From a virus: a stretch of DNA of 64,000 nt. Numbering within the stretch: the first letter of the stretch is position 1; each line of letters opens with the position of its first letter. The notes beneath the pieces are model-generated. The model did not search any database and was not told where the DNA came from. It saw only the letters and a list, made by a program, of their open reading frames with translations. Where the stretch lies: IMG/VR virus record IMGVR_UViG_3300019766_000011, positions 1-64,000 of that record; one strand, written 5' to 3'. Both the position numbers and the translations under genes were made by a program. Of the stretch, positions 1 through 64,000 are shown piece after piece.

Positions 1-188
1 AATACATTATCCATCATTGCTTGAATAGGAATTGCTCGTGAACTTGCAGCATTACGACTGAACATACGATGAGTCATTAACTCACCATGGATGAATCGTG
101 GATACTCTAATTCAAAAGTAATGATTTTGCAATTTGGATCTAAAGAGGATACCGACTTAGCGATAACCTTTGCTGTAATATTACTCAT
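1..188 (-). CDS. thyX: Flavin-dependent thymidylate synthase ThyX (partial)
   Basis: Translating down from the ATG at 188 gives 62 residues that run off the left edge. They carry the signature FSRNAASSRAIP preceded by ELMTHRM, which matches the FAD/dUMP-binding ThyX motif in the form found in many phages. ThyX makes dTMP from dUMP using methylene-tetrahydrofolate, NADPH and FAD in the cytoplasm, feeding phage DNA synthesis. The start overlaps the stop of the upstream gene by 4 bases (ATGA), so the two are probably translationally coupled. Only the N-terminal part is present, so completeness cannot be judged. Confidence 0.88.
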   Translation of the reverse strand, partial: MSNITAKVIAKSVSSLDPNCKIITFELEYPRFIHGELMTHRMFSRNAASSRAIPIQAMMDNV

Positions 189-388
189 ACAATCTCTACC
201 TCTACTGTGATTTCTGATGTGGTTTGGTCATTTTCAAAATATTCAATGCAATTTGTAGCATTGTCTTTCTCTATCTGGCGAATAGCTTCTACTGATCTGT
301 CAGATTCATTATATGCTGTGATAGGTATTATGGTTTCAAATTCACGAACCTCTTTCACTTTAAGTTTAATGGAATTAGGTTTAGGCAT
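185..388 (-). CDS. Hypothetical protein, 67 aa
   Basis: Small acidic protein with alternating charged and hydrophobic residues and a VEVEIV ending, perhaps a small beta fold. A GAGGAGT ribosome site precedes the ATG and the gene overlaps thyX by 4 bases. I recognise no family. Confidence 0.7.
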   Translation of the reverse strand: MPKPNSIKLKVKEVREFETIIPITAYNESDRSVEAIRQIEKDNATNCIEYFENDQTTSEITVEVEIV

Positions 389-410
389 TACACTTACTCC
401 TCTTGGTTAA

Positions 411-442
411 GTTGTGAGGCTCATTTTACAGAACCTCACAAC
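411..442 (-). other. Intergenic hairpin without U-tract
   Basis: GTTGTGAGG and CCTCACAAC form a perfect 9-bp stem around a 14-base loop, between the metallophosphoesterase gene and the gene at 185-388. No T-run follows on the minus strand, so it may be an RNA-processing or stabilising hairpin, or a weak terminator. Confidence 0.5.
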
Positions 443-455
443 TAAGTCAATAACT

Positions 456-1670
456 TTATGGAGCTACTTGTATATTAATAGTTTCAGCTACTGTGTTACG
501 ACCAATAGTATAACTCTCAGTATGAACCATCATAACTTGAGCAGGTACAGAACTGAATCCTAAGATTCCTGAGTACTCTACACCTTCGGTATCCGTACCA
601 AAGAAAGCACCATTCATAACTAATCGACCATTATCAAAACTACAAGTGTGATGCATATCTCCACAACGGAAGTAATCACCATGTAGTCGTAATTGATTAC
701 CACGATCTTTCAGCTTCTTATCCATAGATGCTTCAGTACAGTTGTTAGTGTAACCATGCTCATAGATAGCAATCCGATCATATATCTCTGCATAAGTGAA
801 ACAACCTTCAGGGATCTTGAAGTTTACATGGGAGTACCCCGCAACTTGACAATAACCTTCTAATGCTTTGTAGATTGCAAAGTCGTATGCAAACAACCCA
901 GCTTTAAATGTATCCATCCCTTTATGCTGACTTGCACCATGATTACCTGCAATACAAATAACTTCCATGGGAATACCTAAATCACCTAAAGGCTTAATTA
1001 GGTATTTCCAGATATGTGCAGTAGCTAATGCAATTTGTTCGGATAATCCTGAATCTGTGGAAGTAGCAGAACTAACACCATGTTTTAAATGATCTTCTAC
1101 AATATCACCAATACTTCCTATAATTATCTTCTCAAAGTTATAGGTTGGGTCCTTCATCTTATCCAAAATAGCTAAGCTATAACGAGCCATACTTTCTTCA
1201 GCGATTATTGAATTATAGTGTTGACCAACCTTACCAATCTGGTAATCACTGAACAGGATCTCAGCTATAGCATTGATCGCTCTACGGTTCTTTTTGAGGG
1301 TATGCTTACCTTTGTACCCCTTAATCTTAGGAAGAGCTGAGATAGCTTTAGCAACAGCATCATTAAGCGTTTCTTGAGCCTGATAAGCATCTACTAACTT
1401 CTTAGCAACCCTACGAGCTGCATTAGCACTATTACGGCTAGTATGCATAGATACTACAGCTTTTACATCGTTCTCATCAGCTTGGAAATCATCTGGTTTA
1501 TGGTAACAGAATCCACTACGTAATTGCTTAGTGGTTAGATCTTCAGCACCGGGAACTTCACATGCTACAAGTTCTTTAAGTATTTCAGACCAAGTACAAC
1601 CATTTGCACGATCCTTTACGATATCATCAACAAGTTGACTGCTCCATTGGAACTTAGTAATTTTAGGCAT
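456..1670 (-). CDS. Calcineurin-like metallophosphoesterase
   Basis: This 404-residue protein has the ordered metal-binding motifs of the metallophosphoesterase fold: SDYQ (about 141-144), GDIVEDH (188-194), GNHG (242-245), EHG, and a late GDMHH in place of the usual GHxH. The N-terminal 130 residues are helical and charged, possibly DNA-binding. Family members include SbcD-type nucleases and phage phosphodiesterases. Placement among replication and recombination nucleases suggests a nucleic-acid substrate, but the substrate is not shown by sequence. The start overlaps the upstream small gene by one base (TAATG). Confidence 0.82.
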   Translation of the reverse strand: MPKITKFQWSSQLVDDIVKDRANGCTWSEILKELVACEVPGAEDLTTKQLRSGFCYHKPDDFQADENDVKAVVSMHTSRNSANAARRVAKKLVDAYQAQETLNDAVAKAISALPKIKGYKGKHTLKKNRRAINAIAEILFSDYQIGKVGQHYNSIIAEESMARYSLAILDKMKDPTYNFEKIIIGSIGDIVEDHLKHGVSSATSTDSGLSEQIALATAHIWKYLIKPLGDLGIPMEVICIAGNHGASQHKGMDTFKAGLFAYDFAIYKALEGYCQVAGYSHVNFKIPEGCFTYAEIYDRIAIYEHGYTNNCTEASMDKKLKDRGNQLRLHGDYFRCGDMHHTCSFDNGRLVMNGAFFGTDTEGVEYSGILGFSSVPAQVMMVHTESYTIGRNTVAETINIQVAP

Positions 1671-1819
1671 TAAATCTTCTCCACTAAGAAGAATTCATGA
1701 CCACTTGCCCAGATAGTCTCATTACCTTTTTTAATAAAGATAACTCCGTTGCTGGCTACCATCATTTTACCTTGGTAATCTTTAGATTCACCTGTTTCCA
1801 TATTTGTAACTCGAATCAT
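1670..1819 (-). CDS. Small hypothetical protein, 49 aa
   Basis: An ATG at 1819 opens 49 codons starting MIRVTNMETGESKDY and ending at TAA 1670-1672, which overlaps the next ATG (TAATG). A TAGGAG ribosome site lies about 10 bases upstream. The composition suggests a small beta protein. The tight coupling supports a real gene; no family recognised. Confidence 0.65.
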   Translation of the reverse strand: MIRVTNMETGESKDYQGKMMVASNGVIFIKKGNETIWASGHEFFLVEKI

Positions 1820-1831
1820 AAATTATTACTC

Positions 1832-2293
1832 CTATCTTGGTTTACGGGTAGCAGTTTTCTTAACTACTTTTTTAACCACTCTCTTAGCGGAGGTTTTAGT
1901 AGTTCTTCGTTCTGCTTTTGGTTTAGGCTCTGGGTAAATATACATTTGTACATTCCCACTGTCAACATCTTTTTGATGTTTCTCTAAGAAGTCAGCCACA
2001 CTTCTATACCATTCAGGACCTCTACCTGCTTTATCAGGTAGACCAATTTGACGGTTACAATTATCACACAATGCAGCCCTAATTAGTTTTGTCCTATGAT
2101 CGTGATCCATTACAACCCTTGCAGGTGGTAATAGCTTTAGAGCTGTAGGGCATATCGCACAAGTTCCTCCTTGGTTAGAGATGAACATAGGTTTAAGAAT
2201 GTTTTTCATCTTAGCCATAGAATATCTTATAAATCCTTTTTCTTCAAGCTCTTTTAGTTTTTTATTACTTGTAACACTATTAGCTCTAGACAT
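1832..2293 (-). CDS. Recombination endonuclease VII-like Holliday junction resolvase
   Basis: This 153-residue protein has the endonuclease VII arrangement: a CAIC knuckle (C45, C48), the catalytic MDHDHR segment (63-66) and a second CDNC knuckle (C76, C79). Together these form the zinc-stabilised His-Me finger nuclease known from T4 gp49 and its relatives. It would cut branched DNA during recombination and before packaging. The last 30 or so residues form a Lys/Arg/Thr-rich tail likely to bind DNA. It sits two genes from the 5'-3' exonuclease, as expected for a T7-like nuclease pair. Confidence 0.88.
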   Translation of the reverse strand: MSRANSVTSNKKLKELEEKGFIRYSMAKMKNILKPMFISNQGGTCAICPTALKLLPPARVVMDHDHRTKLIRAALCDNCNRQIGLPDKAGRGPEWYRSVADFLEKHQKDVDSGNVQMYIYPEPKPKAERRTTKTSAKRVVKKVVKKTATRKPR

Positions 2294-2301
2294 TATATCT
2301 C

Positions 2302-2514
2302 CTAGTGTAAAGTCATTTCATAGAAAAAACCAATGATACCTTTAGTAGGTATCATTGACCTAATCCATCCTAAGTTATCGTAGTATCTGTAAGCTTGGCC
2401 AGTTTCATCTCTCTTCATGTTGAGAGCTTTTATTTTACCATCAATACGTTTAAGAACTACGAATTCCCCCGTACTAGGGGGAATATTTGACAAATCGTAA
2501 GTATTAGAGTCCAT
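2302..2514 (-). CDS. Hypothetical protein, 70 aa
   Basis: Small protein between the exonuclease and the resolvase. Its ATG overlaps the exonuclease end by 11 bases and has only a weak ribosome site, so coupling is likely. It has aromatic YYDNLGW and GFFYEM segments, perhaps an SH3-like fold. No family recognised. Confidence 0.7.
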   Translation of the reverse strand: MDSNTYDLSNIPPSTGEFVVLKRIDGKIKALNMKRDETGQAYRYYDNLGWIRSMIPTKGIIGFFYEMTLH

Positions 2515-3841
2515 GACGGAACTTAGCCAAAGGTGCCATTACGTAATCACCCTCTTTTACTTCATAGTGACGAATCCAAAGAAGTGTTGCAACTTCCAGT
2601 AATAAATCATAAGGCTCTACAACCATACGTTCATGTTTACCCGGTTTAAGTTCCAAAGTAGGAGCACCGAACTCATCTTCAACAAAACAATCCCATTTAT
2701 AATATTGGAAGGTTTGGTCCATTGCACCTTTCTTCCATAAAGCCATACGAGCTGCTTTTGCTTTCTTACGGAATGCAGTTATCTCTTTTGCATGAACACC
2801 ACGGTAAGAGTAATCCCAATTATTCTTACGGATCTCATCTTCAACATCTTGTTCTGCCATGAAAACAGGTACGTAATCTTCCCAGCACTTTAATACAGTT
2901 TCGTACAATTCACGTTCTGTATTCAAAGGTTCAATAGTTTCATAAAGCTTAACAGGACCAAAACCTTTAATTCCGGGAATGTTATCAATGTCATCACCTT
3001 GAAGCATCTGAAGGTACAAACCTTTTAGACCATCAAACTTAATTGAACGATCTTTAACTTTAACACCACATTCTTTATAACGAGTTTTTAAAGTTACACT
3101 ACCTAACTCAGATATCCAACGTAACTCTTCAGTACGAGGATTGTAATGTGGACCAGCTGATTGAAATGTATCTTTATCCACAGATACCATTACAACGGGA
3201 CATTCCATCTCTTCTGGATTCATTGGATTGATCTCACCTTTCTGGATCTTAAGTGGTAACTCTTTCAACCACTTCTGATAAGCTTGGTAATGATCAGTAA
3301 CAACAGGATCTTCAGCTTCCATACCTGTAGCTATCTTAGCTCCATGGTACTCTATCATGTGTTCACGAATGGTATCATAATAATGTGGACGGGTTACACC
3401 AGAACGATTAGCTTTATATTTTTTAAGTGTAGCAATATCATTACGAAAGTTGGTATCACCTTGAGTAATCCAAAGATCCTGAGAGCCACCACCCAAATCA
3501 TCTATGATCCGTTGAATTGTCATGTTGACAGAGTGTAAACAGTTTTCGATAGGTTCAAGCTCGATACGTTGCTCGAAGGTTACATGCTTCCATCGTTTAT
3601 CATTAGCTAAACGATCTTCCATTTCAAATTTATCTTTAACACCCATCTTCTCATAAAGTTCTGTTTTAGAATCAGCTTCAAATTTAACTTTACCCTTAAC
3701 AGATATAGTTTCAACAAGCTTCTCGCATACTGCACCTACTGCGTATGCAATCCAGTCAGCATCATGTACGATATGAGGACCACCTTCATAATATTTTAAC
3801 TCATGTCCTTTTTCTTGTTTCATTGGCTTAGAAATAGCCAT
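2504..3841 (-). CDS. 5'-3' exonuclease (T7 gp6-like, FEN/PIN-like)
   Basis: The 445-residue product carries FEN-nuclease features: YKANR, the acidic METGM.AEDP-type region (GMEAEDPVV), SVDKD, and the helix-hairpin-helix LQGDDIDNIPGIKGFG (about residues 275-290). T7 gp6-type enzymes remove RNA primers, degrade host DNA and make recombinogenic ends. I chose the ATG at 3841 over a GTG at 3847 because the GTG lies inside the GAGGAGG ribosome site. The chosen start gives an N-terminus MAISKPMKQEKG that recurs in three other proteins here. A terminator hairpin separates this gene from the SSB gene. Confidence 0.88.
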   Translation of the reverse strand: MAISKPMKQEKGHELKYYEGGPHIVHDADWIAYAVGAVCEKLVETISVKGKVKFEADSKTELYEKMGVKDKFEMEDRLANDKRWKHVTFEQRIELEPIENCLHSVNMTIQRIIDDLGGGSQDLWITQGDTNFRNDIATLKKYKANRSGVTRPHYYDTIREHMIEYHGAKIATGMEAEDPVVTDHYQAYQKWLKELPLKIQKGEINPMNPEEMECPVVMVSVDKDTFQSAGPHYNPRTEELRWISELGSVTLKTRYKECGVKVKDRSIKFDGLKGLYLQMLQGDDIDNIPGIKGFGPVKLYETIEPLNTERELYETVLKCWEDYVPVFMAEQDVEDEIRKNNWDYSYRGVHAKEITAFRKKAKAARMALWKKGAMDQTFQYYKWDCFVEDEFGAPTLELKPGKHERMVVEPYDLLLEVATLLWIRHYEVKEGDYVMAPLAKFRHGL

Positions 3842-3869
3842 AGACACCTCCTCTTTTTATTGATATTAA

Positions 3870-3894
3870 AAAGCCAACCTAAATGGTTGGCTTT
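3870..3894 (-). terminator. Rho-independent terminator after the SSB gene
   Basis: On the minus strand AAAGCCAACC and GGTTGGCTTT form a 10-bp stem with a 5-base loop, followed by a run of T residues. It lies between the SSB stop and the exonuclease ribosome site, so it probably gives SSB more transcript than the genes downstream. Confidence 0.85.
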
Positions 3895-3914
3895 AATCTA
3901 AAAGTTACTAAAGA

Positions 3915-5015
3915 TTAGAAAGGATCATCTTCATCTTCATCTTCATCTTCGTCACCTTCACTTTCTTCAGCCTTAGCTGCTGCTGCTGCTGCTGCTTTTT
4001 TAGCTTTAGCTTTTTTAGCCTTAGCTGCTTTAGCTTTTGCTTCAGCTTCAATTTCAGCTAACTCTTCATCTGTTAATTCATCTTCTTCTTCGTCTTCTTC
4101 AACGACAGGTTCCTTCTTAACAGCTTTTTTCTTAGCTGGTTCTTTCTTTTTAGCTGGTGACTTTACTTCTTCTTCTTCTTCTTCTTCAGGCACTTCTTCA
4201 TTCTTAGCTTTTTTAGGTGCAGCTTTTTTCTTAGCTGGTGCTTTACGAGAAGGTTTTTTAGACTTCTCTTTAGGGTTATCAAAAGTTCCGTACTCTTCTA
4301 CCCAGCCTTCGATCAATTCATCTAAGTAGCAACCAGTTCCTTCTACCAAGTCAGCATACTCTTCAGATTGGAGAATCTTAGAAGTTATAAACATACCACA
4401 TGCTTCAGGGAGTTCTTGATCAAAACGCTCATCAAAACCGTCACCTGCTTGTGGATTACCTTTTTTATCTAGTTCAGGACTTACTAAGTCAAAAAGGAAC
4501 TTAGGAAGATTTTCATCTGTTTCAACATCTTTCTTAGCTTTAGGAGACATAGAACTTACTTCCCAAATTTCTACATCCTTACCACCGATCTTATCTTCAA
4601 TTCGGGTAAATGTTAATAACTTACCTACACAATCGGATAGGTCTACGAAACCATCTGAAGATCGTGCTTTAGCATTAGCAGAGTCACATAGCTTACCAAG
4701 GAAAGCTTTCTTACCTGTGTTGGCATCTTTAACCATTGTTTCGATTAAAGGGAATTCTTCTTTACCAATTTTCTTAACACAAGGGGTATAAATATAACCC
4801 TCTTCTGCATCATCATCATCTTCTGTGAAGCCAATGAAGTGGACTACAATACCGATCTGTTCTTTTTCAACAGTATCATCTTCACCACCTTGGAAATCTT
4901 TTACAGATTGTGTACCTAATTCAGCAAAACCTAGAATCTGTACATCGTAAGGCACATTCAGCTTAGGTTCAAACTTGCTGCTTTTTTCTTTCTTAATTGC
5001 TTTTGAAATTGCCAT
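3915..5015 (-). CDS. Single-stranded DNA-binding protein with histone-like linker
   Basis: This 366-residue protein ends in an acidic tail EDEDEDDPF, which is the SSB C-terminal tip (compare DDDIPF of E. coli SSB and the acidic Phe-ending tail of T7 gp2.5). The N-terminal 240 or so residues would be the OB-type DNA-binding part. Between them lies a roughly 110-residue low-complexity linker alternating KKKAAPKK-type basic blocks with long Glu runs, unlike a usual SSB linker and similar to bacterial histone H1-like proteins. The position beside the exonuclease and resolvase fits a T7-like replication block. The N-terminus MAISKAIKKEK is the shared motif. The assignment rests on tail and context rather than on a clearly recognised OB fold. 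Confidence 0.75.
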   Translation of the reverse strand: MAISKAIKKEKSSKFEPKLNVPYDVQILGFAELGTQSVKDFQGGEDDTVEKEQIGIVVHFIGFTEDDDDAEEGYIYTPCVKKIGKEEFPLIETMVKDANTGKKAFLGKLCDSANAKARSSDGFVDLSDCVGKLLTFTRIEDKIGGKDVEIWEVSSMSPKAKKDVETDENLPKFLFDLVSPELDKKGNPQAGDGFDERFDQELPEACGMFITSKILQSEEYADLVEGTGCYLDELIEGWVEEYGTFDNPKEKSKKPSRKAPAKKKAAPKKAKNEEVPEEEEEEEVKSPAKKKEPAKKKAVKKEPVVEEDEEEDELTDEELAEIEAEAKAKAAKAKKAKAKKAAAAAAAKAEESEGDEDEDEDEDDPF

Positions 5016-5056
5016 GGTATTTAATACTCCTATTTAGTTAATTTTAGTTAAGTGAA

Positions 5057-5431
5057 TTAAGCGAAGGTAAATCCTGATGGGCCACTTACACCCGTCATTC
5101 GTGCTGTTACGGAACGGTGACGAACACTACGTTTATTCACTTCAATATTGTGATTAACGATAGCCTTACCTTGCTTAGATTCATAATCATTAAAGACCGA
5201 ACCCGGTTCTTGCTTGTCACCATTTGGTTTATATTTACTGTTATTGAACAGAGTGATGGTTTGTTTATTAGTTGTTGGACTCGTGTGAGTTTTGATAGCT
5301 TCAGCAGCTACAGCTTCACGATACTGTTGGGGTGTGATATTTAAAATCTTAGCCATAGCTACTTCATCTTGTGTAAAGCCACCATTGAAAGCTTTGTAAG
5401 CTAGATTTTTAATCGAATTACCTAATCCCAT
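5057..5431 (-). CDS. Hypothetical protein, 124 aa
   Basis: A GAGGAG ribosome site precedes the ATG. The first half is helical with an ILNITPQQYREAV segment resembling a short helix-turn-helix; the second half is polar and basic with HRSVTARM. Lies between thioredoxin and SSB. Function not recognised. Confidence 0.72.
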   Translation of the reverse strand: MGLGNSIKNLAYKAFNGGFTQDEVAMAKILNITPQQYREAVAAEAIKTHTSPTTNKQTITLFNNSKYKPNGDKQEPGSVFNDYESKQGKAIVNHNIEVNKRSVRHRSVTARMTGVSGPSGFTFA

Positions 5432-5494
5432 AATTTGTACTCCTCAGTTATTAATTTGAATTGTGATTGTTACTACCAGTGTAGTATGAACTAA

Positions 5495-5920
5495 TTAATC
5501 TTCATCGTCAACATCTATTTCACTATCAATCTCCTCTTCTTTAATTTCTTTTAATTCTTGGATTCGTTTAGACCATAGTAACAGATGCTCCTTAAACTGT
5601 CCAGCTTGCATCAGACCAATTAAAGGCTTACCAACTACTTTACCTTTATACAGAACCAAGGTAGTAGGAATACCACGTACAGCGTAAGATGGAGGAATTT
5701 CTACTGATTCCTCTACATCTACACTAACAAACTTAAATTCGCTAACCACAGATGGATCATTACCATCTTCGATTGCTTCCTCTTCAAAGGTGATAGAGTC
5801 ATTCATAATTTCATCCATAAGCTTACAAGGACCACACCAGTTAGCTCCGAATTTTACAAGAACAGGACCTTCATAGTCAAGCACTTCTTTTTTAAATGTT
5901 TCATCGTTAACTTTTAACAT
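5495..5920 (-). CDS. Thioredoxin
   Basis: The 141-residue protein contains the active-site ANWCGPCKL near residue 30 and the cis-proline loop GIPTTL near residue 76, so it is a complete thioredoxin fold with both redox cysteines. An extra C-terminal tail rich in Glu and Asp (EIDVDDED) is unusual. Phage thioredoxins reduce ribonucleotide reductase or, as host thioredoxin does for T7, act as polymerase processivity factor. The T7-like polymerase gene in the same operon has an enlarged thumb region, which makes the second role worth testing. Confidence 0.92.
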   Translation of the reverse strand: MLKVNDETFKKEVLDYEGPVLVKFGANWCGPCKLMDEIMNDSITFEEEAIEDGNDPSVVSEFKFVSVDVEESVEIPPSYAVRGIPTTLVLYKGKVVGKPLIGLMQAGQFKEHLLLWSKRIQELKEIKEEEIDSEIDVDDED

Positions 5921-5979
5921 CTTAACTCCTTTACTTTATTTGATGATATGTATCATATACCTATCATTTATGAATGCAA

Positions 5980-6150
5980 CTACTTATTAAATTTAATTCT
6001 ATTATTTTTAAGTAGATCATTATAGAGATTTCCAACCTTCTCAGGGTCTAATCGGAATGCTTTAGCAGTAGCTACTACTGAATTACCATTAATTAGCATT
6101 TCATTACAACCTTTCCAGTTCTCTTCTGTTGGTGAATTGTATTTTGACAT
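5980..6150 (-). CDS. Possible internal-start product, 56 aa
   Basis: Within the longer frame, ATG at 6150 is preceded by GAGGAGAAAGAG, a near-ideal ribosome site. The 56-residue product MSKYNSPTEENW... is the complete C-terminal domain. It could be an independently translated protein whose ORF is fused to the upstream Cys-rich module. Confidence 0.45.
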   Translation of the reverse strand: MSKYNSPTEENWKGCNEMLINGNSVVATAKAFRLDPEKVGNLYNDLLKNNRIKFNK

Positions 6151-6414
6151 CTCTTTCTCCTCATTTAAGTTAAGTCTAACAAATGCTGTAGTATTTTTCA
6201 ATTTTAAAATGACCTCCTCTGATTGAATCTCCTTTAATATGAAAGGCCATTTACCACCACAAGGTATTAAAGTCCCCTCAACTACACAAGTATTAGATGT
6301 TTCGTAGTAGCACCCTTCACAACTTAAAGAGTTATCTATTTTAGTTACTTCTACATCAGTCCCATTATCTGTTGTGATTATTGAACCATATGCGTATTCA
6401 GTACTATCCGACAT
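5980..6414 (-). CDS. Cys-rich small protein with C-terminal helical domain
   Basis: 144 residues. The first 65 residues (GSIITTDNGT, then CEGC, C and PC cysteines) match the protein encoded at 6671-6916, so the two are paralogues with four Cys likely to bind zinc. The C-terminal 56 residues form a separate domain with SVVATAKAFRLDPEKV, resembling a helix-turn-helix. An internal ATG at 6150 has an excellent GAGGAG site, so the C-terminal domain may also be made alone. Function unknown. Confidence 0.7.
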   Translation of the reverse strand: MSDSTEYAYGSIITTDNGTDVEVTKIDNSLSCEGCYYETSNTCVVEGTLIPCGGKWPFILKEIQSEEVILKLKNTTAFVRLNLNEEKEMSKYNSPTEENWKGCNEMLINGNSVVATAKAFRLDPEKVGNLYNDLLKNNRIKFNK

Positions 6415-6640
6415 GATTAGTATCTACTATATTAAGTTCAACTAGGCTACACATCCATCCTTGAGCTTCTAGATCTTCCCAAGTTGTATGTAGTTTCCCT
6501 CCTATTGAACACCTAGCAAAGTGTACAGCTAAGTCCTGAGAATGTGATTTAGATTTACGGGCTGAATTTATTAATACATCAGCTTCCAATGGGTTGTGAC
6601 ATACCCAATATTTAAGTTTATGTTTTTTACCCTTATTCAT
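6404..6640 (-). CDS. Hypothetical protein, 78 aa
   Basis: Basic N-terminus (MNKGKKHKLKYW), two central Cys/His positions and a C-terminal hydrophobic segment. The end overlaps the next start by 11 bases. No family recognised. Confidence 0.65.
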   Translation of the reverse strand: MNKGKKHKLKYWVCHNPLEADVLINSARKSKSHSQDLAVHFARCSIGGKLHTTWEDLEAQGWMCSLVELNIVDTNHVG

Positions 6641-6670
6641 GAATAGCTATTCCTCACTTTAATTTATTAG

Positions 6671-6916
6671 TTAACAAACCCTGTGATACTCTTCGTAATC
6701 TAGTACTTCTGAGGAGGTAGTAGTATCATCAGGTACTTTAAGAATAAAGTTATCTTCTATACAAGGGATATCTTCTCCACCTATCTTGCAAATTAAATTA
6801 TTCTCTCTGAAGTAACAATCATTACAACTTCCTTCATACTCTTCAACTACTTCAAGCTTTGTTCCGCTATCTGTTGTAATTATAGAACCGTGTTCATATT
6901 TATTCTCACTATGCAT
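6671..6916 (-). CDS. Cys-rich small protein, paralogue of 5980-6414
   Basis: 81 residues with HGSIITTDSGT followed by CNDC, C and PC, aligned with the N-terminal half of the protein at 5980-6414. The four cysteines probably hold zinc. It lacks the C-terminal helical domain of its paralogue and ends in HRVC. Overlaps the upstream gene by 8 bases. Confidence 0.7.
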   Translation of the reverse strand: MHSENKYEHGSIITTDSGTKLEVVEEYEGSCNDCYFRENNLICKIGGEDIPCIEDNFILKVPDDTTTSSEVLDYEEYHRVC

Positions 6917-7238
6917 TACATAAACCCCTCTTTAGTTTCCTTAGATCTTTTATTAGGTCTAGGAAGTAATAACCTCCTTCGTTACCCTTAATTTCTGTAT
7001 CTCTTGTACCTCTAAAAGATTCGTAAGACACTAATAGTACATCTTCACCTTTAACATTACATTCACCAGTGTACCATCTAAGTTCAATACCACTACCGTG
7101 TGAATTAAAAGAAACCGTATAGTACCAAGTACGCAAACCATCAGTACTAAATACAGGTTTACCTCTTCTGACTATTTCAGTAACCAAAGCAGTTCGGTTA
7201 GAGCCTCGTGGACTGTTTGATGATAAATTAGTCGGCAT
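6909..7238 (-). CDS. Hypothetical protein, 109 aa
   Basis: A good ribosome site (AGGAGAG) precedes the ATG. The sequence is beta-rich with a YYFLDLIKDLRKLKRG helix near the end. No recognised domain. Confidence 0.68.
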   Translation of the reverse strand: MPTNLSSNSPRGSNRTALVTEIVRRGKPVFSTDGLRTWYYTVSFNSHGSGIELRWYTGECNVKGEDVLLVSYESFRGTRDTEIKGNEGGYYFLDLIKDLRKLKRGLCNA

Positions 7239-7258
7239 TACACTCTCCTTTAATTAAA

Positions 7259-7290
7259 TTAGTGAGGAGATTGTAATAGATCCTCACTAA
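7259..7290 (-). terminator. Terminator hairpin after the deaminase gene
   Basis: TTAGTGAGGA and TCCTCACTAA form a perfect 10-bp stem with a 12-base loop. On the minus strand it is followed by TTTAATT. It separates the polymerase-deaminase genes from the small genes downstream. Confidence 0.6.
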
Positions 7291-7297
7291 TTGTCAA

Positions 7298-7609
7298 CTA
7301 ATAAATTATAATTTTTTTAATACCAGCAAGTTCAGCAGCATTAGTGCAATTATCACATGCATAGCTATGTCCAGTTAAATAAAGTGTTGCCCCTTTACAC
7401 TTAGGTCCTGCTTTAGTTATTGCAATTACCTCTGCATGTGCTTCCTGATCACATACTTCTTTACAAAGATGATAACCTTCTCCACTAGCGTAACCTTCAG
7501 ACTCTCTTGGGCAAACCTCCTGTGGGTTAGCACAGGAGTTATCACCTTTAAAGATCTCACCATCACTTGCAACAATTACAGCTTTTACTATTTGTTTAGC
7601 ACAAGTCAT
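7298..7609 (-). CDS. Cytidine/deoxycytidylate deaminase-family protein
   Basis: 103 residues with the zinc deaminase motifs: HAEVIAI (the catalytic HAE), GATLYLTGHSYAC and the ACDNC pair of zinc cysteines. dCMP deaminase would supply dUMP to the ThyX encoded in the same operon. I chose the ATG at 7609 because AGGAGG lies just upstream; an in-frame start at 7639 would lie inside the polymerase gene. Extra cysteines around residues 24-50 (SCANPQEVCP) may bind a second zinc. Confidence 0.8.
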   Translation of the reverse strand: MTCAKQIVKAVIVASDGEIFKGDNSCANPQEVCPRESEGYASGEGYHLCKEVCDQEAHAEVIAITKAGPKCKGATLYLTGHSYACDNCTNAAELAGIKKIIIY

Positions 7610-7620
7610 AAAACCTCCTG

Positions 7621-10491
7621 TTAATGGCAATCTAACCAACTAAGTCCAATTTTGTACTCAGCATCTAGTGGACAGTTAAGTTCATAAAACTCACCAGCAT
7701 CTATAATTGATTGCTTCATCATTTCACCAACCATCTCTGCATACTTTGGATTACAATGTATTTGGCTCTCATCGTGGTAAGTAATAACAATCTCACCAAA
7801 GAAGTCATCAAACTCTTCACGGAACTCTTGAAGCTTTACAGCCTGAGTATCAAAAGCTTTCTTCATAACTAAAGCACCACCAGATTGACATGCCAAGTTA
7901 AGTGCAGCATGAACACCACGTACAGGCATCATACGTCCATCTATTGCTACTAAGAAACCTTGCTCTGCATCTTTCTGGATACGGTCAATACAATCACCTA
8001 AAGGTTTAAGACCCTTCATAATCCGCTCACGAATCTGAGTACCTATTACTGTATTCTGTGCTTCGATGAAGGTAATAGATTCCTTCTCAGCTCTCCAATG
8101 TGAAAGTCTCCAACCACCTCTAAGTTTCTCCCAACCATTATCCCAGAGATAGTCTTCATCAAACTCCCCACGGTTAAGCTTAGCAACAGACCCAAGTTTA
8201 CAATCACCTGCACCAAATATCAATGCGTACTCTACAGTTTTCGTATCTCCTCGTGTTTCAATCCATTCGTCAATAAGCTTCCAAAGGATTGTATGGAAAT
8301 CACCATCAGTTATCTCAAATGTAGTTTGTACATCATTCATCAAGTGAGCAAGTATACGTAACTCTAAACCACTAGCATCACAACCTATCTGAGCCATACG
8401 ACCTTTAACGTATGAAGTCATCACAAAATCAAGTTTAGGCTCACCCTTTTTATCAACTTCACCTGTGTCCACCTCTTTAAACTCGAAACGATCTACGATG
8501 GACTTGTTAAGTTCCACATAGTTGTTTCTCATTTCCTCAGTACCAAAGGTCATATCATAGCTCCAAGGCTCTACACGGTCATCTAGAGGCGCTACAAAGC
8601 ATCTACGCATCTCACGACCCCATCGTGCATCTACTGAAGGTACATTAACTACCCCCGCATGGCGACTACGGGCTGTAGGTGTCCCTTGTGGTGTATTCCT
8701 GCAAGTTATCTGTCCATCATCCCGGATAAGGTTCAACCAACCCTTTGTAGGGTCTTTAAAGTTCTTTATAGCTGTTCTACGAGCTGAATCTACAAAACGA
8801 TCTTGTACCTTCATGCCTAAGTCATTAGTCATACTATTGAAGGATGATTCTGTTAATTTAGGGTTACCTTTATCAGTAAACTCATCAGGTATCCATTCGT
8901 AATGTTTTAAGAAGAGGGCTTTAACCTGATTATTTGATGATAATTCATAAGGTAGATACTCAATTTTAGAGTAAGGCCCCACCACAACATCCTTTAATGG
9001 CTCACGTATGGATGTGTACGGGCCAATAATTGTTTCTTTGAGTAACCACTTAGGTACAGAGGTACGAAGCTCTCCAGCCTTCTTAGAGGCCGTTGTATCC
9101 TTAGTATCTTTAAGATGATCCCAATCTTTGAGAGCCATGCCAGCTTCACTAGCTAATTCTTCGATAAATCCTTCTGGATCATCTAAGTAATGGTTGGATT
9201 CTTTAGCCTTAATCCCAGCAGATTTTAACCAAGTTTTAAGGATACGTTCTGGGAACTCAAAAAGCTTCCTTGGCGGGAACATCAAATCCATTTGCTCCTT
9301 AGCTGTCATATACTTCGTGCCTGTAGAGAATGCTTTATCAAAGTAGTTCTGTACAAGTGCCTTCAACTCTCGATCTTGGCTATAAGGCATCAATGTAGGT
9401 TTACCATGACGGATATCGTCATTATCCCAATCCCACTCCATAGGCCAAAAAGCTTTTAGTTCTGTTACAGGTTCTCCGTTACTTTTTAATAAAGGATGGG
9501 GATCACCATACTCATCTAACTCCGTTACAATTTCAGTAATAGAATGACCCATATCTATTAATGGTTTAGATAAACCCACTTCCATGGATTCTACATACTC
9601 TTGATTATCAACTTTAGATGAGACAGCTTCACTAAATCGTAGAGGTAATTGAGGTAAAACTTCTTCGTCACACTTAGCAATTAGTGAGTCTAATTTATTA
9701 ACAAATCGAATAGCATGTTCTTCATCAAAACCACTACCAACTCGTTCAGCCCTTGCTATTATAGTTGAAGCACGATGCTCTATGTTTAAGGGATTCCTCC
9801 AATCAATACCATGGTGGATTTTATCAGCACCTATTTCATCAATAAGTTCTACGTAGGTCATTACATTGTTTTTAACATCATCACGTAGGCGTTTAACCAT
9901 ATCCATACTAAATACAGTCCAGTCCTCAATACCCGGCTTAGGCATACCATTACGTTCACCCCACGCTTCTAAACCATGAGGACCACCTTTAATTCCCTTA
10001 ACAGCTGGACGGTCTACGTATTGAGTACGAGACATTACAAGGGTATCTATAATCCTACGCTTATCGTTTAGTTCAAAACCTTTATACCAATCATAACTCA
10101 TTATCCGATTTAGTAATGGAACATCGTATTGAATAAAATTATGACCAATTAGAACATCACAACGATCCAAGTAGTTCTTAAGCATAGACATAGGAAATAT
10201 TTTAGTACCACTTGTTGCAGTCCTACGTATTCTGTCACCGTATTTCTTTAACATTTCCTCATCATAAAATTCAACAGCTTCCATGTCATCATGCTTTACG
10301 TCAAAATCAACAGCAGATGTAAAGGTGATTATCTTACCTGTAGATCGGCTTAATGGCCAACCTGATGGAGACACGTTAATAAACCTGACACACCAAATAC
10401 GATCAGCTTCAGGTTGTCCACGGGGAGTTAAGAATAAACCGTTTGACTCTAAATCTCCAAGTGCTCTAAACTTTTTCTTCTTAATTCCCAT
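7621..10491 (-). CDS. DNA polymerase, family A (T7-like), with 3'-5' exonuclease
   Basis: The 956-residue enzyme is longer than T7 polymerase (704). Exonuclease motif I is GDLESNG (D13, E15), with HNFIQYDVPLLNR as motif II. Palm motif A is DASGLELRILAHL (about 705), the O-helix is KTVEYALIFGAG (about 750) and motif C is YHDES (about 907). The O-helix keeps the T7-like Tyr at the sugar-sensing position but has Phe where most family A enzymes have the second Tyr. Extra sequence lies between exonuclease and palm (about 350-510) and holds two similar GPYT/GPYS segments. This is the phage replicase and may use the phage thioredoxin. Confidence 0.95.
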   Translation of the reverse strand: MGIKKKKFRALGDLESNGLFLTPRGQPEADRIWCVRFINVSPSGWPLSRSTGKIITFTSAVDFDVKHDDMEAVEFYDEEMLKKYGDRIRRTATSGTKIFPMSMLKNYLDRCDVLIGHNFIQYDVPLLNRIMSYDWYKGFELNDKRRIIDTLVMSRTQYVDRPAVKGIKGGPHGLEAWGERNGMPKPGIEDWTVFSMDMVKRLRDDVKNNVMTYVELIDEIGADKIHHGIDWRNPLNIEHRASTIIARAERVGSGFDEEHAIRFVNKLDSLIAKCDEEVLPQLPLRFSEAVSSKVDNQEYVESMEVGLSKPLIDMGHSITEIVTELDEYGDPHPLLKSNGEPVTELKAFWPMEWDWDNDDIRHGKPTLMPYSQDRELKALVQNYFDKAFSTGTKYMTAKEQMDLMFPPRKLFEFPERILKTWLKSAGIKAKESNHYLDDPEGFIEELASEAGMALKDWDHLKDTKDTTASKKAGELRTSVPKWLLKETIIGPYTSIREPLKDVVVGPYSKIEYLPYELSSNNQVKALFLKHYEWIPDEFTDKGNPKLTESSFNSMTNDLGMKVQDRFVDSARRTAIKNFKDPTKGWLNLIRDDGQITCRNTPQGTPTARSRHAGVVNVPSVDARWGREMRRCFVAPLDDRVEPWSYDMTFGTEEMRNNYVELNKSIVDRFEFKEVDTGEVDKKGEPKLDFVMTSYVKGRMAQIGCDASGLELRILAHLMNDVQTTFEITDGDFHTILWKLIDEWIETRGDTKTVEYALIFGAGDCKLGSVAKLNRGEFDEDYLWDNGWEKLRGGWRLSHWRAEKESITFIEAQNTVIGTQIRERIMKGLKPLGDCIDRIQKDAEQGFLVAIDGRMMPVRGVHAALNLACQSGGALVMKKAFDTQAVKLQEFREEFDDFFGEIVITYHDESQIHCNPKYAEMVGEMMKQSIIDAGEFYELNCPLDAEYKIGLSWLDCH

Positions 10492-10750
10492 TTGAAGATT
10501 CCTTAATTATCTCAAAGAAGTGGTGACCTTTAATTTCATCATTCCCTTTTAATCCAAACACTTCATAAAAAGAGTAATTATGAGGAGAACCCTTCTCTGA
10601 AGTAATCTCAAATGAGTCTAAATCAGTATCATACTCATATTGATAAACTTTTTCAACTTTATACTCCTTACCTACCACTAAAGCAGGTCCCGAACCATCC
10701 TCCATCTGACAGTCATCTATAGCTAGTAGTTTAGTTCCTATTTTTAGCAT
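10481..10750 (-). CDS. Hypothetical protein, 89 aa
   Basis: Beta-rich small protein of a type common in phages (IGTKLLAID..., GKEYKV, then an SH3-like ending). Its stop lies 11 bases inside the start of the polymerase gene, so the genes may be coupled. AGGAGGT precedes its ATG. Function unknown. Confidence 0.72.
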   Translation of the reverse strand: MLKIGTKLLAIDDCQMEDGSGPALVVGKEYKVEKVYQYEYDTDLDSFEITSEKGSPHNYSFYEVFGLKGNDEIKGHHFFEIIKESSNGN

Positions 10751-10758
10751 AATACCTC

Positions 10759-10980
10759 CTACATTCTAAGTTTAAGTTTAATATCCGTAGCTACAAAAGA
10801 CTGTAGCTTATTTATTTCCCCATCTGATATTAATCCTATATTAGATGGGTAACCATTGTCAATTAATTGTCCAACTTCTTCAATAATTTTAATAGAGTAT
10901 GTACTAATAACCGAAGGAGTTATACCTTTCTTCAATAAACAAGAAGCTACACCTACACGCCACTGTTTTAAATCAATCAA
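10759..10980 (-). CDS. Hypothetical protein, 73 aa (TTG start)
   Basis: The only start that fits the GGAGG site at spacing 6-7 is a TTG at 10980, which overlaps the end of the upstream gene. Helical protein without a recognised family. Confidence 0.6.
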   Translation of the reverse strand: MIDLKQWRVGVASCLLKKGITPSVISTYSIKIIEEVGQLIDNGYPSNIGLISDGEINKLQSFVATDIKLKLRM

Positions 10981-11227
10981 AGAAAACCTCCTTTAAGTGA
11001 TTAGCGACATTTAAAGGACCCATTAGTGCTACATGATCTACAGGTAGCATAGGCTGCACAATCGCTGGATGGAAGTTACCATGAAACATATCCATCATAA
11101 CCTCTTCCATCTCTTCAGCTTCAGATCCTTTCATATTTGTTAGCTTGTCTACATTAACTCCTGCCTTAACTAACTGAGTCTTAACTTCTGCCATCCAACA
11201 GTATAGGTGCCATTTTGATAACTTCAT
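10973..11227 (-). CDS. Hypothetical protein, 84 aa
   Basis: ATG at 11227 (MKLSKWHLY) overlaps the helicase stop as TAATG, with GAGGAAC upstream. The earlier in-frame start at 11257 lies inside the helicase gene and lacks a site. Met- and acid-rich centre (EAEEMEEVMMDMF). Unknown function. Confidence 0.7.
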   Translation of the reverse strand: MKLSKWHLYCWMAEVKTQLVKAGVNVDKLTNMKGSEAEEMEEVMMDMFHGNFHPAIVQPMLPVDHVALMGPLNVANHLKEVFFD

Positions 11228-12345
11228 TAACGTGTTCCTCTTCCAATTAATAAACATTTACGACTAGCACGAGTGATAGCAGTATACTTCCAACGGTTAT
11301 GTTCTTTTAAGTTAGAACCCGGTAAACGTTCCTCAATAATTACAACATTAGGATACTCGCTACCTTGGCTTTTATGAACTGATAAGCAATACCCAAAATC
11401 AAAATAAGCCCTACGTTTATCCGGATTTTCAGGAACCTCTCCATTAAAAGTATTTTTATCTACAATAAGCTCAAAACTCTCTTCGTATCCATCTGGTTTA
11501 AATTTGATAGATATCGTGCTTACATTAACTTCTAGTATCTTTTCAACTGTACCCGTCATTCCATTATTAATTAGCATATCTCGATTATTTTTAAGACAAA
11601 CTAAACGTTCACCTTCCTCAGGGATATCACCCTCATAACCACGGTACTCCCTAATCTGTCTATTAACTCTATGTCGCGTTCTATTAGTTGCACATAAAAC
11701 AACATCAGCCCAATTTAAGGTTTTAATGTTATTAGATTCCTTCTTTGGGAATTGACAGAAATCTTTACCAATTTTACCCATTGGAATTTTCTCATTCTGC
11801 CTGCACATTTGAGAGGCTATGATGATCCCGCTAGAAGCTTCCTGACGCATGATTTCATCTAGGTTAATATGAGGACGTGCCATAATATTAGATCCACGAG
11901 AACCACCCACTGGATCAAGCTGACCTTTATCACCAACATATATAATTGGAATACCAAATGATTCTAAATCTCTTCGTATATCAGGATCGGCCATACTAGC
12001 CTCATCGACTACTATTAATTCGATATCATCAAGATCTTCTTTAAGTTCTTGTCTCACATTAAAATCATCATCAATATCATAATCATAAATAGAGGAGTGG
12101 ATGGTATGTGCATTCATTCCTTTAGATTTCATAACCTGTGCTGCTTTACCAGTGTAAGCACAGTATAAAATATTATTAGGCTTATAACCAAGGTCTTGAG
12201 ATATAACATGGCTTAATAGAGTGGTCTTACCTGTACCAGCGTAACCTCCTAGAATAAAAGGTTCCCTCATAGGGCCTTTAGACCAATCTATTAACATTGT
12301 TCTAGCTATCCCTTGTCGTTTTGTAAACGAGATTTCATCTAACAT
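11227..12345 (-). CDS. SF1B DNA helicase (Dda/RecD-like)
   Basis: 372 residues with helicase motifs in order: Walker A GGYAGTGKTT, Walker B VVDEASM, motif III YVGDKGQLDPVG, motif V SVHKSQGSEY and motif VI TAITRAS. This is the size and pattern of T4 Dda-type 5'-3' helicases. It probably remodels forks or removes proteins. No DnaB- or gp4-type ring helicase is seen in this window, so this could also be the main fork helicase. Confidence 0.9.
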   Translation of the reverse strand: MLDEISFTKRQGIARTMLIDWSKGPMREPFILGGYAGTGKTTLLSHVISQDLGYKPNNILYCAYTGKAAQVMKSKGMNAHTIHSSIYDYDIDDDFNVRQELKEDLDDIELIVVDEASMADPDIRRDLESFGIPIIYVGDKGQLDPVGGSRGSNIMARPHINLDEIMRQEASSGIIIASQMCRQNEKIPMGKIGKDFCQFPKKESNNIKTLNWADVVLCATNRTRHRVNRQIREYRGYEGDIPEEGERLVCLKNNRDMLINNGMTGTVEKILEVNVSTISIKFKPDGYEESFELIVDKNTFNGEVPENPDKRRAYFDFGYCLSVHKSQGSEYPNVVIIEERLPGSNLKEHNRWKYTAITRASRKCLLIGRGTR

Positions 12346-12353
12346 TTTACCTC

Positions 12354-12836
12354 CTACTTTTTAACAAGAGTTAAGTGTGCTCTTGATTTGATTGGTTTTA
12401 TCTTAGGATTAAATCCTACTATTTTTAAGTTTTTACTACTTAATAAAGGTTTAGGTTTCTCTAAATTATCAGAAACAATTGAAGTATCTTCTTCGTAATT
12501 ATCTTCCCTATCATTGTAAGTCATATCACCTATAGGAAACGAAGAATTAGCTGGATCTTCCTTGGCGTAGATCACTTCTAAAGACTCTAAAGGACAATAA
12601 ATACTATAAGGGACACCACTAAAACGAGCTGTGAATGACATAACTTTACTATTTAATTTAAAATCAATAACAGCCGATGATGACACATTGAAAATAATAC
12701 TTCCATCTTGAATTAAATGTTCAGGAACTATCACATCTTTGACATTACAATTTACTAAGATATAAGGTGTAAGGTTATTCTCACAGATCCATTGAATATG
12801 TGCATTAGCATAGAAACTTGTTAGTGGCTTATACAT
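12354..12836 (-). CDS. sspB: SspB-like ClpXP specificity adaptor
   Basis: The 160-residue product follows E. coli SspB (165 aa) along its length. It has an N-terminal helix and LTPYILV; then VPEHLIQDGSIIFNVS, where SspB has VPMEYARDGQIVLNIA; then SFTARFSGVP for FNARFGGIP; then LEVIYAKEDP for LAIYAREN. An acidic linker with EEDTSI leads to a C-terminal RAHLTLVKK resembling the SspB ClpX-binding tail RPALRVVK. Known SspB binds ssrA tags and RseA and tethers them to ClpX. The ATG at 12836 has GGAGG six bases upstream; the longer ORF start would overlap the previous gene more and lacks a site. It lies between the helicase and small genes in the replication operon. The comparison sequence is from memory. 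Confidence 0.9.
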   Translation of the reverse strand: MYKPLTSFYANAHIQWICENNLTPYILVNCNVKDVIVPEHLIQDGSIIFNVSSSAVIDFKLNSKVMSFTARFSGVPYSIYCPLESLEVIYAKEDPANSSFPIGDMTYNDREDNYEEDTSIVSDNLEKPKPLLSSKNLKIVGFNPKIKPIKSRAHLTLVKK

Positions 12837-13170
12837 TATGAGCCTCCTCGTTATTATGTTCAGATAAAAATCGTGCCATTCCAATATAAATAGCTAGAAT
12901 TATTGTAGAACTAGTGAATGGTTCTATCGAGTACCTGTGTAAAAAAAGAGAAGAACTTGTGTATCCTAATTCAATAGCAAGTATAGTAATAGCTTCAGGC
13001 AAGTGCTCCGTCAAAGCTTTTAATTCTTCAGTACATCCATTAGGATTACCCAACTCTATCTGAGAAAGATGATGTTCTATAGATATTCTACTATTAAGTT
13101 TTATACCTTTTAATTCGCAATAATTACGTATTAAATTAATATTACGATCTTTTATAGGTGCTTTAATCAT
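12829..13170 (-). CDS. Hypothetical protein, 113 aa
   Basis: Helical protein with a moderately hydrophobic C-terminal stretch (STIILAIYIGMARFL) that could be buried helix or a membrane segment. Overlaps the sspB-like start by 8 bases and the upstream gene by 4. No family recognised. Confidence 0.68.
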   Translation of the reverse strand: MIKAPIKDRNINLIRNYCELKGIKLNSRISIEHHLSQIELGNPNGCTEELKALTEHLPEAITILAIELGYTSSSLFLHRYSIEPFTSSTIILAIYIGMARFLSEHNNEEAHNV

Positions 13171-13391
13171 TTAACACCTCCCTCATGGCTAACTATGTGA
13201 CAATAAATTACATCTGTGTAAGAGTCTGGTAGACTTAATTCATCCAAACTATTAGCAATACTATTTCGTGTAAGTTCGTCTTGTTTTTGTAAAGCCTTAC
13301 GGATACGATGTTCTACAGCACCACGATTATTAGGAGAAATAACATCTTCTAAAATTTCTACAACAGCTTTAGCTCTTTCTAGTACGTTCAT
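13167..13391 (-). CDS. Small helical protein, tandem paralogue 3
   Basis: 74 residues starting MNVLERAKAV behind AGGAGGT; the longer frame would lie inside the previous gene. Contains ALQKQDELTRNSI, which aligns with LLLEQDRITREAC and LLKEQHELTKKQC in the next two upstream genes. The three form a diverged tandem family. Function unknown. Confidence 0.7.
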   Translation of the reverse strand: MNVLERAKAVVEILEDVISPNNRGAVEHRIRKALQKQDELTRNSIANSLDELSLPDSYTDVIYCHIVSHEGGVK

Positions 13392-13651
13392 TTGATACCT
13401 CCTTGGTAATTCATAAGAGCCTCTTGAGTGTCTATAACTTCTAAACAACCACCAGTTTCGGTAGAGGTTGGTAAATTATTAATTAAAGTACAGCAAGCTT
13501 CACGAGTGATTCTATCCTGTTCCAATAGAAGAAGTCTTAGACCTTTCTTTAAACCGTCTATCAGATACCCCGGTACTTGAGACATAGCATCGTCTTGTAT
13601 CCCTTCCTCATTGTAAATGAAGTTCTCGATACGTTTATTTAAAGTACTCAT
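13388..13651 (-). CDS. Small helical protein, tandem paralogue 2
   Basis: 87 residues with LLLEQDRITREACCTLINNL, sharing the EQ-x-x-T core with both neighbours. ATGA-type overlap with the downstream gene. No recognised domain. Confidence 0.7.
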   Translation of the reverse strand: MSTLNKRIENFIYNEEGIQDDAMSQVPGYLIDGLKKGLRLLLLEQDRITREACCTLINNLPTSTETGGCLEVIDTQEALMNYQGGIK

Positions 13652-13890
13652 ACTAATTCAACTCCTTCAATTATCTTCTTAGAATACTCAAAAGCCAACT
13701 TTCCATGTGGCTCTTTTAATTTAGATAATTCATTTATGCATTGTTTCTTAGTCAGCTCGTGCTGTTCTTTAAGAAGATGACGGACACTTTCCTTAAGAAT
13801 CCTTAATTTATAACTTTCTAACTTATTTGTAAGTTGTGAGATACTTGAATCCCTTCCAGCCCACTTTGATATACGTACCGCTATTTGCAT
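13648..13890 (-). CDS. Small helical protein, tandem paralogue 1
   Basis: 80 residues with VRHLLKEQHELTKKQC. Overlaps the primase end by 10 bases and the next gene by 4. It looks like the first of three tandem duplicates and is predicted to be mostly helical. Confidence 0.7.
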   Translation of the reverse strand: MQIAVRISKWAGRDSSISQLTNKLESYKLRILKESVRHLLKEQHELTKKQCINELSKLKEPHGKLAFEYSKKIIEGVELV

Positions 13891-14804
13891 TTGATAGCTC
13901 CTTTCAAGATTTCGTAAACAGTATCATGACCACCACCGTTAAGCAACTCATCATTTGCATCTTTTCCAGATTTAGAAATAATAGGTATTAACTTATCCCC
14001 TAGTAGTTCCTTCATGCTCTCAATACACTTCAAACCAACATCATCATTATCACCCCAAAAGATTACTTTAGAATGGGATTCTACAAATTCAAGGTTATTA
14101 ATAATTCCTTGAATTGACCCACCTGTAGGCAGGCTTACCACTCTGCACCATCTTCCTGTTTTCAGTTTCAAGGTTTCTAGCACCGTTAATGCATCAGGTT
14201 CACCTTCTGTAACAATTAGATAGCCCTTATTGGGTAAAGCTTCAGCCTGCCTTTGTAAATAAAGTTTACTACCACGAGTGCCACCTATCACAAACATTTG
14301 CTTCGGTAATATTCTAACTTTAAAACCACTGAGAACCGATTCAATGTATGTATCATCTTCTTCATCTATACCTTCCCGGCTATAGTACTCAAATAGTACA
14401 GCTTCGAGTGTTCCGAAGTAAGGCGACCCTCTCATTCTCGTACCAGAATATCTCATGGTACGGGTACTTATTCCTCTCCAAGCTTCCATGTAAGGAAAGC
14501 CTTTAGCTTGTTTCAATCTATCTTGTACATAACGCTCTGGTAGCTCCTGTGAGATCATTTCAGGAGACAGTACACCGTCAGTAACCCCAACTATGTTATC
14601 GACCTCCTGTGGGCTATACCAAGTACTACAGGACCAGCAATACCCAGATAAAACACCAGAATCATGAGAATGAATCTCTACAGCATCTGATGATGTACAA
14701 CCTTTACCATCTGGATCATGACAAGGGTTATTAACACTAACCCTTTCACTGTTACCAGAGAAAAGATCATCTCTATGTGTTTTAATCGGTACTGATATTG
14801 CCAC
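13881..14804 (-). CDS. DNA primase (zinc-finger plus TOPRIM), T7 gp4 primase-half-like
   Basis: 307 residues. An N-terminal zinc-binding region has PCHDPDGKGC and GYCWSCSTWY (four Cys). TOPRIM motifs follow: VTEGEPDAL (catalytic Glu), FWGDNDDVG (metal Asps) and KDANDEL. The protein stops where T7 gp4 would continue into its helicase domain, so it is primase only. The start is GTG at 14804 behind GAGGAGT, giving MAISVPIKTHR, the N-terminal motif also seen on the exonuclease, SSB and polymerase-like proteins. Confidence 0.88.
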   Translation of the reverse strand: MAISVPIKTHRDDLFSGNSERVSVNNPCHDPDGKGCTSSDAVEIHSHDSGVLSGYCWSCSTWYSPQEVDNIVGVTDGVLSPEMISQELPERYVQDRLKQAKGFPYMEAWRGISTRTMRYSGTRMRGSPYFGTLEAVLFEYYSREGIDEEDDTYIESVLSGFKVRILPKQMFVIGGTRGSKLYLQRQAEALPNKGYLIVTEGEPDALTVLETLKLKTGRWCRVVSLPTGGSIQGIINNLEFVESHSKVIFWGDNDDVGLKCIESMKELLGDKLIPIISKSGKDANDELLNGGGHDTVYEILKGAIKCK

Positions 14805-14806
14805 GT

Positions 14807-15007
14807 TTACTCCTCGAAATTAGGTTCTAACTTAACACGTTCAAACATCTTATCACAAATTTCTTTACCATGTGTATGTACTATTTTATTCATTTGAACT
14901 CTTGCAACATTTCTAAGGTATGTTGGACTTCCTGAATCCATGTAAGCTTTAAAAAACTCTTGGTACAACTCTTCTGTATATCCTTGTTTTTCCTCTTGTT
15001 CAGTCAT
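14807..15007 (-). CDS. Hypothetical protein, 66 aa
   Basis: Acidic helical protein directly upstream of the primase. ATG has a GGAGCG site and the gene overlaps the upstream hydrolase by 4 bases. Not recognised. Confidence 0.66.
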   Translation of the reverse strand: MTEQEEKQGYTEELYQEFFKAYMDSGSPTYLRNVARVQMNKIVHTHGKEICDKMFERVKLEPNFEE

Positions 15008-15786
15008 AAGTAATTACGCTCCTTTTTGTATCTTTCCAACATTTGACCATACCCAGTTATACCTACTTCATTCATAAGCTCTCGCTTAATGTAATCAGCC
15101 TCAACCTTTTCAAAGTAGTGACCCTGACTCATAGTATTCATTTCTACAAAGATCTCGTAGTGCTCCTCTGAATAAGCCTTAGGCCATACTACTTTTTTAT
15201 CTTTTTCTTCTAAAGGTTTACGGAATGTGTGTCCTTTAAACACTATAGTAATCACAGTACGATCCATCCAACCTTGTGAGACTTCATGCTGCGTATAATA
15301 AAGAGCATTACCAGATAAGTTAAGTCGAATAGCTTCTGGCTCATTAATAATACGTGAAGCCATTTCATATGCCATCTCCATAGACTTAACCTCACTAGGT
15401 AGATCTGCATTATATACTTCAGGTAAGCCATCACAGTAATAAGAGAATGCACATAACCAAGGCCTTGTATCGTCACGACTAGGCTGGTGTATCACACCAC
15501 AATAACTATCAATATTACGAAACTCATAAACTTTATCTTCTACCCGTTCACGAATAACTTCACCAACTAGGAACATACCGATCTTACCGTCACCACGAGC
15601 TTCATAAAACATAGCTTCTGCTAAACAATCAATACCTCGCTGTGCTTCCATACTCTCATGGAAAGATTTAAAGTTATCAGCTTTACTATTACTAGCTCCT
15701 ATGACAAGTAAAAGACCTAGCAGCACTAAAGCCCACCATGGTGTTTGTGGTTTATTTTTGTAATTATAGAGTTTAGTTGAATTCAT
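15004..15786 (-). CDS. SleB-like cell wall hydrolase with N-terminal membrane/signal segment
   Basis: 260 residues. Residues about 17-35 form one hydrophobic segment (WWALVLLGLLLVIGA) ending SNSKADN, so it is either a cleaved signal peptide or a signal anchor. The catalytic region has CLAEAMFYEARGDGKIG, VIRERV, CGVIHQ and FSYYCDG, the pattern of Hydrolase_2 (SleB/CwlJ) cell-wall hydrolases, with the EAR glutamate as likely catalyst. I take the ATG at 15786 (TAATG overlap with the upstream gene). It is placed in the replication operon, far from the holin, so its timing is probably not that of the main endolysin. Confidence 0.82.
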   Translation of the reverse strand: MNSTKLYNYKNKPQTPWWALVLLGLLLVIGASNSKADNFKSFHESMEAQRGIDCLAEAMFYEARGDGKIGMFLVGEVIRERVEDKVYEFRNIDSYCGVIHQPSRDDTRPWLCAFSYYCDGLPEVYNADLPSEVKSMEMAYEMASRIINEPEAIRLNLSGNALYYTQHEVSQGWMDRTVITIVFKGHTFRKPLEEKDKKVVWPKAYSEEHYEIFVEMNTMSQGHYFEKVEADYIKRELMNEVGITGYGQMLERYKKERNYL

Positions 15787-16001
15787 TATTGAGTATTCTC
15801 CCCTAGAGTGCATAAATCGTGATGGTAGTGTTCCATAGCTTCCTTCCGATTGCAACGGTTAATTAAGTGTGCACATTTTTCACAATAATACTTACATGTG
15901 CTGTGATTATAGTATATAGCACTGCTAGACTTTTGGCAAGCAGTACGATTGCATTTACCACCAAATACACCCTTACTTTCAGAAGGTTTTAAATTAGTCA
16001 T
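15786..16001 (-). CDS. Zinc-finger-like Cys-rich protein, 71 aa
   Basis: Contains CNRTACQ then YYCEKCAHLINRC, a spaced set of Cys/His residues typical of small phage zinc-binding proteins. Overlaps the upstream gene by 8 bases. Role unknown. Confidence 0.75.
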   Translation of the reverse strand: MTNLKPSESKGVFGGKCNRTACQKSSSAIYYNHSTCKYYCEKCAHLINRCNRKEAMEHYHHDLCTLGENTQ

Positions 16002-16398
16002 TCACGTCATCCCAGTAGTCATCACTATACTGACAATCATCCCAATTATAATAAACATCTAAGCCATCTAGACTTTCTTTATGTTTCTTAAGTAATCCAC
16101 TTAACTCTAGATAAACTTGCCAGTTATTTGCTTGCTTCTCGGTTTTAAATAGACGGTTATAGTTATTCAGGTAGCCACCTTGTTTATAAACACCCATATC
16201 ATTTAGACTGGAATCAGTAAACTTACTAAAGTCCCAAGAGAACGGATGCTTAACCCAATAACTTCTATCCTGAATGAAGGGTTTAGAGATTACCTTTAAC
16301 TTCTCTACACCACCTAGACCCGAACGCCATAGGGTCATACCTGATTTAATCTGATTAGCATGTGTAATACGACCACGGACTTTATTAAGCTTTTTCAT
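15994..16398 (-). CDS. Hypothetical protein, 134 aa
   Basis: Basic N-terminal half with many Trp and Tyr and an acidic Tyr/Asp-rich end (YYNWDDCQYSDDYWDD). Good ribosome site (AGGAGTT). No family recognised. Confidence 0.68.
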   Translation of the reverse strand: MKKLNKVRGRITHANQIKSGMTLWRSGLGGVEKLKVISKPFIQDRSYWVKHPFSWDFSKFTDSSLNDMGVYKQGGYLNNYNRLFKTEKQANNWQVYLELSGLLKKHKESLDGLDVYYNWDDCQYSDDYWDDVND

Positions 16399-16407
16399 AA
16401 TAACTCC

Positions 16408-16890
16408 TTATAAGAAACTGTTTGGATTAATTACTGAGATACCTTGTTCTGAACAATATACGTTAAAAGGTACGAGGTCGTCAACAACTAATTTAACTTT
16501 TAAGTCACCTTCCATTAAATTATCCAAAACACCTTTTTTAAATGCTGTTTGGTACTCTTTATAATTAGACTCATTCATTAACTTAGTAATCCCATCAGGT
16601 AGCATTACAAGTTCATTATAAGGCACTCCACGATCCTTCAAGTCGTATTCAGTCTGATCACGTATGATATCACTACGAGAAGTTAAGATAACAATATAGG
16701 TAGTATCAGGTACTTCCAGAAGGAGATTAAGTATTGGTTCAATGGTTTCTTGTTCTGGAAAGTGATCAGCATACATCTCGAAATCAAAAGAACCATCTTC
16801 TCTTACACAAAGAGGACCCATTCCATCACACTTAATAAGTGAATCATCTATGTCACAGATTAAGATATCAGTATATATTTGGTCAGTCAT
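16408..16890 (-). CDS. HAD-superfamily phosphatase (polynucleotide 3'-phosphatase-like)
   Basis: 160 residues with HAD motif I CDIDDSL, motif II VILTSRSD, lysines around 110-120, and motif III/IV VVDDLVPF. The arrangement resembles the phosphatase half of T4 polynucleotide kinase, and an RNA ligase is encoded at 24846-25802, so a nucleic-acid end-healing role is possible. ATG at 16890 is chosen because GAGGAG lies 8 bases upstream and the codon overlaps the previous stop (TAATG). Confidence 0.75.
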   Translation of the reverse strand: MTDQIYTDILICDIDDSLIKCDGMGPLCVREDGSFDFEMYADHFPEQETIEPILNLLLEVPDTTYIVILTSRSDIIRDQTEYDLKDRGVPYNELVMLPDGITKLMNESNYKEYQTAFKKGVLDNLMEGDLKVKLVVDDLVPFNVYCSEQGISVINPNSFL

Positions 16891-17033
16891 TATAAGCACT
16901 CCTCAGTACGATAAATTGGGATAAATAGGAACCAGTAAGTAGTGACACGATATAAAGCAGTAGACTTATTACAGTCTAGATGACTCCTGAATATCTTCTT
17001 CTTTTTGGTAGTTTTAGTAATATTTAATATCAT
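16890..17033 (-). CDS. Small hypothetical protein, 47 aa
   Basis: ATG at 17033 behind TTAGGAGATAAT, reading MILNITKTTKKKKIF..., ending in TAATG with the next gene. A basic N-terminus precedes an aromatic stretch (TTYWFLFIPIY) that may associate with the membrane. Confidence 0.62.
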   Translation of the reverse strand: MILNITKTTKKKKIFRSHLDCNKSTALYRVTTYWFLFIPIYRTEECL

Positions 17034-17041
17034 ATTATCTC

Positions 17042-17386
17042 CTAATGGAAGTTAATCTCCCCTGATTTACTAACTGTACACTTAACTTCAGTCTTGTGCA
17101 ACTCTTTTTGTAAAATTAATTCATTATGTAATTGTACCTCAGGACTACATAAATAAAGATGTTTAAACTCTTCATGAGTCATTGGAGGTCTAGGTACTTC
17201 CTTCTCTAGATCATCCCATACAGATGAATAAAGATTAGTCGGTACTTTAGCAGCCATAAGCCCGACATACCCTAAACTCTTTTTTAATCTTAAGGGTTTG
17301 TATCTTTTTTTATATTTATAAGGTTCAGCACCATAAGCTTCTGCTATTCTTTGACCTCTTGCATAACTTTTCTTTTGTTTACTCAT
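17042..17386 (-). CDS. Hypothetical basic protein, 114 aa
   Basis: Very basic first 40 residues (KKRYKPLRLKKSLG), then a helical acidic half. Starts in a TAATG overlap with the upstream small gene. No family recognised. Confidence 0.68.
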   Translation of the reverse strand: MSKQKKSYARGQRIAEAYGAEPYKYKKRYKPLRLKKSLGYVGLMAAKVPTNLYSSVWDDLEKEVPRPPMTHEEFKHLYLCSPEVQLHNELILQKELHKTEVKCTVSKSGEINFH

Positions 17387-17505
17387 TAGTACTTTCTCCT
17401 TTTTTCGAGGTCTTTAATTACCCACTTATTCAATATATAAAAGATAGATAAAGGAATCAAACCAATAGATAATATTACTAAACAAAATTGAATCTTTTCT
17501 GACAT
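17386..17505 (-). CDS. Small membrane protein, 39 aa; first gene of the operon
   Basis: ATG at 17505 behind TTGAGGAGTTAAA. One transmembrane helix (FCLVILSIGLIPLSIFYIL) is followed by a basic tail (KDLEKRRKY). It is the promoter-proximal gene of the minus-strand replication operon. Confidence 0.7.
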   Translation of the reverse strand: MSEKIQFCLVILSIGLIPLSIFYILNKWVIKDLEKRRKY

Positions 17506-17520
17506 TTTAACTCCTCAATT

Positions 17521-17706
17521 ACCGGATGGGTTTTTGTAAAGAATGCAATACTAATCTATTAATCATATCTGGTCAACAACCGGATAGGTTTTTGTAGAAA
17601 AATACCTCAACAACCGGATAGGTTTCTGTAAAGAAGAATGACCGGATGGGTTTTTGTAGAGATAATCAACCGGATGGGTTTCTGTACAGCTGTATTTTTG
17701 TAGAGA
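17521..17706. repeat. Array of five 18-bp direct repeats (iteron- or operator-like)
   Basis: ACCGGATRGGTTTYTGTA occurs at 17521, 17579, 17613, 17641 and 17669. Only positions 8 (G/A) and 14 (T/C) vary, and a decayed half copy lies at 17696. Start-to-start distances are 58, 34, 28 and 28 bases. Copy 1 lies just downstream of, and copy 2 just upstream of, the minus-strand promoter core at 17548-17576. They could be operators for a regulator of the replication operon, or iterons of an origin. Confidence 0.92.
17548..17576 (-). promoter_or_regulatory. Sigma70-type promoter of the replication operon
   Basis: On the minus strand TTGACC is followed after 17 bases by TAGTAT, about 45 bases before the first gene of the operon. 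The 18-bp repeats flank it on both sides. Confidence 0.75.
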
Positions 17707-17715
17707 ATTACATCT

Positions 17716-17818
17716 AATGAGAATGATTCTCTTTTACAGTTAATGATTATCATTCTCATTATCAATTACTAATAAGAATTATTCCTATTATCATTCTCAA
17801 ATGTTAATGATTCTCATT
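17716..17818. promoter_or_regulatory. Cluster of four Fur-box-like operators
   Basis: Four 19-bp sites begin at 17716, 17742, 17771 and 17800 (spacing 26, 29, 29). Compared with the Vibrio Fur consensus AATGANAATNATTNTCATT, recalled from memory, they match 15, 15, 13 and 15 of 16 defined bases. The cluster lies between the two divergent promoters of the replication and early operons. Binding by host Fur is inference; a phage protein could use the same sites. Confidence 0.7.
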
Positions 17819-17833
17819 ACCAGAACGACAAGC

Positions 17834-17859
17834 AGGGCAGCCCCTAACGGAACTGCCCT
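17834..17859. other. Hairpin in the control region
   Basis: AGGGCAG and CTGCCCT can pair across a 12-base loop. No T-run follows on either strand, so it is not a typical terminator. It lies just after the Fur-box cluster. Confidence 0.45.
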
Positions 17860-17871
17860 AGAATGTGTGCC

Positions 17872-17901
17872 TTGCACTTGTTAAGCTTTTAAACTTAAGA
17901 T
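17872..17901 (+). promoter_or_regulatory. Candidate sigma70-type promoter
   Basis: TTGCAC and TAAGAT are separated by 18 bases, 54 bases beyond the last Fur-box-like site. No ORF starts nearby, so the transcript would have a long leader into the gene at 18140. Confidence 0.4.
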
Positions 17902-18071
17902 TACATGCTATTACCTCTCTATGTTTGGTTAGTGTTAAATAAATGTCTTTCGACTAGGTAACCTATTTTAATGATTCCTTTTATTAATGCAAGTACTTTA
18001 TTTAAAATAATTAACTTTAATTTACCTATAATAGCAGGATGAACAACTATTAAATTAATCACCTTTAATAG

Positions 18072-18100
18072 TTGACCTAATTTAATAATAGGTTTAAGAT
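18072..18100 (+). promoter_or_regulatory. Early sigma70-type promoter
   Basis: TTGACC, 17 bases, then TAAGAT, about 40 bases upstream of the first early gene. This is a good host-type promoter for the 18.1-19.0 kb genes. The 17906-18139 stretch around it has no convincing gene. Confidence 0.75.
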
Positions 18101-18139
18101 TTAATCTCACTCATTAGTTAAGTAAGCAAAGGTTGAATT

Positions 18140-18415
18140 ATGAAAACTAATTTACAGGTTTTAAAAGATTTACTACTAAGCCACGACCTGAAACAAGGGA
18201 ATACTTTTTCCCCTTGGCACCGTGAACCTATGAATTTATATTATCATGATTTAAAAGAAAATATACCAGCTGGGTTTTATTCCTTAAATGGTGTGTTATA
18301 CTCAGTCAAATACACAAGCGGATTAAATGGCCGTGGCGGTATGGATCAAGGAACACCGCCTACAGTGGTAATCAAAGAAATTAAAAAAGTAACAAGTTTG
18401 GATAATGTAAAATGA
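18140..18415 (+). CDS. Hypothetical early protein, 91 aa
   Basis: First gene behind the strong promoter, with AAAGG before the ATG. Beta-rich centre (GFYSLNGVLYSVKY) and a Gly-rich loop. Overlaps the next gene by 4 bases. Unknown function; first-expressed genes often act on the host. Confidence 0.68.
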   Translation: MKTNLQVLKDLLLSHDLKQGNTFSPWHREPMNLYYHDLKENIPAGFYSLNGVLYSVKYTSGLNGRGGMDQGTPPTVVIKEIKKVTSLDNVK

Positions 18416-18831
18416 GTAAAATTATATATAAAGTTGAATTTGGAATAGTTCACAGTGAATTAGACAGTTATGAGAATGGCTGTGATGGTTCTTGTAATAG
18501 TCGCTTTATTGATCCTATTGTAATTAAAGCCGAATCATTAACAAGATTATTTGATATAGTGTCTAAACAGTTCCGAATTAATAAAGATGATCTCCTAATT
18601 AATTCCTGTGATGAGCTTGGCCGATTAGATATTCAAACATATACAAAGACTCTCAATTCTTTAACAGATCAATCTAAAAAGTTAAGGGAAGGTTGGGAAA
18701 ATGGTGATTTTGATTTATATTTGAATAATATATCAGGTTATGTTAGTGTTGAGGCTTCAAACTTCGACTTAGAAAAAGTTTTTAATAATGAACAAACGAA
18801 AGGATTAGAATCTAATGCAATCATCTTTTAA
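18412..18831 (+). CDS. Hypothetical early protein, 139 aa
   Basis: Overlaps its upstream neighbour (ATGA). Contains a short Cys segment (GCDGSCNSRF) and mostly helical sequence. No recognised domain. Confidence 0.68.
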   Translation: MSKIIYKVEFGIVHSELDSYENGCDGSCNSRFIDPIVIKAESLTRLFDIVSKQFRINKDDLLINSCDELGRLDIQTYTKTLNSLTDQSKKLREGWENGDFDLYLNNISGYVSVEASNFDLEKVFNNEQTKGLESNAIIF

Positions 18832-18991
18832 TAGTAACTTTGTACGCTCTGTAAAGCCACAACGTGACCACAGCGAGGCGAAAGAAAAAAGCCTGAGCCG
18901 TAAACAGGCTAAAAAAGAACGTGATCTAAAACGCTCTTATGATACCCATCAAACTAATATAGAAAATGATTATTTTAACTCTTATATTTGA
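18815..18991 (+). CDS. Small charged protein, 58 aa
   Basis: ATG at 18815 overlaps the end of the previous gene in another frame and reads MQSSFNSNFVRSVK... to TGA at 18989-18991. The centre is strongly basic and helical (RKQAKKERDLKRSY), and the end is acidic and aromatic. The gene at 20302 encodes a similar type of small protein. Confidence 0.6.
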   Translation: MQSSFNSNFVRSVKPQRDHSEAKEKSLSRKQAKKERDLKRSYDTHQTNIENDYFNSYI

Positions 18992-19000
18992 ATAAACCTT

Positions 19001-19019
19001 GCCCCTTTAATGGGGCTTT
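19001..19019 (+). terminator. Short terminator after the first early genes
   Basis: GCCCC-TTTAAT-GGGGC-TTT directly follows the stop at 18991. The 5-bp GC stem and short T-run suggest a modest terminator. A TATAAT at 19025 may belong to a promoter for the next gene, but no good -35 is seen. Confidence 0.55.
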
Positions 19020-19059
19020 GCTAGTATAATATACTTAAAATCAACTAAAGGTTATTTTA

Positions 19060-19323
19060 ATGTTCTCTTTTAATAAATCACATATGAATTCAGCCGTTAA
19101 ATCTAAATTATTAAAGGCTATAATATTAACTAAAAAATACGGGCATGTTAATCATGTACTAAATAAAAAAGGTTATGCTTTTCTAGCTGTACGCATTGCC
19201 CCTAGTGGTTTAATATCTGTTACAGATCAAAAAGGTAATAATGTTAAAAAACATTTACTTTCTTGGAGAAACACGGTAACCTTCAGAAACTTTATTCACA
19301 ATAACTTATCAAACTTCTATTAA
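19060..19323 (+). CDS. Hypothetical early protein, 87 aa
   Basis: Basic protein with helical N-terminus and beta-rich centre (GYAFLAVRIAPSGLISV). AAAGG site upstream. No family recognised. Confidence 0.66.
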   Translation: MFSFNKSHMNSAVKSKLLKAIILTKKYGHVNHVLNKKGYAFLAVRIAPSGLISVTDQKGNNVKKHLLSWRNTVTFRNFIHNNLSNFY

Positions 19324-19341
19324 ATAACGAGTGTACAGATA

Positions 19342-19617
19342 ATGCGTAAAATTGAATTAGAAATGTTACAAGCTATTAACTTGAAAAATAATTGGTCAAA
19401 AGATAATACACAAGTTATTTTTGATAATGGCACCTCTAAAGTGTATTTACACGGTCACCATATAGCTAATATAAACCACTTAACAGGGTGTAAAGAGGCT
19501 AATAAAGAAACTTTAAAAGATTGGCCCACTAATACTACGAAAAGCCGACTTAGATCCCTAGGTTTAAATGTATCTACTAAAAAAGGTGTAACCTATTTAA
19601 ACGGTGAAAAGCTTTAA
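19342..19617 (+). CDS. Conserved phage early protein, 91 aa (DUF8033-like)
   Basis: The pattern IELEMLQAI, VYLHGHHIA, TKSRLRSLG and TKKGVTYLNG matches, from memory, a family of small conserved phage early proteins of unknown function. The length is typical. Confidence 0.7.
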   Translation: MRKIELEMLQAINLKNNWSKDNTQVIFDNGTSKVYLHGHHIANINHLTGCKEANKETLKDWPTNTTKSRLRSLGLNVSTKKGVTYLNGEKL

Positions 19618-19623
19618 TAGTTA

Positions 19624-19652
19624 TTTACAACTGGCATTATTTAATAGATAAT
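19624..19652 (+). promoter_or_regulatory. Sigma70-type promoter
   Basis: TTTACA, 17 bases, GATAAT, located between the stop at 19617 and the gene starting at 19697. Confidence 0.6.
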
Positions 19653-19696
19653 GCATTATCTCTAAACAAATAAACAAACAAATAAGAGTGTTAATC

Positions 19697-20218
19697 ATGA
19701 AAACTAAACAAACCAATATCAAAGCTAAATTACCTTTACTGCCTCAAGAAATTAAAAAAGGGGCATATTGGCATGATAAGGAACATTTAAGTACTTACAA
19801 GATAATAGACAAGAAAACGGAAAAAACCATTATAGATTGCCGTGTTTCCTGTTCTAGAAGTCGTAACTCTTCAAGCGTTTATTGTGATTTGTGGATATCT
19901 AATATTTTAAAGATACCTAAAAATGCGGATTATACTGTAACTATTCAAGGCGTAGGTTATGAGACAACGTATAACACTACAGAGCTAAGCGGTCAAGGTG
20001 TAGCTGGTGGATATGGGTACGATAAAGAGTCTAGTGCCGTAGGTAGTGCTATCTCAGATTGTGGTGTAGAATTATACGGCTCACCATACCCTCACCACTC
20101 CGATAATCCTAATTTTAAGAAACGGGCTTATATTGGTGGTACTGGTTGTCATGAAAGTGCTTTGTTAGCCATTGCTTACACTTGTGGGTATAATAACTGT
20201 ATTTTGGTAAAATCTTAA
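19697..20218 (+). CDS. Conserved phage protein, 173 aa
   Basis: ATG at 19697 is chosen over an upstream GTG because AAGAG lies at the right distance. Distinct motif GQGVAGGYGYDKESSAVGSA followed by a C-terminal GGTGCHESALLAIAY; I recall similar phage early proteins but no function. Confidence 0.7.
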   Translation: MKTKQTNIKAKLPLLPQEIKKGAYWHDKEHLSTYKIIDKKTEKTIIDCRVSCSRSRNSSSVYCDLWISNILKIPKNADYTVTIQGVGYETTYNTTELSGQGVAGGYGYDKESSAVGSAISDCGVELYGSPYPHHSDNPNFKKRAYIGGTGCHESALLAIAYTCGYNNCILVKS

Positions 20219-20236
20219 ACTAACATTAAATAAGTG

Positions 20237-20265
20237 TTGACACCTTGGCCGCTATTCTTTAAAAT
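20237..20265 (+). promoter_or_regulatory. Consensus promoter overlapping a palindrome
   Basis: TTGACA (perfect -35), 17 bases, TAAAAT. The stem GCCGCTATT/AATAGCGGC with a short loop occupies the spacer and continues past the -10 to about 20272. It could be an operator over the promoter, or a terminator for the gene before it. The next gene starts at 20302. Confidence 0.75.
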
Positions 20266-20301
20266 AGCGGCATAACTTAAACAAATAACGGATCTAATTA
20301 T

Positions 20302-20448
20302 ATGTGCTCACTATTCAAATCTAAATCCACAAAGCGAAAAGAAGAAGCCTTGAAACGCTCCCGAACTCGTAAAGCATCTAAAAATAAAGCACAATCTAAA
20401 ACTGTATATGATTGGTCAGAATTTAATAGTGATGTGAGTGCCAAATAA
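20302..20448 (+). CDS. Small basic protein, 48 aa
   Basis: Reads MCSLFKSKSTKRKEE... to TAA at 20446-20448. The first 35 residues are strongly basic and the end is acidic and aromatic (YDWSEFNSD). It ends in a TAATG overlap with the next small gene. Confidence 0.65.
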   Translation: MCSLFKSKSTKRKEEALKRSRTRKASKNKAQSKTVYDWSEFNSDVSAK

Positions 20449-20519
20449 TGGAGAATACAGGTTTTATTTATTGTATGACTCTGGCATTATTTGCCGTAAC
20501 TATCCCTTTTCTTAAATAG
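20448..20519 (+). CDS. Tiny membrane peptide, 23 aa
   Basis: MENTGFIYCMTLALFAVTIP, then FLK and stop: a single hydrophobic helix. The one-base overlap with the upstream stop supports translation, but the size leaves doubt. Confidence 0.45.
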   Translation: MENTGFIYCMTLALFAVTIPFLK

Positions 20520-20529
20520 GTTTAAAATC

Positions 20530-20625
20530 ATGTTTAATACTAAGTGTAAAGAATGTTTATTTAATATCATTGGTCTTGGTTGTTTCTGTACTGTTTGTGT
20601 GTACACTATCACTGGCGGGCTTTAA
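20530..20625 (+). CDS. Tiny Cys-rich membrane peptide, 31 aa
   Basis: MFNTKCKECLFNIIGLG followed by a hydrophobic Cys-rich stretch and stop at 20623-20625. No clear ribosome site; overlaps the following ORF in another frame. Confidence 0.4.
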   Translation: MFNTKCKECLFNIIGLGCFCTVCVYTITGGL

Positions 20626-20881
20626 TTTGAGGGTTTTTAATAAACATAGGCATCAGCCCACGCTTTTGGGTGTTGTGTATACTTGGTCAGATAGTCAAGG
20701 GTATATATACAAAGCTGTAAGGGTGCGAGGGGGTCTTTACGAAATATTCCTAACAGAATCACAAAGCCATGATATCAATGAGCTTAAAAAGCATTGTGCT
20801 TACTCTCAGGGATACTTTAATGCTCCTTTAATAGGTAGTTTAATCGAATACTTCAAACAACTCGAAAAGGTAGGTCCTTAA
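20570..20881 (+). CDS. Hypothetical membrane protein, up to 103 aa (start uncertain)
   Basis: From a TTG at 20570 the frame gives a hydrophobic N-terminal segment (VVSVLFVCTLSLAG) then a soluble domain. No ribosome site clearly supports this start, and a TTG at 20629 would omit the membrane segment. The C-terminal part looks coding (GYIYKAVRVRGGLYEIF). Function unknown. Confidence 0.5.
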   Translation: MVLVVSVLFVCTLSLAGFNLRVFNKHRHQPTLLGVVYTWSDSQGYIYKAVRVRGGLYEIFLTESQSHDINELKKHCAYSQGYFNAPLIGSLIEYFKQLEKVGP

Positions 20882-20883
20882 TA

Positions 20884-21198
20884 ATGAAAGCTCTAAAACG
20901 CTACGCATTCTATAATAAGATTATTAACCGTTTTAATTTCATAAGAATGCGTTTTATTTGTAAGCCATTTGTAAAAGTGGTTTTTTGGAACCCTGAAAAA
21001 ACGGGAACTTGTAACTATAATGATTTAATTGTTAAAGAAGACATAGAAAACTGCTCTTGGTCTACAGAGCTTGAATTATGTGTATGGATTACACCTATTC
21101 ATAGAATCACTGAAATGTGTGAAAATGAGTATAGTGATACATGCTATCAATCCATAAAAAGTACTTGGTTGCCTTGGAAATTAAATAAATATAAATAG
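20884..21198 (+). CDS. Hypothetical protein, 104 aa
   Basis: Basic first 35 residues, then a Cys/Trp-rich part (CSWSTELELCVWI). Three bases after the previous stop. No family recognised. Confidence 0.62.
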   Translation: MKALKRYAFYNKIINRFNFIRMRFICKPFVKVVFWNPEKTGTCNYNDLIVKEDIENCSWSTELELCVWITPIHRITEMCENEYSDTCYQSIKSTWLPWKLNKYK

Positions 21199-21201
21199 TT
21201 A

Positions 21202-21230
21202 TTGACTTTAATACTTATTAACTTTAATAT
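21202..21230 (+). promoter_or_regulatory. Sigma70-type promoter
   Basis: TTGACT, 17 bases, TAATAT, about 32 bases before the ATG at 21263. Confidence 0.7.
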
Positions 21231-21262
21231 CTATATCACACTCACTTAATAAGATTAATCAA

Positions 21263-21706
21263 ATGAAAGCTACTTATTCTACACGCATGTTAAACCTTCA
21301 CTTTAAACAGTGTGAGCATAACAAAGCAGAACAAGAAGTAATGAAGCGTAAATTATCCCGCAAAGGCTACACGGCGGGTTTAGTAAGTTCTGATAGTGTT
21401 GAGCGTGTTTGTAATTTCATGGCACCTATAGGGTATACGGTGGCCATGATCAAACAAGACTATAAGGACACTAAAAAAACCCTTTCCCTCTTAACTGTTA
21501 CAAATAGTGATGAACATTCGAGACTAGATAGAACCTTAAGAAATTGTAACAGCATTGAAAAGTTAGAAAGCCGTTTTAATGCATATAATTGGGACCCTTG
21601 CCTTATCATTGATTGTGGACAAATGCTAGTGATATCCACCTCTGATAATATCGAGTATATTGTGAGCTGGTCACATGGTGGAACATACACCGCAATGAGT
21701 TTCTAA
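21263..21706 (+). CDS. Hypothetical protein, 147 aa
   Basis: Own promoter immediately upstream. Helical, basic first half and beta-rich second half (LIIDCGQMLVIST, IVSWSHGGTY). Not recognised. Confidence 0.66.
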   Translation: MKATYSTRMLNLHFKQCEHNKAEQEVMKRKLSRKGYTAGLVSSDSVERVCNFMAPIGYTVAMIKQDYKDTKKTLSLLTVTNSDEHSRLDRTLRNCNSIEKLESRFNAYNWDPCLIIDCGQMLVISTSDNIEYIVSWSHGGTYTAMSF

Positions 21707-21751
21707 GGGTTAATATCATGGCTTTATTTGAAGAAATTAAAGGGTAGATTT

Positions 21752-22024
21752 ATGACTATTTTAGACGTAGTTTGTCAAGTGAGAATGTCTGTTAAGTATG
21801 AAGAGCCTTGCTTATTTTATAAAGGTGATTATGGTGAAACTATCTGTTTTTGCTTTTCTGAGAGCCATAGTGAATGCGGTGATCATTTTAGGCTTAACTG
21901 TTGCAAACCGTTACCAGTTAAAGAACAAAAAGAATTCTTAGAAAAAGTGCAAAAATACTATGATTCTATCCCGAGTGATGTTAAAATAAATTTAATCCTT
22001 AAACAAAACTTAAAGGTAGTGTGA
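21752..22024 (+). CDS. Hypothetical Cys-rich protein, 90 aa
   Basis: ATG at 21752 (MTILDVVCQV) is preferred to an in-frame TTG at 21728. Contains ICFCFSES and CGDHFRLNCCK. A nine-codon ORF (21718-21747, MALFEEIKG) lies just upstream and may be a leader or chance. Confidence 0.58.
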   Translation: MTILDVVCQVRMSVKYEEPCLFYKGDYGETICFCFSESHSECGDHFRLNCCKPLPVKEQKEFLEKVQKYYDSIPSDVKINLILKQNLKVV

Positions 22025-22028
22025 AACT

Positions 22029-22337
22029 ATGGCATCCACTAAAAAAGGCTTAATTGATAAAGTATACCTAGGTTATGAGAACGGGCCGCACTGGGCCTTA
22101 TATGCTCACAATACAAAGGCTCACATAAAAACCTATGCTAGTTTTGAAGAATGTATTAATGACGTGTATTCGCCAGAATTACAAGGGCATCGACCACCCA
22201 CAAGTGGCGAAATCAGGTTCGGACATGGTGCTACGCATTATAAGAAGTTTGATATCTTAGATTGTGTTAAACCTTGTGGCACTATCAAAAAATGGATTAA
22301 ATGCCCCTATGATGGGTTACGTTATAGCTTAGCATAG
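22029..22337 (+). CDS. Hypothetical protein, 102 aa
   Basis: Aromatic and His-rich (HWALYAHNTKAHI, GHGATHYKKF) with four Cys in the C-terminal half. No recognised family. Confidence 0.62.
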   Translation: MASTKKGLIDKVYLGYENGPHWALYAHNTKAHIKTYASFEECINDVYSPELQGHRPPTSGEIRFGHGATHYKKFDILDCVKPCGTIKKWIKCPYDGLRYSLA

Positions 22338-22349
22338 GTTTAAAATTTA

Positions 22350-22429
22350 CGGCGGTTAGCTTAATGGGAAAGCAGTCCCACTCTTGAAAGATAGGGGGAT
22401 CATTGCGGCTTCGATACCCGCACCGCCAC
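22350..22429 (+). tRNA. tRNA-like element, atypical or degenerate; amino acid not assigned
   Basis: A cloverleaf can be drawn: acceptor 22350-22356 with 22422-22428 (six pairs plus a terminal C-A mismatch), D-arm GCTT/AAGC around a Gly-type loop, and T-arm GCGGC-TTCGATA-CCCGC with one C-C mismatch. The 30 bases between D- and T-arms are too long for a normal anticodon arm plus variable loop. The best stem (CCCACT/AGGGGG) leaves a 10-base loop containing CTTGAAA (TGA in a serine-type reading). The 3' end is CC without encoded CCA. It is either a decayed tRNA or an unusual functional one. Confidence 0.45.
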
Positions 22430-22457
22430 CCTTCAATAAGTAATAGGTACTAATATT

Positions 22458-22656
22458 ATGAAAGTCGGTATATTTAACGCTAGTAATTACACATTAGCAG
22501 AAGCGATACAGCAAAATGCCATTAAATGGATTGATGCCCCCATGTGGTCTAGATGCATCTAGTTCCTTAATAGCGCCAATTGTGCACGCTTGTGCAAATC
22601 ATGATATTGGTGTTATACATAATGACAAAATTACAATCTTTAGTGGTAAGGGTTAA
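22458..22656 (+). pseudogene. Small ORF split by a frame change at a C5 run
   Basis: ATG at 22458 reads MKVGIFNASNYTLAEAIQQN and on to IKWIDAP, then hits TAG at 22560. If one C is removed from the CCCCC run at 22537-22541, the frame continues through CGLDASSSLIAPIVHACANH to TAA at 22654-22656, giving about 65 residues. This suggests a recent indel, a sequencing error or +1 frameshifting at a proline codon. Confidence 0.6.
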
Positions 22657-22659
22657 AAT

Positions 22660-23067
22660 ATGCTAACAATTAACGCGGCATTGTATGATAGGATATGTAG
22701 ACTAGAATGGTATTTAATTCGACTAAATAAGCCCTGTATGCCTGTTACCGTTGAAGTAGAAATAAAAGGGTTTCCCATAGATGAACTAGCTAGGGTCATG
22801 TTAGATAATCCTGATGGGGTTTTTACTTCTGTAGTATATAGTGATGGGGAAGAAGTGGATATCTATTTCAGGTATAAAAGGCCAGCAAATAACCTAGAAA
22901 TTGAAAAATACTTGAACGATAACCTAAACGGTGTTAAGTATACCTTAGATCTTATTAGTAAACAGATAAACCGTAACATGATGGACAAAGTATCACTTTC
23001 TAGGTGGATAGATAGAAAATACCAGTCTAGTGGTGTTATCGCTCAAAACCTCTTAAAGTTGTTGTAA
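22660..23067 (+). CDS. Hypothetical protein, 135 aa
   Basis: AAGGG site upstream. Mixed alpha/beta sequence with IDELARVMLDNPDG, ending in a helical region. Last gene of the plus-strand early block, followed by a terminator. Function unknown. Confidence 0.64.
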   Translation: MLTINAALYDRICRLEWYLIRLNKPCMPVTVEVEIKGFPIDELARVMLDNPDGVFTSVVYSDGEEVDIYFRYKRPANNLEIEKYLNDNLNGVKYTLDLISKQINRNMMDKVSLSRWIDRKYQSSGVIAQNLLKLL

Positions 23068-23073
23068 TTCTAG

Positions 23074-23091
23074 AACCCTTAATTGGGTTTT
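23074..23091 (+). terminator. Terminator of the early block
   Basis: AACCC-TTAATT-GGGTT followed by TTT just after the stop at 23067. Confidence 0.65.
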
Positions 23092-23108
23092 GTACCTACC
23101 ACTACCTA

Positions 23109-23127
23109 GATGATAACCATTCTCATT
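23109..23127. promoter_or_regulatory. Fur-box-like site
   Basis: GATGATAACCATTCTCATT matches 14 of 16 defined positions of the Vibrio-type consensus. A weaker site at 23255-23273 matches 12 and one at 24150-24168 matches 13. Confidence 0.45.
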
Positions 23128-23651
23128 TGTATAAAGTTTAATCAATTATCACAAACCATATAATAATCAACCAAACCTTAAACGCCCTGTAAGCCCCTGT
23201 ACTAAACGCAAAATTTAAACCCTTGCCCTACTACTCTAAAACCCCAAACTCCCTAATAAGAACCATTCTCACCTATCCCTGAAGCAATCCCCATGCCAAC
23301 ATATACACCCATTATCAAACCCACATCAAAATATAATTGAACTGGGACAATTCCCCATAAATAAACCTTAACCACAATATACCCTTTCTCTTAATAGTGA
23401 ATAAGTGAGCGTTAGCGAACGAATGAACGTTCTCTTTAATTCCTATTAATATTATAAGTATAATTATCTATCCCCCCACTTCCCCCTCTCCCTATCCTTA
23501 ACCCTTCCCCATTCCCAACCCCTTTTTGGGTATCCCTATCCCCTTTCCCTATCCCCTTTTCCCAGTTCTTCAGGTAGCTAGGGGCTGTGCTGTCTCTCTC
23601 TCGTTCTCTCTTCTTCTCCCTTTTCCTGTCCCTCTCCTTTTCTCCTTTCCC

Positions 23652-23673
23652 CCCCCTTAGTGTACAGTTTAAG
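23652..23673 (+). repeat. 22-bp repeat, copy 1
   Basis: CCCCC followed by TTAGTGTACAGTTTAAG, identical to 30439-30460. Both copies end a pyrimidine-rich stretch, and the C-run differs (8 versus 5). Candidate phage promoter, origin or protein-binding element. Confidence 0.8.
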
Positions 23674-24225
23674 AGTACCAAAATCGCTACAGGCCACGGG
23701 ACACTAAGGCTACAGCGTTTTCACGATTTGTACAAAGCCTTGTATTGAGTAGGGTTATTATTGGGGGATTCCCGACCCCTTTTATTTAAGGAGTTAAGCC
23801 CTAATGTGTATACATTTTGTACACTTTCACTAATTGATCAGGTAGTCACACCCAGCACATTTAGGACATATATGCAACACTATACACATAACCAGTATTG
23901 TACATATATACAGTACTAGACCATGGTGGCATATGTCCTTACCATTAATTAGCACCCATGGCAAGGTATTAATTACCACCTACCACACACACATATGCAC
24001 ACATTAACCAAGCCACCCTATGCACTTGTAAGAGGTGTTCTATTCAATCCCATACAATCATCCACCCACAGGATAGGACCAACACAGGGCCTTACAATAA
24101 AGTCAACCCCTCAATTATCATGCCAACTCTTAACACGAATGGTAATGCAAATGAGAATGATTCGTATCTCAGATATTGCCAGAGAATGAGAAGCATCCCC
24201 ATCCCCGGTGCTGCCAGCCCTAGCG

Positions 24226-24292
24226 ATAAAATAAAATTTTAAAATTAAATTACCAATTATGCGGGATATGCGGAAATGCGGGTATTGCGGAG
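24226..24292. repeat. AT-rich stretch next to four short TGCGG repeats
   Basis: About 30 bases of almost pure A/T (around 24226-24257) are followed by TGCGG units near 24260, 24269, 24277 and 24286, spaced 8-9 bases. The combination resembles a small unwinding element with iterons. Confidence 0.5.
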
Positions 24293-24356
24293 GAGAGGGC
24301 TTCTAATGTGTTTAAAGAGGAGTATTAGGTCTTTGAGGGAATGTGTGCGCGGGAAG

Positions 24357-24378
24357 GAGAAAAGCCCTATAGGAGGGC
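24357..24378 (-). terminator. Terminator of the 24-30 kb minus operon
   Basis: On the minus strand GCCCT-CCTAT-AGGGC is followed by TTTTC, ten bases after the stop of the last gene in this operon. Confidence 0.6.
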
Positions 24379-24387
24379 GTATATATG

Positions 24388-24780
24388 CTATGTGGACTTG
24401 ATTAAACCATCTTTAGTAACTGTAACTAAGAATCGTGTTAGTACTTCCCTGTTGTCAATCTCCCGGATGAATGTAGCATTAAGGTACGGGTTGTATTTTA
24501 TAATTTCGTGCGCGGGGGATGTATATTCTGTACTTTCACAAACATTCTCAGGCAACTCTCTGAACCTGAATGGGTTAAAACCTTTACAATTTAGTATGGT
24601 TCCAGATATTAATGCATGTACATTCTTTTGCCCGGAATCCCGAACACGCTTCTGTCCTGCCTTGTTGATAGAGAAGATACAACCAGTCATCGTTATCTCA
24701 TCACAATGCCCTACTACTTTATTTTTATACTTTATAGATAATTTACCGTTTGTCACATTCCTGTATACTGATACTTTCAT
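24388..24780 (-). CDS. Conserved phage hypothetical protein, 130 aa
   Basis: The pattern VSVYRNVTNGKLSIKYK, then VGHCDEI and KNVHALISGTIL, resembles a widespread phage family of unknown function. AGGAG site upstream. Last gene of its operon. Confidence 0.72.
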   Translation of the reverse strand: MKVSVYRNVTNGKLSIKYKNKVVGHCDEITMTGCIFSINKAGQKRVRDSGQKNVHALISGTILNCKGFNPFRFRELPENVCESTEYTSPAHEIIKYNPYLNATFIREIDNREVLTRFLVTVTKDGLIKST

Positions 24781-24811
24781 TCTATTCTCCTATTGAATTA
24801 GATTTAGAGTA

Positions 24812-24835
24812 ACCTCCTAGATCCGTCTAGGAGGT
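24812..24835 (-). other. Intergenic hairpin
   Basis: ACCTCCTAGA and TCTAGGAGGT pair perfectly with a 4-base loop between the RNA ligase and the gene at 24388-24780. No T-run follows, so it is more likely a processing or regulatory hairpin. Confidence 0.5.
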
Positions 24836-24845
24836 ATGTAGTTTG

Positions 24846-25802
24846 TTAGAAGTTAGAGAAGAACCACTTACGGGCTTTTTCAGATAGGTATTTATTAACC
24901 TCTTTAGGGTCAAGGCCACTATCCTCTAAGGTGTCTGATTCTTCTTTGTGAATATCTTTAATAATCCATCGTAAGAAGTCACCAGTACCTTTTTGAGATG
25001 GCTCAATATTATTTTGGGTGAATACTTCATCCATACCTTGTTTTAATCGGTTTTCCGTAACAGTATAATCTACAAAGGTTCTAATATTGGCCATCTTGAC
25101 TGTATCTACAGGGGCTAGTGTCTTTACCTTAGATACTGAGTGCTTCTGTCCTTTTACTTTGAATCGGAATAGACCATGTGATGAATTATGAGTCCAAACG
25201 ATGCCCTCACCTACCCCGGATACTCCAAGATACTTACCAATAGGACATTCCTCTTCTACACGCATTGTAGCCTGTTCTAATAACTCCTGAGATTCTTCAG
25301 GTCGGCTAAAATCAATATCAATACTGAATGTAGGGAACTCATTAATACAGTAGATAGGTGCTTTACATATATAATTAAGCGAAGGAGGCAGTACAAGCCA
25401 GCGTTCTCCGATCTTTACTCCAAAGATAATAAACATCTTAGGAAGTTCTGCAAGAGCCACACCTTTTTGAATATTTTCGCCACACCACTCCCCAAATAGG
25501 GTTATAATGTTGGAATCATCTTTAACACTTTTACAGATACTAATAAGGTCATCTAGATATTCATCACAGAATTTAGCAAAACCTGCATTATCGTCACCTA
25601 AGCTAATAACCCTGTTACGACTTTGTGTAAGATACTCCCCAGTTGATGGGTCATATTGGAATCCTGCATTAGTACCATGGGCTTTAACAGTTCCCTTAAA
25701 ATTAAGAGTAGTCTCTGAAGGACCAAGTGTGGAGCATCTATTCACTTCCTTGACAACTTGACGATACTGATTAATTGACGGGTATTTTTCAAATTCTAAC
25801 AT
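24846..25802 (-). CDS. RNA ligase (Rnl2-like)
   Basis: 318 residues with the nucleotidyltransferase motif I FKGTVKAHGTNAGF (catalytic Lys of KAHG), SRNRVIS, motif III FGEWCGENIQKG, motif IV GEGIVW and motif V FRFKVKG. This matches phage Rnl2-family RNA ligases that seal 3'-OH and 5'-phosphate RNA ends using ATP. It may repair tRNAs cut by host defence nucleases; the HAD phosphatase at 16408-16890 could heal ends first. Confidence 0.88.
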   Translation of the reverse strand: MLEFEKYPSINQYRQVVKEVNRCSTLGPSETTLNFKGTVKAHGTNAGFQYDPSTGEYLTQSRNRVISLGDDNAGFAKFCDEYLDDLISICKSVKDDSNIITLFGEWCGENIQKGVALAELPKMFIIFGVKIGERWLVLPPSLNYICKAPIYCINEFPTFSIDIDFSRPEESQELLEQATMRVEEECPIGKYLGVSGVGEGIVWTHNSSHGLFRFKVKGQKHSVSKVKTLAPVDTVKMANIRTFVDYTVTENRLKQGMDEVFTQNNIEPSQKGTGDFLRWIIKDIHKEESDTLEDSGLDPKEVNKYLSEKARKWFFSNF

Positions 25803-25806
25803 AATA

Positions 25807-26205
25807 TTATCCTTTATTTGTATTGGTTAAAGTGAGTGTTGGGTTTTCAGATAGTATTTTCTTCTTAAGTACTTCCATCTGATGGATATTACTTTCTATC
25901 CTTTCAAGTTCGTTACGTTTCGCTTCCATCTCTTTAAAGATAGCATGGGCTTCTCTTTTTTTACGTTCTTCTTCTGTTTCAGAACATCGACTACACTTGT
26001 TAATATCCAATGGAATAGATATAAGTTCTGAGTACGAAGCCATAAAGCGATTACAACAGCAGCAATAGACATCATACCAATCATGATCCCGGATAGAAGG
26101 GATAGGTTCTTCAGATTTAAGGGTATTAATAGAATCATCTACAGCTTCTTTAACGGACTCTAACATGGACTTCAAATTATCTTTACTTATTGGATCTTTC
26201 ATCAT
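25807..26205 (-). CDS. Zinc-ribbon and coiled-coil protein, 132 aa
   Basis: CCCCNRF and KCSRCSE form a likely zinc ribbon near residues 48-78, followed by a Lys/Glu-rich coiled coil of about 45 residues. AGGAG site upstream. No function recognised. Confidence 0.7.
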   Translation of the reverse strand: MMKDPISKDNLKSMLESVKEAVDDSINTLKSEEPIPSIRDHDWYDVYCCCCNRFMASYSELISIPLDINKCSRCSETEEERKKREAHAIFKEMEAKRNELERIESNIHQMEVLKKKILSENPTLTLTNTNKG

Positions 26206-26282
26206 TAACTCCTAATTAGTTTAAGGATTTTATATAAACCTTCAGTATCTCAGAAAACCTTCAGGTTTATTTAAGCAAGAAC

Positions 26283-26441
26283 CTACTTCACAAGAACTGA
26301 AAAGTCGTTAGGTTCTAATGGGTACTTATTAGGAGTAAGTCCTCCGAATACGAAAATGTAATTAACTCCCGAATCAGGAACTACTTCACAATAAGTGTAA
26401 GTACCAAAGGTATCTACTATCGTTTGTGTGAATATTTCCAT
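26283..26441 (-). CDS. Small hypothetical protein, 52 aa
   Basis: ATG at 26441 behind ATAGGAGTTATTA, reading MEIFTQTIVDTFGTYTY... to TAG at 26283-26285. Compact beta-rich sequence. No family recognised. Confidence 0.65.
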   Translation of the reverse strand: MEIFTQTIVDTFGTYTYCEVVPDSGVNYIFVFGGLTPNKYPLEPNDFSVLVK

Positions 26442-26475
26442 TAATAACTCCTATTTGTCAGATTTAAGAAACAAT

Positions 26476-26628
26476 TTAGTACATTGCTTTAGTACTACCA
26501 CAGTGTATACATTTATATTTAGTACGTCCACTACTATCTTTACAAATTATTTTAAACCTGTAACTATATGGTCTATGAAACTGTTTAGACCATTTATGTC
26601 CAAATAACCAACATAATAGAGTCTTCAT
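26476..26628 (-). CDS. Small basic Cys protein, 50 aa
   Basis: ATG at 26628 overlaps the stop of the upstream gene (TAATG) and has GGAGG upstream. Hydrophobic start (MKTLLCWLFGHKW) and YKCIHCGST, a zinc-knuckle-like pair. Unknown role. Confidence 0.65.
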   Translation of the reverse strand: MKTLLCWLFGHKWSKQFHRPYSYRFKIICKDSSGRTKYKCIHCGSTKAMY

Positions 26629-26837
26629 TAAATTACCTCCAAATTAAATTCTAGGTAGGCACCATTAGCTGGCCAGTGTCCTAAAATATAAACTAACCAT
26701 TTACGGGTGTACTCCATCTTACCCGTATGTTTGTTCCTTGAGAGGCTATCAGGGCCATCTAGACGATGACCTACGATACCTACCTTTCCTTTATATTTCC
26801 CTGTTAGCACTTTAACTTGCTTATCCATTAAACTCAT
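26628..26837 (-). CDS. KOW-like small protein, 69 aa
   Basis: VKVLTGKYKGKVGIVGH resembles a KOW motif (nucleic-acid or protein binding as in NusG and ribosomal proteins), followed by a conserved-looking Trp-rich beta part. Function unproven. Confidence 0.62.
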   Translation of the reverse strand: MSLMDKQVKVLTGKYKGKVGIVGHRLDGPDSLSRNKHTGKMEYTRKWLVYILGHWPANGAYLEFNLEVI

Positions 26838-26874
26838 ATTAACTCCTAGTTATTAAATTTAATAAAGCCACCAG

Positions 26875-27066
26875 CTAATTATTATCAACTACTTCATTAA
26901 GTAACTGTATGCCTTTTTGATTCCAACCTTTACGCCAACCTTCTAGGTAAATATATCTACGAGGATTCTGACCACCTGAAGGAGGTGTAGGTTTCTTCAT
27001 ATCATATCCATGGATACGACCCTGTACAAATTCATCATAAATCTCAATGTTTGATATTTCTAACAT
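26875..27066 (-). CDS. Small protein with weak RMF-like C-terminal pattern, 63 aa
   Basis: The region GRIHGYDMKK...PRRYIYLEGWRKGW recalls ribosome modulation factor-type proteins (Arg-rich, GW-x-x-GW ending). The similarity is weak and from memory. TAATG overlap with the upstream gene. Confidence 0.55.
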   Translation of the reverse strand: MLEISNIEIYDEFVQGRIHGYDMKKPTPPSGGQNPRRYIYLEGWRKGWNQKGIQLLNEVVDNN

Positions 27067-27302
27067 TATGAAATACCTTTATGATTATTGGAAACATATC
27101 GGTTAACGTGATTTAAACCCTCAGTTAATTTATCAATTTGTTTTTGCTGTTCACATATCTTCCAAGCCAACATGTAGGTTAGTCCAGAAGCTCCTGATAG
27201 GTTTTCATCTATTACAGCATGTTTAAAAGCTTCAGAATCCCAAATCTCTTTTAAAAGATCCTTAACCGGAGTTTCTTTAAGGTGTTTGATACTTTTAGCC
27301 AT
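27066..27302 (-). CDS. Hypothetical protein, 78 aa
   Basis: Helical throughout (LKEIWDSEAFKHAV, QQKQIDKLTEGLNHV), possibly coiled coil. No family recognised. Confidence 0.62.
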   Translation of the reverse strand: MAKSIKHLKETPVKDLLKEIWDSEAFKHAVIDENLSGASGLTYMLAWKICEQQKQIDKLTEGLNHVNRYVSNNHKGIS

Positions 27303-27409
27303 TCTAGTTACCTCTCAACTTATTAATAATACGATTACGAACTTGAACATCAGTTTCACCTAATCTTCTTTTATCTAAATCATATAAGTCTAACTGTTCA
27401 TCTAACTGT
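27303..27409 (-). other. Open frame lacking a start codon
   Basis: On the minus strand about 34 sense codons (QLDEQLDLYDLDKRR...NKLRGN, TAG at 27303) look coding but have no ATG, GTG or TTG near their start. They lie in the -1 frame relative to the end of the upstream gene, and a short direct repeat of ACAGTTAGA occurs at the junction. A frameshifted extension or a decayed gene is possible. Confidence 0.4.
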
Positions 27410-27629
27410 TATTACCTGTTAAGATTTCGATACCGTCATCGTCTAGTTCTGGAAGCTCTTCTCTTAGTTTATTAGCCTGATCTATTGACATTATCAAATT
27501 AACAGGACCAATGCGTACATTGACCCTTTCTGGGAAATGTTGTGGATCTGGGTTCTTAAGTTTTACTACTTCGGGATCACCATCACTACATACAATATTA
27601 ACAAGAGCTACAGGACTATCAGATTCCAT
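27402..27629 (-). CDS. Hypothetical protein, 75 aa
   Basis: ATG at 27629 (MESDSPVALV) behind AGGAGG; the longer frame lies inside the upstream gene. Beta-rich with VNVRIGPVNLIMS and an acidic ending. Confidence 0.65.
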   Translation of the reverse strand: MESDSPVALVNIVCSDGDPEVVKLKNPDPQHFPERVNVRIGPVNLIMSIDQANKLREELPELDDDGIEILTGNNS

Positions 27630-28168
27630 TATATTCCTCCTTTTATTATGTAACCAATCCATAATAACAGACCAACAATTAAGAAGGAAGACATAATTGG
27701 ATAATCCATAAAATGAGGGACGGTATTTTCAATGTCGTTACCTAAATTAGGACCAATCGTTTGATTAGGTTTTATATTATTTATTGAATTATCTGCATAT
27801 ATTAAACGAGAGAAAATATAATTCAATTTAGTGTTATCAAAATAACCATATAGTATAAGGATATTCCTAAAGGTTAGTCCATCTAATTTATGGGGATCAT
27901 CATTAGTGCTCAAGAAATATTGAGTCTTTTCATTACCTTTAGTATCTACCGTTACAATACGACTAGGGACTACACGGTAATTATTATAATAAATAATAAC
28001 TTCCTTATAGTAAGTTGCTTCACGCTCTCTTTTGATATATTCCATTACGGAATCTAGAGTTGCATAAAGGATTATAATATTATTACTATTACTTGGTTTT
28101 AAAATAGCCGGATATCCACTAACAACCTTAGTAATTTTGATACCATTATCATCTGTTTTACATGCCAT
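27629..28168 (-). CDS. Hypothetical protein with C-terminal membrane helix, 179 aa
   Basis: Soluble alpha/beta first 150 residues and a C-terminal transmembrane segment (MSSFLIVGLLLWIGYII). A tail-anchored topology is likely. The stop overlaps the next start. Confidence 0.66.
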   Translation of the reverse strand: MACKTDDNGIKITKVVSGYPAILKPSNSNNIIILYATLDSVMEYIKREREATYYKEVIIYYNNYRVVPSRIVTVDTKGNEKTQYFLSTNDDPHKLDGLTFRNILILYGYFDNTKLNYIFSRLIYADNSINNIKPNQTIGPNLGNDIENTVPHFMDYPIMSSFLIVGLLLWIGYIIKGGI

Positions 28169-28170
28169 TA

Positions 28171-28413
28171 TTACTCTCCTATTTCTGAAGGATTATTAGG
28201 TTCATAAACTGGAATAAATTTAGTCATATTCATGAATAAATCATTACTTGTTCCGACTTCTTGCCAGAAGTCAACAGGTCCTATTGGTTTGTACTTATTT
28301 AATCGACAAAGTTTTTTACTACCACATGGGAAGTAAACCCAGCAAAACTGTTGATCTTTTAGTAAGTCATTATACCTATCAACTTCAATCCACTCATCTA
28401 ATTCTTTTAACAT
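28171..28413 (-). CDS. Hypothetical protein, 80 aa
   Basis: Aromatic-rich small protein with two Cys (FCWVYFPCGSKKLC). Lies tightly between the neighbours. Not recognised. Confidence 0.62.
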   Translation of the reverse strand: MLKELDEWIEVDRYNDLLKDQQFCWVYFPCGSKKLCRLNKYKPIGPVDFWQEVGTSNDLFMNMTKFIPVYEPNNPSEIGE

Positions 28414-28857
28414 TTAAAGACCCTTAAATCGATATGAGTAACCTGCACCTACAAGCGAATCTGGTACTAATATAAATGTGATTCCAACATCTCCTAGGTA
28501 CTTAGTGTAACCAAAAGATGGGAGGATTACATATTTATCTAGAGTATGCATACTCTCTGGGTATCCGGAGATTATAGATAAATCGAAACTAAACCCGGTA
28601 GCCTTAAAGTCCCAACGATTAGTAACTAGAAAAGATTGACGACAGTGTGTATTGATGTAAGCCCCTACACCTAAGTTTTTATAACGATAAGCTACTAGGT
28701 CATGTTCTTCGTTAAAACACTCCCAAGGCTTCACAGTTCGATCAAAGTGGTATGTCCACAGTCCTAAGTCTAATACATGTTCAGGCTCTTTAGCCATTGC
28801 TGGCTGACAAGATACTAATGTAAAAACCAGTGTAATTAAAGTAATTAATTTGTTCAT
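28414..28857 (-). CDS. Exported beta-rich protein, possible lipoprotein (PagP-like?)
   Basis: 147 residues. The N-terminus MNKLITLITLVFTLVSCQPA is a signal peptide; LVSC fits a lipobox, while AMA-KE just after would suit signal peptidase I. The mature part is beta-strand-rich with YHFDR, NEEHDLVAYRYKNLG and a final GAGYSYRFKGL strand, resembling small outer-membrane barrels such as PagP. The PagP likeness is weak and from memory. It could alter the outer membrane during infection. Confidence 0.6.
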   Translation of the reverse strand: MNKLITLITLVFTLVSCQPAMAKEPEHVLDLGLWTYHFDRTVKPWECFNEEHDLVAYRYKNLGVGAYINTHCRQSFLVTNRWDFKATGFSFDLSIISGYPESMHTLDKYVILPSFGYTKYLGDVGITFILVPDSLVGAGYSYRFKGL

Positions 28858-28874
28858 AAATTGATCTCCTTTTG

Positions 28875-28902
28875 TATGGAGGCGATTTATTTCGCCTCCA
28901 TA
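28875..28902 (-). terminator. Hairpin upstream of the exported protein gene
   Basis: TATGGAGGCG and CGCCTCCATA form a 10-bp stem with an 8-base loop between two minus-strand genes. It is followed by CAAAAGG rather than a T-run, so terminator strength is doubtful. Confidence 0.5.
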
Positions 28903-28909
28903 TTATTAG

Positions 28910-29239
28910 TTAGTTACGAATCCCACTAATAATACGATATTTAGGTGGGTTCCTTACATGAGATTGAATAGGTACACCTGTTTGCGTTGCATAAGTTTTA
29001 ACTTTACGTACTTGATAAAAGGGTACTCCGTAAAGTGTACCATAATTAAGTAGTTCAACTGTTAAATTACTTAGTTCTCTTTTATTTTCAATTTCTAAGA
29101 GTAAAGAAAGATAGTAATCTTCTTCTACATAAACTTCAAGAGGTTCGGGCTTACCTGTCTTCCTCGTACTTTCATACCTCCTAATGTGAATTGAATTAGC
29201 TAAATCATCAAACAAGGGGGTAGTAGATACACTAGCCAT
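28910..29239 (-). CDS. Hypothetical protein, 109 aa
   Basis: Helical first half and basic C-terminus. Starts in a TAATG overlap with the DUF1353 gene. No recognised family. Confidence 0.62.
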   Translation of the reverse strand: MASVSTTPLFDDLANSIHIRRYESTRKTGKPEPLEVYVEEDYYLSLLLEIENKRELSNLTVELLNYGTLYGVPFYQVRKVKTYATQTGVPIQSHVRNPPKYRIISGIRN

Positions 29240-29661
29240 TATAACAAACCCTTAAACCATTTGGTAATCTTACGGTATTTAACAACTGCTTTATACATGA
29301 TACGTGTGGTGCACTTATCAACACCCTCTTCCTTTAGTAAGAATCGGAAAGCTTTATCACGTAGTTCACCATTATCATCTTGATCACACATATGATCGTG
29401 AATAAGTGAAGGTATCTTAAACTCTTCATCAAGTGGATCACCTATAAGTGAATGGAAACCATATGGAATAGATGCACTAAATCGGTAATCTTCTGCTATA
29501 GTATCTTCATGTAGAGAATATGTATAGGAATGTCCTTGTACCTTTGCAGCCTTAGAATCCCAGTACCTAATCTCAAATGACACATAATCGTTTAATTGGT
29601 GACGTACACCCTTGATACTCGAATCTACTTCTGAATAATCTATTGATAATATTTTAATCAT
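29239..29661 (-). CDS. DUF1353 family protein, 140 aa
   Basis: ASIPYGFHSLIGD, IPSLIHDHMCDQ and RDKAFRFLLKEEGVDKCT then MYKAV match the DUF1353 pattern of small phage proteins with conserved His/Asp, function unknown. Usual length. Confidence 0.75.
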   Translation of the reverse strand: MIKILSIDYSEVDSSIKGVRHQLNDYVSFEIRYWDSKAAKVQGHSYTYSLHEDTIAEDYRFSASIPYGFHSLIGDPLDEEFKIPSLIHDHMCDQDDNGELRDKAFRFLLKEEGVDKCTTRIMYKAVVKYRKITKWFKGLL

Positions 29662-29670
29662 ATCTTCTCC

Positions 29671-30057
29671 TTACACTCTGATAATTTTAGGTTTCTTATG
29701 CTTAGGAGATCTAGACTCACCAAGCATACTATAATGAATTTCATCATCTTGTTCAAATTCTAATATATATTGAGTGATGAAGTCAATCATTTTTACAACA
29801 GTTTTCATAGAGCATCCTCGGATACCCGGAATTGACCTAACTTTCTTAAAACTAAATGGCCTTAATACGATAGCACCATCTTCAATACTTTTACGGTGGC
29901 ACCAAACATACTTCCAATGGTTAGCCTCATCGTAGCTTACAGACCATACGTACCCGTGAGGTACAAGTCCGTCATAGCGTTCACCTGTACCATAGATAAC
30001 TCCCATATGGCGACCATTTATATCACCTGTTAATGCATTCTTGAATTTTCGACCCAT
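29671..30057 (-). CDS. Hypothetical protein, 128 aa
   Basis: CAGGAGGT site before ATG. Trp-rich beta part (GYVWSVSYDEANHWKYVW) and basic C-terminus. Not recognised. Confidence 0.64.
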   Translation of the reverse strand: MGRKFKNALTGDINGRHMGVIYGTGERYDGLVPHGYVWSVSYDEANHWKYVWCHRKSIEDGAIVLRPFSFKKVRSIPGIRGCSMKTVVKMIDFITQYILEFEQDDEIHYSMLGESRSPKHKKPKIIRV

Positions 30058-30149
30058 AGACCTATACCTCCTGTAGGCTCTTGTGAGGTTATTTTAACTT
30101 AAACCTAAGTAACGCCATTAATTATCTGCTAAATAGCGTCACAGCTATA

Positions 30150-30287
30150 CTAGCGAGGCTTACGACCCTTAAACCCATCCACAATATCACCCCAAATGCT
30201 AAATATTATAATTAATATTAAAATTATTGTGAATTTCAGAAAAGTTAGTATCCCCTTCAAACGAGTAAATTTACGTAATATCTTCAT
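30150..30287 (-). CDS. Small membrane protein, 45 aa
   Basis: ATG at 30287 behind GGATAGGAG, reading MKILRKFTRLKGILTFLKF, then a pure Ile/Leu membrane helix (TIILILIIIFSIW) and a basic tail to TAG at 30150-30152. First gene of the 24-30 kb operon. Confidence 0.66.
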   Translation of the reverse strand: MKILRKFTRLKGILTFLKFTIILILIIIFSIWGDIVDGFKGRKPR

Positions 30288-30318
30288 ATTTCTCCTATCC
30301 TACGATTAATAATTATTA

Positions 30319-30347
30319 ATAATATAATACTAAATATAATAATACAA
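30319..30347 (-). promoter_or_regulatory. Candidate promoter of the 24-30 kb minus operon
   Basis: TTGTAT, 17 bases, TATTAT on the minus strand, about 30 bases upstream of the small membrane gene. The stretch is nearly all A/T, so chance is a real alternative. Confidence 0.35.
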
Positions 30348-30438
30348 GTAATAATATAAATATAATCACAGACGAAGTGACGAGCGAGAGCGAGGAGCTG
30401 AAGTAACCTGTGATTCTATTCCACCTTTTCCTATCTTT

Positions 30439-30460
30439 CCCCCTTAGTGTACAGTTTAAG
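30439..30460 (+). repeat. 22-bp repeat, copy 2
   Basis: Identical to 23652-23673 (CCCCC plus TTAGTGTACAGTTTAAG). It ends three bases upstream of the -35 of the promoter before the polymerase genes, so it may bind a regulator or phage polymerase. Confidence 0.8.
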
Positions 30461-30463
30461 GAT

Positions 30464-30492
30464 TTGACAGGTACTTTTTAAGGGTGTAAAGT
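30464..30492 (+). promoter_or_regulatory. Host-type promoter of the polymerase-like/RNA polymerase operon
   Basis: TTGACA (perfect -35), 17 bases, TAAAGT, about 34 bases before the ATG at 30527. This would let host RNA polymerase express the phage RNA polymerase. Confidence 0.7.
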
Positions 30493-30526
30493 AGGTTAAT
30501 AATTTTAAGTAGTGAGGAGTAGATTT

Positions 30527-31849
30527 ATGGCGATTTCTAGCCCTATAAGAAAGGAGGTAATTAAGAGAGAACACACGTTCATATCTCAAGAGTATCTACT
30601 TGCAGACCCTGATATGCCTATACTTGAGGCAGTTTGTACCCTATACCTTGATGAGTATCCATGTGTAAGAATACCTTCCAAAATGAGGGAAACTATTTCT
30701 TGCTTTTTAGCCAATTTAATTGTGATTCAAAGGATCAATTCTGAGCAGTTTTTGAGTTTGTACAAACACCGTATTAATCGGACCTTCTATACTACCAATT
30801 TTACGGCCTTTAAATGGAACCATACGGTGATGAATAATTTGATTAAATTACTAGAGAGGGAATCAATTATTGAAGGAAGTTTAGGTTATAAACTAGAGGA
30901 GAGTATGCCATCCCTCTACAGGTTAACAATTGATCAGAAATTACTTGAGAATGTTACAAAAGCTAAGGTAGTTATTAATAATAAAGCTGCCCGGTATGTT
31001 GTGTTACGACCCGGTAGTTATGATTATGACAATAAGAAGGAGATCATGGCTAATACTAAGACTTTGAAAGATCTACCTGATCGTACCAAGAGGGGTTTCA
31101 GCCAACATAAACAGCTGGCCAATAATCTTCATAACTTAATGAAAAAGAATTCACTAATGAATGGTAGAGGTGACGAACTCATACCTAATTACTTGTGTTG
31201 GGTTTTTACGGAATCCTTTGAAAAACATGGACGTATGTACTTTAATTTACAGAATATGCCATCAAAGGATAGGAAGAAACTTACAATAAATGGGGAGGAA
31301 GTCGTTGAAATAGATTACGATAACTGTAGTGCTCATATCATGTACGCTATGAATGGATTACAATTAACAGGAGATGCCTACCCTACATCTCCTAAATTTA
31401 CACGTAAGATCTCTAAGAAGTGCTTTACTGTTATGGGTAATGTATCAAGTTCAGCGAGAGCCATTGAAGCTGTGTACCAAGATATGAAACTACAGCTTAG
31501 TACAGAAATGCCAAACAAGGATAAGAAATTAGCAGCTATGTCTAACGTATACCTTAAGAAGTCCATACGTAGCGCTATCGAAGCTTTAGAGTTGCAGCAT
31601 GACCAAATTATAGGGGTAGATTCTTTTGGATTGTATCAACGTAATGGATTGGATGTTATGGCAATTGATGCTAAGGTAGCAATGTTGGTTACGCAACACT
31701 TCGTAGGTAAAGGTGAAGTTATAATACCTATTCATGATAGTTTTATAGTTAGAAAAAGCTTGACGCAAGAATTAAAAGATGTAATGATTTCATCTTATAA
31801 AGCAGTACTTGGTAGTGAGTACACCATTACAATAACAGAGGAGGGGTAG
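30527..31849 (+). CDS. Family-A-palm-like polymerase protein of unknown role
   Basis: 440 residues. I start at ATG 30527 because GAGGAG lies 8 bases upstream; the GTG at 30512 would overlap that site. The N-terminal 200 residues are helical and may include a winged helix. Then come three ordered segments like single-subunit polymerase motifs: A, VEIDYDNCSAHIMYAMNG (about 259-276); B, KKCFTVMGNVSSSARAI (about 297-313); C, IPIHDSFIV (about 401-409). The T7 RNA polymerase motif C also begins HDSF. No exonuclease domain is seen. The N-terminus MAISSPIRKE is the shared replication-protein motif. It could be a primer polymerase, a template-independent polymerase or an inactive relative. Confidence 0.65.
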   Translation: MAISSPIRKEVIKREHTFISQEYLLADPDMPILEAVCTLYLDEYPCVRIPSKMRETISCFLANLIVIQRINSEQFLSLYKHRINRTFYTTNFTAFKWNHTVMNNLIKLLERESIIEGSLGYKLEESMPSLYRLTIDQKLLENVTKAKVVINNKAARYVVLRPGSYDYDNKKEIMANTKTLKDLPDRTKRGFSQHKQLANNLHNLMKKNSLMNGRGDELIPNYLCWVFTESFEKHGRMYFNLQNMPSKDRKKLTINGEEVVEIDYDNCSAHIMYAMNGLQLTGDAYPTSPKFTRKISKKCFTVMGNVSSSARAIEAVYQDMKLQLSTEMPNKDKKLAAMSNVYLKKSIRSAIEALELQHDQIIGVDSFGLYQRNGLDVMAIDAKVAMLVTQHFVGKGEVIIPIHDSFIVRKSLTQELKDVMISSYKAVLGSEYTITITEEG

Positions 31850-31850
31850 T

Positions 31851-31985
31851 ATGTCAGAGTATGTAGTCGATGAGGAGTTATACATTGGAAGTACTGATGA
31901 AGAATACATTTCAAAATTAACAGAAGATTTTAATAATTCAGAAGACGGTTTCTTTAGCATCTCATTAGGTGATCTAGATGACTAA
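31851..31985 (+). CDS. Small acidic protein, 44 aa
   Basis: ATG at 31851 directly follows the previous stop, with GAGGAGGGG upstream, and reads MSEYVVDEELYIGSTDEEY... to TAA at 31983-31985, overlapping the RNA polymerase start by 8 bases. About one third Asp/Glu. Could be a DNA-mimic or a small partner of the neighbouring polymerases; unproven. Confidence 0.65.
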   Translation: MSEYVVDEELYIGSTDEEYISKLTEDFNNSEDGFFSISLGDLDD

Positions 31986-34026
31986 TCTAGTTGATACCCA
32001 ATTAGAGTTAGAAGATACCATGGTAGATATGAGTATCGAGAAGATGGAAGAAGCCATGGAGTCTGGTACTTTCCACTCTCCACAGGTACAGATGCTTATG
32101 GAAGATACTCTTGAAAAGTTAACCAAAATCTACAAGGAAGATAAGTACCTTAAGGATCTTAAGTACCCTAGACAAGCAGCTTTTGGGATTCTTTGTTATA
32201 TCATCCCATCTGTATTTGAGGGTTACGATTTACGTATAGCTGCCTTGGATGCAGCTGGACAGCATTTCCCAGATGAGCCACTTAAGCGTCAATTGCAACT
32301 TGGTACTCGTATGGTTACAGTTATCCCCGGATTTACTACAGGTTATGATGAACGTAATCATCTTATCATAGAGGGAACTGAAGAAACTAAGAATTCCCTA
32401 GTGGATCAAGCACAGGAACTTGCCGAGTTATACCCTAAGCTGAAACCTATGATTGTTAAACCTAAGCAATGGGAGAAAGGGGAGAACGAAGGTGGTTACC
32501 TCTCAATTCGTAAACCACTTATTAGTCAACGACATAAGACTTGTAGAAATCCTTCAACAAAAGTTTTATCTGCTATTAACAAAATGCAGAACACAGCTTT
32601 CAAAGTTAATAAAAAAGTTTTGGAAGTGGCTAATGCTATTGGTATTGAAGAAGAGAAACCTGAAAAGAAGAAGAGAGGTGAAAAGGCTAAGGCATTTAAA
32701 CTTAGATTGAAAGCTATCGACTCTACTAACTCGGATAGTAATAAAATATTGTCTATCGCCAATGAGTATAGGGATTTTGATGACTTTTGGTTCACTGTTT
32801 ATGCAGATTACCGAATTAGAGTTTATTATTCTCAACATTATTTTAATGGACAAGGTAATGACCTATCTAGGGGACTGTTACAGTTTAGTAGTGGTAAGCC
32901 GTTAACAAGTGAAAAAGCTAAAAGATGGTTCCTTATCAATATAGCTAACTTAGCAGGTAAGGATAAACTATTACTTAAAGATCGTGTTAAGTGGGTTAAA
33001 CGTAACCACGATAAGATACTAGGTTGGGCTAATAATCCTGTAGAAGATCAAGGTTGGAGAGAGGGATCTATCGCTAAAGATGGTAAACCTTGGCAATTCT
33101 TACAATCTTGTTTTGAGTATAAAGAGTATATCGAAAAAGGTGATAACTTTATTAACTACCAACCAGTAGCTTTGGATGCTGTATGTTCCGGTATCCAATT
33201 TTGGTCAGGATTACTATTGGATGAAAGTGGTGCTAGTAGTGTAGCCATGATGCCGGGAGATGTTATCAGTGACATTTACACTGAAGTAATGACTCAAGGT
33301 ATTGATGCTATGACTAATGATGAGTTTAATGAATTTGCTAAAGAGTGGTTACGAAGTAATTTACTAACTCGTAAACTTTATAAAACTCCAACTATGACGA
33401 TATGTTATTCAGCAGGTAAAAAAGCTTTTAAAAAATATGTAAGAGACTTTAGTAAAGAGTTTATGTTCAAAGATAGAGAAGGTGCTATCACTTATATGGT
33501 AGATAATCTCATGAAAGCCATTAACTCTGTAGTTAAAGTTCAAAGGGGTATGGATTTCCTTAAAGATTGTGTCAGAGGTAAAGGGGGAGTTGATTACACA
33601 TCATACCTTGGTGCTCATATAGTACATAAGCCACTTGTTATGTACAAAGATAAAGTTGAGTGCATCGTTAATGGACAGAGATTCCAGATGGTACTAATGC
33701 GTAAAGGTTCTAAAGTTGATGATCGAAAGATCCTTACAGCTATTGCTCCTAACTTTATTCATAACCTAGATGCAACACTTTTAATGATGGTTGTTAATGC
33801 TTGTCCTAATATTAATAGTTGGTTATTGTGCCATGACTCTTATGCTACACATGCTGCTGATATTCCAGAAATGGCACAGCAATGTAGGAAGTGTTTTGTT
33901 GAGTTACTTAGTCAACCTTTACTTGAAAGGTTTAGAGAATCAATGAATGCTCAAGATATTAAGTTACCTGAAAAAGGTAGTTATGATCTTAAAAATGTAT
34001 TGAAGGCTCCTTACTTTTTCAACTAA
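31978..34026 (+). CDS. Single-subunit T7-like RNA polymerase
   Basis: 682 residues (T7: 883). PMIVKPKQW, GGYLS and NKKVLEVAN align with the T7 enzyme. Motif A is DAVCSGIQF (catalytic Asp). Motif B is RKLYKTPTMTICYS, keeping the residues equivalent to R627, K631 and Y639 but with Ser for G640. Motif C is NFIHNLDATLL then CHDSYAT with the second catalytic Asp. The N-terminal domain is about 100 residues shorter than in T7, so promoter recognition may differ. It presumably transcribes late genes. No repeated late promoter was found by eye. Confidence 0.93.
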   Translation: MTNLVDTQLELEDTMVDMSIEKMEEAMESGTFHSPQVQMLMEDTLEKLTKIYKEDKYLKDLKYPRQAAFGILCYIIPSVFEGYDLRIAALDAAGQHFPDEPLKRQLQLGTRMVTVIPGFTTGYDERNHLIIEGTEETKNSLVDQAQELAELYPKLKPMIVKPKQWEKGENEGGYLSIRKPLISQRHKTCRNPSTKVLSAINKMQNTAFKVNKKVLEVANAIGIEEEKPEKKKRGEKAKAFKLRLKAIDSTNSDSNKILSIANEYRDFDDFWFTVYADYRIRVYYSQHYFNGQGNDLSRGLLQFSSGKPLTSEKAKRWFLINIANLAGKDKLLLKDRVKWVKRNHDKILGWANNPVEDQGWREGSIAKDGKPWQFLQSCFEYKEYIEKGDNFINYQPVALDAVCSGIQFWSGLLLDESGASSVAMMPGDVISDIYTEVMTQGIDAMTNDEFNEFAKEWLRSNLLTRKLYKTPTMTICYSAGKKAFKKYVRDFSKEFMFKDREGAITYMVDNLMKAINSVVKVQRGMDFLKDCVRGKGGVDYTSYLGAHIVHKPLVMYKDKVECIVNGQRFQMVLMRKGSKVDDRKILTAIAPNFIHNLDATLLMMVVNACPNINSWLLCHDSYATHAADIPEMAQQCRKCFVELLSQPLLERFRESMNAQDIKLPEKGSYDLKNVLKAPYFFN

Positions 34027-34034
34027 AATGGGTA

Positions 34035-34062
34035 AATTCCGGACACTTACATGTTCGGAATT
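34035..34062 (+). other. Hairpin after the RNA polymerase gene
   Basis: AATTCCGGACA and TGTTCGGAATT pair with one mismatch around a 6-base loop, nine bases past the stop. No T-run follows. It may protect or process the transcript. Confidence 0.5.
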
Positions 34063-34224
34063 CCTAAAATATCCCCTACAGCCCCCGTATTTACTGGATT
34101 CCCTTACCCCCTTACAACGGGAGTAAAAGCGAACGGACTTTCTAGGTTCAAGAGATCTCAAGCGAACTTATGATTTATTCGTTTATCCTCCCACAACATG
34201 TGCTCCTCCTCAAGGTGACTAACT

Positions 34225-34282
34225 AGCCACTACCTCTATGGATCTTTTTATTATTCATTATTTCGAGGTAGGGGCTTTTTTA
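34225..34282 (+). terminator. Terminator just upstream of the terminase genes
   Basis: AGCCACTACCTC pairs with GAGGTAGGGGCT (11 of 12) across a 28-base loop, followed by six T residues. Only 24 bases separate it from the small terminase ATG. The region 34063-34224 holds no gene and may contain a late promoter. Confidence 0.75.
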
Positions 34283-34306
34283 TTCTGATAGATTTGAGGA
34301 GAACCT

Positions 34307-34795
34307 ATGAGTACTACTAATTCTAAAAAACCTAAACCGAAGATAGCCGCTCCTTTTACCAAAGGTGATGTGAGGGCTTCAAACGGTGGTAAAGCTAAAA
34401 AGAAAAATAGGATAGGCCGTGAATCCGCTATAGCTACATGTAGGCGTATGAATTTTGATTGTATGGAACAACTCATACTTATAGCTCAGCGTAATGAACA
34501 TGCGTTAGGGTGGAAAGAAGGTGAGATTACAGCAGCTGCATCTCTTAGTGCGACTAAAGAAGTAATGTCTTACATTATGGTTAAGAAACAAAATGTAGCT
34601 ATAGTTGAAGGTGGAGGTTCTACGGGTGGCGGTGTCGAAGTAAGAATTACAGCCCCTATGAATAGTCAAGAGAAACGAGTTATACATTTAGAGGATAAAA
34701 AGGGAACATCTATAGAATTACCTGTTATGTCTCAGGAGGATTTAGATTCTATTAATGATGGAGTTATTGATGCTGAGTTTATTGAGGTAGATTAA
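34307..34795 (+). CDS. Probable terminase small subunit
   Basis: 162 residues with a basic N-terminal 45 residues (KPKPKIAAPFTKG, KAKKKNRIGR) suited to DNA binding, then a helical core and an acidic C-terminus. Placement directly before the large terminase supports the role. The sequence itself shows no diagnostic motif to me. Confidence 0.65.
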   Translation: MSTTNSKKPKPKIAAPFTKGDVRASNGGKAKKKNRIGRESAIATCRRMNFDCMEQLILIAQRNEHALGWKEGEITAAASLSATKEVMSYIMVKKQNVAIVEGGGSTGGGVEVRITAPMNSQEKRVIHLEDKKGTSIELPVMSQEDLDSINDGVIDAEFIEVD

Positions 34796-34797
34796 CT

Positions 34798-36597
34798 ATG
34801 TCTGATAACTACGAGTACATAGATGTATTCAAATCCCGACCTATTAACATAGGTAAGGTTAAAGGAACAAATCAATTCGTTTATTATGAAATTGATCCTT
34901 TAACAGGTAAATACCTAATAGATCCATACTATGAAGAACATGAGCAATACCGTATTGCTTATAATCATCAAGTATCTAAAGCGAGAGCTGGTATTATTTC
35001 TCATGAAGATGCAAATGATTTATCAGCACAGCCGGGACCTCAATGGTATTTTCTTCGTAATCAAGCAGATGTTATTATTTATGGTGGTGCTGCTGGTGCT
35101 GGTAAGACTTATGCAATAACTCTAAATCCTTTAACTACTATGGATCGTGAGCGTTTTAATCACGTTATATTTCGTAGAACAAAAGAGGATTTAAAGAAAT
35201 CAGGTGGTCCACTTGATGAAGCTAAATCCATGTACGCCAAGATTCCCGGTATGGAATACAATGTAGGTGAGAAGGAATTCTCATTCCCTTTCCTAACTAA
35301 ACCCGGAGAACCTGAACGTCCTGAAGTTAAAGGAATGAATGTCCGTTTTGAAGGTCTTGAACATGTGGACTCTGTTCTGAAGTTCCAAGGTGCTCAGATT
35401 GAGAGTATTGTCTTTGATGAATTAACGCATTTTGAAGAATCCCAATTTACTTATATGATGACTCGTAACCGTACAGGTACAGGACTTCCTCATAAGTGTA
35501 CTGTTAAAGCGACTACTAACCCGGAGACGGGTTCTTGGGTACGTAAATGGTTAGATTGGTATTTATGGCCATTTGGTTCTGTTTATCCAGAAGGGTATAA
35601 GTCACCTACGGGTGAAGATGTATCTGGCCAAGAGTGTGGTGGACTTCCTATCAGAGAACGTTCCGGTAAGATTACTTACTACATTATACACCCTACACAG
35701 GGTCTTCAATTTAGAACTACACGTAAAGAGCTTCAAAGGGAATTCCCAGATCAGTGTATGCGGGAAGGTAATATTCTTACGGGTGATCCAGAAGACCCTA
35801 TGGGAGCTATAAAATCTTTTACTTTTATATCAGCATCTGTATACGATAATCCTAAGATGCTAATGTCGAATCCCGGTTACATCTCCAGCCTTAAGAATCA
35901 GCCTAAACATATAGCTGATGGTTTGTTAGGTGGTAATTGGGATTCAACTTCCGGTGGTGGTCTATACTTCAAAAGAGAATGGATTACCGAGTTTAAAGGT
36001 GGTAGTCGAGAAATAGAAAGACTACCTAACATCCCCTTAACTTATCTACGTTATTGGGATAGGGCTGCAACAGAACCGTCACTTGAATACCCTGATCCAG
36101 ATTGGACAGTGGGTGCAAGGATGGCTAAAGACCATGATGGTAACATCTATGTAATAGATATTGAACGAGATCGTAAAGATCCCGGTGGTGTTGAAGACAT
36201 GATGATGAATGCAGCTAGGAGGGATGGTATAGGGTGTCCACTATGGGTCGAGCAAGATCCCGGTTCTGGTGGTAAGTCCGATGTTAGTAACATCATACGT
36301 AAGTTTAGTAAGTACCCAGTAAGAGTTCATAGGCCAACTAAAGATAAGTTAACTAAAGGTCTATCCTTTTCAGCAGCTTGTCAAAACGGTATTGTTTACT
36401 TCGTAAAGGGCAGGTACTTAAACACCCTATACCATGAGTTAGAAACCTTTGATAATGATGGTAAAAAGAAAGACGATCAGTGGGATGCTGTAACAGGTGG
36501 TTATAATCAACTATCTGAATCAAATGCTCTAATATTCGAAATTGATGACCCTAATGAAGATCTTTGTGGACCTTCTCACTTTACAGAAAATTACTAG
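34798..36597 (+). CDS. terL: Terminase large subunit
   Basis: 599 residues. The ATPase has Walker A IIYGGAAGAGKTY (about 93-105) and Walker B SIVFDELTHF. The nuclease has YWDRAATEP (about 418), QDPGSGGKSDV and a late DDQWDAVTGG, the three acidic clusters of the RNase H-like domain. It drives ATP-dependent DNA packaging and cuts the concatemer at the portal. Confidence 0.95.
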   Translation: MSDNYEYIDVFKSRPINIGKVKGTNQFVYYEIDPLTGKYLIDPYYEEHEQYRIAYNHQVSKARAGIISHEDANDLSAQPGPQWYFLRNQADVIIYGGAAGAGKTYAITLNPLTTMDRERFNHVIFRRTKEDLKKSGGPLDEAKSMYAKIPGMEYNVGEKEFSFPFLTKPGEPERPEVKGMNVRFEGLEHVDSVLKFQGAQIESIVFDELTHFEESQFTYMMTRNRTGTGLPHKCTVKATTNPETGSWVRKWLDWYLWPFGSVYPEGYKSPTGEDVSGQECGGLPIRERSGKITYYIIHPTQGLQFRTTRKELQREFPDQCMREGNILTGDPEDPMGAIKSFTFISASVYDNPKMLMSNPGYISSLKNQPKHIADGLLGGNWDSTSGGGLYFKREWITEFKGGSREIERLPNIPLTYLRYWDRAATEPSLEYPDPDWTVGARMAKDHDGNIYVIDIERDRKDPGGVEDMMMNAARRDGIGCPLWVEQDPGSGGKSDVSNIIRKFSKYPVRVHRPTKDKLTKGLSFSAACQNGIVYFVKGRYLNTLYHELETFDNDGKKKDDQWDAVTGGYNQLSESNALIFEIDDPNEDLCGPSHFTENY

Positions 36598-36605
36598 GAG
36601 CTATT

Positions 36606-38066
36606 ATGCCCAAACGTAGCAATATGCAAATGGCTTCTGGTTATAACCCTGAAGCTTGGAAACAAAACTCAACTCATTCCTTTGGTCAATCAGGTATTAC
36701 CCGAACAGATGGTTCCTTTGCTCAAGATGAAATTCTAAGAAACTTACAATTCCCTAATGGTATGTACATTTACAGGGAGATGAGAGATAACGATCCTATT
36801 GTTGGTGCAATGATGTTTGCGATCAACTCTATTATTAAGACCGTAACATTCTCAGCAAAATCTGCAAACGATTCAGAAGAGGCACAGAATAATGCTTCAC
36901 ACCTTGAGTCTTGTTTAGCAGATATGGAACGCCCTTTTCACAAGTACATCTCTGAATTCTTTACTATGCTTATCTTCGGGTTTGCAATTAATGGAATCGA
37001 ATTTAAGAAACGAGTTGGTAATGTATTAGATCCTAAGTTTAAATCTAAATACCGTGACGGTAGGTGGGGATTCAGAGGCTTCCCTACTCGTGCTCAGGAA
37101 ACTATAAGTGGTTGGAGATACCTTGATGAGTCTGATCCTCAAAGACTTACACATGCTGTTCAGGAGAACGTAGGAAGTCTTAAATATGGTACGGAGGATT
37201 TAGACCTAGTACGTTTTTTACATTTCCGTGTAGATACTAACAAAGATAATCCGGAGTCCAGATCTATACTACGTAATGCTTATTTACCTTGGTTTTATAA
37301 AAAGAACTATGAACGTGATCAAGCTTTACGTATTAGCCATGATGCAAGAGGTCTTCCTGTATTTAAAGCCCCAGCTCAAGCAATGTCTTCACATGCAGCT
37401 CCGGGCGATAAGCAAATAATGAATGGTATTAGAGACTCTATTCGTAATATGTATGAGGGTAAACAGAAAGGTTTAGTGATTCCCTCTGATTGTGATATGG
37501 CAGGGAAAGAACTTTACTCTGTAGCCTACCTAAATCGTGATGCTAATGGTAGCTATGATGTTGAAGCTATTATTCAGAGACATAGTAAAGAGATACTGCA
37601 AACTGTTTTAGCCGACTTTATTGAGATGGGTAATACATCTGTAGGTTCTTTTGCACTTTCTAGTAATAAGACTAAAATGTTCTCTGTTGCAGTTAGTGGT
37701 TGGCTAGATGAGATCGTAGATACTTTTCAAAAAGCTATTAATTATTTAGCAGAGTTAGAAAAGTGGTCACCTGAAAATGTCCCTACACTTCAGTATACAG
37801 ATATAGAATCTGTTGATTTAGATGTATACGGTACATTCATTGAGAAGATGACTAAATCTGGTGTTATTATCCCTGATGATCTTTTAGAAGAAGCAGTGCG
37901 TAAAGAAAGTGGATTACCACAAGCTTCGTCAGGATCTCGTGATGTGGGTATGATAGCAACTGCTAAGGCTAAAGCTGCTAAGGTTAAAGAGGAAGTAGAT
38001 TCCAAGATAACCCCATCTGCTAAACCTGTAGCAAAACCATCTAGTCCAAGTAATTTAAAAACATAA
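36606..38066 (+). CDS. Portal protein (Mu gp29/DUF935-like)
   Basis: 486 residues from ATG 36606, which has GGAG just upstream; the longer frame runs inside terL. REMRDNDPIVGAMMFAINSI and a long helical stem region fit a portal of the DUF935 type. The C-terminal 60 residues are Ala/Lys/Pro-rich. It sits between terL and a Mu F-like head protein, as expected. Confidence 0.85.
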   Translation: MPKRSNMQMASGYNPEAWKQNSTHSFGQSGITRTDGSFAQDEILRNLQFPNGMYIYREMRDNDPIVGAMMFAINSIIKTVTFSAKSANDSEEAQNNASHLESCLADMERPFHKYISEFFTMLIFGFAINGIEFKKRVGNVLDPKFKSKYRDGRWGFRGFPTRAQETISGWRYLDESDPQRLTHAVQENVGSLKYGTEDLDLVRFLHFRVDTNKDNPESRSILRNAYLPWFYKKNYERDQALRISHDARGLPVFKAPAQAMSSHAAPGDKQIMNGIRDSIRNMYEGKQKGLVIPSDCDMAGKELYSVAYLNRDANGSYDVEAIIQRHSKEILQTVLADFIEMGNTSVGSFALSSNKTKMFSVAVSGWLDEIVDTFQKAINYLAELEKWSPENVPTLQYTDIESVDLDVYGTFIEKMTKSGVIIPDDLLEEAVRKESGLPQASSGSRDVGMIATAKAKAAKVKEEVDSKITPSAKPVAKPSSPSNLKT

Positions 38067-38075
38067 GGAGGCTTT

Positions 38076-38897
38076 ATGGCTTTAACACCATCACAGGTGT
38101 CCGAAGAGTTTGAAGAAGCCTTAACTGAAGAAATACTTATTCTATTATTCCTATTAAGAGAGTCAGTAGATACTGGGATACTTAAAGAAGCTTACAGAGT
38201 AGGAAACCCTCAAGCTGTTGTTGATTCCATAGACTGGGAAACTTTTAAATCGGGCTTAAGTGGAATAACTCCTACCCTTTTGAAGGCTTATACCGAGGGA
38301 AGTAAATCTACATTAGCTGAACAGTCTAATACATTTAAAGGAGGCCCTATTGATATAACAGGGCCACAGTCACAGGTTTTCTTACAAGCTATCTATGATA
38401 TGATTTTAGAACTTGTAGAGGCAACAAAGAGAGGTGTCTACTCCGTTACAGAGAAGCTTCAATCTGAAGGTATGGGAACTAACACAGCAGCATCCATTAT
38501 AATTTTATTATTAGGTTTAACTTCACAATCAGCTTCATCTTTAATTAATGCTAGAAATGCTCAAATAAAGAATGGAAACCCTCTTAAAAGTGTGAAGGAA
38601 TCTTTAAATCGTCAATCTGAGAAAGCTCTACTGACTCGTGCTTCTTTTATTTCAGAGGATGAGTTATATAGCTCCGTTTCACAAGGTCGTAAAGATACAT
38701 GGGAACAATGGGTTGCTACAGGTTTCTTAGCTAGTGATAAATTAAAACAATGGGTCACTAAAGCTGATGAGTTCGTATGTCCCGTTTGTGGACCTTTACA
38801 TTTAGTTACCACCGCTATAGGGACACCCTATCCCGGTGGATTATTTTCAACCCCGGCACACCCTAGGTGTCGATGTTACGAGAGGCTTTTTAGATGA
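38076..38897 (+). CDS. Minor head protein (Mu gpF/SPP1 gp7-like)
   Basis: 273 residues, helical, ending with KADEFVCPVCGPL and PAHPRCRCYERLF, the Cys/His signature at the end of head-morphogenesis proteins. Such proteins enter the capsid in few copies at the portal vertex. Overlaps the protease gene by 4 bases. Confidence 0.85.
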   Translation: MALTPSQVSEEFEEALTEEILILLFLLRESVDTGILKEAYRVGNPQAVVDSIDWETFKSGLSGITPTLLKAYTEGSKSTLAEQSNTFKGGPIDITGPQSQVFLQAIYDMILELVEATKRGVYSVTEKLQSEGMGTNTAASIIILLLGLTSQSASSLINARNAQIKNGNPLKSVKESLNRQSEKALLTRASFISEDELYSSVSQGRKDTWEQWVATGFLASDKLKQWVTKADEFVCPVCGPLHLVTTAIGTPYPGGLFSTPAHPRCRCYERLFR

Positions 38898-39457
38898 GCG
38901 AAGAAATGAAAACAGATGCACAACAGAACTTAGATGCTGTTAATGCACTAATTAAACAAATTAAACCTTTCATAGAAAACCCAGCACAAGATAAAACCAT
39001 TAAATTGGAAATGTATGGTGATTGGGCAGAAATTAGCACTAGAACCTATGAATCTATTCGTAAATCTGGTGAAGTTACTGCTACTACTGATGAAGCTATG
39101 CAAATGACAGCTATTGTCATGAAGGCAGATTATCGTGATGCTCATGGTGGTTACACCTCAGCAGAAACTGTTAAGAAAGCTTGTCAGAGTTATAACTCTA
39201 TGGGTAATGGTGCAGCAGGTATTCAACATGCCTTAGCTGTAGAATCCGATACAGTTCAATTTACTGAAAGTTTTATTGCTATGGAAGATTTTGAGATAGT
39301 AGGTAGTGAAGCAACTACATTAGTAAAAGCTGGTGATTGGGTAGCTACTGCACAATTCAATAACCCGTTCTTCTGGAACATGGCCAAAGCTGGCGATTTG
39401 GATTCATTTTCAATCGAAGCTGATGGCATAATTACTATGGATGATGTTGATGTCTAA
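38894..39457 (+). CDS. Putative prohead protease (XkdF-like)
   Basis: 187 residues with ADYRDAHGGYTSAETV, QHALAVESDTVQFTESFI, GDWVATAQFNNPFFW and DLDSFSIEA, following the XkdF-type head-maturation protease pattern (His of QH, Ser of ESF, final FSI). It is encoded just before the scaffold-like gene and overlaps it. Confidence 0.78.
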   Translation: MSEEMKTDAQQNLDAVNALIKQIKPFIENPAQDKTIKLEMYGDWAEISTRTYESIRKSGEVTATTDEAMQMTAIVMKADYRDAHGGYTSAETVKKACQSYNSMGNGAAGIQHALAVESDTVQFTESFIAMEDFEIVGSEATTLVKAGDWVATAQFNNPFFWNMAKAGDLDSFSIEADGIITMDDVDV

Positions 39458-40364
39458 TTTTATAGGTAATCACGAGATTACAAATATTACTTTCACCAAA
39501 GGTACATCCTGTATCTCAATAGTAGGTCCAGCACTCGGATCTGGTGCAAATGGTGAAACAGTTGCTTTACTTAAGTCGGATGAAGTTGATACTTCTAAAA
39601 AGATTGAATTTATTACTAAAGCAATGACTCAATTAAAGAAAGGTGATGAAGCTGTTGCTGAAAACTTACTTAATTCTTTAAATGAGTTAAAAGAATCCTT
39701 GGAATCTTCTAACGAAAATGTAGAAGATGAGAAGGCAGAGGTGGTTGAACCTACAGAAGGTGATCCTCTCGAATCCGCTGATATTAATGATCCCGGAGTA
39801 TCTACTGTAGATGTAGTATCAGGTGATCCATCAGCAACAACTGAGGCAGTACCTGTAGTTGCTTCAGAACCACAACCATCTCTGGTTATTAAATCTAAAA
39901 AAGGAAATAAAGAAATGTCTAAAGAAGTTGAACTAACAGTAGAACAAAAATATGAAGCACTTGTTAAAGCTAACGAAGCTAAGGATGCTAAATTAGATAA
40001 ACTACTTAAAGCTGAAGAAGCTCGTACCTTTGAAGCTTGCTTAAATAAAGCTAAAGGCGTAGCACATGCTATTGGTGAAGATGCTATTGAACCTCTTGCT
40101 AAAGCGTTAATGGCTATCGAAGGTGTTGAGACTATGGAGCCTCTTCTAAAAGCACTAGAAGCAGTATCTGATTACGAAACCAATAAAGATCAACTAAATA
40201 AATCAGCGGGTCATGGTCTAGAAGGCGAAGATAATTCAAGCCTTAGTGTTGATCAGAAGATTGAGAAAGAATTTGATCGTTTAGTTAAAGCAACTAAAGA
40301 TGCAGGTGAGTCTGTAAACTTTAAAGCAATTTTAGCTGAAGCAAAATCTAACATCCAAGGTTAA
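39441..40364 (+). CDS. Scaffold-like head protein
   Basis: 307 residues from the first ATG; ATG 39450 (MSNFIGNHE) is also possible. An acidic low-complexity centre (about 85-150) joins an N-terminal beta domain to a helical coiled-coil C-terminus, typical of scaffolding proteins. Position between protease and capsid genes supports this. An internal ribosome site marks a nested shorter form. Confidence 0.72.
   Translation: MMLMSNFIGNHEITNITFTKGTSCISIVGPALGSGANGETVALLKSDEVDTSKKIEFITKAMTQLKKGDEAVAENLLNSLNELKESLESSNENVEDEKAEVVEPTEGDPLESADINDPGVSTVDVVSGDPSATTEAVPVVASEPQPSLVIKSKKGNKEMSKEVELTVEQKYEALVKANEAKDAKLDKLLKAEEARTFEACLNKAKGVAHAIGEDAIEPLAKALMAIEGVETMEPLLKALEAVSDYETNKDQLNKSAGHGLEGEDNSSLSVDQKIEKEFDRLVKATKDAGESVNFKAILAEAKSNIQG
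39915..40364 (+). CDS. Possible nested scaffold product, 149 aa
   Basis: ATG at 39915 (MSKEVELTVEQKYEAL) is preceded by AAAAAGGAAAT at good spacing, and the product is exactly the coiled-coil scaffold part. It resembles the lambda C/Nu3 arrangement, in which scaffold is made from an internal start. Confidence 0.5.
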   Translation: MSKEVELTVEQKYEALVKANEAKDAKLDKLLKAEEARTFEACLNKAKGVAHAIGEDAIEPLAKALMAIEGVETMEPLLKALEAVSDYETNKDQLNKSAGHGLEGEDNSSLSVDQKIEKEFDRLVKATKDAGESVNFKAILAEAKSNIQG

Positions 40365-40421
40365 TTTCTAATAACTAGAAATTTTAACCTACAATTAATT
40401 TAATATAAGGAATTTTAAAAC

Positions 40422-40838
40422 ATGGCTAAGTCACGTCCAGTAGATATGATCGGTACTTTTGAAGCAGGCGAAACTCTATCAGCATACACTTTTGTATCAT
40501 TAGATGTTGCAACTGGTAAATGGGTACAAACCACAGCTGCCAGTGCAGTAGACCAAACTGTATTAACTGGTGTTATCCAGCAAGATGCAGTAGCTGGTCA
40601 AGAAGTTAATGTAATGCTTAAAGGTCAAACCAAGTTAGTATTCAGTACACCTATCTTAGAGGCAGCAGCTTCTAACGCTGGTAAGAAAGGCGCTCCTGTA
40701 GGTGTTCATGCAACTACTGGTGTAGGTATCCTAGGTGTAGCCGCTACAGCAGCAGGTGTACGTCCTAACTTATTTGGTTTCATTACAGATACAGTTACTA
40801 CTAATGGTAATATTGGTTCAATTTACTTAGTAGATTAA
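40422..40838 (+). CDS. Capsid decoration/stabilisation protein (DUF2190-like)
   Basis: 138 residues, small Ala/Gly/Val-rich beta protein with VLTGVIQQDAVAGQEVNVML, like DUF2190 head decoration proteins. Located directly before the major capsid gene. A 12-bp bulged hairpin (about 40361-40391) lies upstream. Confidence 0.75.
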   Translation: MAKSRPVDMIGTFEAGETLSAYTFVSLDVATGKWVQTTAASAVDQTVLTGVIQQDAVAGQEVNVMLKGQTKLVFSTPILEAAASNAGKKGAPVGVHATTGVGILGVAATAAGVRPNLFGFITDTVTTNGNIGSIYLVD

Positions 40839-40899
40839 TTGTTCCAGTAACCGATAAACCTAATAATTTTAATATAGTTAATAAAAGGAATATATAAAT

Positions 40900-41967
40900 A
40901 TGCCAACTCCTAATATCAGTGATGTTCACATTTCTCGCCCGTTATCTAACATTTCTATCCAAATGATTCAAGAAAGCGAAGATTTCATTGCTACTAAAGT
41001 TTTCCCTGCTGTACCTGTACGTCACAAAGCTGATACTTTTGTAACTTATGATCGTGCAAGTCGTAACACTCAAGCTATGGAAGTTCGTGCGCCCGGTACT
41101 GAAACCGTTGGTGGCGGCTGGAACTATGGTGAAGACACTTACGTGTGTAAAGTATACGGTTACCACGTAGATATTGATGATCAAACTCGTGATAATGCTG
41201 ACCCAGCATATGATCTAGAAGCTGAAGCAGCTGAAGACTGTGGCCACAAAGCTTTACTACAACGTGAAGATAGTTTCATGAACTCTTTCTATAAGGCGAG
41301 TGTATGGGGTCGTGAGTTCCAAGGTGAAGATGCAGCCCCTGCATCAGTAGGTGCAGATACAGCAGCTACAGCTACTCGTGGTAAGATCTCTCGTTTCAGT
41401 CAGTTTAACCGAGCTGATTCTGAGCCGTTTAAATTCTTCAAGCGTGTTATCAATGAGCAGAAGCTTCTTTCTGGTTACAAGCCGAATACCTTAATCTTAT
41501 CTCAAGATATCTTTGATGTTCTTTCTGAGCACCCAGATTATCTAGAGCGTGTTACTGGTGGTTCTACTGATTATGTAGGTACTGAGCTACAGCTTAGTCA
41601 ACTTGCTGGTATCATTGGTGTTAACCGTGTACTACTTGCTAATGCAGTTGAATGGGTTGGTGATGAGCTACCTGAGGCTCATACTAGCAACAATGCATTT
41701 AATGATGCTAATGGTAATACCTATATGGGTGACCAGAAAGCTATGCTTTTCCTATACGTCAAGCCGGGTAAGATGGGTTTGAAATCTGTATCTGCTGGTT
41801 GTGTATTTGAGTGGACAGGTTACCGTGGTACTGTATCTAATGGTGCTAAAGTTAAGAAATTCCGTATGGAAGCTCTTGAATCAGATCGTATTGAAATTAG
41901 CTTAGCGTATGACATGAAAGTGTTAGCTAAAGATTGCGGTACTTGGGTATTTGATTGTATCGCTTAA
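40900..41967 (+). CDS. Major capsid protein
   Basis: 355 residues, HK97-fold type by composition and position: ISNISIQMIQESEDFIATKV-like start with KVFPAVPV, a long acidic helix (LEAEAAEDCGHKALLQRE), PNTLILSQDIFDVLSEHP, and a C-terminal strand region. It is followed at once by a strong terminator, as expected for the most abundant virion protein. Confidence 0.88.
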   Translation: MPTPNISDVHISRPLSNISIQMIQESEDFIATKVFPAVPVRHKADTFVTYDRASRNTQAMEVRAPGTETVGGGWNYGEDTYVCKVYGYHVDIDDQTRDNADPAYDLEAEAAEDCGHKALLQREDSFMNSFYKASVWGREFQGEDAAPASVGADTAATATRGKISRFSQFNRADSEPFKFFKRVINEQKLLSGYKPNTLILSQDIFDVLSEHPDYLERVTGGSTDYVGTELQLSQLAGIIGVNRVLLANAVEWVGDELPEAHTSNNAFNDANGNTYMGDQKAMLFLYVKPGKMGLKSVSAGCVFEWTGYRGTVSNGAKVKKFRMEALESDRIEISLAYDMKVLAKDCGTWVFDCIA

Positions 41968-41988
41968 TAGCTTACTAATTTACCTTCA

Positions 41989-42020
41989 AAGGACATACTA
42001 TTAAAGTATGTCCTTTTTTT
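41989..42020 (+). terminator. Strong terminator after the capsid gene
   Basis: AAGGACATACT and AGTATGTCCTT form an 11-bp stem with a 5-base loop and a T5 run directly after. It limits transcription into the neck and tail genes. Confidence 0.9.
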
Positions 42021-42032
42021 ATGGAGTACCAA

Positions 42033-42644
42033 ATGTACACTAATATTTTTAAAGCTGCCCGACAGGGTAAATTACTTGTAGCCGAAGATGGTGTTCGTAT
42101 CTTAGGGCGTACTTACAAGAAGAATGATAAAGTAAGATTCCGAGTTAATATGAATCGAATGAGTCTTAAGAAATTACTACTAATGGGTTTACTAAAGATA
42201 AGTGACTCAGATACTGTAGTTAAAGAAACTAAGGAATTATCTAATGAAAATACTAACCAACGTTCTGAAGGGCTTGAAGGGTTTGAAGGAAATGAAGACG
42301 ATCAAGAATTCACTGAAAAAGGATGTGAAGGAGACGTTATCGAAGAGAGTATTGAAGGAGACTCCGTTATCCAAGAACCTGATAATGCTACAGAACTTGA
42401 AGGAACAATTATTGAACCTTCTACAGACCTTGAAAATGATCAAGAAGATAGTAATCAACTTGAAGAGCCAGTTGAAGGTACTTTGGAAGGATCTGAAGTT
42501 GAAATTGAAGAATCTGTAACTGAAATCCCTTCGAAAGAAGATCTATTAGAAATGACACTTAACGAGATTCGAGTAATTGCGAATCCACTTGGTCTTTCTA
42601 GTAATAGTAAAGAAAAGTTAATTGATAAACTTTTAGCACTTTAA
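42033..42644 (+). CDS. Acidic head protein with C-terminal SAP/HeH-like motif
   Basis: 203 residues from ATG 42033, which has GGAG six bases upstream. The N-terminal 60 residues are basic. The centre is a Glu-rich run of imperfect EGLEG/EEPVEG-type repeats. The C-terminus (SKEDLLEMTLNEIRVIANPL then KEKLIDKLL) resembles a SAP/HeH helix-extended-helix. Possibly a head-tail joining or packaged DNA-contacting protein. Confidence 0.65.
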   Translation: MYTNIFKAARQGKLLVAEDGVRILGRTYKKNDKVRFRVNMNRMSLKKLLLMGLLKISDSDTVVKETKELSNENTNQRSEGLEGFEGNEDDQEFTEKGCEGDVIEESIEGDSVIQEPDNATELEGTIIEPSTDLENDQEDSNQLEEPVEGTLEGSEVEIEESVTEIPSKEDLLEMTLNEIRVIANPLGLSSNSKEKLIDKLLAL

Positions 42645-42659
42645 TTATAAGGAGTTCCT

Positions 42660-43154
42660 ATGTCTAGTACATACACTTATTCGGGCAATCCCGCAACTGT
42701 TCCATTAGATGAAGCTCGATTACTTTTAAGTGATATGGGAACTTCTGATAATACAACTGCGGGAGCACCACCTAATTCTAAATTTGGATGTTTAGTAAGT
42801 GATGAGATTATTAACTATTATATTAGTAAATATCCAGAAAACATTTATAGAGCATGTTACCACATATTATCCTCAGTGATATCTGGATTACAAGGTGGTA
42901 ACCAAAGATACAAAACTATCCTAAAACAGAAGACAGGTGATCTAGAGAATACTTACGGTAATACCGGAGCTGACTCTATGTATGTTATCCAAATGATGAT
43001 TGATAATATAAAGCAGCAGGAACTACAGCAGTATGGATCATTTGTAGATGGATTAGATGTTGACCTTTCTAAAGAAATTAAAGAAGGTTTCTCACCTGAA
43101 AAGCTTTCGATCATAGAACCTATAATGGGGTTAGATCATAGATTCTTAGATTAA
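42660..43154 (+). CDS. Head-tail adaptor
   Basis: 164 residues, helical, with LDEARLLLSDMGTSDN, NYYISKY and IYRACYHILSSV, the pattern of gp6-type head-tail connector proteins that bind under the portal. Located at the expected place. Confidence 0.7.
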   Translation: MSSTYTYSGNPATVPLDEARLLLSDMGTSDNTTAGAPPNSKFGCLVSDEIINYYISKYPENIYRACYHILSSVISGLQGGNQRYKTILKQKTGDLENTYGNTGADSMYVIQMMIDNIKQQELQQYGSFVDGLDVDLSKEIKEGFSPEKLSIIEPIMGLDHRFLD

Positions 43155-43163
43155 GGAGCCTAC

Positions 43164-43616
43164 ATGATAAAAGTTGACGACAGAGTTTGGCAAAAGATGA
43201 TGAAGGATCTTTTAGTTACCGAGAAGCAGAAAGCTCAAGCTGGTTTCTTCGATGCTAAAACACCTAGTATTTACAGAGGTAAATCTGAAGCGGATATCAT
43301 GAACATTAATGAATATGGAGCACATCTTAAGAATGGCTCTAAGATCCCACCTAGGCGAGCAATTGGTAAAGTAGCAAGACAGAAGCATAAGGTATTTAAG
43401 AAGCTTTCTGCAATGCATTTTAGAAGGGTTATTAACGGTGGTAGAGTTAATTTAAAACCATTTGGTAAAGTTATGAATCAGGCTATCTCCGATAATATAA
43501 ATAGCCCTACAGGTATGATTAGAAATAAGAAATCAACTATCAGATCTAAAGGTTTTAACAACCCATTAACAGAGACAGGACACTTAGGTTCAAGTGTCGA
43601 GGATAGGGTAATTTAA
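43164..43616 (+). CDS. Neck/tail completion protein (HK97 gp10-like)
   Basis: 150 residues with IMNINEYGAHL, IPPRRAIGKV and NPLTETGHLGSSV, motifs shared by gp10-type neck proteins. The stop touches the next start (TAATG). Confidence 0.78.
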   Translation: MIKVDDRVWQKMMKDLLVTEKQKAQAGFFDAKTPSIYRGKSEADIMNINEYGAHLKNGSKIPPRRAIGKVARQKHKVFKKLSAMHFRRVINGGRVNLKPFGKVMNQAISDNINSPTGMIRNKKSTIRSKGFNNPLTETGHLGSSVEDRVI

Positions 43617-43954
43617 TGATTGGAGTTGGTATACACCAAATTAGAAGAGAAGAGGCTGGTACAAGGGTTAGAGGTAAGTATGTATCAGGTATTATTACAG
43701 AGGAACCTTTTGAAGCCTCAATTCAACCAGCAAGTCCTAAAGAGACTACTGAGATACTAGCAGGGGGCGAAGTAGACTATGAATTATACAAAGGCTACAC
43801 CTACAGTGATGTTAGGGGTGTAAGGAAGAGTATAGGTAAACCAGCTGATAAAGTCTTTTATGATGAAACTTGGTGGAAAGTCGTTAAAGCTAATAGATAC
43901 AGAGAATCTGATACTGAAGTTCATACTAAGTTCTTTATGGTTAGGGAGATCTAA
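43616..43954 (+). CDS. Head closure/neck protein
   Basis: 112 residues, beta-rich (FEASIQPASPKETTEIL, WWKVVKANRY). Size and place match head-closure proteins, which seal the capsid after packaging. One-base overlaps with both neighbours. Confidence 0.6.
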   Translation: MIGVGIHQIRREEAGTRVRGKYVSGIITEEPFEASIQPASPKETTEILAGGEVDYELYKGYTYSDVRGVRKSIGKPADKVFYDETWWKVVKANRYRESDTEVHTKFFMVREI

Positions 43955-44658
43955 TGGCTGATATTACTAATCTAGATGATATCTTATCTGATATCTATGA
44001 AACAGTTTTAGGAAACGAATACCCTATAAATTGGGTAGACCAAGAAGATGTACCTGAACTTAACTCGAATGTATCAACTTATGTAGATCTTGAGATTGAG
44101 AACCTTGAGCAAATCGGTAATGAGTACAATTATAGTGTAACTAATGATGCAGAGGGTAATACCTTTAGAAGCACTAAAACTGAATGGGAATTTCAATTCA
44201 TCTTTACAGCCCATGGACCTGATGCAGATAAGGCGATACGTCTAATCGGTAGGTCTAAGGATCAGCTAGAGACGCGATACCTCTTAACTAATAACAACAT
44301 AGCACTAAGAAGGTCAAGTGGTATCACACGGCTTCCTAGGGTGGCTGGTGGTGCTATAGAGAAAGGTGCAACTATTACCTTTACGATGGGTGTTGCTGAT
44401 ATCTATACTGAAGAGATTCCAACTATAGACTCGACAGTTGTTGAAGGGATAGTACCTATTACTTTCCAAAACCACGAGTCGGATTTAACAGTAGATACTC
44501 AAAGTTATTTCTCCCGTTATGGTTATGAAATTGATACTGTATTTAAAGACTACCATAGCTACACAAATGAATATAATCACATCATTAATTTAGGAAGTTA
44601 TTTAGATTCTACTGAATCTGATAATGTAAATGATGGTGGGTCTTACCCAATTTTATAA
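43954..44658 (+). CDS. Tail terminator/completion-like protein
   Basis: 234 residues. WEFQFIFTAHGPDADKAIR, LLTNNNIALRRSSGITRLP and a late TFTMGVADIYTEE fit the LIC_12616-type family placed at the tail end of neck blocks. The family assignment is from memory. Confidence 0.62.
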   Translation: MADITNLDDILSDIYETVLGNEYPINWVDQEDVPELNSNVSTYVDLEIENLEQIGNEYNYSVTNDAEGNTFRSTKTEWEFQFIFTAHGPDADKAIRLIGRSKDQLETRYLLTNNNIALRRSSGITRLPRVAGGAIEKGATITFTMGVADIYTEEIPTIDSTVVEGIVPITFQNHESDLTVDTQSYFSRYGYEIDTVFKDYHSYTNEYNHIINLGSYLDSTESDNVNDGGSYPIL

Positions 44659-44673
44659 TTAAAGGAATTTAGT

Positions 44674-47334
44674 ATGCCAGAAAAGTTAATACCTATGCAT
44701 GGTACATCATCAGCTGCTGATGAATATACAGGCTCTAAGTCTGAAATAACCATGGATGAAACTAATAATACCATACGAGTACATGATGGAGCTAAAGCAG
44801 GTGGCCATGCATTAGCTAGACTTGATCAAGTATCAGAACAACTACAGGCGGATTGGGGTGCAACTGAAGTAGAAGATAAATCTTTCATTAAAAACAAACC
44901 TACCAACTTAAGTGATTTTGATAATGATCAGGTTTTTATATCAGAAGCACCAGAAGATGGTAATCAGTATGTACGGAAAGATACAGATTGGGAAGAGATT
45001 GTAGTAGAGCAATCTGACTGGACTGAAACGGATAACACAAGTGCAGCTTATATACATAACAAGATCACACCATCTACTGTACTAGAAGTGGAAGACCCTA
45101 CAAGTGAAGACACTTACATCACTCCTAAAGTCTTGAAAGACCTGACCAAAGTGGCCATTGGTTTAGATGCGGGGAAGATCTTACAAGGGAATAACTCCGT
45201 GGCAATAGGTGACGAGGCAGGTAGGGATACCCAAGGAAATTCTGCTGTATCTATAGGAGATGCAGCAGGTAAAGCTGACCAAGGGAACTATTCAGTAGCG
45301 GTAGGGAGAAATTCGGCCTTGACGAACCAAGGCAACTCTTCAGTAGCGGTAGGTGATACATCAGGCAGGACAAACCAAGGTAGAAGTGCAGTAGCAGTGG
45401 GAACCTACGCAGGGGTCCAAGGGCAGGAAGACTACGCAGTTGCCGTTGGTAGTGGTGCTGGTGGGACGAATCAAGGATTATCTTCAGTTTCAATTGGTCC
45501 AACATCTGGAGCTAATGAACAGGGTCAATATTCTGTAGCTGTCGGATCTGGATCTGGTGAAAATGGTCAAGGAAATGGTGCAGTATCTGTAGGTAAGAAT
45601 GCTGGTGAGACTACTCAGGGAGATTATGCAATAGCCTTAGGTGAAAATGCTGGGAGAAGTTCCCAAGGTGGCGGATCTGTTGCTATTGGTAGGTCTTCGG
45701 GAGACACCTCACAACAATCGAATGCAGTAGCTGTTGGCAGTTCGGCAGGTCGTGAAGATCAAGAGACTAATGCAGTAGCTGTAGGATACTTAGCAGGGGA
45801 TATCGCACAAGGAACTGAAGCTGTAGCTATCGGTAACGAAGCAGGGAAAGGGACTCAAAGATCTGGTGCCGTTGCTATAGGGGGCGAATCTGGTAGTGTT
45901 TCACAAGGGACTAAGTCTGTTGCCATTGGTTTTGAATCCGGTAATGGTTATCAAGGGTCTACATCTGTAGCAGTTGGTTACCAATCTGGGCAAACTAATC
46001 AGTCAACCGCCTCTGTAGCTGTAGGTGTTAGATCCGGTCAAACTAACCAGTCTGGAAGTGCTGTAGCAGTTGGTAATGAAGCGGGTCAAACCTCTCAAGG
46101 TATTAGTGCTGTAGCTGTTGGTAAGAGGTCAGGTGAAACCAGTCAAGGTCAGGCAGCCATTGCCATAGGTGACTCTGCTGGTAATAGCCTGCAAGGTGCT
46201 GGCGCTATCGCTATAGGGTTAGCAGCTGGTGCATCTAACCAAGAGGCCCAAGGTGTACATATTAAGACAACAGACTTCGATATGGAGTACCTACCTTCAA
46301 CTAAAGTACTAGACTTCACTAACGCTGATGGGGATCTAGACTTAACTGTGAACGGTGTAGCTGTTGGTGGGGGTGGGATAAACGCCCCATATAGTAGACT
46401 ATTTATAGATTGTCTTAATGACCCATCAGCTCCTTTAGTTAAACCAGATGGGACAGTGACAACAATTGGAGGAATTGGTGGTAAGTTGATGGGTCGTAGT
46501 AAGTATAAGATCCCTAACTCTTTCTACTTCGAGACAACTAAAGAATCCAGCTCCAATAGTAGTGCATTATACTTAATGTTTTGTCCAATCACTACCAATG
46601 CATTAGGAGATACTACAGACTTCACTAAGGGTTTTGGTATAAGATTCCTACAAACTTCATCAGAGAACATTGTAAGTGTAGGTACTGTAGTGGGAACCTC
46701 TTTGACAGATAGGATTATATCTGTAAATAGCGCCACAGACTCCTTCCCCTGTAATGTAGGTGACACTATAGGTTTTAGTGTACAACCTGATGGACTAGAT
46801 ATGCACATTATTGCAAATAATATAACGCAGGGAACGACACTCACACATACTCATAATGACGGAGCTACTAACTGGTCTAACGTGTTATTAGATTTTAGTG
46901 TACAAATGTCTGGGATATCTAATGGGTCTTACACTCTTAATACAGGGCAGAGTGAGTTCTTAGGGGACTCTCAAGGTTTCCCAGTTTTAGATCATACTCC
47001 TCTAGGGGTTAATAGGAGTCTGGTAACTCTTTGGGAGGGTTCAAAAAATACACCAAATATTACTAATGACTATATAGTTAAAGGTGCAGGCAACTGGTAT
47101 ATAACATCAGGAAGTTCAACCCCGTTCCTAGTAACTGTTAGCAATTTACAGACCAGACACATAGTAGAACAAACTACTGCAAACTTTATAGGTAACACGA
47201 TGGCAGTCACTGCTGTCACAACACAAGCAGGTATGTCATCTATGTCTACAATACAGAATGATATAAACCTATCCTCTAATCAAGTTGGTTTAGTAAATAT
47301 TCCGGTAACTAAAATAGAATATGCACCCCTTTAA
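44674..47334 (+). CDS. Large fiber with YadA-like head repeats
   Basis: 886 residues. The N-terminal 170 residues include TNNTIRVHDGAKAGGH and FIKNKP, an attachment module used in phage fibers. Residues 172-523 are 22 tandem 16-residue units of the type G-x-x-SVAVG-x-x-AG-x-x-x-Q, like the trimeric left-handed beta-roll heads of YadA/Hia adhesins. The C-terminal 360 residues form a beta-rich receptor-binding-like domain. Located between neck and sheath genes, it may be a head or whisker fiber or a tail fiber. Confidence 0.82.
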   Translation: MPEKLIPMHGTSSAADEYTGSKSEITMDETNNTIRVHDGAKAGGHALARLDQVSEQLQADWGATEVEDKSFIKNKPTNLSDFDNDQVFISEAPEDGNQYVRKDTDWEEIVVEQSDWTETDNTSAAYIHNKITPSTVLEVEDPTSEDTYITPKVLKDLTKVAIGLDAGKILQGNNSVAIGDEAGRDTQGNSAVSIGDAAGKADQGNYSVAVGRNSALTNQGNSSVAVGDTSGRTNQGRSAVAVGTYAGVQGQEDYAVAVGSGAGGTNQGLSSVSIGPTSGANEQGQYSVAVGSGSGENGQGNGAVSVGKNAGETTQGDYAIALGENAGRSSQGGGSVAIGRSSGDTSQQSNAVAVGSSAGREDQETNAVAVGYLAGDIAQGTEAVAIGNEAGKGTQRSGAVAIGGESGSVSQGTKSVAIGFESGNGYQGSTSVAVGYQSGQTNQSTASVAVGVRSGQTNQSGSAVAVGNEAGQTSQGISAVAVGKRSGETSQGQAAIAIGDSAGNSLQGAGAIAIGLAAGASNQEAQGVHIKTTDFDMEYLPSTKVLDFTNADGDLDLTVNGVAVGGGGINAPYSRLFIDCLNDPSAPLVKPDGTVTTIGGIGGKLMGRSKYKIPNSFYFETTKESSSNSSALYLMFCPITTNALGDTTDFTKGFGIRFLQTSSENIVSVGTVVGTSLTDRIISVNSATDSFPCNVGDTIGFSVQPDGLDMHIIANNITQGTTLTHTHNDGATNWSNVLLDFSVQMSGISNGSYTLNTGQSEFLGDSQGFPVLDHTPLGVNRSLVTLWEGSKNTPNITNDYIVKGAGNWYITSGSSTPFLVTVSNLQTRHIVEQTTANFIGNTMAVTAVTTQAGMSSMSTIQNDINLSSNQVGLVNIPVTKIEYAPL
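45187..46242 (+). repeat. 22 tandem 48-bp coding repeats
   Basis: The span of 1056 bases equals 22 units of 48 bases encoding the 16-residue beta-roll repeat. Units are diverged at DNA level but keep phase with no indel, so protein structure is under selection. Confidence 0.9.
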
Positions 47335-47343
47335 GGAAGACCT

Positions 47344-47805
47344 ATGAAAATTAAACTAGATACAGAGAGATTTGTATTCCCTAACGGTGAATGGCAAGAC
47401 TTACCCAACACCACCTTGGACGAATCCGTGGCAGTGGTCAGCAAAGAGGTTGACCTATCCACTGTGAAGTATGAGGGAGGTAAGATGATACCACTTACGG
47501 AGGAGGAACTACTCTACAAGTTGATGGAGGAAAGAGCCATAGAAGGTAATGAGATCGTAAATTATCTAACTATCTACTTAAATACTAAAGCTAAGGAATA
47601 TGGTTACGATAATTACCATTCTTCTATGATCTATATCAATTCTTCTGATACAGATGTTAGTAGCTTATCTCAAGCTTTCTTCAATTGTGTTGATGCTGTT
47701 TGGTCGTATGTGAAATCTAATAGAGATTCCTTTGAAGCTACAGGTCATCCTAATTTAGAAGAAATTAAATTAAACCACCCTAAACTAGAAGATTATTTAG
47801 TTTAA
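47344..47805 (+). CDS. Probable fiber assembly/hinge protein (DUF4376-like)
   Basis: 153 residues following the fiber gene. AIEGNEIVNYLTIYLNTKAK, YGYDNYHSSMIYI and FFNCVDAVWSYV resemble the DUF4376 segment found in fiber-associated phage proteins. Probably a chaperone or accessory of the fiber. Confidence 0.6.
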   Translation: MKIKLDTERFVFPNGEWQDLPNTTLDESVAVVSKEVDLSTVKYEGGKMIPLTEEELLYKLMEERAIEGNEIVNYLTIYLNTKAKEYGYDNYHSSMIYINSSDTDVSSLSQAFFNCVDAVWSYVKSNRDSFEATGHPNLEEIKLNHPKLEDYLV

Positions 47806-47814
47806 CTATTAAAC

Positions 47815-47835
47815 GAGGTACTACTAAAGTACCTC
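47815..47835 (+). other. Hairpin before the sheath gene
   Basis: GAGGTACT and AGTACCTC pair around a 5-base loop. No T-run follows. It may be a processing or stabilising site for the abundant sheath/tube message. Confidence 0.5.
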
Positions 47836-47856
47836 ACCTACTTAAAAGGAAATAAA

Positions 47857-48879
47857 ATGACTTCATTAACTAAAATTGCTAATAGTCAGATATCTCGAAG
47901 CACTGCACGTATTTCAGTTGCTTCATTTAATCAAGGACTTTACCTTGTAGAAGCTGATTCAAATCTAGATGATAACGACTACTATGCTGTATCTAGTACT
48001 GATGATGTACTTGCAATTACAGGTATGACTACTACATCACCTGCTTATTTAGCAGCAGCTGCTTACTTCAGTGGCGACATTACTCCTCAAACTTTGATCA
48101 TCGGTCAGAAACTTGCAAGTGATACAGACCACGGTGCTGCTGTAGCTCGTATTAAAGCAGCAGGGGCCTCTTTCTACTACATGGCTGCTGAGACTCGTGT
48201 ATTTACAGAACAACAGGCTATCAGTACATACATTGGCTCTCAGCCTAAAGTATACTTAGCTATGTCTAACTTACCAGCTGATATTGTAGCAGCTAATGAT
48301 TCATCAGCTGAGACTACTAATTCTGATCGCACAACTTACTTTTATGAAACAGCCGCTGCCATTACTTATAATGAAATGCGAGCTATGGGTAAATTCTGTG
48401 CTGCTACTACGGGATCTTGGGTAGCTGCTTCTCAGTTATTATCAGGTGCAGTGGATACTAAGTTAAGTGATACCCAATACGATGAAGCTATTACTAATCG
48501 TATGAACTTCTTCGCTAACTTTGGTGGCTTAGTTGCACTTCAAAATGGCCAAGCATCTTCAGGTGAATGGTTAGACGTTATCGTTAATTTAGATTATGTA
48601 GATGCACGATTAGAAGAAGCCCTTGCTCTACTAAAAATCTCTCGTGATAAAATTAGTTATGATGATGATGGTATTGCTTTAGAAGAAAATGCAATTCGTG
48701 GTGTATTAGGTACAGCACAGGATTTAGGAATCTTCTCTTCTTATACAATTACCTCTAAAACTGCTGCTGAAGTAGGCAGTCAAGTTCGTGGTACTCGTGA
48801 GTATGCTGGTTTCAATTGGACAGCAGTACTTGAAGGCGCTATTCAATACACAGATGTACGTGGCAACGTAGGAGCATAA
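47857..48879 (+). CDS. Contractile tail sheath (DUF3383-like)
   Basis: 340 residues. TSLTKIANSQISRSTARISV, VSSTDDVLAITG, a central ITPQTLIIGQ and the C-terminal ILGTAQDLGIFSSYTI-type region fit the DUF3383 sheath family. It makes this a contractile-tailed phage; the tube gene follows directly. Confidence 0.85.
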   Translation: MTSLTKIANSQISRSTARISVASFNQGLYLVEADSNLDDNDYYAVSSTDDVLAITGMTTTSPAYLAAAAYFSGDITPQTLIIGQKLASDTDHGAAVARIKAAGASFYYMAAETRVFTEQQAISTYIGSQPKVYLAMSNLPADIVAANDSSAETTNSDRTTYFYETAAAITYNEMRAMGKFCAATTGSWVAASQLLSGAVDTKLSDTQYDEAITNRMNFFANFGGLVALQNGQASSGEWLDVIVNLDYVDARLEEALALLKISRDKISYDDDGIALEENAIRGVLGTAQDLGIFSSYTITSKTAAEVGSQVRGTREYAGFNWTAVLEGAIQYTDVRGNVGA

Positions 48880-48883
48880 TATA

Positions 48884-49303
48884 ATGGAAACATATCTACC
48901 AAGTGAAGTAAAAATGTCTTTAGGCACAATACCTATTAAAGGTGTTATGGATGGTACTTTTATTACTATCGAACCTAATGCAGATACATGGAAAAAGAAA
49001 GTAGGTGCTCAAGGCACTGTAGGACGTACACGTATTGAAGATAGTTCATATCGTATCACTATTACGCTAATGGGAAGTTCTGCAACTAATGAAGAACTAA
49101 CTGGTGCTTACCTAGTTGATAAAGCTACAGGTGCTGGACAGCTCCCATTCTCTATGAATGATAATAGTGGTAAGGATAAGTTCTTTGCTACTAACGCATG
49201 GATTGTAGCACTTCCAGCTGTGAGTAAATCTGATGATATTACTCCTGTAGTTTGGATTATCGACTGTGCAGTTGGTGATAACATTATTGGCGGAAACGCT
49301 TAA
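48884..49303 (+). CDS. Tail tube protein (DUF3277-like)
   Basis: 139 residues with YLPSEVKMSLGTIPIKGVMD, GAQGTVGRTRIEDSSYRITI and TLMGSSATNEEL, matching the DUF3277 tube family. Tube proteins stack inside the sheath. Confidence 0.85.
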   Translation: METYLPSEVKMSLGTIPIKGVMDGTFITIEPNADTWKKKVGAQGTVGRTRIEDSSYRITITLMGSSATNEELTGAYLVDKATGAGQLPFSMNDNSGKDKFFATNAWIVALPAVSKSDDITPVVWIIDCAVGDNIIGGNA

Positions 49304-49326
49304 CTTAAACATCTGAGGAGGATGAC

Positions 49327-49788
49327 ATGGCTTTAAAATTACATCAAGGTGAGATCACAGATTCAGAAGGTAACGTAATATCGTATGCCTTTAAAACAAT
49401 GGGATCACGTAAAGGTATCCCAACTAAACTAAAATTAGCTAAACTTATCGGACCAAGTATTACAGGCGCATTTTCAAGTGTCACTACTGACGAAAATGGT
49501 GAAGCTGTTATTAAACCTGAAGACCTTAATAGCATCACAGCTACGATCTTAGAAGCAATCTCGGATGATGAAAGTGCTTTAGATCTAATCGAAACCCTTC
49601 TATCTGGTGTTATAATGGATGGAGTTGAAGTGGATTTCGATGAATACTGGGCAGGTAATTATGGCACCATGTACAAGATGGCATTGATTGTCGCTAAGGC
49701 TAACTTCGGGAGTCTTCTAAGCTTGGTCGGTATCAGCCCTATGCATTCCCAGATTCCAAAGGATCTAGGGGAGCTTACAGCACAATAG
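49327..49788 (+). CDS. Tail assembly chaperone, short form
   Basis: 153 residues located between tube and tape measure genes, the standard position of tail assembly chaperones. Alpha-rich with LDLIETLLSGVIMDG and FDEYWAGNYGTM. The -1 frame is open from inside this gene into the small ORF at 49830, suggesting a frameshifted longer form. Confidence 0.75.
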   Translation: MALKLHQGEITDSEGNVISYAFKTMGSRKGIPTKLKLAKLIGPSITGAFSSVTTDENGEAVIKPEDLNSITATILEAISDDESALDLIETLLSGVIMDGVEVDFDEYWAGNYGTMYKMALIVAKANFGSLLSLVGISPMHSQIPKDLGELTAQ

Positions 49789-49829
49789 TAAGTACTACGG
49801 CCAGTCATTATAATATTAACTGGCCTATA

Positions 49830-49976
49830 ATGCGTTTAGTGTACGATCAAAGCTTAAATTATACAGCAGATTACTTATACGATGAATGCGATATACATGA
49901 TATTGAAGAGTTAATCGAATATCAAGATCTGCTGGCTGATATGAATAAAGCAGATGAAATAGATAATGAAAGGTAA
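49830..49976 (+). CDS. Frameshift extension of the tail assembly chaperone (or 48-aa ORF)
   Basis: From ATG 49830 the frame encodes MRLVYDQSLNYTADYLYDEC and a helical acidic end to TAA 49974-49976. The same frame is open upstream to about 49749, inside the previous gene, where it reads on through SHYNINWPI. No ribosome site precedes the ATG, so expression by -1 frameshifting is likely, as in lambda G-GT. Confidence 0.6.
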   Translation: MRLVYDQSLNYTADYLYDECDIHDIEELIEYQDLLADMNKADEIDNER

Positions 49977-49981
49977 TTAAT

Positions 49982-51655
49982 ATGGCTACACAGAGTATCA
50001 AGGTAGCAGATATCTTTGCACAATTTGGTTTTAAAATTGATAAGACCTCCATGCAAAGTGTTAACAATGCTATCCAATCTGGTGGTGCTAATATGGGCAC
50101 CTATACTAACAAGATAAAAAGAAACCGTAGTGCAATGCAGGGTTTAGTTAACACCATGCGAGATTACAAAGGTATCTTAATTGCAGTTGGTGGTTTACAG
50201 TTAGGCCAGTCCCTTGTTAGGGCAACTCGTGATGCTCAGTCCATGGATAATGCCTTGTTAGCAGCCTCCGGATCTCAGGAGGCTTATGCTACGAACAATG
50301 AATTTTTACAAGGTACAGTCGATAGATTGGGGCTTTCATTAAGAGAAACAGCTAACGATTATACTTTGATGACTGCATCAGCTGATGGACTATTTGATGC
50401 CAATAATAAAATAGCGAATCAGAAAGAAATTGATAAAGTATTTCTATCTGTAGCAGAAGCTTCAACTGTTTTAGGTTTAAGTGCAGACAAAACCCATGGA
50501 ACACTTCTCGCACTTACCCAGATAATGAGTAAAGGGAAAGTACAGTCAGAAGAATTACGTGGTCAGCTGGGTGAACGGTTACCCGGTGCTTATAGAATAG
50601 CAGCCGAGGCAATGGGTTTAACTACTGCTGAATTAAACAAACAACTAGAATTAGGTAATATCTCTTCTAAAGAGTTCCTACCAAAGTTTGCTGATAGGTT
50701 AAGGGAAACTTTCACCAATGCAGATGTGATACGTGGATCTAGGTCTTTAAATGCAAATATTAATAGATTAAATACTACGTTCTTTAGAGCTGGTAAAGAA
50801 TTAGGTGAAGGTGGTTTTAATAAAGGGTTAACACTTCTTCTTATTAATATATCTAAATTACTAGATAGACTAACCCCTGTATTCTACGCATTAGGACGTG
50901 GACTAGAATTCTTAATGGTTCCTTTTAGGGTACTATTTAGAATGCTTGAAGGTGTTGCAGCGGTCTTCGAGTGGAGTACCACAGCAGGTCTAGGACTTGT
51001 AATGGCTATAGGCGGTATAGTAACAGCTGTAATTGGGGCTGGACCTGTTCTAGCGGGCTTAGGTGCTATTCTAGCTCTGCTAACATCCCCTATAACAATT
51101 GCTATTGGATTATTCACAGCTATAGGTATTGCAATAGATGAAATGTGGACCTACTTTCAAGGTGGTGAGACAATACTAGGTGAGTTTGAATGGTTCCGTG
51201 ATCTAATGGATATGTTTAAAGAGATTCCACAACTTATAGAAGATGCAAAGAAAGCTGTTGACGATTTCTTTAGTTTGAAAACTGTTGATAAGGTGAATGA
51301 TGCTTTACTTGATGCGGGAGATTTACTTCAGGAAAAAGCTGATGAATACTTAGGTGATGCAACGGATGTAATCTCTGTAATGTGGTCAGGACTTAAAAGT
51401 GATATGTCTGATATGTTCGGAACTCCCTCACAGGTTGTAACTTCTAAAGATTCTACTGTACGTCCAATAGATAGAGTAAGTGCCACCACATCAAGTAATA
51501 AGACTAATATTGATTCCTCTACTACTATCGACAAAGTTGAAATAAATCTTAAGAGTGATCTAGATAAAGATGTGATACAGAGTGAAGTGACAAAAGGTAT
51601 TAATTCTTATACTCAAAATAAAACTACTCTTAAAATGAAACCTACGGAGGGTTAA
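49982..51655 (+). CDS. Tape measure protein
   Basis: 557 residues with LVRATRDAQSMDNALLAASG, QIMSKGKVQSEELRGQLGER and MGLTTAELNKQLELG, the conserved tape-measure core, followed by hydrophobic helices (about 300-380) and a polar C-terminus. The short length implies a short tail. Confidence 0.9.
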   Translation: MATQSIKVADIFAQFGFKIDKTSMQSVNNAIQSGGANMGTYTNKIKRNRSAMQGLVNTMRDYKGILIAVGGLQLGQSLVRATRDAQSMDNALLAASGSQEAYATNNEFLQGTVDRLGLSLRETANDYTLMTASADGLFDANNKIANQKEIDKVFLSVAEASTVLGLSADKTHGTLLALTQIMSKGKVQSEELRGQLGERLPGAYRIAAEAMGLTTAELNKQLELGNISSKEFLPKFADRLRETFTNADVIRGSRSLNANINRLNTTFFRAGKELGEGGFNKGLTLLLINISKLLDRLTPVFYALGRGLEFLMVPFRVLFRMLEGVAAVFEWSTTAGLGLVMAIGGIVTAVIGAGPVLAGLGAILALLTSPITIAIGLFTAIGIAIDEMWTYFQGGETILGEFEWFRDLMDMFKEIPQLIEDAKKAVDDFFSLKTVDKVNDALLDAGDLLQEKADEYLGDATDVISVMWSGLKSDMSDMFGTPSQVVTSKDSTVRPIDRVSATTSSNKTNIDSSTTIDKVEINLKSDLDKDVIQSEVTKGINSYTQNKTTLKMKPTEG

Positions 51656-51657
51656 TT

Positions 51658-52383
51658 ATGCCATTAGGATTAGTACAAGCTGCTAGTGGTGTAGCATCAC
51701 GACTAGGACTTTATAACGATAAATCTTCCCAACCTGAGAAGTACCTTACATTTAGATTTCAAGAACTAGAGAATGGTACTTTTAAGGATGATGAAGCTTT
51801 ATACGTAACATTAGATGTTGTAGATGAAATCAATATAAAGATGCCAACTAGGATTTCAAAGAAACCAACATCTGAAGGTCGTAAAACCGATAATATCCAC
51901 AACGACCCTATAGAGGTTCACTTTAGAGGCTTTATTTCTAATGCATCCATCAATCTTTTAGATACTAATAAGATAGGATCTAGGATTACTTCAATACTAG
52001 CAAGTAGTGTAGGACTCTCACCTCTAGCAGCTGGATTAGCAGCAGAGGCAGCTATGGCTACCATAGTAACAGATAAAGCCTCAGATAAAGCTTATGATTT
52101 GATTAAACAGATTAGGAATAAACGAGGACTTGTATCTATCTCAACAAGTCTAGAAACTTTCTCAGGGATGGTCTTCGAGTCAATTGATATTCCTATAAAT
52201 TACGATGTAGGTGATTCTCTATACATTGAAGCAAGAGCTATTAAGCTTCCTATTGTATCTTCCAAAACTATTGCAAGTACTTTTATGGATCTTGAAGATA
52301 ATAGTGGTGGTGCATCAACTACCGACCTTGGAAATCAATCAATGAAGACAACTGATTCATCCATTTTAAAATCTTTATTTTAA
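51658..52383 (+). CDS. Baseplate/distal tail protein
   Basis: 241 residues, beta-rich ends around a small hydrophobic helix (LSPLAAGLAAEAAMATIV). Three bases after the tape measure. Position fits a hub or Dit-like baseplate component. No strong motif. Confidence 0.6.
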   Translation: MPLGLVQAASGVASRLGLYNDKSSQPEKYLTFRFQELENGTFKDDEALYVTLDVVDEINIKMPTRISKKPTSEGRKTDNIHNDPIEVHFRGFISNASINLLDTNKIGSRITSILASSVGLSPLAAGLAAEAAMATIVTDKASDKAYDLIKQIRNKRGLVSISTSLETFSGMVFESIDIPINYDVGDSLYIEARAIKLPIVSSKTIASTFMDLEDNSGGASTTDLGNQSMKTTDSSILKSLF

Positions 52384-52392
52384 GGAGTACTT

Positions 52393-52752
52393 ATGCAACA
52401 AGTTCCAATTAAAGAAGGTACTCAAGATTTTATACAAACCTTACAACTGGATGATGGTATTAAAACCTTACCTATTCGTTTAAGGTTACGGTGGAGTAGT
52501 AGACTAGGAGAAAATGGCTTAGGTATGTGGGTGTTATCCTTTTACAAATCAAACGGTGAGCCTCTTATCACAGGAATTCCATTGGTTGTAGGTTTGGATA
52601 TAACAGGCAGATTTGGTAGGGATGAATTAGGAACAGGTCATTTGGTTTGTGTACATGTTGATGGTTTGGTTGAAGTAGGTTTTAATGATTTAACAAATGG
52701 TAAGGCTAGTCTTTATTATTTAACGGATGCTGAATATGACGCTATTACTTAA
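52393..52752 (+). CDS. Baseplate plug-like protein, 119 aa
   Basis: LRLRWSSRLGENGLGMWVLS, EPLITGIPLVVGLDI and ELGTGHLV follow the pattern of small baseplate plug proteins found before the hub gene in contractile phages. Confidence 0.68.
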   Translation: MQQVPIKEGTQDFIQTLQLDDGIKTLPIRLRLRWSSRLGENGLGMWVLSFYKSNGEPLITGIPLVVGLDITGRFGRDELGTGHLVCVHVDGLVEVGFNDLTNGKASLYYLTDAEYDAIT

Positions 52753-53665
52753 TCATTCTTACCAACTACTAATTGGAAGTAATAATACTTCTTACCAAAC
52801 TATTGAATTAACAGAACATGATGTTCATTTTGAGATTGTAAAGGATACAGCAGCAGGATCTACAGCTAAGTTTAAAATATTTAATTTAGATCCATCTGAT
52901 TATGACTTAATTGAATCATACGGGGAGAATGTATCTGTTATATTCCTAGCTGGGTACTTAACAGATACAACTTCTGAGATTTTTACTGGTAACGCTAATC
53001 TTATTTTCAATACTACGGAGAATGAAGATCACGTTATTAATATACATGCAGACTCTTCAGAAACCTTAATGTTAGATGCTTACTCCCAAATAACAATTCC
53101 AAGTGAAGGCAGTAATAAAGCAACAAGAAGGAAGGCTATTAAGGCACTTGCAAATGATCTACAAAAGATAGCTAGACTTAATAATGATTATATTAATCTG
53201 TCCGTACAAGATAGTAACCTACAAGGACTATTTATGGATGATACCTTTGAATCCGGTTTTTCTTGGATGGGTCCTACAGCTGCTGGACTAGATTGGCTTT
53301 GTAACTCAGTAGGGTACGACTGGTTTATTGATCAAGGTGAGTTTTATGTAAAACCTAAATCATTTAGTAAGGCTACAACTTCTGGATCTTTCAGTGGAAG
53401 TGTTATTTATCAATTAAGTGCTGATTCTGGTCTTTATAGTATTGAGAAAAAAGTAGGTAAAGCTTCTGAAGGGCTAAAACTAACAGCTAGGTGTGCATTA
53501 CTTAATAAGGTTTCAGTAGGTGATAAAGTCGAAGTAATAGATGAGTTAGCTAATGGTACTTTTAAGATTGATAAAATTAAAACATCTGGTCAATTTATTG
53601 GTGACCTTTGGGATACTGAACTAGAACTATCAACTGAAGCCTCAGAAAAGGCTAAGTCACTTTAA
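52727..53665 (+). CDS. Baseplate hub protein (gpD/gp44-like)
   Basis: 312 residues. HFEIVKDTAAGSTAKFKIFN, a nested-strand domain, LDWLCNSVGYDWFIDQGEFY and GDKVEVIDELANGTFKIDKI are typical of hub proteins that form the trimer above the spike. The start overlaps the plug gene; ATG 52736 (MTLLLNHSY) may be the real one. Confidence 0.78.
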   Translation: MLNMTLLLNHSYQLLIGSNNTSYQTIELTEHDVHFEIVKDTAAGSTAKFKIFNLDPSDYDLIESYGENVSVIFLAGYLTDTTSEIFTGNANLIFNTTENEDHVINIHADSSETLMLDAYSQITIPSEGSNKATRRKAIKALANDLQKIARLNNDYINLSVQDSNLQGLFMDDTFESGFSWMGPTAAGLDWLCNSVGYDWFIDQGEFYVKPKSFSKATTSGSFSGSVIYQLSADSGLYSIEKKVGKASEGLKLTARCALLNKVSVGDKVEVIDELANGTFKIDKIKTSGQFIGDLWDTELELSTEASEKAKSL

Positions 53666-53676
53666 AAGGAGGGATT

Positions 53677-54351
53677 ATGGAAAGTATTAATCAACCATCT
53701 GAGCAGGAATTGTTTGAAAATAATGTAACTTTTATGTTACAAGCTGTACGAACAGGTATACCCGGTAAAATAGTAAAAACAGATGGACAGAAAGCTACCG
53801 TAATCCCAACTGTTAAAAGGTTGTTTAAAGGTAAACCTATAGATCCGGTAGCTATCCCAAATGTACCTATTTGGAGATTAGGGACAAAGACAGCAAGGGT
53901 AACCGTACCTCTTAATAAGCAAGGTGGTGATTTTTGTTTAATCATGTTTGCTGAACGTCCTATAGATACATGGGCAGCAGGGGATGGCTCTCCCAAGGCC
54001 CCTAAAGACGGCGGACACCATGATACTCGTGGAGCTTGGTGTTTGGTAGGGTTAGAACCCTTTACAGCTGCTGCTGTCGATACAGAGAACCTTGTGGTTG
54101 AAATGAATAGAGATAAGCCTGCTAACTATTGTTCTATGACTTTAGCACCAACGGGTGTAATTAAGATGGTATCTCCAAAAGAGATTATTTTAGATACACC
54201 AGTCGTTAAATGCACAGGTAATATAGAGGCAGCTCAAGAAGTCCAAGATAAGGTTGGTACGCTAGACAGGCTTCGTCAGAATTATAATACAGCTACATAC
54301 ATTGGCAACCTAGGAGCACCAACTTCTATAACTAACAAGGTTGATTCATAA
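53677..54351 (+). CDS. Baseplate spike protein (Gp138/gpV-like)
   Basis: 224 residues. An OB-fold region (GIPGKIVKTDGQKATVIPTV, PIWRLGTKTARVTVPL, GDFCLIMFAERPID) is followed by a repetitive beta end, fitting the membrane-piercing spike. Confidence 0.82.
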   Translation: MESINQPSEQELFENNVTFMLQAVRTGIPGKIVKTDGQKATVIPTVKRLFKGKPIDPVAIPNVPIWRLGTKTARVTVPLNKQGGDFCLIMFAERPIDTWAAGDGSPKAPKDGGHHDTRGAWCLVGLEPFTAAAVDTENLVVEMNRDKPANYCSMTLAPTGVIKMVSPKEIILDTPVVKCTGNIEAAQEVQDKVGTLDRLRQNYNTATYIGNLGAPTSITNKVDS

Positions 54352-54869
54352 TGGCATTAGATTCTACAACTTACGGAACAGCTTGTAATAATCTTTTAGC
54401 CACACAAGTAACTGATCCTACATCCCTTGATCTTAAATCACCTACAGAGATGGCAGAACTATTTGCAGCTGAGTATGATAAATATGCTAAAGGTGGAACA
54501 CTTCTAGGTGCCGATTTAACTAAAGGTGGTGATATTACTATATTAGAAGCTGGCTTCATATCTGATAATACAACTGCAATGTCAACTAAAATAGCTACTG
54601 CAATTTGCGGATACTGGGCATCTGCTACTACAGTATCTGAGACTCCCGAACATGGTGGTACTTCTGTAGTTTCTGTTGAGATACAAGCAATTACTGTTTT
54701 AGCAGCTATGATAGCTGCGGTTACCGATACTATCACAAATGTTGCAGGAGATGGTTGGATTGATCTCTTTAAAAATACTGAGGAAGTGGTTAAAACAATC
54801 CCTTGTATAATTACCGAGTTAGTAGGAGCACCACCAGTTTCTACAACTTTCCCTGAAAGTATTACATAG
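54351..54869 (+). CDS. Baseplate-region hypothetical protein, 172 aa
   Basis: Ala/Thr-rich helical protein with PTEMAELFAAEYDKYAKGG and a hydrophobic stretch (VEIQAITVLAAMIAAVTDTI). One-base overlap with the spike gene (TAATG). Similar proteins occur at this position in other phages; role unknown. Confidence 0.62.
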   Translation: MALDSTTYGTACNNLLATQVTDPTSLDLKSPTEMAELFAAEYDKYAKGGTLLGADLTKGGDITILEAGFISDNTTAMSTKIATAICGYWASATTVSETPEHGGTSVVSVEIQAITVLAAMIAAVTDTITNVAGDGWIDLFKNTEEVVKTIPCIITELVGAPPVSTTFPESIT

Positions 54870-54878
54870 GAGTTACTT

Positions 54879-55208
54879 ATGGATTTCAGAATAGATCCCG
54901 CTACTGGGGATATCGACTTATTTGGAAGTTATGTTTCAGGAGTTGAACGAGCAGCACAAAGAATAGATTTCCTCGTTAATACAATGAGGGGCGAGTGGTT
55001 TTATGATAGAACAAGTGGAATACCTTATTTCCAAGAGATACTTGGTAAAAAGAAATCTAAAGAAACAATAGATGCACTATTTATAGAAGCACTTTTAAAC
55101 GAGAACTACGTGGAGTCAGTTACTTCCTTTAGTTCAGAAATTATTGATAGAACATACATCCCCACTTTTACAATTAAAACTGTAGAAGGGGTTGTATCAA
55201 AAATTTAA
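54879..55208 (+). CDS. Baseplate wedge protein (gp25/gpW-like)
   Basis: 109 residues with RAAQRIDFLVNTMRGEWFYD and GIPYFQEILGK, the signature of gp25-type wedge proteins that start sheath assembly. Confidence 0.85.
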   Translation: MDFRIDPATGDIDLFGSYVSGVERAAQRIDFLVNTMRGEWFYDRTSGIPYFQEILGKKKSKETIDALFIEALLNENYVESVTSFSSEIIDRTYIPTFTIKTVEGVVSKI

Positions 55209-55217
55209 GGAAATAAT

Positions 55218-56696
55218 ATGGCTGGCTTAACCGATAATGGTTTTGAAGTAAAAACCGTAGAAGAAATTGTAGAGTCAATGAATGAAGACTACAAATTAAA
55301 ATTTGGTGAAAACTTTGATGTTAATCGAGATGTAATTGGTCAACACTCTGCACAAACATCAAGTGAGTTAGCATTAGCTTGGGAAGCTATTGGTGGTATC
55401 TATGCTATGCTAGATCCTGATACAAATAGTGGTGTAATGCAAGATTTTACTGCAAGTTTAATTGGTACTAACCGTTTATCAGGACAGCCTGCCACGCTTC
55501 CTAAAGTTTTAATTAAAGGTACTGATGGAGCTTCAGCTTCAACTACTAACCTAATTGTTTCTTATAACTCGGAACAGTACGCACCTTCTTCTCCTCTTAT
55601 TATTGACTCTAATGACTCTTACTGGTGGAAGATAGCTGTAACAGGATCAACTACTGTAACTAATATTATTTTTACATCTACTAATTCATCTCAAGATATC
55701 ACAGTAGGACTACTACTTTCTGATACTGAAGAAGAGATTGCTGATAAAGTTGTAAACTCTTTTAATGCAGCTCAGACAATTGGACTTAAAGATGTATTCT
55801 TTGCGGAGAAAGTGTTAGAAGGTTCTACTTGGACAATTGGAATACGCCTTCTACTTGAAGATGCAAATGCAGAAGTAGTCACTGAAACCACCTCCGGACC
55901 TTTTACCTTTGAAGAGTATGGCACTGTATCACGCATGATCTCAATTTTAGAATCAGCAATTACGGTCCCACTTTTAACAACTTTGCAGATAGATTTACCA
56001 CCTAGTAATATTACAGGTGCTTTTAATATTGATGCAGGACAAGCAGGACGTAAAACTGAAACAGCAGCAGAATTAAGAGTAAGACGTAAGAACTCTTTCA
56101 GTATATCAGGTGGTGGATCTTTAGCAGCTATCATTGGGAGAGTTGGTGATGTTACAGGTGTTACAAATGTATCAGGTCTTCAGAATGTAACTAAAGTAAC
56201 AGATTCTAATGGTTTACCAGCTTCAAGCTACCAGATTATAGTTTCAGGAACAGCTACTGATCTTGATATTGGTGAAGCTATACTAGATGCAGGACCAGCA
56301 GGTATTGAAACACATGGTGATGAATCAATTATCATAACAGACGAATCAGGTAATCCTGTTCCAGTTTATTTCTCAAGAACAGAAATTGCGTATATCTCTG
56401 TTAAAGTGGTTTATACTTTATTTGATGAAGGTACTACTTCTGATGTAGTAGTTGATGAAATCAAGAACGCTATCTTATTAGCAGCAGAGAAACGATCCGG
56501 TGGAGGTATTGATTTACTCCCTGATGTATACTCAGGAACCGTAATGGCGAATGTTGAAGGTCTAGAATCTGCAACAGTTACTTTTAATGTTAGTGATGTT
56601 ATAGAAACTAATCCAGTATTCACTTCAGGTAGACAAGTAATTACAAACCTTCAAATTCCTGAATTTAATGCAGATAGAATACAGGTAACTTTATAA
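55218..56696 (+). CDS. Baseplate J-like protein
   Basis: 492 residues with GLTDNGFEVKTVEEIVESMN, DVNRDVIGQHSAQTSSELAL, ETAAELRVRRKNSFSISGGG and a C-terminal ISVKVVYTLFDEG domain, a clear Baseplate_J (gpJ) pattern. It bridges wedge and tail fiber. Confidence 0.92.
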   Translation: MAGLTDNGFEVKTVEEIVESMNEDYKLKFGENFDVNRDVIGQHSAQTSSELALAWEAIGGIYAMLDPDTNSGVMQDFTASLIGTNRLSGQPATLPKVLIKGTDGASASTTNLIVSYNSEQYAPSSPLIIDSNDSYWWKIAVTGSTTVTNIIFTSTNSSQDITVGLLLSDTEEEIADKVVNSFNAAQTIGLKDVFFAEKVLEGSTWTIGIRLLLEDANAEVVTETTSGPFTFEEYGTVSRMISILESAITVPLLTTLQIDLPPSNITGAFNIDAGQAGRKTETAAELRVRRKNSFSISGGGSLAAIIGRVGDVTGVTNVSGLQNVTKVTDSNGLPASSYQIIVSGTATDLDIGEAILDAGPAGIETHGDESIIITDESGNPVPVYFSRTEIAYISVKVVYTLFDEGTTSDVVVDEIKNAILLAAEKRSGGGIDLLPDVYSGTVMANVEGLESATVTFNVSDVIETNPVFTSGRQVITNLQIPEFNADRIQVTL

Positions 56697-57610
56697 TGAA
56701 TATTAGAGATTCAGTAACTAAAGGGTTAGGTAGATCTCTTTCAATTGTAAAAAACAAACCTAACTTTAAAGCTCTTCAAGAGGTATCTCTCAAACAAGTG
56801 AAAGAGCTTGAAGATGCTATTTTTGATTTGATAGATCACTTAAGCATAAATGAAGCAACAGGTGATCTTCTTAATAAGATTGGGGCAATGGTTGGTGCTT
56901 ACCGTAATGGTCGTTCTGATCCTGATTTCAGAGATGAAATATTTCTAAATATTGCAATCAACACATCGGATGGAACTCACAACAAGTTAATTAATATTAT
57001 TAGATTGTTAACCAAATCAACCAACGTGAATATCCAAAGAGATTTCCCAGCAGGTCTTATTATTACTGTTGATGGAGCTAACGTAACACCAACTATGGCA
57101 TCTAAGATACAAAGGGCTGTTGCAGCAGGTGTAAGCCTAACTCTTAATGGTACTAATGGTAAGAACCCTCTGGGGCTTGTATCAGGAAGTACAGGTCAGA
57201 ACGGGGTTACGGGTGCTAAAGGTTTATATGATGATGGTTTGGATTTAGAAGAGGCTGGTTACCTTGTAGATGGTTTCCCTAATACCGGAATTAACTCACC
57301 TACCCTAGAGGGATATGTTAATGCAGCGGAGACTTACGCCACACCTCAATTAACAGCAGATGCTATAGTTGAAGTTTATAATAATCCCTCACAGTATACA
57401 CCTATTTTTAATGCAAGGTTAGCTGTTGTAATTGCTGCATTCAATCCAACGGATGCTGTAGATTACCAAACTATTGCATTTAATTATTTGTTACTTTGGG
57501 GACTACAGGGCGAAACTGAAGAAGACTTCAATAAAGCTAAACCTGTTATCGACAGTCTACCAACATCCCTAGATAAAATTAGATATTTAACCTTACTAGG
57601 GGTTTACTAA
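56696..57610 (+). CDS. Baseplate/tail protein (DUF2612-like, gpI position)
   Basis: 304 residues. The first 150 (ELEDAIFDLIDHLSINEATG, LLNKIGAMVGAYRNGRSD, FRDEIFLNIAINTSDGT) match DUF2612, the gpI-like protein after gpJ. The C-terminal half is less recognisable. TAATG overlap with gpJ. Confidence 0.8.
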   Translation: MNIRDSVTKGLGRSLSIVKNKPNFKALQEVSLKQVKELEDAIFDLIDHLSINEATGDLLNKIGAMVGAYRNGRSDPDFRDEIFLNIAINTSDGTHNKLINIIRLLTKSTNVNIQRDFPAGLIITVDGANVTPTMASKIQRAVAAGVSLTLNGTNGKNPLGLVSGSTGQNGVTGAKGLYDDGLDLEEAGYLVDGFPNTGINSPTLEGYVNAAETYATPQLTADAIVEVYNNPSQYTPIFNARLAVVIAAFNPTDAVDYQTIAFNYLLLWGLQGETEEDFNKAKPVIDSLPTSLDKIRYLTLLGVY

Positions 57611-57619
57611 GGAGAAATT

Positions 57620-58618
57620 ATGGCTAAGCCAGCTACTACTTTTACGTTTGCTACTAACACTGTAAACAACGGAACTTTTAATACACCCAACAAGAAAGCA
57701 CCATCAGCTACTAAACTAGAAGATGGTTTTCTTGTTGAAACATTACATCGTGGAGAATTAAACTATTTATTTAATCAAATAGGTGAGTGGATAACTTACC
57801 TTGCAGATGATGTAAATGGAGAGAAAATTGAGTTCGGAACTTCTAAGGTTGAGATACCTGTTATTGATGGGGATATTCTAAGTACTCGTAACAATGTACT
57901 AAAACAACGTATCACATCTAATACAACTGATTTTCTAAATGATATTAGAACAGAAAGTATTTCAGGTGATAATCATTTCTCAGTTAATAAAGAGACAGGT
58001 GAGATAACGGCACCATTACTAACTGGTAACGCTGGAACTGCTACTAAGCTTGAGACTGCCAGAACTATTGAACTTACAGGTGATGTTACAGGGTCTGCAA
58101 ATTTTGATGGTACATCTAATATAGATATTTCAGCAACTGTGAATGGGAACTTACACGAACATGATGCAGCAAAAATAACGACAGGTACTTTGAGTAATGC
58201 TCGACTAAATAAAGCTTCTTCTAGCACACAGGGTATTCTAAAAGTAAGTAACTCACTTAGTAGTACCAGTTCTTTGGATGCCTTATCTTCCTCAGGTGGT
58301 AAGAATTTGCAAGATCAAATTAGCTCACTACTTTCTTCACATACAACTATCTGGACAGGTAATCAAGTATATCTTGATATGAATTCATTACCCGGAGGTT
58401 GGCCGGGTGATGGATTCTACTTAGCAAATGGTACACTTATGTATTTAATTCAAAATCAAACAAATAGTGTAGTCTCGAGTGGTGGTGCGGGTGGAGGAGT
58501 TATGAGTATTACAAAACTTCTTAAAAATTCAAGTAATGTTATATTTTTCCGAACCTACTACGATGACGGAACTGGATATGTCGATATTAATATTACAAGT
58601 TTGATTAAGGTAGGTTGA
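57620..58618 (+). CDS. Tail fiber protein
   Basis: 332 residues. TGNAGTATKLETARTIELTG and DVTGSANFDGTSNIDISATV are classic tail-fiber shaft repeats, followed by a Ser-rich part and a Gly-rich distal domain, probably for receptor binding. Confidence 0.85.
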   Translation: MAKPATTFTFATNTVNNGTFNTPNKKAPSATKLEDGFLVETLHRGELNYLFNQIGEWITYLADDVNGEKIEFGTSKVEIPVIDGDILSTRNNVLKQRITSNTTDFLNDIRTESISGDNHFSVNKETGEITAPLLTGNAGTATKLETARTIELTGDVTGSANFDGTSNIDISATVNGNLHEHDAAKITTGTLSNARLNKASSSTQGILKVSNSLSSTSSLDALSSSGGKNLQDQISSLLSSHTTIWTGNQVYLDMNSLPGGWPGDGFYLANGTLMYLIQNQTNSVVSSGGAGGGVMSITKLLKNSSNVIFFRTYYDDGTGYVDINITSLIKVG

Positions 58619-58642
58619 CACTACTAAGGAGAATTCCACAGG

Positions 58643-59539
58643 ATGGAAGCAATCACAACTAAAATAGGATTTATACCAGCTGCTGAAGATCTAACAGGTA
58701 TGGTAGGTAGAGCTGTTGCAATTAATGGTTTCAACCCTGAATACAAACATGGTCTTTGGCAGCTACCTCGTACCCTTAAAGCAAAGGGTATCGTAACTAA
58801 GGGAGCCAAGACTTTAGATGCACCAGCAGTTGTTATATCAGGTGTAACGGATGTACGGTTATCAGCTACCTCTGGCCCGGTATCTCCGGGTGATTCCTTA
58901 ACTTGGGACACAGATGGCTACCTTACTAAAGGTGGGGCTTTTGCTACAGCACTAGGTTATGGGGATAGTGGTAAGATCATACCTGCTTTCATTTTTCCTA
59001 CGGAAGAGAGTGGTATAGGGGGTAAATACGTTGAAGGTGGTAGATACTCTGATACAACGACTCAGACGGTTACAGGTCCCGATATCCTAACACCTGTTCT
59101 TTATGGTCCCGGTGGTACAGATAATAGAGGTATCGCTACTATGGATACTGAAGGTGTTATAACTTTAAATAAGTCAGGACCTGCTTTTGTTAAGCTACAT
59201 TTTAGAGTTGGTAGAACAGGCGCATCTGGTACTTCTAAGGTGGTTCTTAAAAGCCAAGTTTCTGTTGATGGTGGAGCTTCTTGGCAATTTACTGAGAATG
59301 ATGTATTCAGTGCATCACTTCATAACTCAACGGATATCGAAGTTATAAGTGAACAAGTATTTATCAATGGCTTAGCTGGTTTTAAGTTTAGGACTGTATG
59401 GGCTAGGGATAGTACAGGAGATAATTCTGGTAATTTAGAACCATTAGAGATAGGACCTAATCTACAAGTACAAGGTTTAAGTGTACAACCAAGTGCTAGA
59501 ATGGTTGTTTACTTTGATGAAGAGTTCGTATACTATTAA
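58643..59539 (+). CDS. Virion-associated protein, possible fiber or decoration
   Basis: 298 residues. The N-terminal half resembles DUF2190-type decoration folds (VVISGVTDVRLSATSGPVSP, GYLTKGGAFATALGYGDSG). The C-terminal half is a jelly-roll-like beta domain (FVKLHFRVGRTG, DGGASWQFTENDVF). Role uncertain; it lies after the tail fiber. Confidence 0.6.
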   Translation: MEAITTKIGFIPAAEDLTGMVGRAVAINGFNPEYKHGLWQLPRTLKAKGIVTKGAKTLDAPAVVISGVTDVRLSATSGPVSPGDSLTWDTDGYLTKGGAFATALGYGDSGKIIPAFIFPTEESGIGGKYVEGGRYSDTTTQTVTGPDILTPVLYGPGGTDNRGIATMDTEGVITLNKSGPAFVKLHFRVGRTGASGTSKVVLKSQVSVDGGASWQFTENDVFSASLHNSTDIEVISEQVFINGLAGFKFRTVWARDSTGDNSGNLEPLEIGPNLQVQGLSVQPSARMVVYFDEEFVYY

Positions 59540-59574
59540 TTCTAAAGTTAATAAAAATACCGTGAGGAGGTGTA

Positions 59575-59826
59575 ATGTCAGAACAAGTAGATCTATTAAG
59601 ATTAAAGGAATCTGTGAGCGTATTACAGGGGATGTTAGCTAATCAAGTAATGGAGTACTCTCGACTGAAAGTAGAAGAGTCATTAGTTAGAAAAGATGCA
59701 CAAGCCCTTAATACTTATTGTACTGAGTTAGAAGAGGAAGTTAGTAAATTACAAGCTGATAAATTACAACTTAAAGCAAAGCTAAATTCAGTAACTTTGG
59801 ATAATAAATCAGAATCATCTGAATAA
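59575..59826 (+). CDS. Coiled-coil protein, 83 aa
   Basis: Almost entirely heptad-like helix (LRLKESVSVLQGMLANQ, CTELEEEVSKLQADKLQLK). GAGGAGGTG site upstream. No signal peptide, so it is not an obvious spanin. It lies just before the holin gene. Confidence 0.68.
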   Translation: MSEQVDLLRLKESVSVLQGMLANQVMEYSRLKVEESLVRKDAQALNTYCTELEEEVSKLQADKLQLKAKLNSVTLDNKSESSE

Positions 59827-59856
59827 TTTTAATAAATAACTCATCTCATTAACTAC

Positions 59857-59877
59857 AAGAGGCTTATGCCTCTTTTT
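59857..59877 (+). terminator. Terminator before the holin gene
   Basis: AAGAGGC-TTAT-GCCTCTT followed by TTT. It lies 24 bases before the holin start. Confidence 0.8.
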
Positions 59878-59901
59878 CATGCCCGAAGGGGATTAATATA
59901 A

Positions 59902-60117
59902 ATGTCAATAGAATCACACACAGCGGGTCATATAATTGATGGTGCTAGTGTTGTAACAGGAGTGCCAGTAACAGTGGCTACAGTAATATATGGTATCGAC
60001 CTTGAAGCTTTCATCATGTACGGTACAGCCATACTTGTAGGAACCAGTTTACTAAAATTAGCTTGGAATGCAGGAAAATTCGTAATCAAGAAAGCAAACG
60101 AGTTATTAGAAAAATAA
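59902..60117 (+). CDS. Holin
   Basis: 71 residues with two hydrophobic segments (VVTGVPVTVATVIYGI and AFIMYGTAILVGTSLLKLAW) and a basic C-terminus, the layout of a small two-helix holin. The endolysin-like gene lies on the opposite strand at 60775-61341. Confidence 0.75.
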   Translation: MSIESHTAGHIIDGASVVTGVPVTVATVIYGIDLEAFIMYGTAILVGTSLLKLAWNAGKFVIKKANELLEK

Positions 60118-60150
60118 CTTAGGAATAAAATACATGGAATGTAGACAATA

Positions 60151-60185
60151 AGCCCCACACCTTAAATGGTAGTGGGGCTTTTTTT
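60151..60185 (+). terminator. Terminator of the late operon
   Basis: AGCCCCAC and GTGGGGCT form an 8-bp GC-rich stem followed by a T-run. It closes the plus-strand structural block where it meets convergent minus-strand genes. Confidence 0.9.
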
Positions 60186-60186
60186 A

Positions 60187-60345
60187 TTATTTTATTCTTT
60201 TAACTATTCGCAATTTAAGAAAAGAACCGTGGGATATGACTAATCTTTGGGCTTGCCTTAATGTCATTAAATCCCACTTTAAGTCTTCCCATCTCTCAAA
60301 GAATTCACACCAGTCCTGTACCATGTAAGCGCGCTTCTTACTCAT
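60187..60345 (-). CDS. Small basic protein, 52 aa
   Basis: ATG at 60345 behind GGAGG, reading MSKKRAYMVQDWCEFFERWE and a helical basic rest to TAA at 60187-60189. It has its own promoter-like sequence upstream and lies beyond a terminator. No family recognised. Confidence 0.68.
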   Translation of the reverse strand: MSKKRAYMVQDWCEFFERWEDLKWDLMTLRQAQRLVISHGSFLKLRIVKRIK

Positions 60346-60375
60346 TGCCTGCCTCCAATTTGTTATTAATTAGAT

Positions 60376-60403
60376 ACTATAAACTAAATAATCACTCTGT
60401 CAA
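60376..60403 (-). promoter_or_regulatory. Promoter of the 52-aa gene
   Basis: On the minus strand TTGACA, 16 bases, TATAGT, about 31 bases before the ATG at 60345. Confidence 0.6.
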
Positions 60404-60406
60404 TCA

Positions 60407-60442
60407 TTTATAAAAATCCCTTAATATTTCTACTAAGGGATT
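60407..60442 (-). terminator. Terminator of the lysis/ligase minus operon
   Basis: On the minus strand AATCCCTTA and TTAAGGGATT pair across the loop and are followed by TTTTATAA, directly after the DUF4326 gene. Confidence 0.75.
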
Positions 60443-60456
60443 CTAATTGTTAAAGT

Positions 60457-60681
60457 TTAAGGTTTATTTAATTGACTATCTAGAAATTCTTTAATTATAT
60501 CACCATGGCACCTTTTAGGTGAACAAAAGCATTCTAGTTTCACATCTTCTTTTTGAGCTATACGGTAGATACGTACAACTTCTTTATATAAAGAACAAGA
60601 TTTATCTTTAATACTTTCATTAAAATAGACTTCAAATTCTTTAATTACTTTAGTTCGTTCTCTTTCGGATTGATTATTCAT
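60457..60681 (-). CDS. DUF4326 protein, apparently missing its start
   Basis: The ATG at 60681 gives 74 residues with LECFCSPKRCHGDII, the DUF4326 C-terminal signature. The same frame is open upstream to 60774 and encodes AIYIGRGSPLGNPY, the conserved DUF4326 N-terminus, but has no ATG, GTG or TTG there. The in-frame stop that bounds it is the TGA of the endolysin gene. A nearby out-of-frame ATG would fit if one base were added. Either the start is non-canonical, the gene is frameshifted, or readthrough occurs. Confidence 0.7.
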   Translation of the reverse strand: MNNQSERERTKVIKEFEVYFNESIKDKSCSLYKEVVRIYRIAQKEDVKLECFCSPKRCHGDIIKEFLDSQLNKP

Positions 60682-60774
60682 AATATAAGGATTACCTAAA
60701 GGAGAACCACGCCCTATATAAATAGCTCCTACATACCTATCCTTTTTATTAACAACTTTATAGTCATAAGTATA

Positions 60775-61341
60775 TCAAACTTCAAAGAAGTAAATACGTT
60801 TATTACCTTCAGGGTCACAAACCCAACGATTATGGTGTGCATTATTCTGCCACTTAGTATCAAAGTGGAGCCAGTTAACCCGGTTCTCAATCCTTCTAAT
60901 ACATTCAGGTACAAAGGAACCCTGTTCAATACGAGTCTTGATACTCTCACGAACTCGTTCAGCAGTGAAACTTTTAAACTTACAATCGAATGCACGACCC
61001 ACTGAGTGCATAGACTTCTCAGACCAGTAGCTGCTTCCTAACTCCCGATACCCCGAATGTTTACAAGCATGACCATTATTAATAATCGTAGGACCGAAGG
61101 TAGCACGTAACCAATCAATAGCCACAAGGATACTTACATCAAACAACGCCCAACAAGATGTTTCACCTAATCTATCAAGAGTCTCCGGTTGTACAAGCTC
61201 TTTAATTCCGAAGTTGCGACAATGGTATTCCCCACGTCCTAAAACCTCCCAGTGACCTTCCTGAACCCATGCAATGAAGCCTTCATCACTTAATTTCTGT
61301 AGTTGTTCTTTCAAATTACCTTTACGTACAATATTATGCAT
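60775..61341 (-). CDS. Endolysin-like M15-family peptidase
   Basis: 188 residues. The C-terminal half carries SEKSMHSVGRAFDCKF (S-x-H-x-x-G-x-A-x-D) and NWLHFDTK, the zinc-binding His/Asp motifs of M15/VanY-type D,D- or L,D-peptidases. AAAGGAGGGG lies upstream of the ATG. It probably cuts peptidoglycan peptides for lysis, with the holin encoded across the strand junction. Confidence 0.8.
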   Translation of the reverse strand: MHNIVRKGNLKEQLQKLSDEGFIAWVQEGHWEVLGRGEYHCRNFGIKELVQPETLDRLGETSCWALFDVSILVAIDWLRATFGPTIINNGHACKHSGYRELGSSYWSEKSMHSVGRAFDCKFKSFTAERVRESIKTRIEQGSFVPECIRRIENRVNWLHFDTKWQNNAHHNRWVCDPEGNKRIYFFEV

Positions 61342-61906
61342 CCCAGTCCCCTCCTTTTAGTTTTTGAATTTGATTTTCTAACTTATCAAGAAGTAAATGA
61401 CCCTTTTCTATTAGGGCAGATTCATCCTTTCTTTTGACGATATCGTAACACTCTGTAATTGTCAAATTATTATTAACAAGTTTAACTAACGCAACACTTG
61501 TGTTATCTAACCCAAGTCCAAAGTTTGCTTGAATAGGGGGATGACCTTCTTGCTCTACATACCCCACATCCGGGTAGTATATGATAGCTGCTGGTGGTAT
61601 TTTTCTCTTAATGGTAAAAGGTCCCTCGGTATGGTATCCGTCAATAGTTGCTCCATTAATACTCAAGTTAACATCTTTTGGACTGAATCCCGGTAAAGTA
61701 GTCTCTGAACTTTCAGGATACGAGTTAATACAATCACCTGCACTAGGGTCAATAGGGGTATTACACGACTTATAACCCTCTTTTAGTAGAGCTAACTCCT
61801 TCTCCATATCCAAAATAGCAAGGTATTCTTCACGAGTAATAGTTGCTTGTGGTACATTGATAGAGTTACTTGATGTAAACTTATTATGAATTGATTCAGG
61901 AAGCAT
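61334..61906 (-). CDS. Hypothetical protein, 190 aa
   Basis: Helical, polar first 50 residues, a middle with LPGFSPKDVNLSINGATIDG and FTIKRKIPPAA that faintly recalls Hsp20 domains, and a helical C-terminus. The Hsp20 link is weak. Overlaps the endolysin gene by 8 bases. Confidence 0.6.
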   Translation of the reverse strand: MLPESIHNKFTSSNSINVPQATITREEYLAILDMEKELALLKEGYKSCNTPIDPSAGDCINSYPESSETTLPGFSPKDVNLSINGATIDGYHTEGPFTIKRKIPPAAIIYYPDVGYVEQEGHPPIQANFGLGLDNTSVALVKLVNNNLTITECYDIVKRKDESALIEKGHLLLDKLENQIQKLKGGDWDA

Positions 61907-61909
61907 TGG

Positions 61910-62743
61910 TTATCCCTCCATGGTTTTATTGATTAGATCGCGTTTATCAATAATCTGACGATCATTAGTCATCTCAAACCCTTCTGGGAGTACCACAGTC
62001 TTAATGTAACCAGCGTCCAGACGTTTTTGAGTATCCACGACCCACTTCTGTAGGTCAGCTTCAAAAGTATCCTCAGAGGCTTCCCACGCTTCTGTGATAG
62101 CTAAACGATGTTCCATAATCTCATCACCAGATGCAATAACCCATTGAGGGTCTTCACCTACCACATAAGTAGAGTTGAAACTACGGATAGATGCATAAGG
62201 GAAAAGGGTGCATAGTCCTTGGTGACCTTCAAATACTTCAAAGAGTGCTACAAATAATTCATCCCAGTTATAGAAGACTTGACGTTTGGCACCAAAGATA
62301 CGATTACGTTTATTAGCACTACAACGAAGCAGGAAGTCATCTAAGCTACTTAGACGGTCTTGCAGTGTACATGTATAAAGGTCCTGTAAATGCCAGTCAG
62401 TGGGCATTGCATCATGAACTACGAGGGTTACTTCACCTTCTTCATCACGAGAGATAAATGCATCAAGTGTTAGATGAATATCAATATTATCGAATACACG
62501 TTTCAGCTGTTCACGAAGTTTAGAACCTAGACGCTTATATGGTTGACCATCCATATCCCATGCAGTTACTTTAGATTTCTCATCAGTACCACCACCTGTG
62601 ATATGTATACGTTTATAATCAAGTGGGCTGTAGACAGGCATTACAATGACCGGAAACTTTAGACCAGTTAAGGATTGTTCGGATGGACGAGTTGGCAATG
62701 TTGCGAATACATAATTATCAGTTTCGATAGATTTGTTTGTCAT
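61910..62743 (-). CDS. Possible divergent nucleotidyltransferase/ligase-like protein
   Basis: 277 residues. PVYSPLDYKRIHITGGG, then KVTAWDMDGQPYKRLGS, LTLDAFISRDEEGEVTLVVH and a later EGHQGLCTLFP follow the order of ligase motifs I, Ia, III and IV but without a clear K-x-D-G. It lies directly after the DNA ligase gene. It may be a decayed or repurposed relative; I am not sure. Confidence 0.45.
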   Translation of the reverse strand: MTNKSIETDNYVFATLPTRPSEQSLTGLKFPVIVMPVYSPLDYKRIHITGGGTDEKSKVTAWDMDGQPYKRLGSKLREQLKRVFDNIDIHLTLDAFISRDEEGEVTLVVHDAMPTDWHLQDLYTCTLQDRLSSLDDFLLRCSANKRNRIFGAKRQVFYNWDELFVALFEVFEGHQGLCTLFPYASIRSFNSTYVVGEDPQWVIASGDEIMEHRLAITEAWEASEDTFEADLQKWVVDTQKRLDAGYIKTVVLPEGFEMTNDRQIIDKRDLINKTMEG

Positions 62744-62799
62744 GTAAAGATTCTCCTCAGAATGAGAGCTACCCTTATTGGTAGCTCATGTTGGTAAGA

Positions 62800-63852
62800 T
62801 TATAGATCAGGGATCGACTTGTCAAGTCTTTGCTCATGAAATTTAGCTAATCGGATAGAACCTTGTGAGCCAATACACAAACCTTTTATCTTAAAAACTG
62901 TTCCCAATACTTGAGCCGGGTCTTCTAGCCACTCTCTACGCATTGAATCAGTTGCACAACCGTCAATAGTTAGAAAAGAATCCGGTTGGCTTTTATCTTC
63001 GAAAGCTTTCCAACGGAATATTAGTTTATTAACCATTCCTTCACGTTTAGTCCCTACATCCCCGGCTTCATAACCTACACATTCCAAATCAATATCATAA
63101 TTACTTACAATTTTAAAAGAAGTGTGATCTTTACGGCCAGCAACCCATCCAGCTTCTTCTAACTTAGCTACAATACCTTCTTCACCTTTAGCTATTACTT
63201 TTTCAGACATTTCAATTATATGATCAAGATCTACATGGTATTGACCTAGTACACGGGATAGGAATATTACTTGATTACCCCAACCTTCGCTAGTAAGACC
63301 TTGTACTACATTCTCACGTCTTTTCCAAAAAGGTGTTAAGCTGATACCTTCATTAAACTGATCTAGGGTTACTACATCAAATAGTCGTAAATAAGTATGT
63401 TCATTTGCTTCGATTTCATCGAAGTGGATACGATCACCTACATCATGTCCCGGATTCTTCGCAGTAGCTTTCTTAGCCTTAGTCGCGATACCGTCACTTA
63501 ATGGTTTCTTACGGCTAGACTTGTACATAGCCCCAAGCTCTTCTAAGCTCACAGTATCGTTAACAAGTTCACCCATAACCACTTGGGCACCTTTAAGGCT
63601 GAAACCCTCCTCTAGGCCCTGTACGATTCGATCAACGTGTACTAACTCATTACCAGTACGTGACCAACCACCTTGGCAAGTCCCATCTTCATTAAGCACC
63701 CAGAAAGAGTAGATACCATCTTCTTTAATCTCAACAGTATACTCATCAGAAGATGTAGCAGCTTGTGCTTTCTTACGGCAGTCTTTCAAGTGCTTAACTA
63801 ATTGAACTACTTTGTTAGCCTTGCGAGAGCAGTTTTCAATAGACCACTTCAT
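62800..63852 (-). CDS. ATP-dependent DNA ligase
   Basis: 350 residues (T7 ligase is 359). Motif I is EIKEDGIYSFW (adenylated Lys of K-x-D-G), then SRTGNELVHVD, motif III VVMGELV, LRLFDVVTLDQF, motif IV GEEGIVAKL and motif V SFKIV, with a C-terminal OB region. It seals Okazaki fragments. ATGA overlap with the small upstream gene. Confidence 0.92.
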   Translation of the reverse strand: MKWSIENCSRKANKVVQLVKHLKDCRKKAQAATSSDEYTVEIKEDGIYSFWVLNEDGTCQGGWSRTGNELVHVDRIVQGLEEGFSLKGAQVVMGELVNDTVSLEELGAMYKSSRKKPLSDGIATKAKKATAKNPGHDVGDRIHFDEIEANEHTYLRLFDVVTLDQFNEGISLTPFWKRRENVVQGLTSEGWGNQVIFLSRVLGQYHVDLDHIIEMSEKVIAKGEEGIVAKLEEAGWVAGRKDHTSFKIVSNYDIDLECVGYEAGDVGTKREGMVNKLIFRWKAFEDKSQPDSFLTIDGCATDSMRREWLEDPAQVLGTVFKIKGLCIGSQGSIRLAKFHEQRLDKSIPDL

Positions 63853-63992
63853 TTAACCTCCTCAATTTTCAATTTTTTATCATTAGGTTTGTTAAAGATA
63901 CAACCATCACATCCTTCATCAGGACATTCACTATTAAGTGATACAGTTTCACAAAACTCTTCAATAGTCTCAGAACTTACCGCAATAATCAT
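63849..63992 (-). CDS. Small Cys-cluster protein, 47 aa
   Basis: ATG at 63992 reads MIIAVSSETIEEFCETVSLN, then SECPDEGCDGCIF and a basic end, with TGA overlapping the ligase ATG. GAGGAGG inside its end serves the ligase. The three-Cys CPDEGCDGC group may bind metal. Another gene ends at TAA just upstream (TAATG) and continues off the window. Confidence 0.62.
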   Translation of the reverse strand: MIIAVSSETIEEFCETVSLNSECPDEGCDGCIFNKPNDKKLKIEEVK

Positions 63993-64000
63993 TAAATCAT

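Follow-up and report, generated by a model that had tools for sequence, protein, structure and literature searches.

In clamp binding by the PIP box and similar peptides, replication proteins that are otherwise unrelated carry the same short peptide and dock with it on a common surface. Single-stranded DNA-binding proteins (SSBs) of phages provide two further precedents: gp2.5 of phage T7 acts as a docking hub (PMC5686142), and in phage T4 the N-terminal domain of gp32 binds to the core of the gp32 molecule next to it (PMC12893549), whereas gp32 lacking its N-terminal peptide has high affinity for RNase H (PMC3012046). Here we analyze a window of 64,000 nucleotides from the 69.7-kb record of a myovirus-like phage, in which an N-terminal peptide is common to an SSB-like protein, a 5'-3' exonuclease and two other proteins. 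As with the PIP box, one short peptide occurs on multiple unrelated replication proteins; unlike in that system, no phage clamp was matched in the seven records searched, the SSB is itself a carrier, and the sequence depends on the lineage. In the systems with an acidic C-tail (bacterial SSB-Ct, T7 gp2.5), the SSB is likewise a docking hub, but there its tail is the ligand, whereas here the same N-terminal peptide is found on both the partner and the SSB; an acidic C-tail is also present in most SSBs of the compared phages. The closest likeness in T4 is the B domain of gp32 with its LAST motif, also a short N-terminal arm on a phage SSB. T4 RNase H, however, meets gp32 through its C-terminal domain and the clamp through its N-terminal peptide (PMC3012046), and is not known from that work to carry the gp32 peptide, whereas the nuclease described here carries the SSB's own, lineage-dependent peptide. 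Nor was the basic LAST composition (Lys-Arg-Lys-Ser-Thr) encountered: the window peptide is basic but different, and those of SP6-like and some 9A-like phages are acidic.

The pattern MAIS-x-[PA]-[IM]-[KR] opens four proteins of the window (Table 1), exactly where the original prediction had placed it.

Table 1. Genes of the window relevant to the shared N-terminal peptide, and the position of the peptide in each carrier
Feature	Position	Strand	Description
5'-3' exonuclease	2504..3841	(-)	445 aa, starts MAISKPMKQEKG; phrog_107 family
Peptide on exonuclease	3806..3841	(-)	12 codons
SSB-like protein	3915..5015	(-)	366 aa, starts MAISKAIKKEKS
Peptide on SSB-like protein	4980..5015	(-)	12 codons
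Family A DNA polymerase	7621..10491	(-)	starts MGIKKKKFRA; without the peptide
Toprim primase	13881..14804	(-)	307 aa, GTG start, starts MAISVPIKTHRD; phrog_239
Peptide on primase	14769..14804	(-)	12 codons
Palm-like protein	30527..31849	(+)	440 aa, starts MAISSPIRKEVI; phrog_4756
Peptide on palm-like protein	30527..30562	(+)	12 codons
T7/N4-like RNA polymerase	31978..34026	(+)	without the peptide

The alanine codons (gct, gca, gca and gcg in the exonuclease, SSB, primase and palm-like genes, respectively) are as described earlier, and each start is preceded by a Shine-Dalgarno-like site (aggaggt for the exonuclease, aggag for the SSB and palm-like protein, gaggag for the primase); a mechanical ORF caller puts the exonuclease and palm-like starts 2 and 5 codons further upstream, at GTG. 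The claim that the first 8-10 residues are common to all four holds except for the primase, on which the likeness is shorter (AIS.PIK). MAIS stands at 4 of the 97 gene starts of the record, a list made by hand from ORF calls, compared with 0.08-0.17 expected, and at none of 237 listed control CDS (SP6, D530, T7, and parts of 9A and KASIA; the lists lack some small annotated genes, with 51 of 52 included for SP6 and 48 of 57 for D530). When all 4,656 gene pairs of the record were ranked by start-anchored scores over residues 2-9, ranks 1-5 all fell among the four proteins, their sixth pair being rank 10. The degenerate pattern TGGCNMTHWSNNNNNNNMTNMR has four matches in the whole record, all at these starts, and the peptide is thus not common on its other genes; the contig of a close relative has two matches, on the SSB and exonuclease, and among five named phages one has a single match elsewhere. 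An ORF at 22029 with YENGPH was taken as chance.

The 366-aa protein probably coats single-stranded DNA, as suggested by weak fold and profile matches. It has a probable OB fold, a K/E-rich linker and an acidic C-terminus ending in DDPF. No Pfam family matched it, and among ten SSBs the Pfam families of T7 gp2.5 and Enc34 SSB (PF21265, PF10991) matched T7 gp2.5 alone; sequence searches of the PDB found no relative of either the SP6 SSB or SSBs of the window type. The best hit in a PDB fold search was the plasmid protein PrgE, whose structure is available with DNA bound (E = 2.4e-3, with nothing at or below 1e-3), and that in a viral fold search was a 370-aa protein of Colwellia phage 9A (E = 4e-10, with relatives of the 9A SSB already in the alignment). 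The SSB-like proteins of SP6-like, PA11-like, 9A-like and Saclayvirus phages belong to phrog_862, phrog_6599 and phrog_32668; the window SSB has no direct hmmscan match to these at E 0.001 and resembles phrog_862 (the family of SP6-like and PA11-like phages) by a profile match of the core region. Correspondingly, hhalign gave a probability of 94.6 between one SSB set (A6: window, relative L001 and three 9A-like) and another (A8: six SP6-like, PA11 and GX1). The exonuclease matches the phrog_107 profile over its catalytic domain (E = 1.2e-40, residues 8-425) and has an N-terminal extension of about 23 residues ahead of the first catalytic strand. In single-chain AF2 models, residues 1-13 of the SSB have a pLDDT of about 26, with strands from residue 22 on (mean pLDDT 50, 5 sequences), and residues 1-19 of the exonuclease are below 50 (mean 62, 6 sequences); such N-termini would fit a free arm, which is weak evidence given that the models are poor.

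Matches to the exonuclease were counted in 941 records. A DNA similarity search with 2504-15855 found no close relative among named phages, and neither did a protein search with the window SSB; three viral-contig scans led to the L001/L005 contig alone, two to no relative, and a scan with the polymerase profile to that contig plus six distant ones. In L001, the peptide is present on both SSB and exonuclease and is altered in step: MAISKPMKQE/MAISKAIKKE (exonuclease/SSB) in the window corresponds to MAITKKIKKE/MALTKKIKKE in the relative. In three lineages beyond these, the SSB and exonuclease again have a common N-terminal peptide, a different one each time. SP6-like phages have a peptide of the FDFGAEV type on both proteins in 9 of 9 genomes (gp18, the SSB, and the exonuclease gp21 in SP6 itself), at a varying distance from the start; Vibrio phage D530 has FDYGG on both, and the other eight genomes mostly FDFGA or FDYGA. 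Phages resembling Colwellia phage 9A and Shewanella phage KASIA carry M[IL]I[DNKR][NT], the exonuclease/SSB pairs being MIIRT/MIIKT in L018 and L022, MIIDNA/MIIDNS in L020 and MIINNA/MIIDNA in 9A; in KASIA the sharing is weak (rank 51 of 1,378 unanchored, 4 of 1,378 anchored, with ties to a foreign exonuclease). In Saclayvirus the peptide is [AG]FKxR, with MAKGFK on both proteins of Acibel004 and [AG]FKMRK on both of Aci05. By hhalign, the exonuclease families are homologous to one another (probability 99.95), as are the SSB families (94.6), and because both alignments begin past the peptide, the peptides have evidently diverged while staying matched within genomes. T7 and phiKMV exonucleases, with N-terminal extensions judged by eye at ~20-24 residues, have nothing there in common with their own SSBs. 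The lineage dependence of the peptide, and its change in step on the two proteins, could not be seen by the earlier reader. The other two carriers are less regular. The primase of 9A carries the peptide (ranks 2 and 6 of 561 gene pairs), that of L001 has it altered to MISKPF, and it was not seen on the primases of KASIA, SP6, D530 and Acibel004. The palm-like protein, encoded directly upstream of the RNA polymerase, has it in this record only; its KASIA homologue starts MVKREPVYEE, without the peptide.

We compared SSB and exonuclease N-termini in 27 genomes of 12 clades. In 17 of 18 genomes from four clades, the phage's own exonuclease fits its SSB better than any exonuclease from another clade; in the eight other clades this holds for 0 of 9. 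Since JSF38, MR4 and ECBP5 are mutually close, as are KASIA, L018 and L022, genome counts are not independent, and the permutation over clades uses one genome per clade (P = 0.0002, 0.0006 and 0.0012 at three window sizes; about 7e-4 when 25 genomes from 10 clades were used). Named phages were picked from lists of exonuclease, primase, SSB or RNA-polymerase matches before their N-termini had been seen, with the following exceptions: eight further SP6-like genomes were added once SP6 showed sharing, and Aci05 after Acibel004; T7 and N4 were chosen from general knowledge, and phiKMV because it is taken to be related to phages listed by the fold search. The 27 do not include CR3 (SSB not located in the stretch), L019 (stretch without SSB), L021 (identical to L020 where compared), N4 (annotated exonuclease judged unrelated), and L008 and other distant loci found with the polymerase profile (SSB start not established). 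The SSB genes of L018, L020 and L022, and the exonuclease gene of L020, have a further start codon just upstream; the later ATG was used, and unanchored scores are unaffected.

We give about an even chance to the reading that the peptide is an arm by which the SSB docks, with a copy on the exonuclease and probably on the primase and palm-like protein of this lineage, for loading on SSB-coated DNA. The arm, short and flexible, would primarily belong to the SSB-like protein; on single-stranded DNA it would most likely bind the core of the next SSB, perhaps in the manner of T4 gp32. The exonuclease, with its copy on the N-terminal extension, could plug into the same pocket and thus be loaded on SSB-coated lagging-strand DNA, for example, for primer removal. 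Co-evolution of pocket and peptide would then explain why the sequence is lineage-specific and yet similar on SSB and exonuclease. A stronger version, to which we incline slightly less than evenly, is that the peptide works as a "password": by mimicking the self-assembly arm of the SSB, the exonuclease, and in some lineages primase and polymerase-like proteins, would gain an admission to the SSB filament that is restricted to the phage's own enzymes, with arm, copies and pocket co-evolving in four or more lineages, that of SP6 among them. The earlier proposal of a docking tag for replisome proteins is thus retained as the best reading, on the strength of SSB-exonuclease sharing, and nothing here points to sorting or processing. 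For the SSB and exonuclease, neither of the two outcomes named earlier as refutations was observed: their orthologues do share a peptide in the relative and in three more lineages, and other genes of the record do not commonly carry it. As judged from sequence, support for docking is good for these two proteins, moderate for the primase and weak for the palm-like protein.

Several other explanations were weighed. Chance combined with a general bias at gene starts (ATG GCN, early codons rich in lysine) draws on two other viral contigs, in which an unrelated protein of 87 aa, MALTKTIKKENN, has the bare pattern (the unrelated MALTKTIKKE protein of L003 and L004 was taken as a chance match) and on 254 stretches of bacterial contigs that match one of two patterns (one being MAI[ST]K[PK][MI]K) and include no relative. 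Against it stand the within-genome ranks, the recurrence in four lineages and the clade permutation; it deserves next to no credence overall, being effectively refuted for the SSB and exonuclease, though it may hold for the palm-like protein. Another explanation is a signal at the nucleic-acid level, be it a common ribosome-binding region, an operator controlling translation, or 5' ends made alike by recent gene conversion. The same codon is used at 55 of 123 shared residues, compared with 56.6 expected (from codon usage of the compared genes only; pairs within one genome are not independent), that is, no more often than by chance, which bears out the earlier statement that the peptide rather than the DNA is kept. 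The exceptions are 9A (11 of 15 shared residues) and Acibel004 (5 of 6), and in 9A the gene of another protein repeats the SSB start over 17 identical bases, so that copying at the DNA level also happens. The overall count, the ranks and the permutation, the differing sequences upstream of the four window starts (by eye) and the variable distance between motif and start in SP6-like phages make such a signal, including an operator or recent conversion, highly improbable. No more credible is inert common ancestry, a single past copying of one gene's 5' end to the others, without function since. Copying would be easy, as all 18 positive genomes have the SSB and exonuclease genes no more than about 1.5 kb apart, but two inert copies would not stay matched while the peptide is fully altered from one lineage to another. 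Nor would L001 then still have 9 of the first 10 residues alike, with the same codon at 4 of the 9 scored.

A basic peptide such as that of the window (KxIKKEK) might also serve each protein separately as a nucleic-acid-binding arm. Yet acidic peptides occur in SP6-like phages (FDFGAEV) and some 9A-like ones (MIIDNA), and separate DNA binding needs no identical sequence on both proteins, so this idea ranks among the least plausible. More serious, if still unlikely, is that SSB, exonuclease and primase dock by the peptide on a third partner instead of the SSB, such as the DNA polymerase or helicase of the phage or some host protein. This would account equally well for the primase and palm-like carriers, and it has a precedent in T4 RNase H, which binds the gp45 clamp by an N-terminal peptide (PMC3012046). 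No sliding clamp of the T4 type (PF02916) or bacterial type (PF00712) was detected in any of the 7 records, which speaks against a phage clamp as the target; the PF02916 result proves less, because its controls are weak (1 of 14 control genomes gave a signal, and 0 over the cut-off). A host-specific target is disfavored by two Vibrio phages that differ in variant (JSF38, FDFGA; D530, FDYGG). The phage DNA polymerase may yet be such a partner, and so may a clamp of the host.

If docking on the SSB is true, phage SSBs would recruit their primer-removing nuclease by a simple rule, and SSB-docking proteins could be read from sequence by finding the N-terminus of a phage's SSB on its other genes. 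Our literature search, with subscription journals thinly covered, found no paper that by its title deals with peptide sharing between SSB and exonuclease. The sharing also points to a function for phrog_862 and phrog_32668, SSB-like families that, like phrog_6599, are listed without function in PHROGs; two Saclayvirus SSB-like proteins weakly match (E = 0.009 and 1e-4) phrog_15004, annotated as single strand DNA binding protein.

The full virus record comprises 69,667 bp, of which the window covers positions 1-64000. Judging by its genes for terminase, portal, capsid, tape measure and baseplate, the phage is myovirus-like; it also encodes a DNA polymerase of family A together with a T7/N4-like RNA polymerase. 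The original prediction that the exonuclease, SSB, primase and palm-like protein carry the same N-terminal peptide, MAIS-x-[PA]-[IM]-[KR], was upheld, with all four N-termini confirmed. MAIS opens 4 of the 97 listed gene starts of the record, as against none of 237 listed control CDS drawn from SP6, D530, T7, 9A and KASIA, and a degenerate pattern for the peptide matches nowhere in the record except at these four starts. When residues 2-9 were scored with BLOSUM62, the top five of 4,656 gene pairs all fell among the four proteins, the sixth such pair ranking 10th; with unanchored scoring, the SSB-exonuclease pair ranked second, behind two small nearby genes that are apparently tandem paralogues. 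A small ORF elsewhere in the window contains YENGPH, which resembles YEGGPH of the exonuclease, probably by chance.

Coordinates of the peptide-bearing genes and of other features discussed in the text
Source	Feature	Position (strand)	Start or sequence
Window	Exonuclease	2504-3841 (-)	
Window	SSB-like protein	3915-5015 (-)	
Window	Primase	13881-14804 (-)	
Window	Palm-like protein (phrog_4756)	30527-31849 (+)	
Window	Apparent tandem paralogue	6414 (-)	KYEHGSIITTDSGTKLEVVE
Window	Apparent tandem paralogue	6916 (-)	EYAYGSIITTDNGTDVEVTK
Window	Small ORF	22029-22337 (+)	MASTKKGLIDKVYLGYENGPH
Contigs L003; L004	87-aa protein	2355; 5790 (+)	MALTKTIKKENN
Phage ECBP2 (L024)	HNH endonuclease	14718-15161	MPDVIYPEVAIVDADTK
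Phage ECBP2 (L024)	Adjoining exonuclease	15154-15972	MSDISYPEVAIVDGD
Colwellia phage 9A	162-aa protein	101691 (-); L047 1092 downwards (-)	MIIDNAKGQVK

The only close relative found was a 12-kb contig (L001/L005), whose exonuclease, SSB, primase and polymerase are 62%, 53%, 69% and 65% identical to those of the window. Its exonuclease and SSB start with MAITKKIKKEASHS and MALTKKIKKEKAGS, respectively, with T replacing S and K replacing P/A on both. The primase start, MISKPFSKT, keeps IS.P rather than the whole peptide, and the contig, which is incomplete, showed no palm-like gene. Scanning viral contigs with a degenerate form of this peptide gave matches in three: L001/L005 had two hits, one on the SSB and one on the exonuclease, and the other two contigs share one small unrelated protein, whose fit to the pattern was taken as chance.

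The peptides on SSB and exonuclease are lineage-specific and matched within genomes; this is the central result and extends beyond the original prediction. Among distant phages encoding the same kind of exonuclease, Colwellia phage 9A has MIIDNAGGK on the SSB, MIINNAVDA on the exonuclease and MLINNADVT on the primase (anchored ranks of 561 pairs: SSB-exonuclease, 4; primase-exonuclease, 2; primase-SSB, 6). SSB and exonuclease start with MIIKT and MIIRT in contigs L018 and L022, MIIDNS and MIIDNA in contig L020, MLIKT and MIIRT in Shewanella phage KASIA, and MAKGFKAR and MAKGFKMR (Acibel004) or MTAFKMRK and MSGFKMRK (Aci05) in Saclayvirus. All nine SP6-like autographiviruses read (SP6, PM93, Era103, Aer_P220, Nufs112, ECBP5, JSF38, MR4 and D530) show the motif F[DNS][FY]G[AG].[VL] in SSB and exonuclease alike, and F[DNS][FY]G[AG] occurs within the first 40 residues of only SSB and exonuclease among 51 listed SP6 CDS and 48 D530 CDS. 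Profile alignments of the SSB families (94.6% probability) and exonuclease families (99.95%) begin at columns 22 and 20, respectively, past the peptide; thus, the same two families bear peptides that differ between lineages and agree within them.

SSB/exonuclease sharing was not found in T7, phiKMV, GX1, PA11, ECBP2, QDWS535, Pse254, Barba3A or Vibrio phage 2.058.O. For seven of them, no more than about ten residues lie ahead of the first catalytic strand of the exonuclease (measured by script in five cases and by eye in QDWS535 and 2.058.O), which leaves hardly any space for an arm. The exonucleases of T7 and phiKMV are extended by about 20-24 residues, counted by eye, yet show no sharing. 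In the four positive clades (window type, SP6-like, 9A/KASIA-like and Saclayvirus), 23-34 residues precede this strand. In ECBP2, the start of an HNH endonuclease resembles that of the adjoining exonuclease, and the HNH gene appears to have a copied exonuclease 5′ end.

Across 27 genomes in 12 clades, each SSB's score with its own exonuclease was ranked against those with other clades' exonucleases. Among the 18 genomes of the positive clades, the own exonuclease came first in 17 (KASIA, tied for first place, was scored as a miss), and among the nine others in none, with permutation P values (one genome per clade) of 0.0002, 0.0006 and 0.0012 for 14-, 22- and 30-residue windows. The same codon is used at 55 of 123 identical residues of the shared segments, 56.6 being expected from independent draws, indicating that amino acids rather than DNA are conserved; in 9A and Acibel004, same-codon use is above expectation.

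The AF2 models are weak, with a mean pLDDT of 50 for the SSB (five sequences) and 62 for the exonuclease (six sequences); values stay below 50 over residues 1-13 of the former and 1-19 of the latter. The SSB model weakly matches ssDNA-binding OB proteins (PrgE, E 2.4e-3) and, in the viral library, a 9A protein of 9A-SSB length. A review suggests that displacing the N-terminal peptide of T4 gp32 uncovers the RNase H site (PMC3012046); a nuclease bearing the SSB's own arm would presumably exploit such a site directly. The main rival explanation is that the peptide is recognised by a third protein shared as partner, for instance the DNA polymerase; a phage sliding clamp is unlikely to be that partner, none of the T4 (PF02916) or bacterial (PF00712) type having matched in the 7 records searched. 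Literature searches aimed at N-terminal sharing among replication proteins found, judging by titles, no account of it, and neither exonuclease nor SP6 turned up in term counts and passages of the Enc34 SSB paper.

Sharing by the primase is seen in the window phage and 9A, and sharing by the palm-like protein in the window phage only, the KASIA homologue of this protein lacking the peptide. The palm-like gene lies directly upstream of the RNA polymerase; by our own motif reading, DY.N and IHDS resemble a family A palm, and its product is possibly an undescribed polymerase. Related proteins occur in KASIA and in large phages of Vibrio, Aeromonas and Pseudoalteromonas. In 9A, the first 17 bases of the gene for a 162-aa protein of no known function are identical to the SSB start, and the likeness of this protein to the N-terminal region of one palm-like relative is insignificant (E 0.13).

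What the first reader, a model, noticed from the sequence alone, without database searches (positions are those of the whole stretch)
30527..31849. Second family-A-palm-like protein next to the phage RNA polymerase
This 440-residue protein has ordered segments resembling motifs A (EIDYDNCSAH), B (KKCFTVMGN) and C (IPIHDSF) of single-subunit polymerases, but no exonuclease and no resemblance to the replicase at 7621-10491. It is expressed with the T7-like RNA polymerase and shares the MAIS tag with replisome proteins. It may be a primer polymerase or another nucleotidyl-polymerising enzyme of unknown use.
Basis: partly seen in the sequence, partly recalled or inferred. Interest (0 to 1): 0.72.

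Follow-up and report, generated by a model that had tools for sequence, protein, structure and literature searches.

The report
Mini family-A polymerase, probable origin primer-maker
This phage gene encodes a very divergent member of divPolA2, a small DNA-polymerase-like protein family described in 2024 with no known job; its relatives sit beside the integrase in tiny bacterial mobile elements that have no other replication gene, and next to a mapped replication origin in a cholera phage, so it probably helps start DNA replication.

Summary
Window 30527-31849 (+) encodes a 440-aa protein with ordered motifs A, B and C. The AlphaFold model gives a right-hand palm (pLDDT about 95 over the core). 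Foldseek's best PDB hits are family-A DNA polymerases, then mitochondrial RNA polymerase.

Profile alignment matches E. coli PolA colinearly (TGR, QNIP, DYS, RxxxK, HD; 0 of 60 shuffled profiles scored as high). It is a member of PHROG 4756, which is divPolA2 of Yutin et al. 2024 (exo-less, no known thumb, function unknown). So it is not a new kind of protein.

New here: (1) the family is widespread in bacteria, inside 6-9 kb tRNA-bounded integrative elements. In 14 of these no other gene matched a known replication or transfer family; the only gene kinds shared by all are a tyrosine integrase and this polymerase. (2) In ICP1_2006_E the homologue ORF100 lies at 58,951-60,618, and the published early theta-origin peak in that strain is 'near the 60 kb position'. 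(3) The N-terminal domain resembles winged helices (weak evidence). (4) In the window it heads the operon with the RNA polymerase, at the divergent junction.

Most likely role: an origin-recognising primer polymerase / replication initiator (confidence 0.45, inferred). Substrate and activity are untested.

The parts
30058..30511 (.). Intergenic divergent junction 5' of the gene: AT-rich tract 30290-30380; cumulative GC-skew minimum of the record at 30442. Candidate origin region (inferred)
   Evidence: sequence; gene orientations; GC skew. Skew follows gene orientation, so it is weak evidence; no iterons were found
30464..30492 (+). sigma-70-like promoter TTGACA-17-TAAAGT, 35 nt before the start codon; would imply early transcription by host RNAP
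   Evidence: 10 of 12 matches; number of sites in the region not above shuffles
30527..31849 (+). divPolA2-family polymerase, 440 aa
30527..30562 (+). N-terminal peptide MAISSPIRKEVI, shared with the exonuclease (start 3841, minus) and a 366-aa protein (start 5015, minus); predicted disordered in the full-length model
30617..30931 (+). N-terminal globular domain (residues 31-135), winged-helix-like
   Evidence: weak profile hits to PadR regulators; Foldseek of the N-terminal model lists mostly winged-helix proteins but none significant
31034..31162 (+). long helices (residues 170-212), candidate thumb
   Evidence: AlphaFold secondary structure
31229..31273 (+). GRxY..QN[IM]P..R block (residues 235-249), equivalent to PolA TGRLSS..NLQNIP..R
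31307..31336 (+). motif A EIDYDNCSAH (D263; Ser268 at the PolA E710 steric-gate position, His in 68/76 homologues)
31403..31441 (+). motif B / O-helix R293xxxK297...N305 (Asn at the PolA Tyr766 position, 72/76)
31724..31744 (+). motif C IPIHDSF (D404)
31851..31985 (+). 44-aa ORF, starts one base after the polymerase stop codon and overlaps the RNAP start
31978..34026 (+). single-subunit phage RNA polymerase, 682 aa, same transcription unit

Best explanation
The gene encodes a divPolA2 polymerase: a palm-fingers core of the family-A type, no exonuclease, and an N-terminal winged-helix-like domain in place of a normal thumb. I think it acts as a replicon-specific initiator: the N-terminal domain recognises an origin near its own gene, and the palm makes a short primer (RNA or DNA) there. 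The phage's own polymerase, primase and helicase, or the host's in the bacterial elements, then take over. Shown by computation: family membership, palm fold, conserved catalytic residues, linkage to integrase in small elements, and the coincidence with a mapped origin in ICP1. Inferred: catalytic activity, DNA recognition, primer synthesis, and that the window's origin is at about 30.1-30.5 kb.
For: Fold and core. Catalytic residues invariant. Bacterial homologues lie within five genes of a tyrosine integrase in 42 of about 83 loci and of a serine recombinase in 17. Repeats of the tRNA 3' end bound 6-9 kb elements. 66 other ORFs of 14 such elements match recombinases, restriction/defence genes and repressors, but none of the listed families is a known replication initiator, primase, replicative helicase or relaxase. 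ICP1_2006_E ORF100 lies at 58,951-60,618; [quoted passage not shown] ICP1 isolates exchange the gene together with its flanks as one cassette between conserved ORF97 and ORF103, as expected for an initiator-plus-origin unit. In the window the gene heads the operon at the divergent junction, with the GC-skew minimum at 30,442. Its N-terminal peptide is shared with a phage exonuclease.
Against: Phages that carry it also have their own replisome and may hold 0 to 3 copies, so it is accessory. GC skew fails in 6 of 10 genomes, including ICP1 (minimum at 88 kb). No iterons upstream. The conserved 3' hairpin of the Rhodobacteraceae elements is absent from the window. The ICP1 coincidence is a single case with chance about 4%, and the paper used a CRISPR-deleted strain, so its coordinates may be shifted by some kb. 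The winged helix is only weakly supported. Phage neighbourhoods are variable.
Confidence: 0.45

Rival explanations
1. A repair or gap-filling DNA polymerase: an accessory family-A enzyme that fills gaps or bypasses lesions, unrelated to initiation (one suggestion of Yutin et al. 2024).
For: The core aligns with PolA, E. coli PolA being a repair polymerase; phages carrying it have a separate replicase; variable neighbourhoods (PMC11348598); shared N-terminal peptide with an exonuclease.
Against: No exonuclease; a 6-9 kb element hardly needs its own repair enzyme yet carries it as one of two shared genes; altered nucleotide-selection residues.
Confidence: 0.17
2. A specialised RNA polymerase that transcribes a few genes from its own promoter (the other suggestion of Yutin et al.).
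For: 24 of 76 members weakly match PHROG 414 'RNA polymerase' and 3 match Pfam RNA_pol, while DNA_pol_A is not among the 25 families listed; motif C HDS as in T7 RNAP; mitochondrial RNAP among Foldseek hits; small Ser268 at the steric gate of this member.
Against: The profile score to RNAP is lower than to PolA (32.5 against 42.1); no N-terminal domain like that of T7 RNAP; the phage already has a T7-like RNAP; most homologues have a bulky His at the steric gate.
Confidence: 0.15
3. A defence, counter-defence or selfish-cassette enzyme (by analogy with template-independent defence reverse transcriptases), carried as cargo rather than for replication.
For: Found beside restriction-modification and defence genes, sometimes after an XRE/HigA-like gene; multiple copies and allele swapping in phages.
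Against: In bounded elements it is constant while the defence cargo varies; PADLOC gives no credible hit; it abuts or overlaps the integrase gene in several loci.
Confidence: 0.15
4. A catalytically dead or non-polymerising palm protein used as a DNA-binding or regulatory scaffold.
For: Tyr766 replaced by Asn, unusual steric gate; motif C drifts to YDE/FDE in some phage members.
Against: Both catalytic aspartates, the motif-B Lys and the R668-equivalent Arg are invariant.
Confidence: 0.08

Closest known systems
divPolA2 (Yutin et al. 2024, Virol J 21:200, PMC11348598); PHROG 4756
   Same: Whole-length profile match (E 1.8e-52); palm with A, B and C motifs, no exonuclease, non-canonical N-terminal domain, present beside another replicase. 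The Barba phage homologue by which that family was defined matches P0001 (blastp E 2.5e-4) and is in the same PHROG.
   Different: P0001 is a long-branch member with Ser instead of His at the steric-gate position, a shared MAIS peptide, and an operon with a T7-like RNA polymerase. The published account is of phages only.
Family-A DNA polymerase (E. coli Pol I, T7 gp5)
   Same: Colinear TGR..QNIP..R..DYS..RxxxK..HD core; Foldseek top hits.
   Different: No exonuclease or typical thumb; E710 to His/Ser, Y766 to Asn, HDE to HDS; 440 aa.
Single-subunit (T7/mitochondrial-type) RNA polymerase
   Same: HDS motif C; weak profile matches; mitochondrial RNAP among fold hits.
   Different: Lower profile score, no T7-type N-terminal domain, Tyr639 position is Asn.
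Replication initiators of phage satellites and islands (P4 alpha, SaPI Rep, PLE RepA)
   Same: Works like: a single element-encoded replication protein next to an integrase in an island.
   Different: Those are helicase-primases or RepA_N proteins (PMC7145576); this is a family-A palm. No homology claimed.

Membership tests
divPolA2 / PHROG 4756 | full-length profile match to the family | tested here: met
   phrog_4756 E 1.8e-52, residues 39-439
divPolA2 / PHROG 4756 | palm with conserved catalytic residues | tested here: met
divPolA2 / PHROG 4756 | no 3'-5' exonuclease domain, no standard thumb | tested here: met
   no exonuclease match; N-terminal model finds no polymerase thumb
divPolA2 / PHROG 4756 | encoded in addition to a regular replicase | tested here: met
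   DNA_pol_A protein at 7621-10491
Family-A DNA polymerase (canonical Pol I) | motif A DYSxxE with steric-gate Glu, O-helix RxxxKxxxFxxxY, motif C HDE | tested here: not met
   Asp, Arg, Lys and HD kept, but Glu, Tyr and the motif-C Glu are replaced; ancestry supported, canonical membership not
Single-subunit RNA polymerase | significant match to Pfam RNA_pol and a T7-type N-terminal domain | tested here: not met
   P0001 has no Pfam hit; profile comparison weaker than to PolA
Replication initiator (functional class) | needed for, and acting at, a specific origin | not testable with these tools
   only genomic linkage: bounded elements and the ICP1 coincidence
Replication initiator (functional class) | DNA-binding domain | tested here: inconclusive
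   PadR-type profile hits E 0.02-0.05; Foldseek winged-helix hits E 0.09 and above

The most novel reading that the evidence does not exclude
A winged-helix-plus-PolA palm protein is an unrecognised class of self-contained, origin-specific primer polymerase. It defines a class of 6-9 kb tRNA-integrated mobile elements in Proteobacteria (integrase + divPolA2 + defence cargo), and phages have recruited it as an exchangeable initiator-plus-origin cassette, including the early origin of the cholera phage ICP1.
Probability: 0.35. Interest if true: 0.85.

Novelty: new member of a known kind. Interest (0 to 1): 0.6.

Why it matters
divPolA2 was published without a function. The bacterial elements and the ICP1 position give it a concrete, testable one: how a family of minimal islands and large marine and cholera phages starts replication. 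If right, it adds family-A palms to the protein folds used as replication initiators, and explains how satellites and phages can swap origins as a cassette. It also warns that 'hypothetical protein' annotations hide a polymerase present in hundreds of phage records (278 with one query).

Tried and rejected
Pfam, NCBIfam and PADLOC gave nothing for P0001; the JetD hit of the ICP1_2011 allele (E 7.5e-4, 60 residues) was dismissed as local. phmmer against PDB gave nothing. A T7-RNAP-like reading was favoured first (GRxY, HDS, 24/76 RNAP matches) but the profile test put PolA ahead. GC skew as an origin marker: works in the window and one other phage (minimum within 2 kb), 6-7 kb away in two, fails in six, and is confounded by gene orientation (in the window the skew also turns positive over the plus-strand genes at 18-22 kb). 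Iteron search upstream: nothing convincing. The 3' hairpin motif of the Rhodobacteraceae elements was looked for in the window and not found next to the gene. Direct superposition of D263 and D404 on T7 D537/D812 was not possible because no coordinates are returned. The search for related loci with the broad alignment A1 failed. The careful tree did not finish; the quick tree was used only for placement.

Full report
What is there. Window 30527-31849 (+) is a complete gene for 440 residues. It is the first gene of a rightward unit: the gene, a 44-aa ORF (31851-31985), then a 682-aa single-subunit RNA polymerase (31978-34026). To its left the genes run leftward from 30057. A sigma-70-like promoter lies 35 nt before the start. 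The record is a 69,667-bp viral contig.

Family. The protein has no Pfam, NCBIfam or PADLOC match but matches PHROG 4756, 'unknown function', over its whole length (E 1.8e-52). tblastn finds 102 phage records with it and 278 with a Vibrio-phage homologue, mostly Vibrio, Aeromonas, Shewanella and Rheinheimera phages, ICP1 among them. Those listed are annotated as hypothetical, except single entries called DNA polymerase. The literature search showed the family was described in 2024 as divPolA2 (Yutin et al., PMC11348598): palm intact, exonuclease and known thumb absent, N-terminal domain without similarity, variable neighbourhoods, function guessed as repair or RNA polymerase. Membership of P0001 is therefore secure and the protein is not a new kind.

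Fold and active site. AlphaFold2 with 76 sequences gave mean pLDDT 78.6 and about 95 over the core. Foldseek against PDB returned family-A DNA polymerases (best E 8.6e-5, prob 0.99) and mitochondrial RNA polymerase (E 8e-4). A profile alignment with PolA covers residues 220-427 and E. coli Pol I 652-907. It pairs R236 with R668, QNMP with QNIP, D263 with D705, R293/K297 with R754/K758 and H403-D404 with H881-D882. The score of 42.1 compares with 15.9 +/- 3.0 (max 30.4) for 60 shuffled profiles; the RNAP profile reaches 32.5 against 17.9 +/- 3.4. D263, D404 and K297 are invariant in 76 sequences. Two nucleotide-selection positions differ from Pol I: E710 is His in 68/76 and Ser in P0001, and Y766 is Asn in 72/76. 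Whether the enzyme uses dNTP or NTP cannot be read from this.

N-terminal domain. Profile searches hit PadR-type winged-helix regulators at E 0.02-0.05. Foldseek with a separate N-terminal model lists mostly winged-helix proteins (LmrR/PadR, TFIIE, AbfR2, RTP, ORC), none individually significant. I treat a winged helix as likely but not shown.

Bacterial mobile elements. A scan of GTDB genomes found 167 loci, mostly Alphaproteobacteria, some beta, gamma, Desulfo- and Nitrospirota. None of 14 well-known control genomes has it. A tyrosine integrase lies within five genes in 42 of about 83 loci and a serine recombinase in 17; in several the genes abut or overlap. Many loci sit at tRNA genes, and in 15 of 24 tested a 15-67 nt copy of tRNA sequence (mostly the 3' end) recurs on the far side; in 14 of these, in direct orientation, it bounds elements of 6-9 kb. 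All 14 contain the polymerase gene and a tyrosine integrase (two of the integrase genes, in L078 and L114, fell outside the clustering and were read from the sequence). Their other genes are resolvases, type I/III restriction or MADS/BREX-like methylases, and repressors; no known replication or transfer family was among those listed. This is the main reason for proposing a replication role.

Origin coincidence. In ICP1_2006_E the homologue ORF100 is at 58,951-60,618 of 128,298 bp. Barth et al. mapped early bidirectional replication of that strain (CRISPR-deleted) to a read peak 'near the 60 kb position' (PMC7145576; [quoted passage not shown] By chance a gene would lie this close in about 4% of cases. 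Between isolates the whole stretch from ORF97 to ORF103 holding this gene is exchanged, and the 2011 allele follows a HigA-like gene. In the window the cumulative GC skew reaches its minimum at 30,442, 85 bp before the gene, but this measure follows gene orientation and fails in six of ten genomes, so I give it little weight.

Extra clues. Residues 1-12 (MAISSPIRKEVI) resemble the start of the phage exonuclease (3841, minus) and of a 366-aa protein (5015, minus), far beyond any other N-terminus of the window. In 15 Rhodobacteraceae-type loci a conserved sequence TTACTGGTAACGATAAGG, often inside a GC-rich hairpin, lies 20-150 bp past the polymerase gene whatever gene follows (in L054 it overlaps the 3' end of the gene). 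It could be an origin or a terminator; it is absent next to the gene in the window.

Conclusion. Known family, very divergent member. The best reading is an origin-linked primer polymerase or initiator (0.45). Repair polymerase, special RNA polymerase and defence/counter-defence cargo remain open.

Noticed in passing
window 3841 (minus), 5015 (minus), 30527 (plus): Three proteins (exonuclease, a 366-aa protein, the polymerase) share a 12-residue N-terminal peptide MAISxxIKKEK; no other N-terminus in the window comes close. Possible docking or sorting tag.
   Followed up: partly
L049, L053-L061, L063, L064, L068, L072, L074, 3' of the polymerase gene: Conserved TTACTGGTAACGATAAGG with flanking GC-rich inverted repeat, 20-150 bp 3' of the gene regardless of the next gene; chance about 1 in 1.4 Mb shuffled DNA at 3 mismatches.
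   Followed up: partly
L016 (ICP1 2001) and L017 (ICP1_2011_A): ICP1 isolates carry two very divergent alleles of the polymerase in exchanged cassettes between ORF97 and ORF103; the 2011 cassette has a HigA-like gene directly before it.
   Followed up: partly
L055, L057, L064, L066, L072, L078, L079, L086, L087, L093, L102, L111, L114, L118: 6-9 kb tRNA-integrated elements with a tyrosine integrase, a divPolA2 gene and defence cargo; I found no description of this element type in the papers searched.
   Followed up: partly
L052, L089, L091, L100: Split or truncated copies of the polymerase gene, apparent pseudogenes, possibly from repeated element turnover.
   Followed up: no
W04 (L005 record), W05 (L006 record): Vibrio phages 193E37-1 and 166E36-1 each carry three divergent copies of the polymerase at separate sites.
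   Followed up: no
window 22350-22431: Phage-encoded tRNA-Ser (TGA anticodon).
   Followed up: no
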